Shown here in pieces: positions 1 through 43,510 of a stretch of 43,510 nt of DNA. The first letter of the stretch is position 1; each line of letters begins with the position of its first letter. Both the position numbers and the translations under genes were made by a program. Source of the DNA: Bacteroidota bacterium (lineage in GTDB: Bacteria; Bacteroidota; Ignavibacteria; Ignavibacteriales; Melioribacteraceae); contig JAMCSN010000294.1 of NCBI GenBank assembly GCA_023381535.1, forward strand, positions 1 through 43,510, in the 5' to 3' direction. The notes under the pieces are model-generated. The model searched no databases. It was not told the DNA's origin and saw only the letters and a list, made by a program, of their open reading frames with translations.

Positions 1-1430
1 ACCGTATGACAAACTTCGATAGTTCTAATTCTATCTTTGTATTCATTGTATAAGTTTTGCTTCTCAATGCTCAGCGACGCATCGGAATTCCCTTCCCACC
101 TTCTGCATAAATAAATTGGTTCGTAAATTCTGCCAATCTGGTAATCGCGTGATATTTCTAAACCCACAGCATAATCTTCTCCGTAACTCACATTTGGAAT
201 TTTTATTTTGCGAAGTGTCGGAGTATAAAATGCCCGCGGCGCTCCTAATCCATTAATTCGTAATGCATTGTTTCTTCCGTTATCGGGTGTCCATTCTTTA
301 TGATCAATAATTCCCGGAGGAATTTCTTCCAGTTTGAAGTTTGTCATACGGTACGTGCCGACTACCATCGCACATTTTTCTTTTCGAAACGTATCAACAA
401 CGGTTTGAATAGTGTTTTCATTCGCGTAGATGTCGTCGCTATCCAATTGTATTGCGAATCTGCCGCAAGCAGAATGATGCACTGCTTCATTCCAACATCC
501 GCCAATTCCTAAATCTTTCTGTTCAGGAATCAAGTGAATCAATCGATCATCAGCTTTAGCAAGCTCGGCAATTTTTTCAGTGGTGCCGTCGTTTGAGTAA
601 TTATCTACAACTATACAATTAAACTTGAAACTTGTCTTTTGTGAAAGCACGGACTTTATGGCATCCGTGATTGTGCTAACTCTATTCTTGACAGGAATGA
701 TGACCGATGCTTCATTTTCAAAGCCGGATTCTTCAATAGCAATCTCCTTAAATTTGGGTTCAAGATAAGCGCCGATTTTCTTTAGATGTTCGGTAACGGC
801 AATTTCCATTTCGATTTGCACATCCCGGTTCTTAGGATTAACGTAGTCAAATTGCTTTACACCGCTTTTTCTCAAGTCTGTTTCAAGCGTTGTATATAAA
901 TATTCAGGTATCCTTAAGAATTCACCTTCTCTAGAGAGATGCAATCTTAGATTGTAAACACCGGCGTATTTATAAACATTCTCATTATAAAGCGTTTTGC
1001 ATTTGTCTTCGTTAATCATAAGCATAGAACCGAAATCAAAATCATCTCTTAAACTACCAAACTGATAATCATTTACCGGGTGAGCCGTTAATGTGTTTTC
1101 TCTGATTGAATTGTAATTAGAATAAACCAATGCCGCGTTGGTAGAGTTTATAACATTGTAAAATCTCTCGATGGCAAACTGACTCATTCTGAATTTATTA
1201 TCTTGTGTAAAGAGTAAAATAAATTTGGTTTCACTCTTTTTAATTATCAAATCAACAGTAGCAGAACTTGTCAAATTTTCAACTTCAAGAATTTCACAAT
1301 TATTAGGAAGGTCACTAATTCCGCTGTTTGTTAACAAGCAAATTTTAGATATGGGTTTACACTTACGTAATTCTTCAATCGTGTCGGAACTATTTTGCAT
1401 ACTGCTGTACGGAAGGAATGCAGTGATCAT
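1..1430 (-). CDS. Glycosyltransferase family 2 protein with two GT-A-like domains (3' end outside window)
   Basis: The reading frame opens with ATG at 1430 (first residues [10 protein letters not shown]) and stays open to the left edge, so about 476 residues are visible and the C-terminus is missing. A canonical family 2 glycosyltransferase domain begins near residue 240 with SVIIPVKNR, continues through a [10 protein letters not shown] stretch and has the metal/nucleotide-sugar motif DSDD near residues 328-331. The first ~200 residues also look like a degenerate GT-A fold ([16 protein letters not shown] followed by a VYSNYNSI strand), so the protein probably has two glycosyltransferase modules, the first possibly inactive. 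No signal peptide or membrane segment is visible. It probably adds sugars to a surface polysaccharide or glycolipid; donor and acceptor cannot be read from sequence. It lies on the same strand as the upstream operon but behind a terminator, so it is likely transcribed separately. Confidence 0.85.
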
Positions 1431-1555
1431 TTGCTACAAATCTCCAATTTGAATAAAGAAAAAGTTTAACAATAAAAATATTTTGAATATGCCATCATAG
1501 GAAATAAATCTGGACTTAATTCATGCAAAGGAATAGAAAACAAAATGTGTATCAA

Positions 1556-1592
1556 AAAATTCCCCTCTTAATATTATTAAAAGGGGAATTTT
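1556..1592 (-). terminator. Rho-independent terminator of the 10446-1625 operon
   Basis: A perfect 11-bp inverted repeat (AAAATTCCCCT at 1556-1566, AGGGGAATTTT at 1582-1592) encloses a 15-base AT-rich loop. Read on the minus strand, the stem is followed by a run of T ending near 1554. It lies 33 bases after the stop codon of the T9SS propeller gene and before the glycosyltransferase start. The other strand also ends in a short T run, but no plus-strand gene precedes it. Confidence 0.85.
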
Positions 1593-1624
1593 GAATAATC
1601 AGCTATAAAAAGAATTCTACCATT

Positions 1625-2914
1625 TTACTTCATGAGTAGCATTTTTTTCGACATTACAATTTTTCCGGTGCTAAGAATATACATGTAAACTCCGCTGGAT
1701 AATCTTGAAGCGTCAAAATCAACTCTGTAGGTACCGACGTTTTTAATTTCATTTACAAGCGTGGCTACTTCCTGTCCCAGCGTATTGTAAACCTTCAAAC
1801 TAACAAATCTCTGTTCGGGAATTGAAAACTGAATATTAGTCGTTGGGTTAAACGGATTCGGATAATTTTGAGATAATTCATATCCTGTTGGTATTTGGTC
1901 TATTTGTTTTACATCCGTACCTTTTTTGACTAATTTCTGGCACATCCAATTTGAAGTTCCAAATTGAGCTATATAGGCTGTATTACCATCCTTACTGAAA
2001 GCTAATCCTCTAGGTCTCTCGTTAGGTTTGGTAGGATCTGTGAAAGTCATTTTTAAACTATCGACAATTTGTTTTTTAACTACATCATAAGCGTACCAAG
2101 TGCCCATCGTCCACTTACTTCCCGGAAGAGGCTTATCATTACTCGATCCACCGGACATCCATAATTCATTTGTATTTGGACGCCATGCAAAAGATTCGAC
2201 AGGCGCTCCAATCATTATAGAATCTTTATTGGAACCGTTTTCCAAGGAATCAGCTCTACTGTACACATAGACTTTGCCATTAGTGTAACCTGCCCAATAA
2301 ATTGTATTGCCGTCTTTTGATACTTCAAAAGTTCTAGAAAAACCGGGTGCTACGCCGATAGCATTTCCAATTAACTGGAGATTTTGATCATACATTTCAA
2401 CCGGTCTCTCTCCTTGGAAAACGGTTCCAATAAAGATTGTTCCATTCCCGGCAACGCATGGTCCGTTTGGTCCATGTGCACTAGGTAACAGTACTCTCTT
2501 TTTTCCTAAACCGGTTTTACGATCAACAATGTACATTGAAGGCCATCCCGTTGCAAAAACAATGTCGCCATCTATGTTGGTTCTAAAACCTCTTTGCGTA
2601 ATGGTATACATTGTATCGCCCATTATCTGGAAGATTGGGGAAAATGAGGCCTGGGTTCCATCGGGGTTAAAAACGTACGTAAGATAAACACTTTTGCTTA
2701 AAGGTTTAGTTGCACCGGGGGGAGTAAAACCGGCTACATTGCTGTATTTGCCTAACCAAATTTTTCCGTCTCCGTCAACAGCAATTGCATTGTTACATTG
2801 AGCTTTCCAAGTCTTGGAAGTATCTGGCCAAATGCCAACATTAGTCCATTGAGCTTTGCTCAAAGTTGCAGAAAGTAAAACGACTGTGAGTATGAGAGTA
2901 AATTTCTTCAACAT
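1625..2914 (-). CDS. Secreted beta-propeller protein with T9SS type A sorting domain
   Basis: I chose the ATG at 2914 because GGAGGC lies five bases upstream and the protein then starts with a clean signal peptide (MLKKFTLILTVVLLSATLSKAQ); a longer frame from 2938 only adds MLNNEGGT. The mature part has repeating blocks such as VDGDGKIWLGKY, VSKDGNTIYWAGY and FSKDGNTAYIAQFG, typical of SMP-30/NHL-like propellers. The last ~80 residues form a type A T9SS tail: NYPNPFNPTTNIQFSIPE, then VYNTLGQEV, then SSGVYMYIL and a lysine-rich end. It should therefore cross the outer membrane through the type IX system and be anchored or released at the surface. It is the last gene of the operon, 53 bases after the IPT lipoprotein gene. 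Ligand and function are unknown. Confidence 0.85.
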   Translation of the reverse strand: MLKKFTLILTVVLLSATLSKAQWTNVGIWPDTSKTWKAQCNNAIAVDGDGKIWLGKYSNVAGFTPPGATKPLSKSVYLTYVFNPDGTQASFSPIFQIMGDTMYTITQRGFRTNIDGDIVFATGWPSMYIVDRKTGLGKKRVLLPSAHGPNGPCVAGNGTIFIGTVFQGERPVEMYDQNLQLIGNAIGVAPGFSRTFEVSKDGNTIYWAGYTNGKVYVYSRADSLENGSNKDSIMIGAPVESFAWRPNTNELWMSGGSSNDKPLPGSKWTMGTWYAYDVVKKQIVDSLKMTFTDPTKPNERPRGLAFSKDGNTAYIAQFGTSNWMCQKLVKKGTDVKQIDQIPTGYELSQNYPNPFNPTTNIQFSIPEQRFVSLKVYNTLGQEVATLVNEIKNVGTYRVDFDASRLSSGVYMYILSTGKIVMSKKMLLMK

Positions 2915-2991
2915 AGTGCCTCCTTCATTGTTTAACATTGGTTAATTAATCACTTAATAAACACTAAACATATGTAATGGTTTATGTTTAA

Positions 2992-4191
2992 TTATTGCCG
3001 TCCGTAATAAGGTGCAGATAATTTCTGCATATCAACCCGTATCAGTGCTCTAACAGTCACAGCAGCTTCATTATATTCTCTTATATAAAATAAATTATTT
3101 TGCGTTCCCCATTCTAATGATCGTACATACGGCAAAATTAATCCCGGATAGAAAGTTGATGCGGCACCGTTTCTTACCAAAATGAAAGCATTGGTTTGAT
3201 CAGTTCCCATTATAAGATCGCCGTCCGCTGAAAAAGCTATAGCACCAACTTTAACCTTACCCAAACCATACGTCGCATCGATATCAAAATATTTTTCGAC
3301 CGAACCTAAAGATGTACTCGAATTAATTTTATACCGGTAGATAGCTTCTTCGGTGCTTTTCTTTCCTGCTACATAAAGATAACCATCATAGACTCTGACT
3401 GAAGAAATAACGTAATCAATTGCAAATGCAGTAGTAACTTTACCAGGATTAGTTATACTGTATATGTTGCCTCCGCTACCACCGGTCCAAATATTTCCGT
3501 TTGCATCAAAATCCAAAGCAACTAAAGAATTGCCTGTTGGAACAGTAATAAACGTAGCACTTGGTGAGCCTTGCTGAATCTGAAAAATTGCACGCACGTT
3601 TCTTGTACCATACAGAATATTATTCGGACCCATTTTCAAATCAAAGAAGAATGATTCACCTCCTTTTGGTGCCCAATCTGACAGGTCACCAGTAGGAGAT
3701 ATTTTTTTTATTCCTTTGTCGGCAAGGTTCACATAAATATTTTCGTTTTTATCCACAGCAACAACCATTGGCTGATCCACACCTTTTACAAAATTATAAT
3801 AAATCCCAACTGCCGCCGCCAGATTGTATTTAACAATATTGCTGAAGTTTTCTACTCCTTGAACAGCAACCTTAATGTCAATATTGCTTGCTATAGAATT
3901 AGGAGCTTTCACAACAATTTGTGTGGGTGAGGACTGTAATACTGTGGCTGACGCTCCACCAAAAAACACTAAATTATTGTTGTTAACAGATGAGAAATTT
4001 GAACCGCTGATTGTAATTTCTGAAACACCTGCCAGAGCTTTATTAGCAGGTGAAATACTTGAAATCACAGGAGTGCTGCCTGGCGGTGTTGTCTGGAACA
4101 AACTAGGTGACGCATCTTGATTACAACTACAAACAATGAATGTAATTGTAATCACTATTAGCAAAGAAAAAAGTCGTTTTAGTTTTTTCAT
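2992..4191 (-). CDS. IPT/TIG-domain lipoprotein with propeller-like C-terminal region
   Basis: The protein starts MKKLKRLFSLLIVI from the ATG at 4191; an ATG at 4203 adds four residues and cannot be excluded, as neither has a clear ribosome-binding site. A hydrophobic segment ends in VCSC, so the second cysteine is a likely lipidation site. An IPT/TIG immunoglobulin-like domain follows (PVISSISPANKALAGVSEI, then ITISGSNFSS, with VVKAP near its end). The remaining ~260 residues contain DKNENIYVNLADKG, DANGNIWTGG and SADGDLIMG blocks that suggest a six- or seven-bladed propeller similar in style to the next gene in the operon. There is no T9SS tail, which fits membrane anchoring by lipid. Its place between a PorV-like barrel and a T9SS propeller suggests a surface assembly; no enzymatic motif is visible. 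Confidence 0.8.
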   Translation of the reverse strand: MKKLKRLFSLLIVITITFIVCSCNQDASPSLFQTTPPGSTPVISSISPANKALAGVSEITISGSNFSSVNNNNLVFFGGASATVLQSSPTQIVVKAPNSIASNIDIKVAVQGVENFSNIVKYNLAAAVGIYYNFVKGVDQPMVVAVDKNENIYVNLADKGIKKISPTGDLSDWAPKGGESFFFDLKMGPNNILYGTRNVRAIFQIQQGSPSATFITVPTGNSLVALDFDANGNIWTGGSGGNIYSITNPGKVTTAFAIDYVISSVRVYDGYLYVAGKKSTEEAIYRYKINSSTSLGSVEKYFDIDATYGLGKVKVGAIAFSADGDLIMGTDQTNAFILVRNGAASTFYPGLILPYVRSLEWGTQNNLFYIREYNEAAVTVRALIRVDMQKLSAPYYGRQ

Positions 4192-4243
4192 ATTTAATAC
4201 CAATAAATTTTTGTTTTCAATTAAATATTCATTCCGGATTCAA

Positions 4244-5257
4244 TTAAAATGAAAAGTTAAATGTTATTCTTGAAACACTATTGAATACTCCAAACGGTTG
4301 ATAAGCATAATCAATTCCTAAATTAACGCCTTCAATATTTCTCTTGATACCGAATCCCGCGGCAAAATTATGTTCGTCAGCCGGTGATACAAATCCAGCT
4401 CGAAGAGAAAATGTATTAATAAAAGTGTATTCAGCTCCTACGTAAATCTGTTCGTTATAATCTCTGGGATGAGATGCATCTACGGATATTAACAATGAGT
4501 GTGTGTTCTTATCAACGTTAAATAAATCCATTGCATCCATAGAGAGTCCTATTCTAAATGTAAGCGGGAGCTGGAAAGTTTCAACTTTGTATTTTAGCTC
4601 TGTGGAAAAATTCCTAACACTCATACCAAAGTTTAGACTCTTAAAACCGGTTCTGTAAAGAATTCCAAAATCAAATGCTACAGCACTTAATGAGTTATTA
4701 TCATTAACGTAATTACCGCTATTCTGATCGATATCTATTACACTAGTACCTAAACTTTGTTTAACAAATTTAATACCGCCTCCTACGGCGAACTTTGTCG
4801 AAAGTTCTTTTGCATAGCCAATTCCAATTGCATAAGCTTTAGGAGAATAAGTACCAACATCAATGTAGCCTTGATCATTGTTAGCAACTATAGTTTCATG
4901 TAAATCACCATAGTCAACAGAAACAAACGAAACTCCGATCACGCCATATTCACCCTCATATGGTGCAAAGGCAATAGCACCATGCAGATACTTAATGTCG
5001 GCTATCCAGCTAACATTACCGAAGGAAACAGAAGTAAATTCTTTTATCGATGCCATGGTTGAATGATTATAAAACATAGCGGATGCCGTTCCCAAATCAA
5101 CCGCGGTTACGGCTTCAGAAAAACCGGCAGTTCTAGCATCAGTAGATACACTAAGAAACTTCATTCCCGTCTGGGCAAGTTTTGTGTATTGGGCTTGAAG
5201 AGTTGTGTAAGTAAATAATCCTAAAATTAATGCTGTAATAATTGTATACTTTTTCAT
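4244..5257 (-). CDS. PorV/PorQ-family outer membrane protein
   Basis: The protein has 337 residues, a signal peptide (MKKYTIITALILGLFTYTTLQAQ) and the family's start, with LAQTGMKFLSVSTDARTAG followed by FYNHSTMA. The rest is alternating beta strands (AYAIGIGYAKELS, FAVGGGIKFVKQ) and it ends in an aromatic strand, SRITFNFSF, as expected for an outer-membrane barrel. In Bacteroidota, PorV carries T9SS cargo to the attachment machinery and PorQ-like proteins have related roles. Here the gene sits 18 bases after a T9SS cargo gene and 40 before a lipoprotein gene, so it may be a dedicated shuttle or docking barrel for the neighbouring cargo. It is not necessarily the housekeeping PorV, and no other T9SS machinery gene is in the window. 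Confidence 0.85.
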   Translation of the reverse strand: MKKYTIITALILGLFTYTTLQAQYTKLAQTGMKFLSVSTDARTAGFSEAVTAVDLGTASAMFYNHSTMASIKEFTSVSFGNVSWIADIKYLHGAIAFAPYEGEYGVIGVSFVSVDYGDLHETIVANNDQGYIDVGTYSPKAYAIGIGYAKELSTKFAVGGGIKFVKQSLGTSVIDIDQNSGNYVNDNNSLSAVAFDFGILYRTGFKSLNFGMSVRNFSTELKYKVETFQLPLTFRIGLSMDAMDLFNVDKNTHSLLISVDASHPRDYNEQIYVGAEYTFINTFSLRAGFVSPADEHNFAAGFGIKRNIEGVNLGIDYAYQPFGVFNSVSRITFNFSF

Positions 5258-5275
5258 TTATCTACCCAAAATTTT

Positions 5276-7357
5276 TTATCTGATAACTACAAATTTTTCA
5301 ATGTAGTGCTGACCAGTCGCATTATCCGTGATCACAGCAATGTAAACGCCGCTTACAATTATTTGATTTGAAGATGTGACTTGGTACCAATACTCAGCAC
5401 CGCTACCGTTTGTATGTTCGATTGTTTTTATCAACTCTCCTAGCTCGGAGTAAATTTTAATTGTACACTGACCAGGAATATTTAAGAACGCAATTTTATC
5501 TTGGTCGATGGTTCCCGGAAAACGAACAATTGTTTTTGCAGAAGCATTAAATGGATTAGGTACGATTCGTATTTGACTGAAATCTGTTCCGGAAGGTCTT
5601 AACTTTACCACAGGATCATATGATTGTGTATAATACCTACCGCTTTCTAATTTACCCGCAGGTGTGCCTGGACCGCCTGGCTGCGATGGACCAACAGCTG
5701 TTATGTAATAATAATAATTGAAGTTCGGTACAACGCTTTTATCATCGTAACTTTTTTCACCCGGACTCTGGGTTTCATAAATCATTGTGTAAGTACTATC
5801 AATGTTACCAAGTGCGCGATAAATCCTATAAGAGGTTGCCGGATTAGGATCGGCAGCATTCACATCCCATTTTAAATATATTCTGTCGCCGCCAGCAGTA
5901 ATTTCAAAATCAGTCGGTGGTAATGGAGCTTGGGGTAATTTCCAGCCAGAGTTAAAATTTTCAGTTACTCTTTTGAATGTTAACATTAAAGAATCTTTAC
6001 CTTGCATTACTATTCTATCTTTTGCTTCATCGGTAATCTGACCGCTTTTATATTTTTTACCTACATCAACTTGCAATTGCCTACTAATACCATTTGCCGC
6101 CTCAGCCATAACAATCCTTATGCTTTCTCCCGGTTTGAGCGTATAAGGGCCGTATCCGTTATCAAACGAAATGCCGCCTGAAGCGTTTCCAACATTGGGT
6201 GCATTTCTTTGCTTTGCAAAATCTCCGCTTGGTTCGACTACATCTGCATGCCTTGGTGAAGCATGACCATGGGACATCAGCGCGTACTCCTGCGTCATCC
6301 TATCAATATTAAGTGCATTGGCACCTGCTAACAAAAGCGGGTGGTCTGAGTTAATGTAATCTGTTGTTGACGGCTGACTGGGGTCATCAATTTTTTGAGT
6401 GGTTGATTTATCAGCATACAAAGTTACTACACCTATAAATTGCGTTCCGCCTAATCTTCCGACTGTGTCAGCGGGATCATTGTATATTCTTGCAGTGTTG
6501 CTTAACGCCCAAATTGGCGCACCAATATTGTCATAGCTGACATCTTTGCCGGGAAAATAACCATGCCAAGAAAACTGGGCTCGAAATTTTTCATTTGCAT
6601 GATCAGGTTTTACACCATCTCCGCGTGCATCGTTCATTGTATTTAATCCCCAGCCTGTTCCATTTCCAATTACATATCGGGTCGATTTGTTAATAGCATT
6701 CCGGTAAGTAAACCAAAAGTATACATCTTTAAGTGTATTGTTTGGTAGTTCTATTGCTGGATTTGCGTTTGTATTGCCCGTGTTGGTAAAAGTGTATTCA
6801 TAAACAATGTAGTTGTCATTATACTGTTGAGAGAATTGAAAGATCTTCCTGGTTACAGTAATACCAAGCTGAGTGTTAATAACATTTTCAATCATTCTGT
6901 CACAAAACAGAGTTGGGTCAACTTTGTCTATCTCAACATTTTTCTGATATGACAAAGCACCGTTAACGTAAACTGTTGGCGCTGCAAACTTGGAGGTCAA
7001 TTGCATTTCGATTGGATATGCGGCATAGAACTGTGGGGCCCGTGGTCCAACTGTTACAACTTTAAAAGGATAATACTGACCATTCTCATCTGTAAAATCT
7101 TTGGCGCCAATCCACATTCCTCTGGCTGCTTGCATGTCTTGATAAGAATAAATTGCGGGCCATTGCAATCCGTCCTGTTGTGTTTTCACAAATCCGGACT
7201 CTTCCAACTCTGAACCTATTTCTGAGTACCAATCATGCAATGAACCAACAGACATCCAAACATTTTTGAACTGTCCATAGGTGACCAATTGAATTCCAAG
7301 GAATAAAATAATTAGTATCGGAAGACGATTTTTAATTCTATGAAAAACTAAGTTCAT
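5276..7357 (-). CDS. Large secreted protein with fibronectin type III domain and T9SS-type C-terminus
   Basis: The start at 7357 is supported by GAGGG just upstream and by a hydrophobic signal sequence (RLPILIILFLGIQLVTYGQ). Residues ~30-470 match no family I can name; the region has long beta-rich stretches and stands as a large surface module. A fibronectin type III domain lies near residues 476-556 (PPTDFEITAGGDRIYLKWD, SYRIYRAL, YYYYITAVG). The C-terminus from ~599 is a T9SS-like tail of a more divergent form (VPNPFNASAKTIVRF, TIKIYSELGEL, SGVYIAVIT). It starts 14 bases after the TonB-dependent receptor gene and is surely co-transcribed with it. Pairing of a receptor with a large exported partner suggests binding of the same ligand; there is no SusD-like feature. 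Confidence 0.8.
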   Translation of the reverse strand: MNLVFHRIKNRLPILIILFLGIQLVTYGQFKNVWMSVGSLHDWYSEIGSELEESGFVKTQQDGLQWPAIYSYQDMQAARGMWIGAKDFTDENGQYYPFKVVTVGPRAPQFYAAYPIEMQLTSKFAAPTVYVNGALSYQKNVEIDKVDPTLFCDRMIENVINTQLGITVTRKIFQFSQQYNDNYIVYEYTFTNTGNTNANPAIELPNNTLKDVYFWFTYRNAINKSTRYVIGNGTGWGLNTMNDARGDGVKPDHANEKFRAQFSWHGYFPGKDVSYDNIGAPIWALSNTARIYNDPADTVGRLGGTQFIGVVTLYADKSTTQKIDDPSQPSTTDYINSDHPLLLAGANALNIDRMTQEYALMSHGHASPRHADVVEPSGDFAKQRNAPNVGNASGGISFDNGYGPYTLKPGESIRIVMAEAANGISRQLQVDVGKKYKSGQITDEAKDRIVMQGKDSLMLTFKRVTENFNSGWKLPQAPLPPTDFEITAGGDRIYLKWDVNAADPNPATSYRIYRALGNIDSTYTMIYETQSPGEKSYDDKSVVPNFNYYYYITAVGPSQPGGPGTPAGKLESGRYYTQSYDPVVKLRPSGTDFSQIRIVPNPFNASAKTIVRFPGTIDQDKIAFLNIPGQCTIKIYSELGELIKTIEHTNGSGAEYWYQVTSSNQIIVSGVYIAVITDNATGQHYIEKFVVIR

Positions 7358-7371
7358 TATTCCCTCAAGTT

Positions 7372-10300
7372 TTAATTAAGATCGTAATTAATTTTTAATC
7401 CCCAATAAATTGATCTTGGGTTTAACATTCCGGTGTAAGACAAATTAGGCATATCTATATAAGATTTGTTCTTTGTCCATTCTGCTTTTTGTGCGTCGCT
7501 TGCATTATTATCCCAGGGGATGTAAGGACCTGTTCTTATATCACCGGGTTTATCGTTGCCGGCAACAAAATTATAACCGTTGCCAAACTCTCTATAAGCT
7601 TCCGGTAGATGAAGCGATTTCATGTAATCATCATAATCGGATTGGTTAAAAAATCCCGCTTGAAAATCCAACTGTTGGAGGTTAAGAACGTTGTAGATAT
7701 CTGCAAAGAACTCGAGATTGAGGCGGCCTATATTAAAGGCTTTAGAAATTCTTGCATCTAAACCCCAAGTATCTTTCCATTGAATATTATTATCATGCCC
7801 GGGCGCAACACCGCCAGGTCCGGTCCAAGTGAAATATCTACCAGAACGCCATGAAGCCAAGAGATTTATTCTCAAATCTTCGAACGGTTTTATTCCAGCG
7901 ATTTCCGGTCCCCAATCGAGAGGTGTAAAGATATCAACATTTGCTCTAGCGTAAGGTCGCGGAATTGGTTTGTTCTGAACAAAAAATGATCTTGTGCGAT
8001 CATATTCTCTTTGAATAGCCGGGTTCTCAGAATAATTTGGCAATCCGAAATTTCCGCTTGTAATAACTTCGTAAGTGTAATTGATAAAGCCGCGAATCCA
8101 TTCACCTCTATTCTTTGTTACTGTCGCTTCAAATCCTCGAACGTCGGAATAACTATCAGGTTCCGGTATTAGATAACTTACCAGATTATCTCTACTAGTG
8201 TATCGAACCAGTCTTGGTTCTAAAGAGACGTCTTTATAATATCCTGCAAGACGAATTAAATACTCATCAAAGAGATTATGTTCATAACCCAATTCATATG
8301 CAACCGTTTTAGGAAGAGGATTGTTAGGATCGGCTAATCTTGTAACTGCTTGTGTAACAGAGCTTCTTCTTAATAAATAAAGATCTTCCGGAATAGGCAT
8401 CGATCTAAAATGACCATAGTTAAAGTATAATTTGCTATCTACAGAAATTGGAAACGCTACACTTAACCTTGGACTAAGATCAAATATTTTTTTAGCAGGA
8501 GATTTGGCTATCAAAGTATCCATACCATTCACATTAGCTCCGGCAAAAGCTTTTGTAAAAGGATTGTCAATTACGTACCAATCACCGTTAGCATTACTAT
8601 AATCCAATCTGAGACCAAGATTAGCAATCATACCTTCGAATTCCAATTTATCTTGTACGTACAATGCGCCTCTAACCGGAAATGTTCTCCATTTTGATTG
8701 ACTGTCGTTTGATGGCAAAGAAGGTTCTCTCAAAGCATAATTTACCCCATTGTCAGAGTAAACAAATTCAAATCCGGCTTTAAGATTGTTGTATTTGTCC
8801 AGCTGACTCACAAAATCAAATTTCATAGACCATGTACTTATCTTACTTGTATCTCTTGAATTACTAAAACCTAAACCCATATTCATCGATGAACCAATAC
8901 CGGAGCTAGTACCGCTATAATATCCAAAGGGCGCTTCATCAAACAAAACACCGCCAAAACTATTAGTCTTGGAAAGATCTCTGTAGTTAGCCGGATTTGT
9001 GCTATACCGGGTTCCAAATTCATTCAAGTAAACATCGTAGTAAGTGCTGGAGCTAATCACATGGGTAAATTTCAAGCCAAATGCAGTAATAAATTTTTCC
9101 GATGGATCCCAGTATTCCGGCGCATAAAGTCTCGAGTCCAAATAACTAGCACCCGATCTCCAATCAAGTTGCTCTGCAATACCGCTAGAAGAACGAAATA
9201 TTCCCGGACCGCCGGTTCGTGAACTGTTTGTTCCCCATTGCTTACCAGAAATACCTTCCAAACTTAATTTCATTCCGTCACCAATATTGGATGTTAATCT
9301 TATTTGGAAATTGTAATCTCTATAAGCATCCGTCGATAACGGAATAACATACATTTCTTGCGTTGATCTATAAGAAGCGATAAAAGTCATATCTCCCAAT
9401 TCTTTACTTACAAATGGAACGGGACCGCTGAAACTCATGTCCATATCATAATCTGGTTTTACAATATCCAATTGTCTTCTGTGCTGCCAGAGAAATAACT
9501 GTTGAGCAGCCTGGGGCGTTAAATCGTTTGTTGGATCGCTATCGGCTAACAATTGTTGAGAAACTTTATTCCATCCACGGAAAGACTGGTATTGTCTTTT
9601 TGTGTAATCACCCCACGCACCGTTGTCTGTACCGGTCCAACAAACTGCAGGATCAACGTATGGTCTTATCCAATAAGAATCCATGCTGTTAACTGCATCG
9701 CCAAATTGTTTTCTGGCGGCACTCTTGTAACGACCAACAATTGAAATTGAATACTTCTGCTTATCACCTTCTCTGGTTACTATATTTACAAGTCCCGAAC
9801 GGATATTTCCAAACTCGGCACTAAAACCGCCTGTTTGTACTTGAATTTCTTTGACCGCAGTAAAACTAATACCGGTGTAAGGAGTGTTATCTCTTTCATC
9901 TCTCAATGTTAATCCGTTAACAATGTAAGCTGTCTCATCTGAACTACCCCCTCTAATTTGCGGACCGGTGGACGTTGATAATATACCAGCTTGCAGAGTT
10001 ACTACGCTCTGAATATTTGCAACGGGAAGATTCTCAATTTCAGCCATGCTAAGGTTTACACGGCTTGCAGCAACATCCTTCTGAACGACAGGTTGTTGAG
10101 CAACTACTACCACTTCACCAGCAACTAAGGCTTTCTCGGTCATCGAGATATCAATGTTGGTCGTCTGGTCTATATTAACCCTTACGTTCGTAATAGTTGC
10201 AGATGCGTATCCTATGTAAGTTGCTTTAAGCGTATACGTTCCTGGAGAAACATTCAGTATAACGTAATAGCCGTCAACATTTGTACTGGCACCTTGATTA

Positions 10301-10446
10301 GTTCCCTCTATCAAGACCGAAACGCCAATGAGTGGTTCATTGGTTTTAGAATCAATAACAGTTCCGGAAATTTTCCCAGTTGTACTAGCGTGAAGTAGTG
10401 AAGTGAAAAACAAACTAAGAATTGTGAGAAGTAAAAATTTTCTCAT
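7372..10446 (-). CDS. TonB-dependent receptor with carboxypeptidase-regulatory-like N-terminal domain
   Basis: The protein has 1024 residues. A signal peptide (MRKFLLLTILSLFFTSLLHA) precedes a carboxypeptidase-regulatory-like beta-sandwich at ~24-110 (GKISGTVIDSKTNEPLIGVS). The plug domain runs from ~125 to 235 (NIQSVVTLQAG, IRGGSSDETAYIVNGL, VKEIQVQTGGFSAEFGN). A long 22-strand-type barrel follows, ending in YWGLKINYDLN. The start is supported by AGGAG nine bases before the ATG. It heads a five-gene operon down to 1625. The family uses TonB and proton-motive force to pull ligands too large for porins through the outer membrane; SusC-like members work with SusD, but no SusD gene is present here. 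The ligand cannot be inferred. Confidence 0.92.
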   Translation of the reverse strand: MRKFLLLTILSLFFTSLLHASTTGKISGTVIDSKTNEPLIGVSVLIEGTNQGASTNVDGYYVILNVSPGTYTLKATYIGYASATITNVRVNIDQTTNIDISMTEKALVAGEVVVVAQQPVVQKDVAASRVNLSMAEIENLPVANIQSVVTLQAGILSTSTGPQIRGGSSDETAYIVNGLTLRDERDNTPYTGISFTAVKEIQVQTGGFSAEFGNIRSGLVNIVTREGDKQKYSISIVGRYKSAARKQFGDAVNSMDSYWIRPYVDPAVCWTGTDNGAWGDYTKRQYQSFRGWNKVSQQLLADSDPTNDLTPQAAQQLFLWQHRRQLDIVKPDYDMDMSFSGPVPFVSKELGDMTFIASYRSTQEMYVIPLSTDAYRDYNFQIRLTSNIGDGMKLSLEGISGKQWGTNSSRTGGPGIFRSSSGIAEQLDWRSGASYLDSRLYAPEYWDPSEKFITAFGLKFTHVISSSTYYDVYLNEFGTRYSTNPANYRDLSKTNSFGGVLFDEAPFGYYSGTSSGIGSSMNMGLGFSNSRDTSKISTWSMKFDFVSQLDKYNNLKAGFEFVYSDNGVNYALREPSLPSNDSQSKWRTFPVRGALYVQDKLEFEGMIANLGLRLDYSNANGDWYVIDNPFTKAFAGANVNGMDTLIAKSPAKKIFDLSPRLSVAFPISVDSKLYFNYGHFRSMPIPEDLYLLRRSSVTQAVTRLADPNNPLPKTVAYELGYEHNLFDEYLIRLAGYYKDVSLEPRLVRYTSRDNLVSYLIPEPDSYSDVRGFEATVTKNRGEWIRGFINYTYEVITSGNFGLPNYSENPAIQREYDRTRSFFVQNKPIPRPYARANVDIFTPLDWGPEIAGIKPFEDLRINLLASWRSGRYFTWTGPGGVAPGHDNNIQWKDTWGLDARISKAFNIGRLNLEFFADIYNVLNLQQLDFQAGFFNQSDYDDYMKSLHLPEAYREFGNGYNFVAGNDKPGDIRTGPYIPWDNNASDAQKAEWTKNKSYIDMPNLSYTGMLNPRSIYWGLKINYDLN

Positions 10447-10544
10447 AATTGGAAACTCCTAAGTTTCTAAAATAATAGACTATTTATTACATAATTAATT
10501 TTGTTTTCTCCAAAAAAATTTAGTCTTAATTAGAATATGGAAAA

Positions 10545-12938
10545 CTATTTAATCAAAATCATCTTTCTTATCAAAATCTTTGGGCCCGACTGCAGAGCAT
10601 AAATATAAACTCCGCTTGGTAATCCGCCTTTGGCGGACCTAGCATTAAATTCTACACTATAACTTCCGGCACTTAAGTATTTACTTACCAACTCTTCAAC
10701 AATTTCACCAATTATATTATAAACTTTAAGAGAAGTATATCCTCCCTCAGGAATCGAAAATGATATTTCTGTTGTTGGGTTAAACGGGTTCGGATAATTT
10801 TGATTCAGACTGATTTTAGTTGGAATATTTTCGTTATCAACATTAGTAATCGTTGTTTGAAATCCAAATTGGGATGACCAGTAGCTAGTACCATAAGTAT
10901 TTTTTGCACTTACACGCCAGTAATACTTTTTATTTGGAGTCAATGGCACCTTTGTTGCAAGTGTAGTATCGACTAATGTGGTATCTGCAACATAGGTACC
11001 ATTCTGAAAATCAATTGTTGATGACACTTGAATTCTGTACGAAGTAGCATTAACAGATTGATGCCACTTGAACGTTGGAGTTAATGTAACATTATAAGTT
11101 GCATGAGCGGGAGAAATTAACTGAGGGGGAAGCGAAATCCCCGATTGAAAACCATATACATCAGAGTATGCGCTTTCACCAACCTGTCCAAAAGCTTTTA
11201 CTCTCCAGTAATATTTTTCTCCAGGAACAACATTCCTAAAACTCAGCTGAGTATTTTTATATTCCGTGAGCCATAAGACAGTATTAGAATTGAAAGAAGA
11301 ATCTTTAGAAACCTGCGCTACATATCGCTCCGAGTTAGAATCACCCGACCAGCTTAAATTGGCGGTAAGACCTAATTCATGGCTGTTGTTAGCTGGGGAA
11401 GCAAGTACCGGTTTGCTAGGAACTAAAGAAAGTAAATTAAGCGAAACAACATTACTGATTTGGGATTCGTTTGAATATCTACCGATTGCAGTTACGGCGT
11501 AATATGTACCTTTTGTAATCGAATATTTTGCATAGTCGGAAGAAAGAAAAGTTGTTCCCGTAATCCCAAAAAGATTAGATGAATTTTCAATATCCGGGGA
11601 AGCATTTTCTGATCTGTATACAACATAGAAAAAAGTTGTATCACCATTTGTAACAGGTGCAGGTTTGTCCCAATGCAACTCATACTTTCCGGTTAATGAA
11701 TTAACTTCAAATCTTAGATTAGTGGGTGTATTGGGTTTGTTATTGCTACCAACCTTCCATTGCATCATTGGAGTTATGGCAGGACCAGCAAAATACCGAT
11801 ATTTAAGTGTATCTGTAACGTAACCATAGTTATATACAGTTAAGCTCTGTGAACTAAAATAAACACCGCCATTGATTGTTTGAGTATTTCTATTGGTTTT
11901 TATTTCCCACGCTGTTTCACCGGAACCGAATTCCCCATATCGATAAGCTGCTTGTCCAATATATAAGTGTCTTCCATTTAGAAAAGAAGCGCTTGTCCAA
12001 CTCGACAAATAGCCGCCGTATGTTGACCAGTAAAGCTGGGGCATTATATAATCAATATAAGGTCCACCAGTTTGCGCCACACCTGTTGTGTCAGTGTATG
12101 CACCAGCTAACCAATCTCCAGGATTTATAAATATGGAGTTATTAACAGAGGGATTACCGGAAGGACTAACACCAAACTTTACCCATGGCTTAACTGCTTT
12201 TATGCTGTCGTCTATCATTTTCAAGAGCAAATTAACGTTGTTTTTTCGCCAGGCTGTTTTATTAGTAAACCCGTTAGGATATTTTGCAAATGCTGCGTCG
12301 TCATTAAATGAACCATATTCAGCATAAGGATAAAAATAATCATCAAAGTGAATACCGTCTATATCATATCGATCAACAATGTCCATCACAATTTGTAAAA
12401 CATATTTTCTAACTTCGGGTAGACCGGGATTAAGAAAACGGTACTCGCTTCCATTACACTTAATAATCCAGTCTGGATGTTTGTTTATAACATGATTTGC
12501 CGATACCTGACTTCCTCCTGATAATTCGGCACGGTAAGGATTTAACCATGCGTGAAGTTCCATTCCTCGTTTATGTGCTTCTTCCACAGCAAATTTTAGA
12601 GGATCATAACTTGTGTCGGAAGGAGCTACACCTTGAGTGCCAGTTAAATAACTTGACCACGGTTCATAACTGCTTTTATACACAGCATCGCAGACCGGGC
12701 GCACGTGGAAAAATATTGCGTTCAATCCGTAACTTTTGTGCAAATCAAAAATACTTATAAGCTGGCTCCTTTGATTTTGAATATCGAGGGCGCTTGTACC
12801 TTGACTAGAAGGCCAATCAATCCCTAGTGATGCAATCCATACACCTCTTAATTCTCTCTTAGGGCTACTGGTTTGTGCAAATGTTGAAAACGATTGTACC
12901 GCTATAAATGCAAAAAATAGGTAGACAACTTCTCTCAT
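10545..12938 (-). CDS. T9SS-secreted GHL10 (YngK/DUF187-type) glycoside hydrolase
   Basis: The ATG at 12938 is preferred over the GTG one codon upstream; AGGT lies just ahead. After a signal peptide ending in TFAQ, residues ~27-345 form a GHL10 TIM barrel (Pfam PF02638): RELRGVWIASLGIDWPSS, FFHVRPVCDAVYKS, HAWLNPYRAELSGG, then the acidic strand IDGIHFDDYFYPY and PQLYWS. An FN3 domain follows near 400-500, then two more FN3-like repeats with matching YYWRVKAFG and YYWRVSAKN strands. The end is a T9SS type A tail (NQNYPNPFNPTTEISFSIPE to GVYIYAL). GHL10 members act on glycans; the peptidoglycan context here makes cell-wall glycan a reasonable substrate, but that is inference. A close paralog lacking the tail lies at 17100. 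A candidate operator sits at 13010-13029, 72 bases before the start. Confidence 0.88.
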   Translation of the reverse strand: MREVVYLFFAFIAVQSFSTFAQTSSPKRELRGVWIASLGIDWPSSQGTSALDIQNQRSQLISIFDLHKSYGLNAIFFHVRPVCDAVYKSSYEPWSSYLTGTQGVAPSDTSYDPLKFAVEEAHKRGMELHAWLNPYRAELSGGSQVSANHVINKHPDWIIKCNGSEYRFLNPGLPEVRKYVLQIVMDIVDRYDIDGIHFDDYFYPYAEYGSFNDDAAFAKYPNGFTNKTAWRKNNVNLLLKMIDDSIKAVKPWVKFGVSPSGNPSVNNSIFINPGDWLAGAYTDTTGVAQTGGPYIDYIMPQLYWSTYGGYLSSWTSASFLNGRHLYIGQAAYRYGEFGSGETAWEIKTNRNTQTINGGVYFSSQSLTVYNYGYVTDTLKYRYFAGPAITPMMQWKVGSNNKPNTPTNLRFEVNSLTGKYELHWDKPAPVTNGDTTFFYVVYRSENASPDIENSSNLFGITGTTFLSSDYAKYSITKGTYYAVTAIGRYSNESQISNVVSLNLLSLVPSKPVLASPANNSHELGLTANLSWSGDSNSERYVAQVSKDSSFNSNTVLWLTEYKNTQLSFRNVVPGEKYYWRVKAFGQVGESAYSDVYGFQSGISLPPQLISPAHATYNVTLTPTFKWHQSVNATSYRIQVSSTIDFQNGTYVADTTLVDTTLATKVPLTPNKKYYWRVSAKNTYGTSYWSSQFGFQTTITNVDNENIPTKISLNQNYPNPFNPTTEISFSIPEGGYTSLKVYNIIGEIVEELVSKYLSAGSYSVEFNARSAKGGLPSGVYIYALQSGPKILIRKMILIK

Positions 12939-13009
12939 CACATACCTAAATCCTAATGAATTTCCGGCTTGAAATGCATATATAATTTGGCAACAAATAT
13001 GGGCATTTC

Positions 13010-13029
13010 AACTACCCTTATGTGTAGTT
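13010..13029. promoter_or_regulatory. Candidate response-regulator operator, site 1 (ACTAC-N8-GTAGT)
   Basis: The 20 bases AACTACCCTTATGTGTAGTT have perfect ACTAC/GTAGT arms eight bases apart. The site lies 72 bases upstream of the T9SS GHL10 start at 12938. Almost the same sequence with similar flanks (CATTTCA on one side, CAAATGG against GCAATGG on the other) occurs at 17012-17031. Binding by the NarL/LuxR-type regulator at 13095-13742 is inferred from genomic position. Confidence 0.6.
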
Positions 13030-13038
13030 TACAAATGG

Positions 13039-13055
13039 AGGGCTCAAATAGCCCT
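13039..13055. repeat. Short GC-rich inverted repeat between regulator and GHL10 gene
   Basis: AGGGCT and AGCCCT form a perfect 6-bp stem around CAAAT. It follows the response-regulator stop codon by about 40 bases on the minus strand and precedes operator site 1. Without a T run on the minus strand it is not a typical intrinsic terminator; it could be a weak terminator or processing hairpin. Confidence 0.4.
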
Positions 13056-13094
13056 AAGGCTGGTAAAATGCTTATGAGCAAACATTTTTAGAAA

Positions 13095-13742
13095 TTATTC
13101 CCATTTCGTCAGAATTCTCAGCGATTGACCTTTGCTCACAGCTTCTGCCTGACTGTGCACATGCAATTTTTCGTAAATGCTTCGAACGTGATATTTAATG
13201 CCGTCAACAGAAAGATACATTTCTTCCGAAATCTTCTTGTACGATTTACCTTCGGAAAGATGATTCAATATTGTTATTTCTTTTTCTGTAAGGTTGTCTT
13301 TTTCCTGCATTGGTTTGAATCTGTGAAATGACCTCAGCACTCTACGAGCAATTTGGGGCGTCATCGGTGAACCGCCTCTAATTGCAATGCGAATTGACTC
13401 TATTAGTTCATCAGGAGAAACTGATTTGTGCAAAAATCCTATTGCACCCGCCTGCAGAGATCCAAAAATACTTTTATCATCATCATGAATCGATATCATG
13501 ATAATCAAAGCTTTAGGATTGATATTGCCGATCAGTTCAGCACCTTTTATTCCCGATATTCCTTTCAACCCAATATCCAACAAAACGACCGTGGCTTTTT
13601 TTACCAACTCTGATTCCAACGCTTCTTCGCAAGAACTAAAAGTTGCCAGCACTACAAAATCTTCTTCTTGGGATAAAGTTGATTCCCAAGCTGTACGTGC
13701 GTACACATTATCTTCTATTATTACAATTTTGACCATAGCCAT
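13095..13742 (-). CDS. Two-component response regulator, NarL/FixJ (LuxR HTH) family
   Basis: The protein has 215 residues (213 if the second ATG at 13736 is used). The receiver domain has the acidic pair in VKIVIIEDN, the phospho-acceptor Asp near residue 56 in VVLLDIGLKG, the Ser/Thr switch region in IIMISIHDDD and the conserved Lys in GAIGFLHKS. The C-terminal LuxR-type helix-turn-helix covers LTEKEITILNHLSEGKSYKK through DGIKYHVRSIYEKL. It lies 44 bases downstream of the histidine kinase gene on the same strand, so the pair almost certainly forms one system. It is flanked by two GHL10 genes whose upstream regions share a palindrome suited to a dimeric LuxR-type regulator. I infer that it activates cell-wall catabolic genes on both sides. 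Confidence 0.93.
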   Translation of the reverse strand: MAMVKIVIIEDNVYARTAWESTLSQEEDFVVLATFSSCEEALESELVKKATVVLLDIGLKGISGIKGAELIGNINPKALIIMISIHDDDKSIFGSLQAGAIGFLHKSVSPDELIESIRIAIRGGSPMTPQIARRVLRSFHRFKPMQEKDNLTEKEITILNHLSEGKSYKKISEEMYLSVDGIKYHVRSIYEKLHVHSQAEAVSKGQSLRILTKWE

Positions 13743-13786
13743 TACGAAAATTTTTATTATTTCTTTAACTATCTTAAAAGTGATTA

Positions 13787-16700
13787 CTACAAGTCAACTG
13801 AAAAATACCATTTGGTTCCTTCGTTAATATTTGTAGTTAAACTATATTTTGCTTTTATCGCTTCTGCTCTTTCTCTTATGCTCGAAAGACCGGTGCTGGA
13901 ACTTTTCTCCTTTTCAACAAAACCAATTCCATCGTCTTCAACAACAAAAGTCAAAATTTTTCCGTTCAAAGAAAATTTAATGTTGACATTCTTACACTGA
14001 GAATGTTTGGCAACATTTGTAATAATCTCTTTACATATGCACCAAAGGTGTTGTCGTTTTTCCATTTCAATTTTCTCTGGCAAATTTCCGCTGGGCAAAT
14101 CAATATGATATTCTATGTGCTTCGAATCCAACAAGTCTGACGCATATCTGTTAAACTTAACTAGGAATTTTTGAAGCCCGTCCTCTTCGGGGTTAACAGT
14201 CCAAATTAAATCTTTGATTTTTTCTTGCGCGTCCGAAGAACTGCTGATTATCAAATTAAGGTACTTCGTTGTTTCTTCAGCATGGTTGTCGCCAAGTTTT
14301 TTCTCGATTGCTCTAACAAAATACTGAATGCTGGATAATGTCCCTCCTACCTCATCATGTAAATTTCTCGCTATTCTTGATCTTGTTCTTTCGATGCTTA
14401 ACAACCGCTGTAACCTGTTTTCATAGAATAAGAAGATAAGGAACAAAACTGTCACGAACGCCGCTCCTCTGAACCACCATGTACCCCAGAAAGGAGGAGT
14501 CACAATCAATTTGATTGATCTCTCAACGTCGCTCCAGATTCCATCGTTATTCGATGCCTTAACTTTAAGTATGTAAGTCCCCGGTTCAAGATTTGTAAAT
14601 TTTGCCTTGCGATTATTTGCATCAACATAAGTCCAATTATCCAAAACACCTTCAAGTTTATATGCGTATTGATTTTTTGACGGCACGGCGTAATGGAGAG
14701 CCGAGAATTCTATTCCGATCACCTTATCACTATGCGAGAGAGTGATTTCATCCATGTCGTTCAAAGGTTTTGTAAGAGGTGAATCCTCCCCCACTTTTAC
14801 TTCTTTATCCATGATGGTCAGTTTGGTCAGAGCAATCTGTGGTTTGTAAGGATTATCTTTTATTTCACTCGGATAAAAAGCAATCAACCCGTTTGAAAAT
14901 CCGAAAAATATTTTTCCGTCATCACTCTTAAACGAAATGTTTCCGTTTAATCCGGCGCTCGGTATTCCATCACTAGCATTATAATTTGTAAAAACTTTTT
15001 TTTGCTGATCAAACTTGGTAACGCCATCATTCGTTCTTAGCCATAAATTTCCGTCATCATCTTCTTGCATACTATATATGGTATTGTCGCTTAATCCTTG
15101 TGACGAAGAGAATCGTTCGAAGTTGTCTTTATCTCTATTGTATTTGTTTAGTCCTAGATACGTGCCAATCCAGAGATATCCGTTTCGCGTTTCATATATG
15201 CAGTAAATTCTATCATTTGAAATGGAAGTCAAGTCATTTGGACTGAGTCTGTAATGTTTGAACGTTTGATTCTTCTCGTTATAAATATCAAGACCGCCGT
15301 AAGTGCCGACCCAGATGACTCCTTTACTATCTTGAAACACACAACTCACTCTGGAATCGCCAATGGTTTTGGTATCCTCCTCATTGTGGCTGAATCTATG
15401 CAGTAAGTTATTTTGTCGATCATAAACGGTTAATCCGCCAGCCAGCGTGCCCGTCCAAAAACGGTTTTGTTTGTCTAAGTAAAACCACTTTACGTAGTTA
15501 TTGCCTAAGGTTGCAGATCCGTCATCTACGTACTGCACATTGTGAAATTGTCCTTTCGTATTGTCGTAATAATAAAAACCGTTATAGCTTCCCTCCCAAA
15601 GTACGTTGTTCTCGTCGATGTATAAGCACGAAGTTTGTTCCGTATGAAAATTTTCTTCTTGATCTACATTACCGAAGAACCGAATGTTCCTCGAATTACT
15701 TTTTAGTATACTGGAGATAGTTGGACCAGCCCAAATAATTTTATCGGTTATGAATTTAGAAGGCACACGATAAGTGTTGCCAAGAAAAGTTTTGAAGTTC
15801 TCGTTGAAATAAATCAGCTGAATATTTTTTCTCATCGAATCATATTTGTTCACGCCGGCAACTGTTCCAATCCAAATTACGCCTGTTCTGTCTTTGTAGA
15901 TTGCTCTAACTTTATTATCGTTTATTGTAGTCGGGTCATCCGGATTGGAATACAAATCTGTTTTAGCAAAAGTTTTTTTATCGAATCTGAAAAGTCCGTT
16001 GTATGTGCCAACCCAATATGAATCTTCATCTTCAAACATTTTTCTAACATTGAGATTATCGGGTCTCATCGGGAAATGAGGATCGTTCTTTATGCTTCTA
16101 AATTTTCTGCTGGCTCTATCAAAGAGATTTACTCCGCCGCCAAATGTTGCGACCCAAAAATTTCCTTTACTATCCTCAAGAAATTCCATCACCTGGTTAT
16201 GGCTTAAGCTCCCCTTGTTATGAGGATTATTTTGGAAATGGATAAATATATGTTCGCTTTCTTTATATAGATTTATTCCGGCATCAAATGTTCCTATCCA
16301 GAAATTCTTGTCTTTATCTTCGTATAAACAGCTAACCATGTTACTGCTGATTGAATTCGGATCGCTAGCATTATGCTTATAATGGGTGAAAGTTTCGGTT
16401 GCGGGATCAAAAAGATTTAAGCCGCCGCCCAATGTAGAAACCCAAATTCGGTCTTCAGAATCTTTATAGATTTTGAAAACGTTGTTATTGCTCAAAGATT
16501 TTGGATTTGAAGGATCAAACACGAAGCGTTTAAATTTTCCGGTTTTGCTGTCAAACTTATTTAATCCTCCTCCTAATGTTCCAACCCAAATTATTCCGTT
16601 ATGATCACCCATAAGATTAAAAACATGATTGTAGCTGAGACTCGTTTCATCGTTCAGGTGATTTCTGTAGTAGGTAAAGTTGTAACCGTCGAATTTACAG

Positions 16701-16891
16701 AGACCATTTTCCGTTGCCATCCATATAAATCCGACACTGTCCTGGTAAACATCGTTAACGTTGCCCGGTATCAGTCCCTGCTCTTTGCCGATTCTTTCAA
16801 AAACAATATTGTTGTGCTGTGCAGTAATCTGCTTAGAAATTAAAAGTAGTACTAAGGCCGGGAGTAATATTTTTTTTGAAAAATAAAGCAT
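13787..16891 (-). CDS. Membrane sensor histidine kinase with Reg_prop beta-propeller and Y_Y_Y domain
   Basis: The protein has 1034 residues. After a signal/anchor (ILLPALVLLLISKQITAQ) come about twelve Reg_prop repeats of the form VGTLGGGLNKFD, VSTLGGGLNLFD, IGTFDAGINLYK and so on, making up a periplasmic double propeller. A Y_Y_Y domain follows (YAYKLEGVLDNWTYVD, FTNLEPGTYILKVKASNNDG), then one transmembrane helix near 802-822 (WWFRGAAFVTVLFLIFLFY). The cytoplasmic part is a HisKA_3 dimerisation domain with the phospho-acceptor His near 845 in ARNLHDEVGGTLSSI and a HATPase with NVAKHS and DDGIGF. In Bacteroidota, hybrid systems of this architecture sense glycan fragments in the periplasm. 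Here receiver and DNA-binding domain are on a separate protein, encoded immediately downstream. Location among cell-wall hydrolases suggests it senses muropeptide or glycan fragments. Confidence 0.93.
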   Translation of the reverse strand: MLYFSKKILLPALVLLLISKQITAQHNNIVFERIGKEQGLIPGNVNDVYQDSVGFIWMATENGLCKFDGYNFTYYRNHLNDETSLSYNHVFNLMGDHNGIIWVGTLGGGLNKFDSKTGKFKRFVFDPSNPKSLSNNNVFKIYKDSEDRIWVSTLGGGLNLFDPATETFTHYKHNASDPNSISSNMVSCLYEDKDKNFWIGTFDAGINLYKESEHIFIHFQNNPHNKGSLSHNQVMEFLEDSKGNFWVATFGGGVNLFDRASRKFRSIKNDPHFPMRPDNLNVRKMFEDEDSYWVGTYNGLFRFDKKTFAKTDLYSNPDDPTTINDNKVRAIYKDRTGVIWIGTVAGVNKYDSMRKNIQLIYFNENFKTFLGNTYRVPSKFITDKIIWAGPTISSILKSNSRNIRFFGNVDQEENFHTEQTSCLYIDENNVLWEGSYNGFYYYDNTKGQFHNVQYVDDGSATLGNNYVKWFYLDKQNRFWTGTLAGGLTVYDRQNNLLHRFSHNEEDTKTIGDSRVSCVFQDSKGVIWVGTYGGLDIYNEKNQTFKHYRLSPNDLTSISNDRIYCIYETRNGYLWIGTYLGLNKYNRDKDNFERFSSSQGLSDNTIYSMQEDDDGNLWLRTNDGVTKFDQQKKVFTNYNASDGIPSAGLNGNISFKSDDGKIFFGFSNGLIAFYPSEIKDNPYKPQIALTKLTIMDKEVKVGEDSPLTKPLNDMDEITLSHSDKVIGIEFSALHYAVPSKNQYAYKLEGVLDNWTYVDANNRKAKFTNLEPGTYILKVKASNNDGIWSDVERSIKLIVTPPFWGTWWFRGAAFVTVLFLIFLFYENRLQRLLSIERTRSRIARNLHDEVGGTLSSIQYFVRAIEKKLGDNHAEETTKYLNLIISSSSDAQEKIKDLIWTVNPEEDGLQKFLVKFNRYASDLLDSKHIEYHIDLPSGNLPEKIEMEKRQHLWCICKEIITNVAKHSQCKNVNIKFSLNGKILTFVVEDDGIGFVEKEKSSSTGLSSIRERAEAIKAKYSLTTNINEGTKWYFSVDL

Positions 16892-17011
16892 TATAGAGGT
16901 TTGTACAGAGCTAAACTAAGCTTTGAGTAATCATTCATGTAATGGATCCTTGTTTGTTTTTAAAATAGCTATCTTTTTCAAAAGAGTAAAATTGTTCTAT
17001 ATCATTTCAAA

Positions 17012-17031
17012 ACTACCCTTTTATGTAGTTG
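17012..17031. promoter_or_regulatory. Candidate response-regulator operator, site 2 (ACTAC-N8-GTAGT)
   Basis: AACTACCCTTTTATGTAGTT has the same perfect ACTAC/GTAGT arms and eight-base spacing as site 1, and the two share CTACCCTT and ATGTAGTT or TGTAGTT cores. It sits in the divergent intergenic region, 69 bases before the GHL10 lipoprotein start at 17100 and 121 bases before the sensor-kinase start at 16891. It could serve both promoters and provide autoregulation. No other comparable palindrome is visible in this 208-base gap. Confidence 0.6.
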
Positions 17032-17099
17032 ATTTTGCAATGGCTTAATTAACTTTAATTAGATTCTAAACAAATTTTACGATTAAAATATTTTTTGTA

Positions 17100-18662
17100 A
17101 TGAAAGAATTATTGTTGAATAAGAATATTTTAACAATATCTCTTCTTATCATAATTCTAACAGCAAGCTGCACTACATTAAAAGTTGAGCAGACTGTAAA
17201 ATCAAGTCCATCATTTCCTTCAATTGAACGTGAATTCCGCGGGGCATGGGTAGCTACCGTTGCAAATATTTCTTGGCCAAGCAGGAAAGATTTGACTACT
17301 GAAGAGCAGAAGTGGGAAGCCATTAATATTCTTGATAAACTTAAACGGAATAATTTTAATGCTGTCGTTTTCCAGGCAAGACCGCAATGCGATGCATTTT
17401 ATAAAAGTGATATTGAGCCATGGTCCTATTACTTAACCGGAACACAGGGCAAAGCCCCTGAACCATATTATGACCCTCTGGAATTCTGGATAGAACAAGC
17501 ACACGCACGCGGAATGGAGTTTCACGTGTGGCTTAATCCTTTTAGAGCACATCACACCAGCGGCGGAGAAATCACAGATGCTTCCGTTGTAAAAAAACAT
17601 CCGGATTGGGCTGTGAAATTAAAATCCGGTTATTGGTGGTTGGATCCCAGCAAACCGGAAGTGCAAGATTACACACTAAGCGTTGTACAGGATATTACAA
17701 AACGGTACGACATAGACGGGATTCACTTTGATGATTACTTCTACCCTTATCCTTCATACAACAATGAAGAAGATTTTCCCGATGATGCAAGCTGGAAAAA
17801 ATATACCGAGGATGGCGGAAAATTATCGAAGGCAGATTGGCGGCGTGAAAACATTAACAGGTTTATTCAAAGAGTTTACAACGGCATCAAAGAGATAAAA
17901 CAAAATGTAAAATTCGGTTTGAGTCCTTTTGGAATTTGGAGGCCAGGGTATCCCGAATCTGTAGAAGGTTTCGACCAATATGAAAAACTCTTTGCCGATT
18001 CTAAGCTATGGATTAACGAAGGTTGGGTTGATTATTGGTCGCCCCAGCTTTATTGGAAAATAAATTCGCTCAAGCAAAGTTTTCCTATCTTATTAAGCTG
18101 GTGGAAAAATGAAAACCTAAAGGGAAGACATTTCTGGCCGGGGATTAGCATCGATAGAGAAAACAACGAGGTAAACAATATTGAAGTTATAAATCAAATC
18201 ATGACTATACGCGCGATGCTTCCCAAATCACCGGGAAATATTTGCTGGAGTGCCAATCCAATTATTAATAACAAAGATCTCGCCGACGCTTTACTGAACG
18301 GCCCATACAAAAAACAAGCGTTGGTTCCGGCAACAAAATGGTTCAAGAGTCAGCCAATCTCTTCACCGGAATTTACCATGCATGAAGAAAATGATTCGGT
18401 AAAAATTTTATGGAATAAGAAAGATTTATCGAAAGTTTTTTTGTGGGTTGTATATTTTAAGTACGGCAACAAGTGGGAATATGAAATACTAAGCAGCGAT
18501 AAAAATTCTTACACCGTTCCAATCTCCAAAGAGTACCGATTCATGAACGATTCTGGTGTTGTCACGACTAAAAATTTTGAATTGAAAGAGACCGCAGTTA
18601 CCGCCGTTGATAGAATTAGCAATGAGAGTATTCCGGTAATCAAACAACTTGAAAGACAATAA
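17100..18662 (+). CDS. GHL10 (YngK/DUF187-type) glycoside hydrolase lipoprotein
   Basis: The protein has 520 residues. A lipoprotein signal ends in ILTASC with the lipid-accepting Cys near residue 24. The GHL10 TIM barrel occupies ~40-380 and closely follows the T9SS paralog at 10545-12938: REFRGAWVATVANISWPSR, VVFQARPQCDAFYKSD, EFHVWLNPFRA, the acidic strand IDGIHFDDYFYPYPS and SPQLYWK. The last ~120 residues form a small FN3-like beta domain rather than a sorting tail. It should act in the periplasm or on the membrane surface. It opens the plus-strand run leading to amidase, amino-sugar kinase and AmpG-like permease, which points to peptidoglycan glycan as the substrate (inference). Candidate operator site 2 is 69 bases upstream. 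Confidence 0.9.
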   Translation: MKELLLNKNILTISLLIIILTASCTTLKVEQTVKSSPSFPSIEREFRGAWVATVANISWPSRKDLTTEEQKWEAINILDKLKRNNFNAVVFQARPQCDAFYKSDIEPWSYYLTGTQGKAPEPYYDPLEFWIEQAHARGMEFHVWLNPFRAHHTSGGEITDASVVKKHPDWAVKLKSGYWWLDPSKPEVQDYTLSVVQDITKRYDIDGIHFDDYFYPYPSYNNEEDFPDDASWKKYTEDGGKLSKADWRRENINRFIQRVYNGIKEIKQNVKFGLSPFGIWRPGYPESVEGFDQYEKLFADSKLWINEGWVDYWSPQLYWKINSLKQSFPILLSWWKNENLKGRHFWPGISIDRENNEVNNIEVINQIMTIRAMLPKSPGNICWSANPIINNKDLADALLNGPYKKQALVPATKWFKSQPISSPEFTMHEENDSVKILWNKKDLSKVFLWVVYFKYGNKWEYEILSSDKNSYTVPISKEYRFMNDSGVVTTKNFELKETAVTAVDRISNESIPVIKQLERQ

Positions 18663-18793
18663 TGCTTTTCCAAAACAACATTTAGACTTTATATAACCGC
18701 ACAATAAGCAATATCACATTTGATCTTATTGATATTTATTATTGAATACTTATATGTAGCGTAATAAGAAGGCGTCACAACAATAGGTGTTTT

Positions 18794-21439
18794 ATGAAAA
18801 AACTTACCTTTGTAATACTTTTCATGATTTTAGGATCAGCTAATAATTATGCAACAAACACTCCTGATTACTACAAAGACAAAATCCAATTGATAGATCT
18901 TGATCATGCTAAGTTCTCCGATTTCAAATCGCTTGTTAACACTGTGAATGAGAAAATTAGTCAAGCTTCACTAAATAATTATGATGCTGTACTTCTAAGA
19001 TCAGAAATATTTTCAGACATATTCACGCATCCAATCGCAAAATCACCGGCGCTTCAGCTAATAAAATCTGCTTGCGAAACTGCCAAACGGAACAATCTAA
19101 AATTGTTCATCGACTTGGATTTTGCGAAAAACAACCCGAACAATTTACAGTCCGAATCAACAAAGGAAATAAAATCCAACATTAATTTGCTTGTGTCCGT
19201 CTGCCAGATTGACGGCTTCTATTTTTCAGATATCAACTTCAATTCCGAGAGCAATTATGATTTGTTCGAAGACATTGTTGTTGAATCTGCAATGGTAAAA
19301 CCATACCTGCTAATCGCAACTTCAAAAAATTCCGTGAATAATGACTCGACTAAAAGAACTAAATTATTGGAAAATGGAATTATTGATTTTGTAGTTAACG
19401 AGAGACCTATCTTTACAATAGAGTATAATAAAAACGCCAACATCGATCCGAATCAAAAGTTTCTGAAAAGTTATCTCAAACGTTTAACACCATATCATTT
19501 TATAAAACTAGATTTTTCCGAGCTACTAAAAACCAATTCAGCTAGGAATGTTCATCTTCCGGATGGAAGGACGAAAGAGTTTGGAAGGGACCAATCACTT
19601 AATTTTATTTCGCTGGCAAAGGGCGACTCATTAAAATTTAGCATTGGAAATACAGCTTATAGTTATTCCAAAAAAGATTGGGCCATTCCATACAATTATC
19701 TACTCCACCAAGATAAAAGTTTTAGCCGCAGCGGTGAATGGATTGAATTCAGAAAACCATTTGCAAGAATTAGAAGTAACGACACATACAATTTACTGTG
19801 CAGAACAAAATTTCCTTCCATGGCATTCATCAACGGAGAAAAAGTTAAAATTTATAAGACCGGAATCTTTTTCAAAAAAATAAAATTGGTAGAAGGTCTC
19901 AATAAACTTAGAGCAGAAGCTGTAAGCAGCAAAGGTGAAAAAGCTTTGTATGAAGATATGGTTCTGTATAAAAAGCCCGATACTTCTTTGGAAGCAACTA
20001 AGTTCGGTATTGATTCTACTTCTATTCGACCAAATGAAAACTTGGTACTTCTGCCCAGCGATTTATTGACAGTTAAATTTAACGCCACCAAAAATCAAAA
20101 AGCTCTGGTTGAAATCGTGCCCTCAGATAAAGTCTTCGAGTGTTTTGCGAATGATCCTAATAACGTTAACAGTTATGTGGCGGCAATTCCGTTAAATGAA
20201 TTCAACAAGAACCAAAAGTATGGCATAAAAGTAATTCTTAAGTCTGCTGATTCGACCAACCAAAAGTCGGTAGAAAAAATTTCCAAAAACCACTTTGTCA
20301 TCAAAGACAAAAATGATTTTCCGTTTCTTGCTACCACCGAGGACAATTCCCTTTTTACTTATACTCTTGCACCGATACGCTTAGGCGCTCCGTTGAGAAT
20401 TGAATTACCTAAGGATGTTATTCTAAAATCGAACGGAATATTTGGAAATTTTTACCGGGTTCGGCTTAGCGAGACCGAAGAAGGTTACATCTCCAACGAA
20501 TATGTTAAAGAACTTCCGGCAGGGACAATTCAGCCAAGCTATTTTATAAATCCCATCACGAGCTTTCCATCAGACACTGGAGACATCGTGGAAATTCCGT
20601 ACTTAGAAAACGTTCCTTACGATGTATATGCCGACCCCTATTCAAAAAGAATAACAATTAATTTGTACGGAGTAAAAACCAGCAGCACATGGATCATTCA
20701 CAAACCGAATCTGAAATACATTGAAGAAATTACCTGGCAGCAAATTTCCAAAGGAACTTATCGCATATACGTTAATTTGAAGACGGATAAAATTTGGGGT
20801 TACGATATCAAGCCGCACGGAAAGGAATTGATCTTTAGAATCAAATATCCCCCGGTTTACCATTTGAAAAGTCCTTTGCCGCTTAAAGGGATTAAGATTT
20901 CGATCGAAGCCGGTCACGGTGGAAGTAACTCGGGTGCAATTGGTTTATCGGGAGTAAAAGAAAAAGATATTAATCTTTCTCTCTCAAAAAAAATAGAAAA
21001 ACTTTTTAAGAGTAAAGGAGCTCAAGTTTTACAAGTTAGAGATACCGACAGAGACATGAGTTTGACATTGAAACGAGATACGGTAACCAACTCGGATGCA
21101 AACATACACATCAGCATTCACGCTAACGCGAGCGACCCGGAAGATGAGTTTTTAGGAACATCAGGCACCGCAACATTTTACAACAATCCATTCTGGGCTA
21201 AATTTTCCGAGTTTGTTTTTAACAGATTGATTCAGCTGAGTTTAAAACCGTTTGGTTCCGTCGGATCGTTCAACTACCGAGTTATCAGAATGTCGGATAT
21301 GCCGGCAATCTTAGTTGAACAAGCATTTTTGTCCAATGCCGAAGACGAAGAAAAATTGACCGATGATAAGTTCAGGGACAAAATGGCTCAGAAGATTTAT
21401 GAAGGATTGATAGATTATCTTAAATACATGAAAGACTAG
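18794..21439 (+). CDS. N-acetylmuramoyl-L-alanine amidase (Amidase_3) with degenerate GHL10-like N-terminal domain
   Basis: The protein has 881 residues and a signal peptide (MKKLTFVILFMILGSANNYA). Residues ~30-240 resemble a decayed GHL10 barrel: YDAVLLRSEIFSDIF, LIKSACETAKRNNLKLFIDLDF and CQIDGFYFSDINF align in order with the two neighbouring GHL10 enzymes, but the DD pair after the IDG strand is SD. An SH3-like segment lies near 525-575 (NFYRVRLSETEEGYISNEY), then an AMIN-like beta domain near 600-690. The C-terminal ~180 residues are a full Amidase_3 zinc enzyme: EAGHGG, the Glu in SGVKEKD, SIHANA and catalytic Glu in LVEQAFLSNAEDE. It should cleave MurNAc-L-Ala bonds in the periplasm. 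It is 132 bases after the GHL10 gene and 15 before the kinase gene. Confidence 0.92.
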   Translation: MKKLTFVILFMILGSANNYATNTPDYYKDKIQLIDLDHAKFSDFKSLVNTVNEKISQASLNNYDAVLLRSEIFSDIFTHPIAKSPALQLIKSACETAKRNNLKLFIDLDFAKNNPNNLQSESTKEIKSNINLLVSVCQIDGFYFSDINFNSESNYDLFEDIVVESAMVKPYLLIATSKNSVNNDSTKRTKLLENGIIDFVVNERPIFTIEYNKNANIDPNQKFLKSYLKRLTPYHFIKLDFSELLKTNSARNVHLPDGRTKEFGRDQSLNFISLAKGDSLKFSIGNTAYSYSKKDWAIPYNYLLHQDKSFSRSGEWIEFRKPFARIRSNDTYNLLCRTKFPSMAFINGEKVKIYKTGIFFKKIKLVEGLNKLRAEAVSSKGEKALYEDMVLYKKPDTSLEATKFGIDSTSIRPNENLVLLPSDLLTVKFNATKNQKALVEIVPSDKVFECFANDPNNVNSYVAAIPLNEFNKNQKYGIKVILKSADSTNQKSVEKISKNHFVIKDKNDFPFLATTEDNSLFTYTLAPIRLGAPLRIELPKDVILKSNGIFGNFYRVRLSETEEGYISNEYVKELPAGTIQPSYFINPITSFPSDTGDIVEIPYLENVPYDVYADPYSKRITINLYGVKTSSTWIIHKPNLKYIEEITWQQISKGTYRIYVNLKTDKIWGYDIKPHGKELIFRIKYPPVYHLKSPLPLKGIKISIEAGHGGSNSGAIGLSGVKEKDINLSLSKKIEKLFKSKGAQVLQVRDTDRDMSLTLKRDTVTNSDANIHISIHANASDPEDEFLGTSGTATFYNNPFWAKFSEFVFNRLIQLSLKPFGSVGSFNYRVIRMSDMPAILVEQAFLSNAEDEEKLTDDKFRDKMAQKIYEGLIDYLKYMKD

Positions 21440-21454
21440 TTCAACAAGTTGATT

Positions 21455-22387
21455 ATGAAATACCTAACTGGTTTAGACGGCGGCGGAACAAAAACTAGGT
21501 GTGTGATCACCAACTTTAATTTTGAACCGCTATACACATGCCAGGGAGGTGCATCCAATTTTCTAATTGTTGGAACGGAAAAAGTTTCGGAAATAATTCT
21601 TTCACTCATTATAGAATCCATCGAAGCGTTAAAAATATCACCCGAGGATGTTGCTTCAATTTTAATTGGAACGACCGGCGCCGGCAGAACAAGTGATGCA
21701 CAGAAACTCAGAAATGATTTTCTAAAATATTCTGAGTCAAACGGCTACAGTTTCAATTCATTTCAAGTTGAAAGCGACGCAAGAATTGCGCTTGAAGGAG
21801 CTTTTTCCGGCGGACCGGGAATTTTACTGATCGCCGGTACCGGGTCAATTGCATTTGCAAAAGATAAGAGTGATATTGTTCACCGGGTTGGAGGATATGG
21901 AAGACTAATCGGCGATGAAGGAAGCGGAAATACAATTGGCAGAAGTGGTCTTAACGAAGTTGCAAAAGAATTAGACGGACGCGGTTCAAAAACTTTGATG
22001 ACGCAAATGCTCAAGGACAACTTCGGAATTTACGATACACAACAATTAGTCACCGAAGTCTACAGAAATAATTTTGACTTGGCTTCATTTGCACCAAAAG
22101 TATTTGAAGCGGCAAAGAAAGGCGATCTACCAGCTCTTAAAATCTTAGAACATGAATCGGATGAACTTATTAGTCACCTAAAAGCGATCTCAAAAAAACT
22201 TGTTGATGAAAAAATAAAACTGTGTTTAGTTGGTGGAACAATTGCGGCGGACAATTTTTATTCTTCATTATTGAAGGAAAAGATAAAACAGCAAATGCCT
22301 AACGTCACTGTAACTCCGGCAGAATATCCGCCGGAAATTGGCGCGGTTATCATGGCTAAGACATTTGTCGAAAAGAATTCCGAATAA
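21455..22387 (+). CDS. BadF/BadG-type amino-sugar kinase (MurK/NagK-like)
   Basis: The ATG at 21455 gives a 310-residue protein starting MKYLTGLDGGGTKTRC; a TTG two codons upstream is unlikely. The family's phosphate-binding DGGGTKT motif, GTTGAGR, the LLIAGTGSIAF phosphate-2 motif and GGYGRLIGDEGSGN are all present, so the fold and ATP site look intact. BadF-family kinases of this length include N-acetylglucosamine kinase and the MurNAc/GlcNAc kinase MurK of Clostridium acetobutylicum and Tannerella forsythia. With an AmpG-like permease 16 bases downstream and a MurQ etherase in the same island, phosphorylation of MurNAc (with or without GlcNAc) at O6 is the most likely role. The exact substrate cannot be settled from sequence. 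It is cytoplasmic. Confidence 0.85.
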   Translation: MKYLTGLDGGGTKTRCVITNFNFEPLYTCQGGASNFLIVGTEKVSEIILSLIIESIEALKISPEDVASILIGTTGAGRTSDAQKLRNDFLKYSESNGYSFNSFQVESDARIALEGAFSGGPGILLIAGTGSIAFAKDKSDIVHRVGGYGRLIGDEGSGNTIGRSGLNEVAKELDGRGSKTLMTQMLKDNFGIYDTQQLVTEVYRNNFDLASFAPKVFEAAKKGDLPALKILEHESDELISHLKAISKKLVDEKIKLCLVGGTIAADNFYSSLLKEKIKQQMPNVTVTPAEYPPEIGAVIMAKTFVEKNSE

Positions 22388-22403
22388 AACCAGAGTTGAA
22401 TTA

Positions 22404-23918
22404 ATGGCAATTCAAAAGAAGACAACAAGAAACCCGTGGGCATGGATACCAACTTTATATTTTACCGAAGCAATTCCTTACGTAATGGTCATGTCGGTGT
22501 CGGTAATGATGTACAAAAATCTTAACGTCTCCAACAGCGATATTGCTTTCTTCACAAGTCTTCTATACTTCCCTTGGTTCCTAAAATTTTTATGGGGACC
22601 GTTCATTGACATGTTCAAAACGAAAAGGTTGTGGACCATCGCAATGCAAGTTATTGTTGCCATTACCCTCTTTGGTATAGCGCTTGCCTTGACAACAAAT
22701 TTCTATTGGAGCCTATCACTCTTTGTCTTTGCCTTAATGGCTTTCGCTTCTGCCACTCATGACATTGCTGCCGATGGCTTTTATATGCTTAGTCTGGAAG
22801 AACAACAGCAATCTGCATTTGTCGGTGTAAGGGCAACCTTCTACCGCATCGCCACAATTTTTGGTTCGGGACTTCTTGTAGTAATTGCCGGTGAACTGGC
22901 GCCAACAACAGGATTCAAAAGTGCATGGTCAATTGTTTTTGTAATTGCCGGAATTTTGTTTGTAGCACTTTTCATTTATCACCGCCTTATCCTTCCCTAT
23001 CCAACCGAGGATGTTGGAACATTGGGCGGCAAAAAACTTCACGGCAAACAAGTCGGTCTATTGATTGGCGGTTTTATTCTATTTGCCGGAATAATTTACG
23101 CGGCATTTATTCTTCTCAGTTCCATTCTTGGTTTATTCGGAATGGTTCATCCTTGGAGGACAATTGTTTCGACAATTTCTCTCGTAATCATTACGGTAAT
23201 TCTTTTTAGAACTTATGTCGCCAAAATTGTAGAGAATTTTGAAAAGTCCGAAACTAAAAATGAATTGATGTTACCGTTTATAGAATTCTTGAAAGCGTTC
23301 GTAATCTTCATGCAGAAAGAAGACATCTGGAAAATTCTTGGTTTCCTATTGTTCTATAGATTCGCGGAAGCGCAATTGGTAAAACTTGTTCAACCATTCT
23401 TGCTCGATCCGAGGACCAAAGGCGGACTTGAACTTTCTACTGCGGAAGTAGGAATAGTTTACGGAACAGTTGGAATAATTGCTCTAACCGTTGGCGGATT
23501 GATAGGCGGTTATGTAATTTCAAAACAAGGTTTGAAGTGGTGGCTGTGGCCGATGGTGATCATCATGCATTTACCGGATTTGGCTTTTGTTTATTTATCA
23601 CAGTATATGCCGACAAACTTTTTAGTTATAAATATTGCCGTCGCTTTGGAACAGTTCGGCTATGGATTTGGTTTCACCGCATATATGATGTACATGATTA
23701 TGGTTTCTCAAGGTGAACACAAAACGTCGCACTTTGCAATCTGTACCGGAATAATGGCACTCGGCATGATGCTTCCGGGAATGTACAGCGGCGCCTTGCA
23801 GGAACAAATCGGCTATCAGCATTTCTTCTTGTGGGTAATTCTTTCAACAGTACCCGGATTTATCGTTGCGGCTTTAGTTAAAATTGAGCCGGGATTCGGG
23901 AAAAAGAAATTAGCTTAG
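22404..23918 (+). CDS. AmpG-like major facilitator permease
   Basis: I place the start at ATG 22404 (MAIQKKTTRNPWAWIPTLYF); a longer frame from 22338 would overlap the kinase by 50 bases and add a non-conserved leader. The 504-residue product has about 12-14 hydrophobic segments. It shows the AmpG-style N-terminus (YFTEAIPYVMVMSVSVMMYK), the KFLWGPFIDMF loop and the ATHDIAADGFYMLSL segment, related to the SQDI-D motif of AmpG. AmpG imports anhydro-muropeptides through the inner membrane; a related transporter (MurT) in Tannerella imports free MurNAc. Context (kinase upstream, NlpC/P60 peptidase downstream, MurQ nearby) supports uptake of MurNAc or muropeptide fragments. The chemical form carried is uncertain. 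Confidence 0.87.
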   Translation: MAIQKKTTRNPWAWIPTLYFTEAIPYVMVMSVSVMMYKNLNVSNSDIAFFTSLLYFPWFLKFLWGPFIDMFKTKRLWTIAMQVIVAITLFGIALALTTNFYWSLSLFVFALMAFASATHDIAADGFYMLSLEEQQQSAFVGVRATFYRIATIFGSGLLVVIAGELAPTTGFKSAWSIVFVIAGILFVALFIYHRLILPYPTEDVGTLGGKKLHGKQVGLLIGGFILFAGIIYAAFILLSSILGLFGMVHPWRTIVSTISLVIITVILFRTYVAKIVENFEKSETKNELMLPFIEFLKAFVIFMQKEDIWKILGFLLFYRFAEAQLVKLVQPFLLDPRTKGGLELSTAEVGIVYGTVGIIALTVGGLIGGYVISKQGLKWWLWPMVIIMHLPDLAFVYLSQYMPTNFLVINIAVALEQFGYGFGFTAYMMYMIMVSQGEHKTSHFAICTGIMALGMMLPGMYSGALQEQIGYQHFFLWVILSTVPGFIVAALVKIEPGFGKKKLA

Positions 23919-23941
23919 TTTCTCTGCACACGGAGTATTTT

Positions 23942-25132
23942 ATGAAAAAAATATTTTTTCTACTTTTTTTGTCAATGATACTTCAACTTAATGCACAGGA
24001 GGACAAGATTAACTCTGTAATCAAAGTTATAGCAGATACCGAACATCATTATGCGCCTGACAAAAGAACTGCCGTTTGGGAAGTAAGCGCAAATGAACTG
24101 AATGGAGTAATCACATTAAGCGGTGAGACAAATATTAAAGCTGCAAAAAATTACTTGCTCGATAAGCTGAAGACAATGAATGTTCCTCTCAAAGATGAAA
24201 TACAAACGCTGCCGGCTAAAGATTTGGGAGAAAATATTTACGGTATCGTCAACTTATCTGTTGCAAATATCAGAACCGAACCCGAGGATCGCGCAGAGCT
24301 TGCCTCCCAATCTCTATTGGGAACTTGTGTGAAAATCTTAAAGAAAATTCCCGGTTATTGTTTAATACAAACGCCGGATGAATACATTGGTTGGATGGAT
24401 AACGACGGATTGGTTCCCGTCAACAAAACAGCAATTGAAAATTGGATGCAATCCGAAAAGGTAATTTTTACAAAAGAATTTGGATTTGTTTTTGCAACGC
24501 CGGACATTTCAGAAAATCGCGTTTCAGATTTAGCCGCCGGAGATTTAGTATCGCTTGAAAGTGAAGAGAATAATTTTTACAAAGTTAAATATCCCGATAA
24601 CAGAATTGGTTTCATTCCAAAGTCTGACTGTGAACCATTTAAGAGTTGGCTGGATAAAAGAAATCCAACCGGAGATGACATAATTTCAACCACAAAACTT
24701 TTTCTAGGATTTCCATATTTATGGGGAGGCACTTCCGTAAAAGGTATGGACTGCAGCGGTTTTACAAAGACCGTTTATTTTATGAATGGAATCGTACTAC
24801 CGCGTGATGCATCACAACAAGTTCACACCGGCGTGCTGGTTGATACTAAATCCGGATTCGGTAATTTGCAGACGGGTGATTTATTGTTTTTTGGTTTCGC
24901 GGCAACAGACTCCACAAAAGAAAGAATAACCCATGTGGGAATTTACATCGGCAACCTAAAATTCATTCACAGCTCCGGTATGGTAAAAATTAATTCGTTC
25001 GATAAGAACTCACCCGATTACAGTGATTTTAGAACAATGCATTTCATCCGCGCAAAAAGAATTTTGGGATCGCTCGATAAAAACGGAATTACCACCATAA
25101 AGAAGAACAAATTTTATTTTGGAGAAATGTGA
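23942..25132 (+). CDS. Secreted NlpC/P60 peptidase with SH3 domains (gamma-D-Glu-diamino acid endopeptidase type)
   Basis: The protein has 396 residues, a signal peptide (MKKIFFLLFLSMILQLNAQ) and GGAG seven bases before its ATG. Residues ~25-85 have a BON-like pattern (GVITLSGETNIKAAKNYLLD). Two bacterial SH3 domains follow (YGIVNLSVANIRTEPEDRAE with YIGWMDNDG, and a second ending RIGFIPKSD). The catalytic NlpC/P60 domain contains nucleophile Cys271 in GMDCSGFTKT, the His in THVGIYIG and a third polar residue in FIHSSG. This is the YkfC/dipeptidyl-peptidase VI architecture, which releases L-Ala-gamma-D-Glu from stem peptides with a free N-terminal Ala. The next gene encodes the epimerase for exactly that dipeptide and overlaps it by one base. 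Confidence 0.92.
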   Translation: MKKIFFLLFLSMILQLNAQEDKINSVIKVIADTEHHYAPDKRTAVWEVSANELNGVITLSGETNIKAAKNYLLDKLKTMNVPLKDEIQTLPAKDLGENIYGIVNLSVANIRTEPEDRAELASQSLLGTCVKILKKIPGYCLIQTPDEYIGWMDNDGLVPVNKTAIENWMQSEKVIFTKEFGFVFATPDISENRVSDLAAGDLVSLESEENNFYKVKYPDNRIGFIPKSDCEPFKSWLDKRNPTGDDIISTTKLFLGFPYLWGGTSVKGMDCSGFTKTVYFMNGIVLPRDASQQVHTGVLVDTKSGFGNLQTGDLLFFGFAATDSTKERITHVGIYIGNLKFIHSSGMVKINSFDKNSPDYSDFRTMHFIRAKRILGSLDKNGITTIKKNKFYFGEM

Positions 25133-26277
25133 TGGCACAAAATAGAAGAAAATTTCTTACTCAAGTTGGTTTAATCGGCGGTGCTGTAATGTCTGGGGGA
25201 TTAAACACAAACATCTTTGCAAAAAAAATTAATATCACAAAAAAGAATTCAACCATGAAATTCTCATTCAAACCTTATACCTTAGAGTTGAAACACGTAT
25301 TCACGTTAGCAACCAGTTCCCGTACCACAACACCGGTTATGTTGACAAAGATTGAATATGAAGGTGTCACAGGTTACGGCGAAGCTTCTATGCCCCCTTA
25401 CCTCGGTGAGTCGCATGAAACCGCAGCAAAGTTTTTATCTAAAGTTGATCTTGCACAATTCAAAGATCCTTTTGATATGGAAACGATTTTAGAATATGTA
25501 GATGAGATCGACACGTTTAATCCGGCGGCAAAAGCTTCGGTGGACATTGCCTTGCATGATCTGGTTGGAAAACTTATCGGTCAACCATGGTACAAGATGT
25601 GGGGATTCAACAAAGACAAAACTCCTTACACTTCGTTTACGATCGGCATTGATACGAAGGATGTTATAATTCAGAAGACAAAAGAAGCAGCCGAATACAA
25701 AATTCTCAAAGTCAAACTTGGGCGTGATACCGATAAAATGTTGATCGAAACCATTCGCTCGATCACCGATAAACCGATCACTGTAGATGTGAATCAAGGT
25801 TGGAAAGACAAATTCTTTGCGCTGGACATGATCAATTGGCTGAAAGATAAAAATGTGTTGTACGTTGAACAACCTATGCCGAAAGAAATGGTTGATGACA
25901 TGGCTTGGTTAACGGAAAAAAGTCCTTTGCCAACAATGGGGGACGAGAGTGTGCAAAGACTTCCCGATGTTATAAAAGCGCACGGCGTTTATTCCGGCAT
26001 TAATATTAAGCTGATGAAATCAACCGGATTGCGGGAAGCATTTAAAATGCTGAACCTTGCAAAAGCTCTTAACATGAAAATCATGCTCGGCTGCATGACC
26101 GAGACTTCGTGCGCAATTTCCGCAGCATCGCAACTAGCACCTGAAGTTCACTACGCCGATCTTGACGGCGCTTTACTAATCAAGAATGATGTCTTTGAGG
26201 GAACAAGAATTATTGATGGTAAAGTGACCTTAACGGATAAACCGGGAATCGGATTGACAAAAGTTTTGCCTTATTAG
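25132..26277 (+). CDS. Dipeptide epimerase (L-Ala-D/L-Glu epimerase type), Tat-exported
   Basis: The ATG at 25132 overlaps the previous stop codon (TGATG) and is preceded by GGAG; the GTG one codon earlier is not needed. The 381-residue protein begins with a twin-arginine leader (NRRKFLTQVGLIGGAVMSGG) and so is predicted to be exported folded. The enolase-superfamily muconate-lactonizing/AEE barrel shows the catalytic lysine strand KILKVKLG, metal ligands in VDVNQGW, YVEQPMP and MGDESV, and the second catalytic lysine in GINIKLMKS. Coupling to the NlpC/P60 gene identifies the likely substrate as L-Ala-D-Glu from murein. The export signal implies that epimerisation happens outside the cytoplasm before dipeptide uptake or hydrolysis. 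Confidence 0.92.
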   Translation: MAQNRRKFLTQVGLIGGAVMSGGLNTNIFAKKINITKKNSTMKFSFKPYTLELKHVFTLATSSRTTTPVMLTKIEYEGVTGYGEASMPPYLGESHETAAKFLSKVDLAQFKDPFDMETILEYVDEIDTFNPAAKASVDIALHDLVGKLIGQPWYKMWGFNKDKTPYTSFTIGIDTKDVIIQKTKEAAEYKILKVKLGRDTDKMLIETIRSITDKPITVDVNQGWKDKFFALDMINWLKDKNVLYVEQPMPKEMVDDMAWLTEKSPLPTMGDESVQRLPDVIKAHGVYSGINIKLMKSTGLREAFKMLNLAKALNMKIMLGCMTETSCAISAASQLAPEVHYADLDGALLIKNDVFEGTRIIDGKVTLTDKPGIGLTKVLPY

Positions 26278-26288
26278 AATTATTTTTT

Positions 26289-26397
26289 GAGGTTGTCTCA
26301 AAAGTAATTTTCAATTTTAGAATCTGTGAAGATCTGTTTAAATCTGTGTTATCCGCGTTCCATTTTCGATTAAACAAGTACTTTTGAGACTGCCTAC
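26289..26397. repeat. MITE-like palindromic element, copy A
   Basis: The ends are inverted repeats: GAGGTTGTCTCAAAAGTA at 26289-26306 and TACTTTTGAGACTGCCTAC at 26379-26397, with 15-16 of 18 positions pairing. The interior carries repeated ATCTGTG-type words. It aligns along its length with the reverse complement of copy B at 28780-28894, so the two are inverted copies of one family. It fills the gap between two convergent genes and ends two bases before the nagB-like stop codon. It encodes nothing. Confidence 0.75.
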
Positions 26398-26399
26398 TT

Positions 26400-28757
26400 T
26401 CATTCCGTAACTTTTTTCAGTTCTCTTGTGTGCTTGTAAAACTCGTCGAGCGTTAACTCTCTCAAGAAATTAATTCCTTTAGCTGCTCTCATTCGTGGAT
26501 GAGGATGCTTCAGGAAGAAATCCCTTCCCAAACATTCTCTCAACACGTTGTACTGTTCTACATGTATTCGCTGAACTAAACGATTGAACGGTCCATCATA
26601 TTCCCAGCTTGGGAAGCTTGCACCTTTTTGAGAGCTAAAACTTTTCATGAAAGTGTTTTCAAGAATGGCAAACGAATTCAAACTTACCGGCACATAAATA
26701 TTTGCTTCTGCCGGATGGAAACGATACCAAACATTTCTGTATCCCCAAATTTTAATATTCTTATTGCCGGAATGTTTTTCGTATAGCTGCAGCGCTTCGG
26801 ATACCGTCTGCATTACTTTGTAATGAGTATCGGGTCCGCTTCCTTCGGGATCAAATGCCACGGTAACAATTGTCGGCTTAATTTTCTTCATCAACTCAAA
26901 AACCGGAATGACGTCTCTGTTGATTTGCGGCACTTCGGTGAAAATATCTCCTTGATAAAATCCGAGACGCAGATGCGACACGTCTTCAACACTGAAACCG
27001 AAATAACGCCAGAAAATTTCGCTCTCAAATTCCCTCTGCATTCCTTTTAAAATTTGTACATAGGAAATGTCTTTCTTGCCGGGGTATTGAGTTTTGAAAT
27101 AATTTATTAATTCATTCACTCTGTCTTTAAGATAAACGAAGCTGTCTTCTTCATAAACTTCCATAATGTTTCTGAGAGTTCTTCTTGCTTGTCCTTCGTC
27201 TTGAAGAGTCCGGCTGTGCCCCGCTACTCCATCGAGGTACATCATCACATCACGGTTTTTTCCATCAATATTTCCGCGGGTAAAATCAAGCTCATCAAAC
27301 TTTTGGGAGAATATATTTGAACTTAGAAAGCTGAGAAGAGTTTCCATCAAGTTCAGCATGAATGAATTTGTTACAGCAGTAAATCCGCTTGTCATGTAAG
27401 CGAAGTGATGCTTGTTCGAAGGATTTCTAACAAGATGAGCTATATACGGCAGATATGCCAATTCAATATCGTCGTGATGAGGCGCTGTGTGAAGTATAAC
27501 TTCGTTATCAACTGTTTCCATTCCTTTCATCAGACGTGTTACTACGTTCTCTTCGATTGTCTTCGTAATTTCAGCTGAATTGCCGCCAAGCGTTTTCAAA
27601 ACGTGACTAGTGATTTTATTTTCTTCCAAATCTTTGTTTGTCAGCTTTGAAAGTTTTTTCTTTTTATCTACGACAAGATTGATGATGCCTCGTTCAATTG
27701 ATTGCTGAGTTAAAGGAGACTCATTCAACACTTCAACAAACCTTCTCTCACTCAATCTTAAAGCCGCACCGTTGGTCAAGAAGAAGCGGGAATTGTTCAG
27801 CTTTTGCAACGCAGTCGCCGGATAAGTATTTGATTCCGTATTCTGAACCGAATCCCTTACAATGTTTGCTTTAGCTTCTCCCGCAGCAATTATTATTGCC
27901 GTTGCATTCGTGTTGTGCGTAATCGTGTCTAATCCAATCGTGATTACTAATCTATTTCTAGCAACTTCAATTCCGCCAAGGTCGGTTGCAGCCGCGGCTT
28001 GAGTTTCGTAGTTGGTTTCAATTAATCGCGTAGTTGAAAAATGATCGCTTCCCTTCACGTTGAAACCAATATGCCCGTCAGGACCAATGCCGCCAAGGAA
28101 AAATCCGATGCCGCCCGCTGAACGAATTTTCCTTTCGTAATTGGTACAGTACTCGTCAACTATTTCGATTGTTTCTTTTTGCAAACGCTCCACTCTGTTT
28201 GAAGCCCAACGTGTTCTTAACGAAAGATCAACTTTTTGATCAGGAAAGATTTCATTCAATGGAAGATTTTCAGCAGTCGGAATTTCATTTATGTTCATCA
28301 ACAAAGCGTTCTTAGCGTTCAACTTCCACAATCTGAAGTAAAAGTTCAGGATGTAGTAGTAGAAACTGTTGTGCTGTCCACTATCAATAGGATAAAATTC
28401 GTCAATCTGAACAAAACGCAATTTTTCCAACGATGGTTTTTTCTTTCCGTCAATTCCAACATCTTTTAGTATAGCTTGAACGGCGGAAGTGTCCCACTCT
28501 TTCAAAATCTTTGCGACCCACTTAATAAAATGTTCCGGAGTCTTGCCGGTGGGAAGAGATATAACACCCTCCGGATTTTCAATTACCCATTCGATGAACC
28601 GTAATGCTGTTAGCTTTCCTAACTCAGGAAAACTTTCTACTTGTACGATCGGAATTTTCTCTACCGGCTCATAAATTAAATTCTTGCCGGATAATGCAAG
28701 GTAATGCTCTTCAACTTTTGAATGAGTTGTAAATTGTTTCTCGTGCGTTTGCGTCAT
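26400..28757 (-). CDS. nagB: Fusion of glucosamine-6-phosphate deaminase (NagB)-like and PIG-L deacetylase-like domains
   Basis: The protein has 785 residues and no signal peptide, so it should be cytoplasmic. Residues ~50-370 are NagB-like: ISLPTGKTPEHF, the acidic site in VQIDEFYPI and FLGGIGPDGHIGF with the Asp and His of the E. coli D141/H143 pair. The family's next catalytic Glu (FNEP in E. coli) is Val here (FNVKG). Residues ~430-700 are PIG-L-like: HTAPHHDDIEL, matching the zinc motif, and a second His in DPEGSGPDTHYKV. Such fusions occur in Bacteroidota. One attractive reading is that the PIG-L half deacetylates GlcNAc-6-phosphate from MurQ and the NagB half deaminates it, replacing NagA plus NagB; this is inference. 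The gene is bracketed by the two MITE-like repeats. Confidence 0.85.
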   Translation of the reverse strand: MTQTHEKQFTTHSKVEEHYLALSGKNLIYEPVEKIPIVQVESFPELGKLTALRFIEWVIENPEGVISLPTGKTPEHFIKWVAKILKEWDTSAVQAILKDVGIDGKKKPSLEKLRFVQIDEFYPIDSGQHNSFYYYILNFYFRLWKLNAKNALLMNINEIPTAENLPLNEIFPDQKVDLSLRTRWASNRVERLQKETIEIVDEYCTNYERKIRSAGGIGFFLGGIGPDGHIGFNVKGSDHFSTTRLIETNYETQAAAATDLGGIEVARNRLVITIGLDTITHNTNATAIIIAAGEAKANIVRDSVQNTESNTYPATALQKLNNSRFFLTNGAALRLSERRFVEVLNESPLTQQSIERGIINLVVDKKKKLSKLTNKDLEENKITSHVLKTLGGNSAEITKTIEENVVTRLMKGMETVDNEVILHTAPHHDDIELAYLPYIAHLVRNPSNKHHFAYMTSGFTAVTNSFMLNLMETLLSFLSSNIFSQKFDELDFTRGNIDGKNRDVMMYLDGVAGHSRTLQDEGQARRTLRNIMEVYEEDSFVYLKDRVNELINYFKTQYPGKKDISYVQILKGMQREFESEIFWRYFGFSVEDVSHLRLGFYQGDIFTEVPQINRDVIPVFELMKKIKPTIVTVAFDPEGSGPDTHYKVMQTVSEALQLYEKHSGNKNIKIWGYRNVWYRFHPAEANIYVPVSLNSFAILENTFMKSFSSQKGASFPSWEYDGPFNRLVQRIHVEQYNVLRECLGRDFFLKHPHPRMRAAKGINFLRELTLDEFYKHTRELKKVTE

Positions 28758-28779
28758 GTTGATTGCTTGTCTTTCTTAG

Positions 28780-28894
28780 TAAGAGGTTGTCTCAAAAGTG
28801 CTTGCTTGATCATAAAATAGACCGCAGATTACACAGATTCAACAGATTTTCGCAGATTAGATTTTTGATAAACCACTTTTGATACAACCTCTTA
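28780..28894. repeat. MITE-like palindromic element, copy B
   Basis: A 21-base terminal inverted repeat with one mismatch (TAAGAGGTTGTCTCAAAAGTG at 28780-28800, with its partner at 28874-28894) surrounds a centre with CGCAGATT, CACAGATT and AACAGATT words. The outermost TA on both sides could be a duplicated target. It lies between the stop codon of the T9SS amidase gene and the start of the nagB-like gene, and its reverse complement aligns with copy A beyond the other end of that gene. A bidirectional hairpin or terminator effect on the operon is possible. Confidence 0.78.
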
Positions 28895-28898
28895 AAAA

Positions 28899-31304
28899 CT
28901 ACTTGAGTAAAATTAACTTTTTAGTGCTTACAAAATTTCCCGCTTCAAGTCTATAAAAGTATATTCCGCTTGCAAGATGATATTTGTCGGTTGATAGTAG
29001 AATTTTGTAATGACCAGCCTGCTGAAATACGTCCACAAGCGTTGCAACTTCTCTTCCAAGTACATCATAAACTTTTAACGTTACGTTTCCAGCTGCCGGC
29101 AACTGATAACCAATTACTGTAGAAGGGTTAAACGGATTGGGATAATTTTGTTCAAGCTGATATGTAGCAGGCAAACCTTCTGCTAACTTAACATCGGTAA
29201 TGATGTCTGAAGTACAATCGTCAAAAAATAATCTTCCGCTGGTTGATCCAACGCGGGTTTGAACAACGTTAATGCCTTGGAATTGAATTGTACCGCTTCC
29301 GGGAACATCCGTTAGCAATACTTTCTTCAATTTCCATCCGGTCCAGTTGAGCGTGTCAACTTTAACTTTAGCTTCATTTGTTCCTTGACGCAAGAATTTA
29401 TATTCAATAATGTTTTTGCTGTTGTCACCGAATATCCAAACTCCAATGCTAGCTTGCGGGGTGGCAGTCAACAAGATGGGATTAAGCAATGATAAATCTA
29501 TCAAACCGGTGCTATCTGAAAATTGGTAATTAATGTTGCCGGAATATGTCCCGCTTTTCTTTCTTTCTGTAGACAACGAGAAACTTGTCTGGCTCACTGT
29601 AATTCCCTTTGTGTTCGGAGAGTTCAGCGGCGACTGCCAAACATTGTTTGTTTCAAAATCTTCTATAACATTTCCCGTGAACGTGTATCTCTTTTCAGTT
29701 TGGAATTCAATAACAATAGAAGAAGCAAGAGTAACGTATTCAACGTCGCCAATCCCGGCTTTCAAATTTATTCTGTAAGTAGCATCATTGTCTAAAGGGG
29801 TCTTCGGCTCGAACGAGATAAGTCCGTCAACGCTTCCTAAACTTTTCACGGTTGCCGGAATCGAATTACCGTTAGCGTCATTCAGTGAAATTCTTCCGCC
29901 TAAAGTTGTGCCGTCAATTCCCTTTTCAAATTTCACATTTATCAAGACGGTCGTTGAAACATCGGTTAAATTATTAGTTGGATAAGTAGACAATAGTTTC
30001 AGTTCGGACCTGGTCGTAAAGCTAAAAGTCTTGTCCTGATTTAAATGAATTCCAAATATTGACTTAGCATTTCTTGAAATTGAAACCGAGTATTTTGTTC
30101 CCTGTGTTAGGCTTTTACTTGGTATAAAGCTAATCTTCTTAAAATCATTTTCCCATTTGAAATTTCCTGCGATCGTAGGAGAAATGGTGATAGCCTTTTC
30201 AGTTTCCTGGTAGTTCATAAAGTTGCTAAATTCTAAAACAATGTTTGATGTATTACTCACAGCCACCGAACTATCAGCAGGCGAATAATTTACTATTGAA
30301 GGAGGATCTAGAACAGGATTTAGAGACGAAAATTTATCGTAAAATACAGACTCATTCTTTACTGCAGTTACATCCATTGTATCAGGTGGAATTCCGTTGC
30401 TAAATTCAAATATTAGTTTGTAATTACCAGGATTAACATTATCAAAGAGATAATAACCATTGTTAAAGTTGTCACCGTTGTAAACTATTCCTCCTGGTTG
30501 TAATGTAACTTTAACATTATTTATTGGCTTATAACTATCAAAAGTATTAAGCGGAGAATAAGAAGAAGGGACTTTCACTTGAATATCTCTTACAATGCCG
30601 GCAAGAATTCCGGTTTGAAAATTTCCGCCGCTGAAGTATTGAAGAAACGCACGCGCAATTCCCCACGCTTCATGTTTGAGATAACCTTCACTTTTCAATC
30701 TATATGCTTCGGGAAAGTAATCATGAAACGAACCTTCCGATAAAGTACCGGGCATATTCAATCCCTTAAACACACCAAGATACGGCTGACCGGTCCCGTA
30801 AAAATCAAAATCACCGTAAACCATTTTGTTCACGGTTCTATCTGCTTTATTAATATTATCGGCAAGATAATTCGCCATTACGAGCGAACCGGGATAAGTG
30901 GGCGCGTTTGTATGTCCTTGAAAAAGTATCAATGTATAATTTGATTTTGTAGAAGTACCGGTTGCATTGCTGTGAATTGCATGGAAATAGTCCACGTTGT
31001 TGGTATTCGCAATTGCAACGATTTGTGATAGAGGCAAATCGTCCGCAGTGGTGTTTGTCTCACGCGTCATCACAACAGTAGCTCCAAGATTCTGAAGCAT
31101 TGCTTTGAGGTATAATCCCTTAGCTAAATTACCGTCAGATTCCCAAAATACAATTCCATCATCAAGAATAATCTCGCGATCATTTGAATCATGGCCGCCG
31201 TGACCGGGGTTAATACAGATTTTATAACCAGCTAATGATTGTGCGAACAGCGTAATTGTTCCTAAAACAAGAAACGAAATGAGCGTTAGTATAATTTTTT
31301 TCAT
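28899..31304 (-). CDS. T9SS-secreted N-acetylmuramoyl-L-alanine amidase with Ig-like domains
   Basis: The ATG at 31304 (MKKIILTLISFLVLGTITLFAQ) is used instead of the TTG at 31319, which overlaps the upstream gene. Residues ~25-225 are an Amidase_3 zinc domain: CINPGHGGHDS, the Glu in VFWESDGNL, HAIHSNATG and the catalytic Glu in GTLSEGSF. A carboxypeptidase-regulatory-like segment follows (GGIVYNGDNFNNGYYLFDNV), then two SbsA/Big_5-type Ig domains (NIVLEFSNFM, FSFTTRS, IVIEFQTE) and a carbohydrate-binding-like beta region near 550-700. The end is a T9SS type A tail (NYPNPFNPSTVIGYQLP, VYDVLGREV, SGIYFYRLEAG). It should therefore act at or beyond the outer surface, for instance on peptidoglycan of other cells or on released fragments, unlike the periplasmic amidase at 18794. 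Confidence 0.9.
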   Translation of the reverse strand: MKKIILTLISFLVLGTITLFAQSLAGYKICINPGHGGHDSNDREIILDDGIVFWESDGNLAKGLYLKAMLQNLGATVVMTRETNTTADDLPLSQIVAIANTNNVDYFHAIHSNATGTSTKSNYTLILFQGHTNAPTYPGSLVMANYLADNINKADRTVNKMVYGDFDFYGTGQPYLGVFKGLNMPGTLSEGSFHDYFPEAYRLKSEGYLKHEAWGIARAFLQYFSGGNFQTGILAGIVRDIQVKVPSSYSPLNTFDSYKPINNVKVTLQPGGIVYNGDNFNNGYYLFDNVNPGNYKLIFEFSNGIPPDTMDVTAVKNESVFYDKFSSLNPVLDPPSIVNYSPADSSVAVSNTSNIVLEFSNFMNYQETEKAITISPTIAGNFKWENDFKKISFIPSKSLTQGTKYSVSISRNAKSIFGIHLNQDKTFSFTTRSELKLLSTYPTNNLTDVSTTVLINVKFEKGIDGTTLGGRISLNDANGNSIPATVKSLGSVDGLISFEPKTPLDNDATYRINLKAGIGDVEYVTLASSIVIEFQTEKRYTFTGNVIEDFETNNVWQSPLNSPNTKGITVSQTSFSLSTERKKSGTYSGNINYQFSDSTGLIDLSLLNPILLTATPQASIGVWIFGDNSKNIIEYKFLRQGTNEAKVKVDTLNWTGWKLKKVLLTDVPGSGTIQFQGINVVQTRVGSTSGRLFFDDCTSDIITDVKLAEGLPATYQLEQNYPNPFNPSTVIGYQLPAAGNVTLKVYDVLGREVATLVDVFQQAGHYKILLSTDKYHLASGIYFYRLEAGNFVSTKKLILLK

Positions 31305-31311
31305 AGTCGTG

Positions 31312-32232
31312 TTATTCAAACTTTAGAAGTAGTTCTCGAATTTGACCATCGTCGGTATTGTAAAAAATCTCCGAGTTACCGGCTCCCCAGGTAGGATAAA
31401 GTTTAATGTTGTTCTCGTCGGAGGTTAACTTATAGTATTTGCCGCTGTAGTAATTAACAATATATATGTTCGAAGAGATAACTCTAATGCCATCATCAAT
31501 ATCTTTCATGAACAGTATCCAATTGCCGTCCGCCGACCATGAAGGATAATTTGCATAACCGACAACTTTCAAAATGTTTCCGTCAAGATCTGAAACATAA
31601 GTGCCTTTACCGGCAAACGTAAAAAGTAATTTAGTTCTGTCCGACGAAAGTGAAACCCAGATGTAGTTTCCTTCTCCCATAGGCTGCAATTCTTTTTTAG
31701 AACTGTTGTCGGAAATTGTAATGTGATTCCCGTCCACGTAAGCTGTTTTTTGTGCTACAGTGGATTGAACGCTCATCCCTTTATTAATTCTAACCGGTGT
31801 ATTCGTATCATTAACATAACTTTGAAAAACATTTTGCGTGCTTCTACAAATCCTTAAATCCCTAATCCCCTTTTCCAAAACTCGTTTCACTTTGTTTGAA
31901 GTGTTAAATGAACTTAAGGATGTGGTTCTCTTTCCTTTTATGAATTGGTCTTCTCTAAAAATAATTTCGCCGGAGGTTTCATCGAAACTGGGTTCGTAAC
32001 CCGCACTCATTGCGTTGCTGACTTTAATTGTTTTTCCAGTCTTCAGATTTCTTGACCACAGACCTTGGTAATTATTTTTTGTGTACAGCAGGCTAGTTCC
32101 GTCAGGACTTATTGTTGGATAATAGAATCTCCCCTCTCTAAGATTGGTTACCGGTTTGTCTTCAGCAACAGTAACGTTTTGTGCAAATATCGGGAGGCTT
32201 GATAAAACTAATAACAGCAGCACCTTTCTCAT
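31312..32232 (-). CDS. Periplasmic PD40 (TolB-like) beta-propeller protein
   Basis: The protein has 306 residues, a signal peptide (MRKVLLLLVLSSLPIFAQ) and GGAGAG just before the ATG. PD40-type repeats are seen in YPTISPDGTSLLYTKN, YPSWSADGNWILFMKD and YPTWGAGNSEIFYNTD, spaced around a propeller similar in size to the C-terminal part of TolB. It has no enzymatic motif and no T9SS tail. It starts the minus-strand unit with the T9SS amidase, whose ATG lies only seven bases after this stop codon, so the two are co-translated. A role in binding cell-wall material or in amidase export or control is possible but unproven. Confidence 0.8.
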   Translation of the reverse strand: MRKVLLLLVLSSLPIFAQNVTVAEDKPVTNLREGRFYYPTISPDGTSLLYTKNNYQGLWSRNLKTGKTIKVSNAMSAGYEPSFDETSGEIIFREDQFIKGKRTTSLSSFNTSNKVKRVLEKGIRDLRICRSTQNVFQSYVNDTNTPVRINKGMSVQSTVAQKTAYVDGNHITISDNSSKKELQPMGEGNYIWVSLSSDRTKLLFTFAGKGTYVSDLDGNILKVVGYANYPSWSADGNWILFMKDIDDGIRVISSNIYIVNYYSGKYYKLTSDENNIKLYPTWGAGNSEIFYNTDDGQIRELLLKFE

Positions 32233-32338
32233 TTTCTCTCCATGAATATCTTCAACACATAAAATGCAGAATACCTTACAAAAACTGAATGAATCCGGCT
32301 ATTTCGGGAAGCAATTTATAGCTCCTGTCTACAAAACC

Positions 32339-32358
32339 AACTACACAATTAGGTGGTC
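32339..32358. promoter_or_regulatory. Candidate response-regulator operator, site 3 (weaker copy)
   Basis: AACTACACAATTAGGTGGTC keeps one full arm (ACTAC) and a one-mismatch second arm (GTGGT) with the same eight-base spacing. It matches the reverse complement of site 1 at 14 of 20 bases. It lies in the divergent region 32233-32430, 73 bases before the GNAT-murQ operon start at 32431, nearly the distance seen at sites 1 and 2, and 107 bases before the PD40 gene start. Confidence 0.4.
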
Positions 32359-32430
32359 ATCTTACTTTGGAAAATAGTAAATTCTCTCCCGATTTATTGA
32401 TGCAATTAAGGATAACTGCGCGGATGTTAC

Positions 32431-33033
32431 ATGAATTTGCCAATTAGAAATTACCGAACCACCGATCTTCCAAAACTTTATGAAATCTGCCTAAGAACAG
32501 GCGACAGCGGCAAAGATGCCACGCACATTTATAAAGATCCAATGCTTCTTGGTAGTTTTTACGCCGCACCATATGCTGTTTTGCACCCGGAGCTGACTTT
32601 TATCCTAGCTGAAAACGATGTGCCGATTGGCTACATAATCGGTACCGACAATTCGGAAAAGTTTTTCACTCGATCGGAAGAAATTTGGTTTCCGGAACTG
32701 AGGAAAAAATATCCAATGCCGGATGTAAATGATACGTCTGCGGATGCACGAATAATTAGATTAATTCACAAAGGTCACGTTCCTAAGCCGGAGCTGCTTT
32801 CCTACCCCGCTCATTTGCACATTGACATACTTCCAGAAGGACAAGGGAAAGGAATGGGGAAGAAATTGATCGAAACTTTTTCAAACAAACTCAGAGAGAT
32901 GAACGTGCCTGCTCTTCATTTGGAAGTCGGCAAAAGAAATGTCAATGCAATTATGTTTTACGAGAAAACCGGTTTTCATAAAATTATTGAATACGAATAC
33001 TCTATAGCTTACGGAATTATATTATTAAATTAG
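32431..33033 (+). CDS. GNAT family N-acetyltransferase
   Basis: The protein has 200 residues and a GNAT fold. The acetyl-CoA pyrophosphate-binding loop is clear near residues 130-145 (LHIDILPEGQGKGMGKKLI), followed by LHLEVGKRNVNAIMFYEKTGF. The N-terminal half (PIRNYRTTDLPKLYEICLRT, DPMLLGSFYAAPYAVLHPEL) resembles the acetyltransferase-like module of bacterial relatives of the human O-GlcNAcase C-terminal domain, a similarity I recognise only in outline. It is cytoplasmic. It is the first gene of the murQ operon, 33 bases before murQ, so an amino-sugar or wall-derived amine is a plausible acetyl acceptor, though the substrate is not determined. Confidence 0.83.
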   Translation: MNLPIRNYRTTDLPKLYEICLRTGDSGKDATHIYKDPMLLGSFYAAPYAVLHPELTFILAENDVPIGYIIGTDNSEKFFTRSEEIWFPELRKKYPMPDVNDTSADARIIRLIHKGHVPKPELLSYPAHLHIDILPEGQGKGMGKKLIETFSNKLREMNVPALHLEVGKRNVNAIMFYEKTGFHKIIEYEYSIAYGIILLN

Positions 33034-33066
33034 ACTTAGAATAGAATCTTACCTGGATATTTATAA

Positions 33067-33990
33067 ATGAGCGACTCAAAAAAACTTTTCGACGAAATCA
33101 GTTCATTATCAACCGAACAGCGAAACAAAAATTCTATGAACATTGATAATGAATCGATCAGCGGCATTCTAAAAATTATTAACGACGAAGACAAAACCGT
33201 TCCATTCGCGGTAGAGAAAGAATTGCCATACATTGAAAAAGCAGTCGAGATAATTGTTAACGGATTAAAGAACGGCGGAAGACTGCTTTACTTCGGTGCC
33301 GGAACAAGCGGACGGCTTGGAGTGGTTGACGCTTCGGAATGTCCTCCGACTTTCGGAACACCTTTTGGTATGATCGAAGGATTTATCGCCGGCGGAAAAG
33401 AAGCAATGTTCAGAGCGCAGGAAGGCGCCGAAGACAAAGAAGAAAATGGCGCGAATGATGTTATAGCAGCAAAAGTCACCAGCAAAGATGTTGTTTGCGG
33501 AATTGCGGCAAGCAGAAGAACGCCTTATGTAGTCGGCGCTACTAAGAAAGCCCATGAGCTTGGCGCTAAGATTCTATACGTCACGTGCACTCCGCGAAGC
33601 ACATTCAACTTGGGAAATATCGATGTTGCAATTTGTGTGGATGTTGGACCCGAAGTTATTATGGGTTCTACTAGAATGAAAAGCGGGACCGCTCAGAAAT
33701 TGGTTTTAAATATGCTTACAACCGCCTCGATGATACGGCTCGGTAAAATTTATGAGAACATGATGATCGATCTTCAGTTGACTAACAAAAAATTAACCGA
33801 ACGATCCAAAAAAATTATTATGACAATCACCGGCGTTAGCTATGAAGAAGCTGCGGAATACTTGATCAAGTCAAAAGGGCATGTTAAAACCGCTATTGTG
33901 ATGATACAAGCCAAAGTGGATTACGACGAAGCACAAGCGAGATTAAAGAAAGCCAATGGATTTGTTCGCAAAGCAATTTGGAATAAATAG
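33067..33990 (+). CDS. murQ: N-acetylmuramic acid 6-phosphate etherase
   Basis: The protein has 307 residues, full family length. It converts MurNAc-6-phosphate to GlcNAc-6-phosphate and D-lactate in the cytoplasm. The SIS domain shows the sugar-phosphate loop LLYFGAGTSGRLGVVDASECPPTF... in which the Glu of ASECPPT is the catalytic acid, and the second conserved Glu in AQEGAEDKEE. CGIAASRRTPYVVGA and the MGSTRMKSGTAQKLVLNML signature are also intact. The C-terminal MurQ helical region (GVSYEEAAEYLIKSKGHVKT) is present. It links the amino-sugar kinase at 21455 to the NagB-PIG-L fusion at 26400. It lies between two short-spaced genes in a four-gene operon starting at 32431. Confidence 0.97.
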   Translation: MSDSKKLFDEISSLSTEQRNKNSMNIDNESISGILKIINDEDKTVPFAVEKELPYIEKAVEIIVNGLKNGGRLLYFGAGTSGRLGVVDASECPPTFGTPFGMIEGFIAGGKEAMFRAQEGAEDKEENGANDVIAAKVTSKDVVCGIAASRRTPYVVGATKKAHELGAKILYVTCTPRSTFNLGNIDVAICVDVGPEVIMGSTRMKSGTAQKLVLNMLTTASMIRLGKIYENMMIDLQLTNKKLTERSKKIIMTITGVSYEEAAEYLIKSKGHVKTAIVMIQAKVDYDEAQARLKKANGFVRKAIWNK

Positions 33991-33993
33991 AAT

Positions 33994-35241
33994 ATGAAAA
34001 AACATATTGGTGGAATATTTCTTTTCTTAACATTCTTTTCTTCCGTTTTTTTTGCACAGAACAATCTAATTGAGAAGCTTTTAAACGAGAACAAAGATTT
34101 GTTAGGCGAAGTCATCTCCAAAGCAGATTCCTTCGAAGTACAAATAATTTATACTCAGATTAACCGCGACAAGAATAATTTCCCTTCATTCACAACATAT
34201 AGCTACCGTGTAAATCCGAAGAATTATTTTTATCCTGCAAGTATGGTAAAACTTCCGCTTGCTGCTCTCTCGCTCGAAAAGTTGAATGATTTAGGCATCA
34301 AAGGGTTGGACAAAAACAGCCGCATGGAAATTGACAGCAGCTACATCAAACAGACCGCTCTTTCCGTTGATACGTCTTCTCCAAACGGTTATCCTTCGAT
34401 TGCACTATTAATCAAGAGAGTTTTCCTTGTGAGCGATAACGATGCATACAATGCTCTTTATGAATTCCTCGGACAAAAGACTATAAACCACACATTGCAC
34501 GCAAAAGGTTACAAGGATGTCAAGATAATTCATAGATTTATCGGCGGTTTAAGTCTCGACGATAATCGAAAAACTAACGGCCTTAAATTTTTCGATGGGG
34601 ACAAAGTAATTTACGATCAAACGCCGCAAGTAAATGACGAAGAATACAAGTTTGATCTGAACAAACTTTTTAAGGGAATCGGCTATCTTGACGTAAACGA
34701 CAAATTGATTAACAAACCGTTCGACTTTACAAACAAGAATTATGCATCCTTACAAGTATTGACTAACATTTTGAAGGCGGTAATTTTCCCGGAGGCTGTT
34801 CCAAAGAAGATGCGATTCAATTTAACCAAAGACGACTACAAATTTCTGTATAAATACATGTCGATGTTCCCCCGCGAAAGTGAGTTCCCGGGTTACGATA
34901 CAAGTTATCACGACGACTACGTAAAATTTTTATTGTTCGGCGGCTCTCTCAAAAATACTAACGGAAAAATTAGAAGCTTTAATAAGGTTGGACTTGCTTA
35001 CGGGACATTAACCGACGTGGCTTACATTGTTGATTTCGAAAACAAAGTTGAGTTCATGTTATCGGCAACCATTCTTGTAAACAAAGATGGCATCTTCAAC
35101 GACAACAAATACGATTACCAGCAAATTGGTCTTCCATTTTTAGCAAACTTGGGAAAAGTGATTTACAATTATGAACTCAAGCGACCTAAAAAGTATTTAC
35201 CCGATCTTTCAAAATTTGCTTTCCGTTACAAACCCAACTAG
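33994..35241 (+). CDS. Secreted class A beta-lactamase-like serine hydrolase
   Basis: The protein has 415 residues and a signal peptide (MKKHIGGIFLFLTFFSSVFFAQ). The serine-penicillin-recognising fold is shown by the SxxK tetrad in PASMVKLPLAALSLEKL, an SDN-type motif in VSDNDAYNALYEF, and a possible KTG-equivalent in NKVGLAYGTLTDVAYI. It is longer than classical class A beta-lactamases (about 290 residues) and has a long insert between the SDN and KTG-like motifs. Such proteins are grouped with beta-lactamase2 (PF13354) and can be beta-lactamases, D,D-peptidases or esterases. Its start is only four bases after murQ, so a role in wall metabolism or in protecting or monitoring it is likely. 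Resistance activity cannot be concluded. Confidence 0.83.
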   Translation: MKKHIGGIFLFLTFFSSVFFAQNNLIEKLLNENKDLLGEVISKADSFEVQIIYTQINRDKNNFPSFTTYSYRVNPKNYFYPASMVKLPLAALSLEKLNDLGIKGLDKNSRMEIDSSYIKQTALSVDTSSPNGYPSIALLIKRVFLVSDNDAYNALYEFLGQKTINHTLHAKGYKDVKIIHRFIGGLSLDDNRKTNGLKFFDGDKVIYDQTPQVNDEEYKFDLNKLFKGIGYLDVNDKLINKPFDFTNKNYASLQVLTNILKAVIFPEAVPKKMRFNLTKDDYKFLYKYMSMFPRESEFPGYDTSYHDDYVKFLLFGGSLKNTNGKIRSFNKVGLAYGTLTDVAYIVDFENKVEFMLSATILVNKDGIFNDNKYDYQQIGLPFLANLGKVIYNYELKRPKKYLPDLSKFAFRYKPN

Positions 35242-35273
35242 AATTATAAAACGAAAAAAATAATTGGTGCAGC

Positions 35274-35819
35274 ATGAGCAAATTTATAACCGAAAAAAAT
35301 ATTTATCTACGTCCATTCATTGATGAAGATGTGGATTTGTTATTTGAAGGATTGAACGATGAAACGGTGCGCGAGACTTTATTTACTTTTCGCCCAAAGA
35401 CAAAACATGAACTACTGGAAGAGTATCGCAAAGATTCATCAAACCAAAACACTGTTCTCTTTACCATTTGCGAACTTAGTTCCGGAAAAGCTGTCGGCAT
35501 TACGGCTTTCTACCGTGTAGATTACGTTAGCAGAGCTGCCGTTTTTTTTATAGCTATTTACGATACTTCAAAGTGGAATAGCGGTTACGGAACTCAAGCC
35601 ACGCGATTGATGATTAAATACGCATTCGACGTTCTTAATCTGAACCGGATTCAACTTCATGTGGCGCTTGAAAACACAAAGGCAGTCGAGATATATAAAA
35701 AGTGCGGCTTTGTAGTTGAAGGAACTTTACGTCAAGCGATGTATCATCATAACCGTTACGTGGATTTTTATGTAATGGGAATTCTTAGAAATGAATATTA
35801 CTCAAATAAGAATTCATAA
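35274..35819 (+). CDS. GNAT family N-acetyltransferase, RimJ/RimL type
   Basis: The protein has 181 residues. The N-terminus YLRPFIDEDVDLLFEGLND, the strand FFIAIYDTSKWNSGYGTQAT (acetyl-CoA loop) and LNRIQLHVALENTKAVEIYKKCGFVVEGTLR are typical of the RimJ/RimL/SpeG-like branch (Acetyltransf_3). It is cytoplasmic. It lies 32 bases after the serine hydrolase gene as the last gene of the murQ operon and converges on the next minus-strand gene. The acceptor (protein N-terminus, polyamine or amino sugar) cannot be read from sequence. Confidence 0.87.
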   Translation: MSKFITEKNIYLRPFIDEDVDLLFEGLNDETVRETLFTFRPKTKHELLEEYRKDSSNQNTVLFTICELSSGKAVGITAFYRVDYVSRAAVFFIAIYDTSKWNSGYGTQATRLMIKYAFDVLNLNRIQLHVALENTKAVEIYKKCGFVVEGTLRQAMYHHNRYVDFYVMGILRNEYYSNKNS

Positions 35820-35841
35820 CATGAACGTGGTGGTAAAATTC

Positions 35842-36234
35842 TCAAGAACTCAAAGGAAGCAAATTTTTGATTTTGTCAAACTCCTTTTGAGGCATCTGAA
35901 TCAGCAATGGTTTCTTTTTAACATTTATCCAGTGTAAGACTTTAATCAAATTTTCTTCCGACATTGACGTACAGCCTGAAGTCGGTTTTCCGAATCCTTC
36001 CCAAATGTGAATGAATATACACGACCCGCAGCATGCTTTCGGCGGGTTCGAATCATGTTCAACAAAAATCCCATACTTATAAAGATCATCTTTTCTCTTC
36101 ATCATCTCCGAGCTATTCCATGTCTTTCTGATTTCCTTGTCACTAACGAGAATATTATTGAATCTCAGAAATGTATTCTGTGTCATGATGGTTCTATAGG
36201 AAAGGTGATTCTTGCAAATGCCAAAGCAGCGCAC
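35842..36234 (-). CDS. C-terminal fragment of a YkuD-type L,D-transpeptidase (probable remnant)
   Basis: The reading frame holds the catalytic end of an L,D-transpeptidase: TWNSSEMMKRKDDLYKYGIF, then FIHIWEGFGKPTSGCTSMSEENL with the active-site His and Cys, and PLLIQMP. Full-length relatives have about 230-250 residues with a signal peptide and a GDGxTPxG region; here there is no such N-terminus. The frame upstream of the GTG at 36234 is open only to a stop at 36307-36309 and reads through the tail of the neighbouring gene. Starts at GTG 36234 or at the internal ATG (MTQNTF) are both weak. I regard it as a 5'-truncated remnant, since it would not be exported. The GTG shares one base with the upstream stop codon. 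Confidence 0.6.
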   Translation of the reverse strand: MRCFGICKNHLSYRTIMTQNTFLRFNNILVSDKEIRKTWNSSEMMKRKDDLYKYGIFVEHDSNPPKACCGSCIFIHIWEGFGKPTSGCTSMSEENLIKVLHWINVKKKPLLIQMPQKEFDKIKNLLPLSS

Positions 36235-37310
36235 TACGGCGCAATTTTTCTTAACTGTCTTGAACGACGCAGCAACTCGTTTGCTTCTTTGCTTTTGCCA
36301 TTGAAATTATAGACTTCCGCTTTCAGCTTAGGAATTCTATAATCGGTCGAATCGAGTTTTGCGGCAATGGAAAATTCCTGCTCGCTAAGCCCGGTATTTT
36401 TCTCCATGCCGAAAGCATACCCTAATAGTGCATGAGAAAAGGAGTCGTTTTTATTTTTTGAAATAAATGAGTTTAATTTTTCTATTGCTTCGTTGTATTT
36501 CTTTTGTACTATCAAATACTCGTACCTTAAAAGAATAACTTGATTAGAGTCCCCCGGACACTTTTTCAGCTTTCTAAAATTGTTTTCCAGTTCAGTATAA
36601 TTTTTTTCTTCGAGTGATAGACGAGCCAGCAGCAGAAGCGGCTGTGTAAATGTCGAATCAAGTTTAATGGCTTGCACTGCATACTTTTGGGCAGCGTCAA
36701 TCTTACCCCTTTTAAATTCGAGTTCGGCAAAATTACTGTAGCGCAACGCTTCGGGCGACTCCGATGTTATTTGCCTGATTTCCGGTTTCTTTTCCTCGGG
36801 CTCAAATGCAGCGGAGATCGTTCTGAACAGCCGGTCTGTTCCGACAAGCGGTGCACCGCGCAATACAAATAAAATCTTCTTATACCGGTCGATAAGAAAA
36901 GTTGTTGGAAGAGCTTCAACATCATACAGACGGAAGACTTGAAGATTATTATCAATTAGATTATAGAAAGATAGTTTGTTCACGGAAACAAAATCCCGGA
37001 TCTCTTGCAACTTTGAGTCTGTAATGTTTTGTTCTTCCGAGCAAACGCCAATTACGCTAAGTCCTTTATCACTGTACTTCCGAAAATCACTCTCAAATTT
37101 AGATAAGAACTTACCCGAATCTTTTTCCCACGTTGACCAGAAAACAAGAACGGTTAATTTCTTCCCTAACATTTGATCTAAAGAAACAACTTTTCCGTGA
37201 ATATCTTTTAAGGAGAAATCGTGAGCATTCCCAGCGCTTTCCTGTCCGGTCAATTGCATACGGGAGAGGAATAAAACAGAAATAAAAATGATAAACTTTG
37301 TTGGGTTCAT
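36234..37310 (-). CDS. TlpA/ResA-like thioredoxin-fold protein lacking CxxC, with C-terminal TPR region
   Basis: The ATG at 37310 gives 358 residues; a GTG at 37319 adds three. A signal peptide (FIIFISVLFLSRMQLTGQ) precedes an AhpC/TlpA-type domain: FSLKDIHGKVVSLDQM, then VLVFWSTWEKDSGKFL where other members have WCxxC, then GLSVIGVCSEE and the cis-proline in VEALPTTFLID. Both redox cysteines are replaced (Trp-Glu-Lys-Asp-Ser), so it cannot be a thiol-disulfide oxidoreductase. Residues ~190-355 form four or five TPR-like helical repeats (KYAVQAIKLDSTFTQPLLLL, YNEAIEKLNSF). It is ten bases downstream of a multiheme cytochrome gene, suggesting a scaffold or chaperone role for cytochrome assembly instead of cysteine reduction (inference). 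Confidence 0.85.
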   Translation of the reverse strand: MNPTKFIIFISVLFLSRMQLTGQESAGNAHDFSLKDIHGKVVSLDQMLGKKLTVLVFWSTWEKDSGKFLSKFESDFRKYSDKGLSVIGVCSEEQNITDSKLQEIRDFVSVNKLSFYNLIDNNLQVFRLYDVEALPTTFLIDRYKKILFVLRGAPLVGTDRLFRTISAAFEPEEKKPEIRQITSESPEALRYSNFAELEFKRGKIDAAQKYAVQAIKLDSTFTQPLLLLARLSLEEKNYTELENNFRKLKKCPGDSNQVILLRYEYLIVQKKYNEAIEKLNSFISKNKNDSFSHALLGYAFGMEKNTGLSEQEFSIAAKLDSTDYRIPKLKAEVYNFNGKSKEANELLRRSRQLRKIAP

Positions 37311-37320
37311 TGCCGTCACT

Positions 37321-38631
37321 TCAATCTAAATGCGGAAGAGTTCTCTTATATTCTTTTGGTGCGTGACACCCCGGCGTACATTTACCGCCGTCTTTGTTTT
37401 TTTCAAAATTCACCGGAAGCTGCCATTTGCCAAAAGGAACGGCTTCCCTTATATGTTTTTCTCTCTTACTTGCGTGTGTTTCGTGACATGCTCTGCATGT
37501 TCTTCCCTTTACACGTTTATTAACATGAAGGAAATGTAAATTTTTATCACCATCACGGAAATTTGTAAGAGTGGCAGTTATCGAATCCTGAGCGAGTGTT
37601 GGCTGATGACAACCAAAGCACAATTCATACTTTTGTTTTGCATAGGAAGTATAAAACTCATTTGGATAGGACTTATTCAACAATCTAAAATCGGTTTTAC
37701 CTCCATGAACGCCATGACATCCCGAACAATCTTTTTCTTGAATAGGTCCGTGCCAGTCTTTATTGTTCTGAAGCAAAAGACTAAAATTTGTTAACGAAGC
37801 ATTTCTTGTTGTTAACTGATCATTATGGCATGAAACGCATAAATCCAGCGGTTCTTTTTTAAGCAGTTTGGGAACATCTGAAAAATGCGGCGAATGACAG
37901 TTTGCACATTTTTTCCCTTCGTCAACTGCGCTATGCTTTGAAGCAGCATCTGCAACTGTTTGCTTTATTTGCGCATGGCATTTGTAGCAGAGCTCTTTCG
38001 TTTCCTTTAGAGTCATTGATTCAAAATCACTTGAATGGACATCATGACAGTTTGTGCATTTTTCGCTGGCTGGTTTGTGAATGAATTTGGAATTCGCAAA
38101 ACCCGATTCAAAATCCGTATGACACGTATAACACAAGCTGTTGCCGGCTTTCACAAGAAGTTTTTCATTATCGCTTGAGTGTGGCTCGTGGCATACTGTG
38201 CAGTCGCCGTCCATCACAGGCGGATGAACATTTTTTCTATCGAACATTTCTTTTTTGTGGCATGACATGCACATTTCCGACAACTGAGATTTTTTTAGCA
38301 TGAATTGTTGGTTTGAGCCATGCGGACTATGACACGCCGTACAACTTCCGGTTTTTAACGGTCCGTGTACAACTTTTTTCATTTGGAGCGGTTCATGACA
38401 ATTCATACATAAATCGGATGGCTTCTTAATCTCTTCAAATTTGTGTTTCTGATCTTTGATAGGTACGTGACAGGCATTGCATTCTTTAACCGCAAATGGG
38501 CCGTGCAGATATTTTACGTCCGCCATCGATGCATGACATTTGGCGCTCATGCAAGAAGTCTGTTCTTTGTCTTGAGCAAAATATCCGTGATTAAACACCA
38601 CTAATAGTAAAACTAGAAAACGGTATTTCAT
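37321..38631 (-). CDS. Periplasmic multiheme c-type cytochrome (about 15 heme sites)
   Basis: The protein has 436 residues, a signal peptide (MKYRFLVLLLVVFNHGYFAQ) and GAGGG before its ATG. I count 13 canonical CxxCH motifs (CNACH, CMNCH, CTACH, CMSCH, CTVCH, CYTCH, CTNCH, CYKCH, CANCH, CVSCH, CSGCH, CFGCH, CRACH). There is also one CX4CH near the N-terminus (CMSAKCH) and one CX3CH near the C-terminus (CTPGCH). Many are followed by xPH or xxHxS, the doubled-CxxCH pattern in which a distal His ligates a neighbouring heme. It has no visible catalytic domain, so it is probably an electron conduit of the NrfB/DmsE-like type. It follows radical SAM, CcsA and ResB genes on the same strand, which would supply its maturation. 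Confidence 0.93.
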   Translation of the reverse strand: MKYRFLVLLLVVFNHGYFAQDKEQTSCMSAKCHASMADVKYLHGPFAVKECNACHVPIKDQKHKFEEIKKPSDLCMNCHEPLQMKKVVHGPLKTGSCTACHSPHGSNQQFMLKKSQLSEMCMSCHKKEMFDRKNVHPPVMDGDCTVCHEPHSSDNEKLLVKAGNSLCYTCHTDFESGFANSKFIHKPASEKCTNCHDVHSSDFESMTLKETKELCYKCHAQIKQTVADAASKHSAVDEGKKCANCHSPHFSDVPKLLKKEPLDLCVSCHNDQLTTRNASLTNFSLLLQNNKDWHGPIQEKDCSGCHGVHGGKTDFRLLNKSYPNEFYTSYAKQKYELCFGCHQPTLAQDSITATLTNFRDGDKNLHFLHVNKRVKGRTCRACHETHASKREKHIREAVPFGKWQLPVNFEKNKDGGKCTPGCHAPKEYKRTLPHLD

Positions 38632-38674
38632 ACTTCCCTCATAATTGCAAATTGTTTCACTGATTTATTTTTGT

Positions 38675-40150
38675 TCATATTGCTGCGTTTGCCATTTCAA
38701 TTTCTACGCTGGGATGCATATGATGCTCTAAAGCATTATTGCTTTTCATGTATTTTCTCAAAAAGGAATTCTGCATCATCAGCCGTGTCGATCTCAGCAG
38801 GTATTCCCGTCTGAAAACATTAGGGTCATTTGTAAACTGCGGCATTTTCCATCTGTAAAATTCCTTATAACAGGAAATTATAGCTTCATTCAGTTCTTCC
38901 AAAGTCATAGTCTTCGATTCAATAATTGGATTGATAAGATTATACTTTGAATAATCGGTTACCCGAATAAATGATTTAAGACTATCATACAGTTCGGAAT
39001 AGGGCCACGGCGTTATAGCCAGGAAATGCCCGAAATCCGGATTGTAATGTTTTGCCAGTTCAAGAGTAGTGGCAATTGATTCCGGTGTTTCATCGGGCAT
39101 TCCAAGTACAAAAGAGCATTCCGAAATCATTCCGTTGGCAGCAATCAATCGCAATGCCTCTTTGGACTCTTCGCATTTGATATCCTTCTTGAAAATATCT
39201 AACGACGTTTGATTTGTTGCTTCAACACCGACATAAATGTGAAGAATTTTCGCTTGTCTATATTTCCAAAGAATATCCTGGTCTCTCAAAATGTCTTCCA
39301 CTCTTGTCTCAAGCAGCAAAGAAACATCAAGGTTCCGGCTGATTAACCTATCTAAAATCTCTTCCCAGCGTTCCCTGTTTTTGGTTGGGTATTCGTCGGA
39401 AATCATTACAACATTCACGGAGTATTTTCTATTCAAAAGTTCCAGCTGTTCAATAAATTTTGAGGGTGAGAGTTCCCTGTAACTTCGCTGCCAAAATTTC
39501 TGCTGAGAGCAAAAACTGCATTGGTGAGAACACCCGCGCGAAGAATTAATTGTGCCCATTCTTGAATTTGGAATAACATAAAATTTATATAAACTCCAAT
39601 CCAATAAGTCCCAGGCGGGTTCAAGCCTATCCAAATCCTTCACAAAGCTTCGCATAGGAGTTGCTGCTATCGAATCCCCATCACGATAAACTATACCTGA
39701 AACTGTCTCAAGATTCTGTCCGGTTGTTAGAGCATTCAAAAGCACAGGGAAAGTTACTTCTCCTTCGCCCCGGATAATAAAGTCTATAACCGAAGAATTA
39801 TCTTTTAACAATTCATCATACTGAAAAGTTGGATGAACATTTCCCATCACAGTTAAACTTTCCGGGTGTACTTCCTTAGAGATTTCTAACATTTTAGTTG
39901 CAGCCACAATGCTTGCTGTTATTGAAGAGACACCAAGTACATCAAATTTTTTTCTTTGCAAGTTTTGCCTGACTTCATCAAGTGTATGCTGTAGAGACAT
40001 ACTATCATAGATTTCTACATTATAACCGTGTTTCCGCAGTTCGCCCGCAATATAGACTAAACCTAACGGAGGCCAAACACCGGCTGATTCTAAAACCCCT
40101 GCATGATACGGCGGTGTTGCTAAAAGAATATTTTTTATTTCTGTTTTCAT
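38675..40150 (-). CDS. B12-binding-domain radical SAM protein (BchE-like class)
   Basis: The protein has 491 residues. An N-terminal cobalamin-binding Rossmann-like domain (NILLATPPYHAGVLES, PLGLVYIAGELRKHGYNVEIYD, DVLGVSSITAS, FIIRGEGEVTFPVLL) precedes a radical SAM TIM barrel with the 4Fe-4S motif CX3CX2C in SSRGCSHQCSFCSQQKF. The barrel's later strands YVGVEATNQTSLDIFKK and ECSFVLGMPDETPESI are typical of the BchE/HpnR-type class. The DxHxxG B12-ligand motif is not evident, so cobalamin, if bound, would be base-off without His ligation or loosely bound. It starts seven bases after ccsA and ends 43 bases before the multiheme cytochrome gene. The substrate is unknown; location suggests tetrapyrrole or cytochrome-linked chemistry. 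Confidence 0.88.
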   Translation of the reverse strand: MKTEIKNILLATPPYHAGVLESAGVWPPLGLVYIAGELRKHGYNVEIYDSMSLQHTLDEVRQNLQRKKFDVLGVSSITASIVAATKMLEISKEVHPESLTVMGNVHPTFQYDELLKDNSSVIDFIIRGEGEVTFPVLLNALTTGQNLETVSGIVYRDGDSIAATPMRSFVKDLDRLEPAWDLLDWSLYKFYVIPNSRMGTINSSRGCSHQCSFCSQQKFWQRSYRELSPSKFIEQLELLNRKYSVNVVMISDEYPTKNRERWEEILDRLISRNLDVSLLLETRVEDILRDQDILWKYRQAKILHIYVGVEATNQTSLDIFKKDIKCEESKEALRLIAANGMISECSFVLGMPDETPESIATTLELAKHYNPDFGHFLAITPWPYSELYDSLKSFIRVTDYSKYNLINPIIESKTMTLEELNEAIISCYKEFYRWKMPQFTNDPNVFRREYLLRSTRLMMQNSFLRKYMKSNNALEHHMHPSVEIEMANAAI

Positions 40151-40157
40151 TTTCTTC

Positions 40158-40997
40158 TTATGGTGTAAAGTATTGGCTATGAAGTGTTTTTGCTACAAAT
40201 GGTAAAATGAATATTGTGAATAAAGAGAGGAGGAAACAAACCGTAAGTGCTATTGCGGATTTTTTTCCTTTCCAGTTCCAGAATAATCTTAGATGCGCAT
40301 ATATGCCGTACATCAACCATGTAATAAGCGACCAGGTCTCTATGGGATCCCATGCCCAGTATCTTCCCCAGCTTTCTTGCGCCCATATTGAGCCGGCAGC
40401 AATATTTATAGTCCAAAACACAAAACCAAATCCCGCAAATTTATAACTGTACTCGTCTATAATTTCTGCATGTGGAAATTTTGCGAGCCAACTATTCGAC
40501 TTACTTTTTATCTTAAGCAGAAAAATTTGAGCGGCAGCAAAAGAAATAATTATCGCTCCACCGGCAAGCTTGGCAAAAGTTACATGCATAATCAGCCACA
40601 CACTTCTTAACGACGGAGGAAGATTCTGCATCGCAGCATTTCTCATAACTCCAACTGCAATCATCAGGAAAGCTACCGGAAGAATTATAACTCCGAGGTG
40701 TTGAACCTTTTTCCATTTCACACTAAACAACAAGAACATGACAAGTAAAACCCATGCATCGGAGCTTAGTACTTCATACCGGGTCATATACGGTCCGTGC
40801 CCCTGTTCAATCCAGCGTACAAGAAGCGCCGCCGAATGCGGTACCAAACCGATTATTGTTAATAAAAAGGCATGCCGGATAACCTTGCCGTTCTTAAAAA
40901 ATAAACTGTAGGTAAATATCACACTTGCAGCAATATATAATGCTACTGCAATCCAGTGAAGTATAACCTCATATTTCAACCAATTCAGACTTGACAT
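40158..40997 (-). CDS. ccsA: Cytochrome c biogenesis protein CcsA (heme-handling subunit of system II)
   Basis: The protein has 279 residues and about eight transmembrane helices. The tryptophan-rich WWD heme-binding signature is seen as WAQESWGRYWAWDPIETWSLITWL. Conserved membrane histidines occur in an early loop (LLTIIGLVPHSAALL), a central helix (VWLIMHVTFAKLAGGA) and near the end (GIYAHLRLFWNWKGKK). With ResB it forms the CcsBA machine that exports heme and attaches it to apocytochrome CxxCH motifs. The start overlaps the end of resB by 29 bases. Its presence in this run explains how the two flanking multiheme proteins are matured. Confidence 0.95.
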   Translation of the reverse strand: MSSLNWLKYEVILHWIAVALYIAASVIFTYSLFFKNGKVIRHAFLLTIIGLVPHSAALLVRWIEQGHGPYMTRYEVLSSDAWVLLVMFLLFSVKWKKVQHLGVIILPVAFLMIAVGVMRNAAMQNLPPSLRSVWLIMHVTFAKLAGGAIIISFAAAQIFLLKIKSKSNSWLAKFPHAEIIDEYSYKFAGFGFVFWTINIAAGSIWAQESWGRYWAWDPIETWSLITWLMYGIYAHLRLFWNWKGKKSAIALTVCFLLSLFTIFILPFVAKTLHSQYFTP

Positions 40998-42372
40998 TTG
41001 TAAAATTCTCTTTTAAATAAATTGACTCGATGTAATTTCTAAATTCTTCTTCAAATCGCCGGGGTTCTCTTACTGCCCTTCCGCCAAAGCTGAGCCGTAT
41101 AGCATTTTCATTTTTCTCGACTACAAAATAAATTTCGCGCATCGGAAAAATGTAAACCGAAATTAGCCCTAAGATAACCAATCCGAATCCCAAAAAAATA
41201 AAAATGACAGATTGATTTTCTGTCAAGATCAAACCGCTCCAATGGCGGATATCAACAAAAGTTAATTCTTGATCTCCAAGCCGGACTGATTCGCCGGGTT
41301 TCATTGTTCCGTCAAATTGTATCATCCCTTTCTCATCAACAATTAAATGCAAAGAAGGTTGATTGAGCGAGAATGAACTGCCGTTTATATCGGGTCTAAA
41401 TTCCATCTTAAAAACATAATCTGTTGTTGGAAAATCGGAAATTGCCGTAAAAGGTTTTCCTAATTTATCGGGGTGTTCCAGAGAGAAATAAGTGGGAATA
41501 TCTTTCCCGTTTTTATTCAGCAATAAACAAATTGTGTAGCCAAACGAAGTCGATTGATAAATATTAACGCCGCCAAATTTATAAGGATTATTTATGGAAA
41601 GTGAGCCGTGAATACGAGTGTCGGCAGTGGTGCTTACCAATATAGAACTTTCAACAAACTTTAAATTCCCATCCGGATAATAATCCGGTGTGAGTTTTTC
41701 TAATGTTACGTTAAAATTAGGAACAAAGGGAGAAGCGAAAACGCCGTTTTCTGTTGAGAGAAATTCTTCACTGCTGCCGAAAAAAGTATCTCTTTCCAAA
41801 ATTTGAATAAAGCCGCGCTTTTCAAAAAGAAAGGTGTATAATGCAGCCGCAATTATTATTAACATTCCAAGATGTAAAATGAAGCCGCCCCACCGCGAGA
41901 ACCCGTATTTTCTAAAGAGATACTTTCCTTGAGATAGATTTTTGAGAGAGTATCCCTTTCCAGCAAATGTATCTATTACATTCTTAACCGGGTCGCCATC
42001 TTGAGAAATAAAGGAAAAATAATTCTTAAAAGATTTTTCCGAAAATTTCAAATTTTGTCTTGCAAGTTTTTTTCTAGTCCTGGTAAATAAATTCCAAACA
42101 GAGAACGACATCACAAAGAACAGAAGAAATACAATCGCTACAAAAATTTCGGAGCTGAACATTCTATCGAAATGAAGCAGTGATATTACCGGAGCTAACA
42201 ACGGATGGCTTTCTTTCCAACCGTTAATAAACGACGGGCTTGAATCTGAAACCTGGGGGATATTAACACCCGCAAGACAAAGCATTGCTGCGAAGACAAT
42301 AAGAGTCAGTCCCGTAGAACGCGAAAGTAAAATTTTCTTCATTTTATTTTTCATTTTTAATCTCACAATCAT
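40969..42372 (-). CDS. resB: Cytochrome c biogenesis protein ResB/Ccs1
   Basis: I place the start at ATG 42372, whose ATGA overlaps the stop of the upstream gene, giving 467 residues; ATG at 42354 or 42342 is also possible, and the longest frame from 42408 is unlikely. The ResB pattern is present: early helices (GLTLIVFAAMLCLAGVNI, EIFVAIVFLLFFVMSFSVWN), a third with conserved His (WGGFILHLGMLIIIAAALY), a large periplasmic beta-rich domain (~190-400) and a last helix (VIFIFLGFGLVILGLISVYI) before a cytoplasmic tail. It partners CcsA in heme delivery to apocytochromes. Other class members may also carry a heme-binding His pair; I see the one in the third helix. Confidence 0.92.
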   Translation of the reverse strand: MIVRLKMKNKMKKILLSRSTGLTLIVFAAMLCLAGVNIPQVSDSSPSFINGWKESHPLLAPVISLLHFDRMFSSEIFVAIVFLLFFVMSFSVWNLFTRTRKKLARQNLKFSEKSFKNYFSFISQDGDPVKNVIDTFAGKGYSLKNLSQGKYLFRKYGFSRWGGFILHLGMLIIIAAALYTFLFEKRGFIQILERDTFFGSSEEFLSTENGVFASPFVPNFNVTLEKLTPDYYPDGNLKFVESSILVSTTADTRIHGSLSINNPYKFGGVNIYQSTSFGYTICLLLNKNGKDIPTYFSLEHPDKLGKPFTAISDFPTTDYVFKMEFRPDINGSSFSLNQPSLHLIVDEKGMIQFDGTMKPGESVRLGDQELTFVDIRHWSGLILTENQSVIFIFLGFGLVILGLISVYIFPMREIYFVVEKNENAIRLSFGGRAVREPRRFEEEFRNYIESIYLKENFTNVKSELVEI

Positions 42373-43510
42373 GGATCGTATCCGCCTTGATTTGAGTGTG
42401 TTGTGCACCCCATGTTAGTTGAATAGCAGTTTGCCTTGCTATAACTATTTGGTCCCGATGCCTTTTTATAACCTCTTACAATAGCAACGCTCACAGTGCC
42501 GTCAACGTAGTTGTAGGGACTCGGGTCAGTATTGTAAGCAATCAATCTCGAACGTTTTGCACCGTGTGGAACAACCGCATGACACGCTACACAAGGAACG
42601 CCGGAATAATTTTTTCCGCCAATTGTAACAGATCTGTCATCGTGTTCTCCATGGGCTTCACTGATATATGTCGTACCATTTTTTATGGGATGACATCCGA
42701 CGCAAAATAAATCCGACGACCAATTGTTTGTATTATTAAAAAGGTCTTTTAAAGTCCATAATTGACCGCTCGCATTGGTGGGCCAATACTTTGCATTTGG
42801 TTTGGCGCTTGTTCCCCGCAACATAAATTTGTAATTAGAACCGTGAGGTCCCTGCGGAACAGTTGAAGAAGTAAGAGCATCGTTGCCGTGGCAATCGCTG
42901 CAGTACATTGTTTGCGATCCAACAGAATTCCATGAAGTTGACATTTGTCCGCTTGTAAGAGCTTTCGGTGCATAAGAACCTGTTTGACTGTTTAATCCAA
43001 CTTTAACCGGATGGGCGGAATAATTATTAACATTGTATTCCATCGCTTGGTCTGTAATGTTTGTTCCGGAAGGACCAATTATAGTTGTAACTCCGGTTGT
43101 CGTTGTTCCTAATCCATAATACGAATGGCACTTCAAACAGATTTGATACTCCTTTGTTGAAGGATCAATTCTGGTAAAGCTGGTCGGTTGAGTCCACTTT
43201 GTTCCATCGACCGGTTCAAGTCCCCATACTCCGTTCAGAACATTGGAAACTAAATTAGATTTTTGCGTATGCAAACCGGCAAACGCGCCATGCGGGTTGT
43301 GACAATCGCTGCACTCTGCATGTCGATTTGGATTGGAAACAGACGCCGAACTTTCTGTCGGAGAATTTGTAACCGGATTAGCATTTACCGGATTATGTTT
43401 GTTGTCAACTGTGTAAGTAGGATGCGTATATAATTTAGCAAACGGTCCTCCGGTTGCAGATGAAACATTCTTTGTTGTTATGCCGCCATTGGCAATTCCT
43501 TTATGACATC
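42369..43510 (-). CDS. Multiheme c-type cytochrome (5' end outside window)
   Basis: The frame is open through the right edge, beyond the TTG at 43274, and the visible part starts with the tail of a heme motif (CHKGIANGG). About 380 residues are seen, with five complete CxxCH motifs (CSDCHNPHG, CLKCH, CSDCHGND, CVGCH, CVACH), several followed by a nearby His. Spacing is wide and interrupted by Thr/Ser/Asn-rich segments, as in large surface or periplasmic cytochromes. The end (KANCYSTNMGCTTHSNQGG) has two cysteines without a heme pattern. Its stop codon overlaps the resB start (ATGA), so translation is coupled. The N-terminus and total heme number are unknown. Confidence 0.9.
   Translation of the reverse strand, partial: CHKGIANGGITTKNVSSATGGPFAKLYTHPTYTVDNKHNPVNANPVTNSPTESSASVSNPNRHAECSDCHNPHGAFAGLHTQKSNLVSNVLNGVWGLEPVDGTKWTQPTSFTRIDPSTKEYQICLKCHSYYGLGTTTTGVTTIIGPSGTNITDQAMEYNVNNYSAHPVKVGLNSQTGSYAPKALTSGQMSTSWNSVGSQTMYCSDCHGNDALTSSTVPQGPHGSNYKFMLRGTSAKPNAKYWPTNASGQLWTLKDLFNNTNNWSSDLFCVGCHPIKNGTTYISEAHGEHDDRSVTIGGKNYSGVPCVACHAVVPHGAKRSRLIAYNTDPSPYNYVDGTVSVAIVRGYKKASGPNSYSKANCYSTNMGCTTHSNQGGYDP

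Follow-up and report, generated by a model that had tools for sequence, protein, structure and literature searches.

The window, a 43,510-nt stretch of contig JAMCSN010000294.1, carries a two-component system (TCS), made up of the sensor histidine kinase and the response regulator listed in Table 1, in an island of genes for glycosidases, amidases, peptidases and transporters that also has three palindromic sites. Both regulator domains scored above their Pfam cut-offs (Response_reg, 68.1 bits; GerE, 50.9 bits), identifying a receiver and a helix-turn-helix, and the kinase has the domains of a propeller sensor kinase, with HATPase_c at 26.1 bits, just under the cut-off of 26.4. These domains bear out the placement of a TCS between sites 1 and 2 that an earlier note on this DNA had proposed. 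GHL10b matches Cwp19 of C. difficile (E 7e-80), while the AmpG-, NagK-, epimerase- and NagB-like matches all fall under curated cut-offs and are mutually coherent. Together with MurQ, which is over its cut-off, these predictions give good support for a peptidoglycan-salvage programme among the putative targets; from that programme we would guess at a peptidoglycan-derived ligand. Beyond the island (36234-43274) the window encodes multihaem cytochromes, cytochrome c assembly proteins and a B12-binding radical SAM protein, apparently unrelated.

Table 1 Genes, predicted operator sites and predicted promoter elements in the window.
Feature	Position	Strand	Remarks
Receptor partner, no Pfam family	5276-7357	-	conserved adjoining receptor
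TonB-dependent outer-membrane receptor	7372-10446	-	
GHL10a glycosidase with T9SS sorting tail	10545-12938	-	
Operator site 1, AACTACCCTTATGTGTAGTT	13010-13029	-	before T9SS GHL10 gene (ATG 12938), TonB receptor gene behind
LuxR/NarL-type response regulator, proposed binder	13095-13742	-	Pfam Response_reg and GerE
GIKYHVR, regulator residues 181-187	13182-13202	-	G[VI]KYH[VI]R in 14/14 orthologs
Sensor histidine kinase	13787-16891	-	Reg_prop propeller, Y_Y_Y, HisKA_3, HATPase_c
Operator site 2, AACTACCCTTTTATGTAGTT	17011-17030	+	between GHL10 lipoprotein gene (ATG 17100) and kinase gene
Predicted -7 box, TAACTTTA	17050-17057	+	20 bp downstream of site 2
GHL10 lipoprotein (GHL10b)	17100-18662	+	relative of lytic transglycosylase Cwp19
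N-acetylmuramoyl-L-alanine amidase (Amidase_3)	18794-21439	+	
BadF-type sugar kinase	21449-22387	+	NagK model, below cut-off
AmpG-like MFS transporter	22338-23918	+	below cut-off
NlpC/P60 peptidase with SH3 domains	23942-25132	+	
Enolase-superfamily epimerase, likely L-Ala-D/L-Glu type	25129-26277	+	below cut-off
Glucosamine-6-phosphate deaminase-like (NagB-like) protein	26400-28757	-	below cut-off
T9SS-tailed amidase (Amidase_3)	28899-31319	-	
Operator site 3, AACTACACAATTAGGTGGTC	32339-32358	+	before GNAT-murQ (ATG 32431); GTGGT variant
Predicted -7 box, TAAATTCT	32378-32385	+	20 bp downstream of site 3
GNAT acetyltransferase, first gene of murQ operon	32431-33033	+	
MurQ, N-acetylmuramic acid 6-phosphate etherase	33067-33990	+	NCBIfam TIGR00274, 382 bits vs cut-off 302

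All three palindromes described earlier are present, with site 2 lying one base to the left of its first placement. Sites 1 and 2 are identical at 18 of 20 bases and both have the exact form ACTAC-N8-GTAGT. The spacing of about 70 bp to the ATG, thought to be fixed, holds within the window; across orthologs the gap ranges from ~50 bp (L100) to ~246 bp (L034), and a fixed distance was rejected. Exact arms occur twice in the 3.23-Mb assembly, close to background (reversed control, 3), and both places are sites 1 and 2, 4 kb apart with the TCS between them. Allowing one mismatch gives 24 further arm places, including site 3 (reversed control, 189), so site 3 is not provable by arm matches alone. 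Genome-wide counts of ACTAC-N8-GTAGT, at or below those of the reversed control, were rejected as proof; they prove little and would suit palindromes that arose by chance or were simply inherited without function, and the case therefore rests on comparison with relatives. A refined pattern derived from these relatives, ACYACMYNNNNRKGTRGT, marks exactly sites 1, 2 and 3 and no other promoter in this assembly (control 0), with three more places when one mismatch is allowed (control 10). With a matrix that left out the window genome, the three sites scored 26.8, 25.7 and 22.4, respectively, and the next-best place in the window 3.7.

Close orthologs of the kinase (E <= 1e-150) were identified in 14 of 80 genomes of the family, window genome included (TCS+ genomes), the family being taken as Melioribacteraceae from the named relatives. 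Identity to the window kinase is 61-69% in 12 of the other 13 and 48% in G015. Named TCS+ relatives include a cultivated one, Stygiobacter electus 09-Me (L134), as well as a Melioribacter roseus MAG and further MAGs of Melioribacteraceae or Ignavibacteriae. Most TCS+ loci retain the arrangement GHL10b-[site 2]-kinase-regulator-[site 1]-GHL10a-TonB receptor. Site 1 has exact arms at 11 of the 14 loci, window included, and is missing in L040, L091 and L093; a site lies before the receptor gene in L091, L092 and L093. In G027 and G050 (L038 and L039) GHL10a is gone from the locus and site 1 is retained before the TonB receptor gene. Site 2, at no more than one mismatch, is found at all 12 TCS+ kinase loci (of 14) that hold both neighbouring genes, and also on a separate contig of G114 (L261). 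No site 2 was seen in L089, where the contig begins 483 bases before the kinase match, and in L040 (G015) GHL10b is absent from the kinase locus. Seven of the 14 loci (L033, L034, L037, L039, L040, L089 and L092) have a site between the kinase and regulator genes, where the window has none. Site 3, again at no more than one mismatch, precedes GNAT in 13/13 TCS+ genomes in which this gene was found, window included, with exact ACTAC...GTAGT arms in three relatives (G002, G023 and G027); the GTGGT form seen in the window is common among relatives. G015 contains no refined-pattern site, none being present before murQ (best score 4.6), and has one 1-mismatch site, before the regulator gene.

Site 3 was also predicted from the other two promoters. 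A held-out matrix, whose training set comprised 21 type-1 and type-2 sites of other genomes and no site from the GNAT-murQ promoter, gave scores of 20.4-29.7 at the GNAT-murQ loci of 12/12 TCS+ genomes, while the best place among 26 murQ loci of genomes without the TCS (TCS-) scored 8.9. A GNAT gene is recognisable at only two of these 26 loci, those of G003 and G005, which so serve as the strict controls.

G003 and G005, which belong to the same genus as the window genome, still carry both GHL10 genes (GHL10a and GHL10b), the run of genes from amidase to epimerase and GNAT-murQ; the interval separating their GHL10 genes contains no match to the kinase or the regulator. A MurQ tree groups them as sisters (100/92) within a clade of 14 rows (99/96), the other members of which are TCS+, and their placement beside G011 and G002 is supported at 82/92. 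As they are sisters, the missing TCS counts as one event, probably a single loss. In both genomes site 1 has lost its left arm and kept the right one (G005, GTGTAGT; G003, GTATAGT) along with the downstream promoter block. Site 2 is degraded in both, the G005 copy being recognisable with one arm mismatch (ACTACTCAATAATGTTGT), and no operator was found before GNAT in either genome. Operator arms are thus eroded while the promoter core stays, even though each genome retains at least one other propeller kinase. With the TCS missing, the operators eroded and the genes kept, these two genomes form a natural control.

The comparison shows that the predicted operator is conserved at orthologous promoters, accompanies the TCS and is eroded in genomes of the same genus that lack it. 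Of the earlier proposals, the association of the motif with cell-wall genes and its conservation before orthologs therefore stood up well, all three sites recurring in most or all TCS+ genomes and being absent or eroded in the two TCS- genomes of the genus. Chance or functionless inheritance, to which the background-level arm counts and the rank of site 3 as one of 24 one-mismatch places had lent some colour, keeps next to no probability beside a held-out prediction that succeeded at a separate promoter in 12/12 genomes and two TCS- genomes with eroded arms beside a retained promoter core.

Across the 14 TCS+ genomes ACYACMYNNNNRKGTRGT occurs at 44 places (control 2), with some in 13 of the 14; G003 and G005 have none. 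These comprise 11 copies of site 1, 13 of site 2 and 12 of site 3, plus one before a regulator gene and one before a receptor gene (both in G112), so that 38 precede island genes, the regulator gene or GNAT-murQ. The remaining six precede three other kinds of secreted-protein promoter. Four of them (L064, L065, L070 and L072) lie before genes for an FG-GAP/T9SS protein and a TonB receptor, in three relatives (G031, G050 and G046), and this operon probably extends the regulon; in the window genome no refined-pattern site lies before such an operon. The other two precede a gene for a T9SS phosphodiester glycosidase (L071) and one for a T9SS C39 peptidase (L068; here a cytochrome gene lies on the opposite side). 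Exact-arm sites falling outside the refined pattern were found before a GH20 hexosaminidase gene (L069) and, in TCS+ genomes, inside open reading frames (L067, L073 and L076), the latter looking like chance occurrences. With the stricter ACTACMYNNNNRKGTAGT, the 14 TCS+ genomes yielded 27 sites against a control of 1, and the 66 TCS- genomes 25 against a control of 19. Thirteen of these 25 are no more than 4 kb from genes for paralogous kinases or regulators; no such gene was present in the examined flanks, some of them short, of the other 12.

By sequence, the solved chains closest to the regulator are of the VraR type (5hev, 7ve6 and 4gvp), NarL (1a04) being further down. Its GIKYHVR segment we take to be part of the recognition helix (helix assignment after NarL). 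His845 of the kinase is invariant in 9/9 sequences of the ortholog alignment. A GVxYH helix occurs in three paralogs (L041, L042 and L215), all of which have sites with the same arms. Most TVR.H-helix paralogs have no such sites; L216 and L218 do, as do L217 and L219, which come from the same list as the 46 loci counted next but were chosen for having sites and stand outside that count (with them, loci with an exact site would be 6/48 instead of 4/46). Among 46 same-family paralog loci, a sample from the listed paralogs of the family with some omitted, 42 are without an exact site and four have one. A universal operator of propeller kinases was rejected, since 76 distant loci (80 minus four orthologs; 1.29 Mb) hold two sites, both in a single locus (L157) that is itself from Melioribacteraceae. 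In TCS- genomes, ACTAC-N8-GTAGT with other inner bases occurs at paralogous propeller-kinase/regulator loci (L215-L219, L262, L264 and L271), where the sites often adjoin the regulator gene and some have TAnnTT at +21 or +22.

Another regulator that merely co-occurs with the TCS might own the sites: we infer the link between site and TCS, and the family has paralogous TCSs with same-arm sites. This reading is very unlikely, as the presence of sites tracks the TCS, the TCS genes are themselves flanked by sites, the same arms recur at all three GVxYH-helix paralogs, and the sites of G003 and G005 have eroded despite at least one other propeller kinase in each. Our preferred binder for the sites is thus the regulator encoded between sites 1 and 2.

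TAnnTT starts exactly 20 bp past the site in 10 of 12 copies of site 2 and 10 of 13 copies of site 3 (20/25 in all). In 2000 letter shuffles the count at the best offset averaged 2.7 and never exceeded 6, a test that overstates independence because rows within one promoter are related, although the two promoters are separate. At seven further promoter loci of TCS+ relatives, four of which (L064, L065, L070 and L072) front one kind of operon, the box lies at 20 or 21 in six, L065 being the miss; the latter has a block similar to the GTTyACAAATT of site 1 described below. TAnnTTTG is the reported -7 consensus of the Bacteroidota primary sigma factor (PMC7366714). Sites 2 and 3 accordingly have a TAnnTTTG-like -7 box at a fixed downstream distance, the geometry of a class II promoter of the sigma-ABfr kind, and a box ending at -7 would put the operator centre near -43, the position of a class II activator. 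Site 1 departs from this geometry, with TAnnTT at offset 20 in 0/11 loci. Instead, 9 of 11 TCS+ loci have GTTyACAAATT at offset 16, the exceptions being the window and L092; in the window GTTGCCAAATT (12984-12994) stands in its place. Site 2 as a site serving the kinase gene was rejected, TAnnTT in that direction reaching at most 2/12 at any offset; a shared divergent role of site 2, kinase gene included, may nevertheless exist.

In the eroded site 2 of G005 (L213, 10029-10046), the right arm, GTTGT, supplies a TTG ~21 bp before a kept -7-like TATTTTCC box, which perhaps fits a shift to an activator-free promoter, in a single case.

These positions also bear on how the sites would act. Formation of RNA hairpins (attenuator or terminator) is conceivable for inverted repeats whose 8-base middle would let them pair, yet sites 2 and 3 precede the predicted -7 box, so that transcription from it would leave them out, and conserved one-arm changes (ACCAC with GTAGT) break pairing on one strand, making this explanation extremely unlikely. 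The same operator and regulator could instead act by repression, or by repression and activation, through covering the -33 region, given that the operator occupies the expected position of a -33 element and that the different spacing of site 1 to its promoter block may mean a different effect there. We consider this unlikely: the site-2 and site-3 consensus has no conserved TTTG near -33, as expected of activator-dependent promoters, and the TTG within GTTGT before the kept box of G005 fits activator independence, although in one case only.

Activation accounts best for these observations. We are fairly confident, from comparative sequence evidence, that AACTAC[AC][CT]NNNN[AG][GT]GTAGTT is the operator of the regulator and that the regulator activates genes for peptidoglycan degradation and salvage. 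Counting against this are the deviating promoter spacing of site 1 and its absence from three of 14 TCS+ loci, the lone one-mismatch site of G015, the partly retained operators and single TCS loss of G003 and G005, the sites at some TVR.H-helix paralogs, and the rarity of exact sites at paralogous and distant loci. In the proposed mechanism, the signal would be a glycan or muropeptide derived from peptidoglycan; on perceiving it outside the inner membrane, the kinase would phosphorylate the regulator, a dimer of which would bind the operator over the -33 region and recruit RNA polymerase. Export of GHL10 enzymes, TonB-dependent uptake and AmpG-like import would be induced, as would breakdown via MurQ and the NagB-like enzyme. 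More tentatively, the system might serve feeding on the walls of dead or neighbouring bacteria, the propeller kinase reading peptidoglycan debris outside the cell and commanding, through one dedicated operator, a complete programme of T9SS-dependent cleavage, TonB import and cytoplasmic salvage; a subset of paralogous kinase/regulator pairs in this family might reuse the arms, with the inner bases (AC, CC or AT) perhaps setting specificity. For the Ignavibacteria group, the analysis predicts an operator and a regulon that belong to a propeller-type two-component pair; by bringing GHL10 enzymes, TonB uptake and MurQ under a single predicted switch, it suggests that cell-wall debris is used as food in a regulated way.

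Titles and abstracts of the openly licensed literature searched named neither this operator nor a regulon of this group. The predicted operator and regulon appear to be new, with strong comparative support, and the system is of a known kind, a two-component system with a palindromic operator. It resembles the LiaR/VraR-type regulators of cell-envelope stress in its palindromic operators, its theme of cell-wall surveillance and its sequence kinship to VraR. The LiaR motif is T(X)4C(X)4G(X)4A (PMC7191749). Read by hand against this motif, the sites gave no match at the symmetric position. The system described here also differs from LiaR/VraR in having a large propeller kinase as sensor and wall digestion and salvage as targets. 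NarL operators consist of heptamers (TACYYMT) in a 7-2-7 arrangement, giving TAC-N10-GTA; inverted TAC...GTA arms are common to both systems, but are two bases closer here (TAC-N8-GTA). In Bacteroidota, sugar-uptake loci have propeller (Reg_prop/Y_Y_Y) hybrid sensor systems formed by a single hybrid protein. Here too a Reg_prop and Y_Y_Y sensor lies beside TonB receptor and glycosidase genes, whereas the kinase and the LuxR-type regulator are separate and the putative targets are peptidoglycan genes. Among enzymes related to these targets, DigH is a GHL10 protein. DigH of E. coli is reported to cleave peptide-free glycans (PMC12288456), and Cwp19, which has a GHL10 domain, was shown to act as a lytic transglycosylase (PMC6016235). 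In contrast to Cwp19 and DigH, the locus in the window has two GHL10 genes, each behind one copy of the predicted operator and one of them encoding a T9SS-tailed enzyme.
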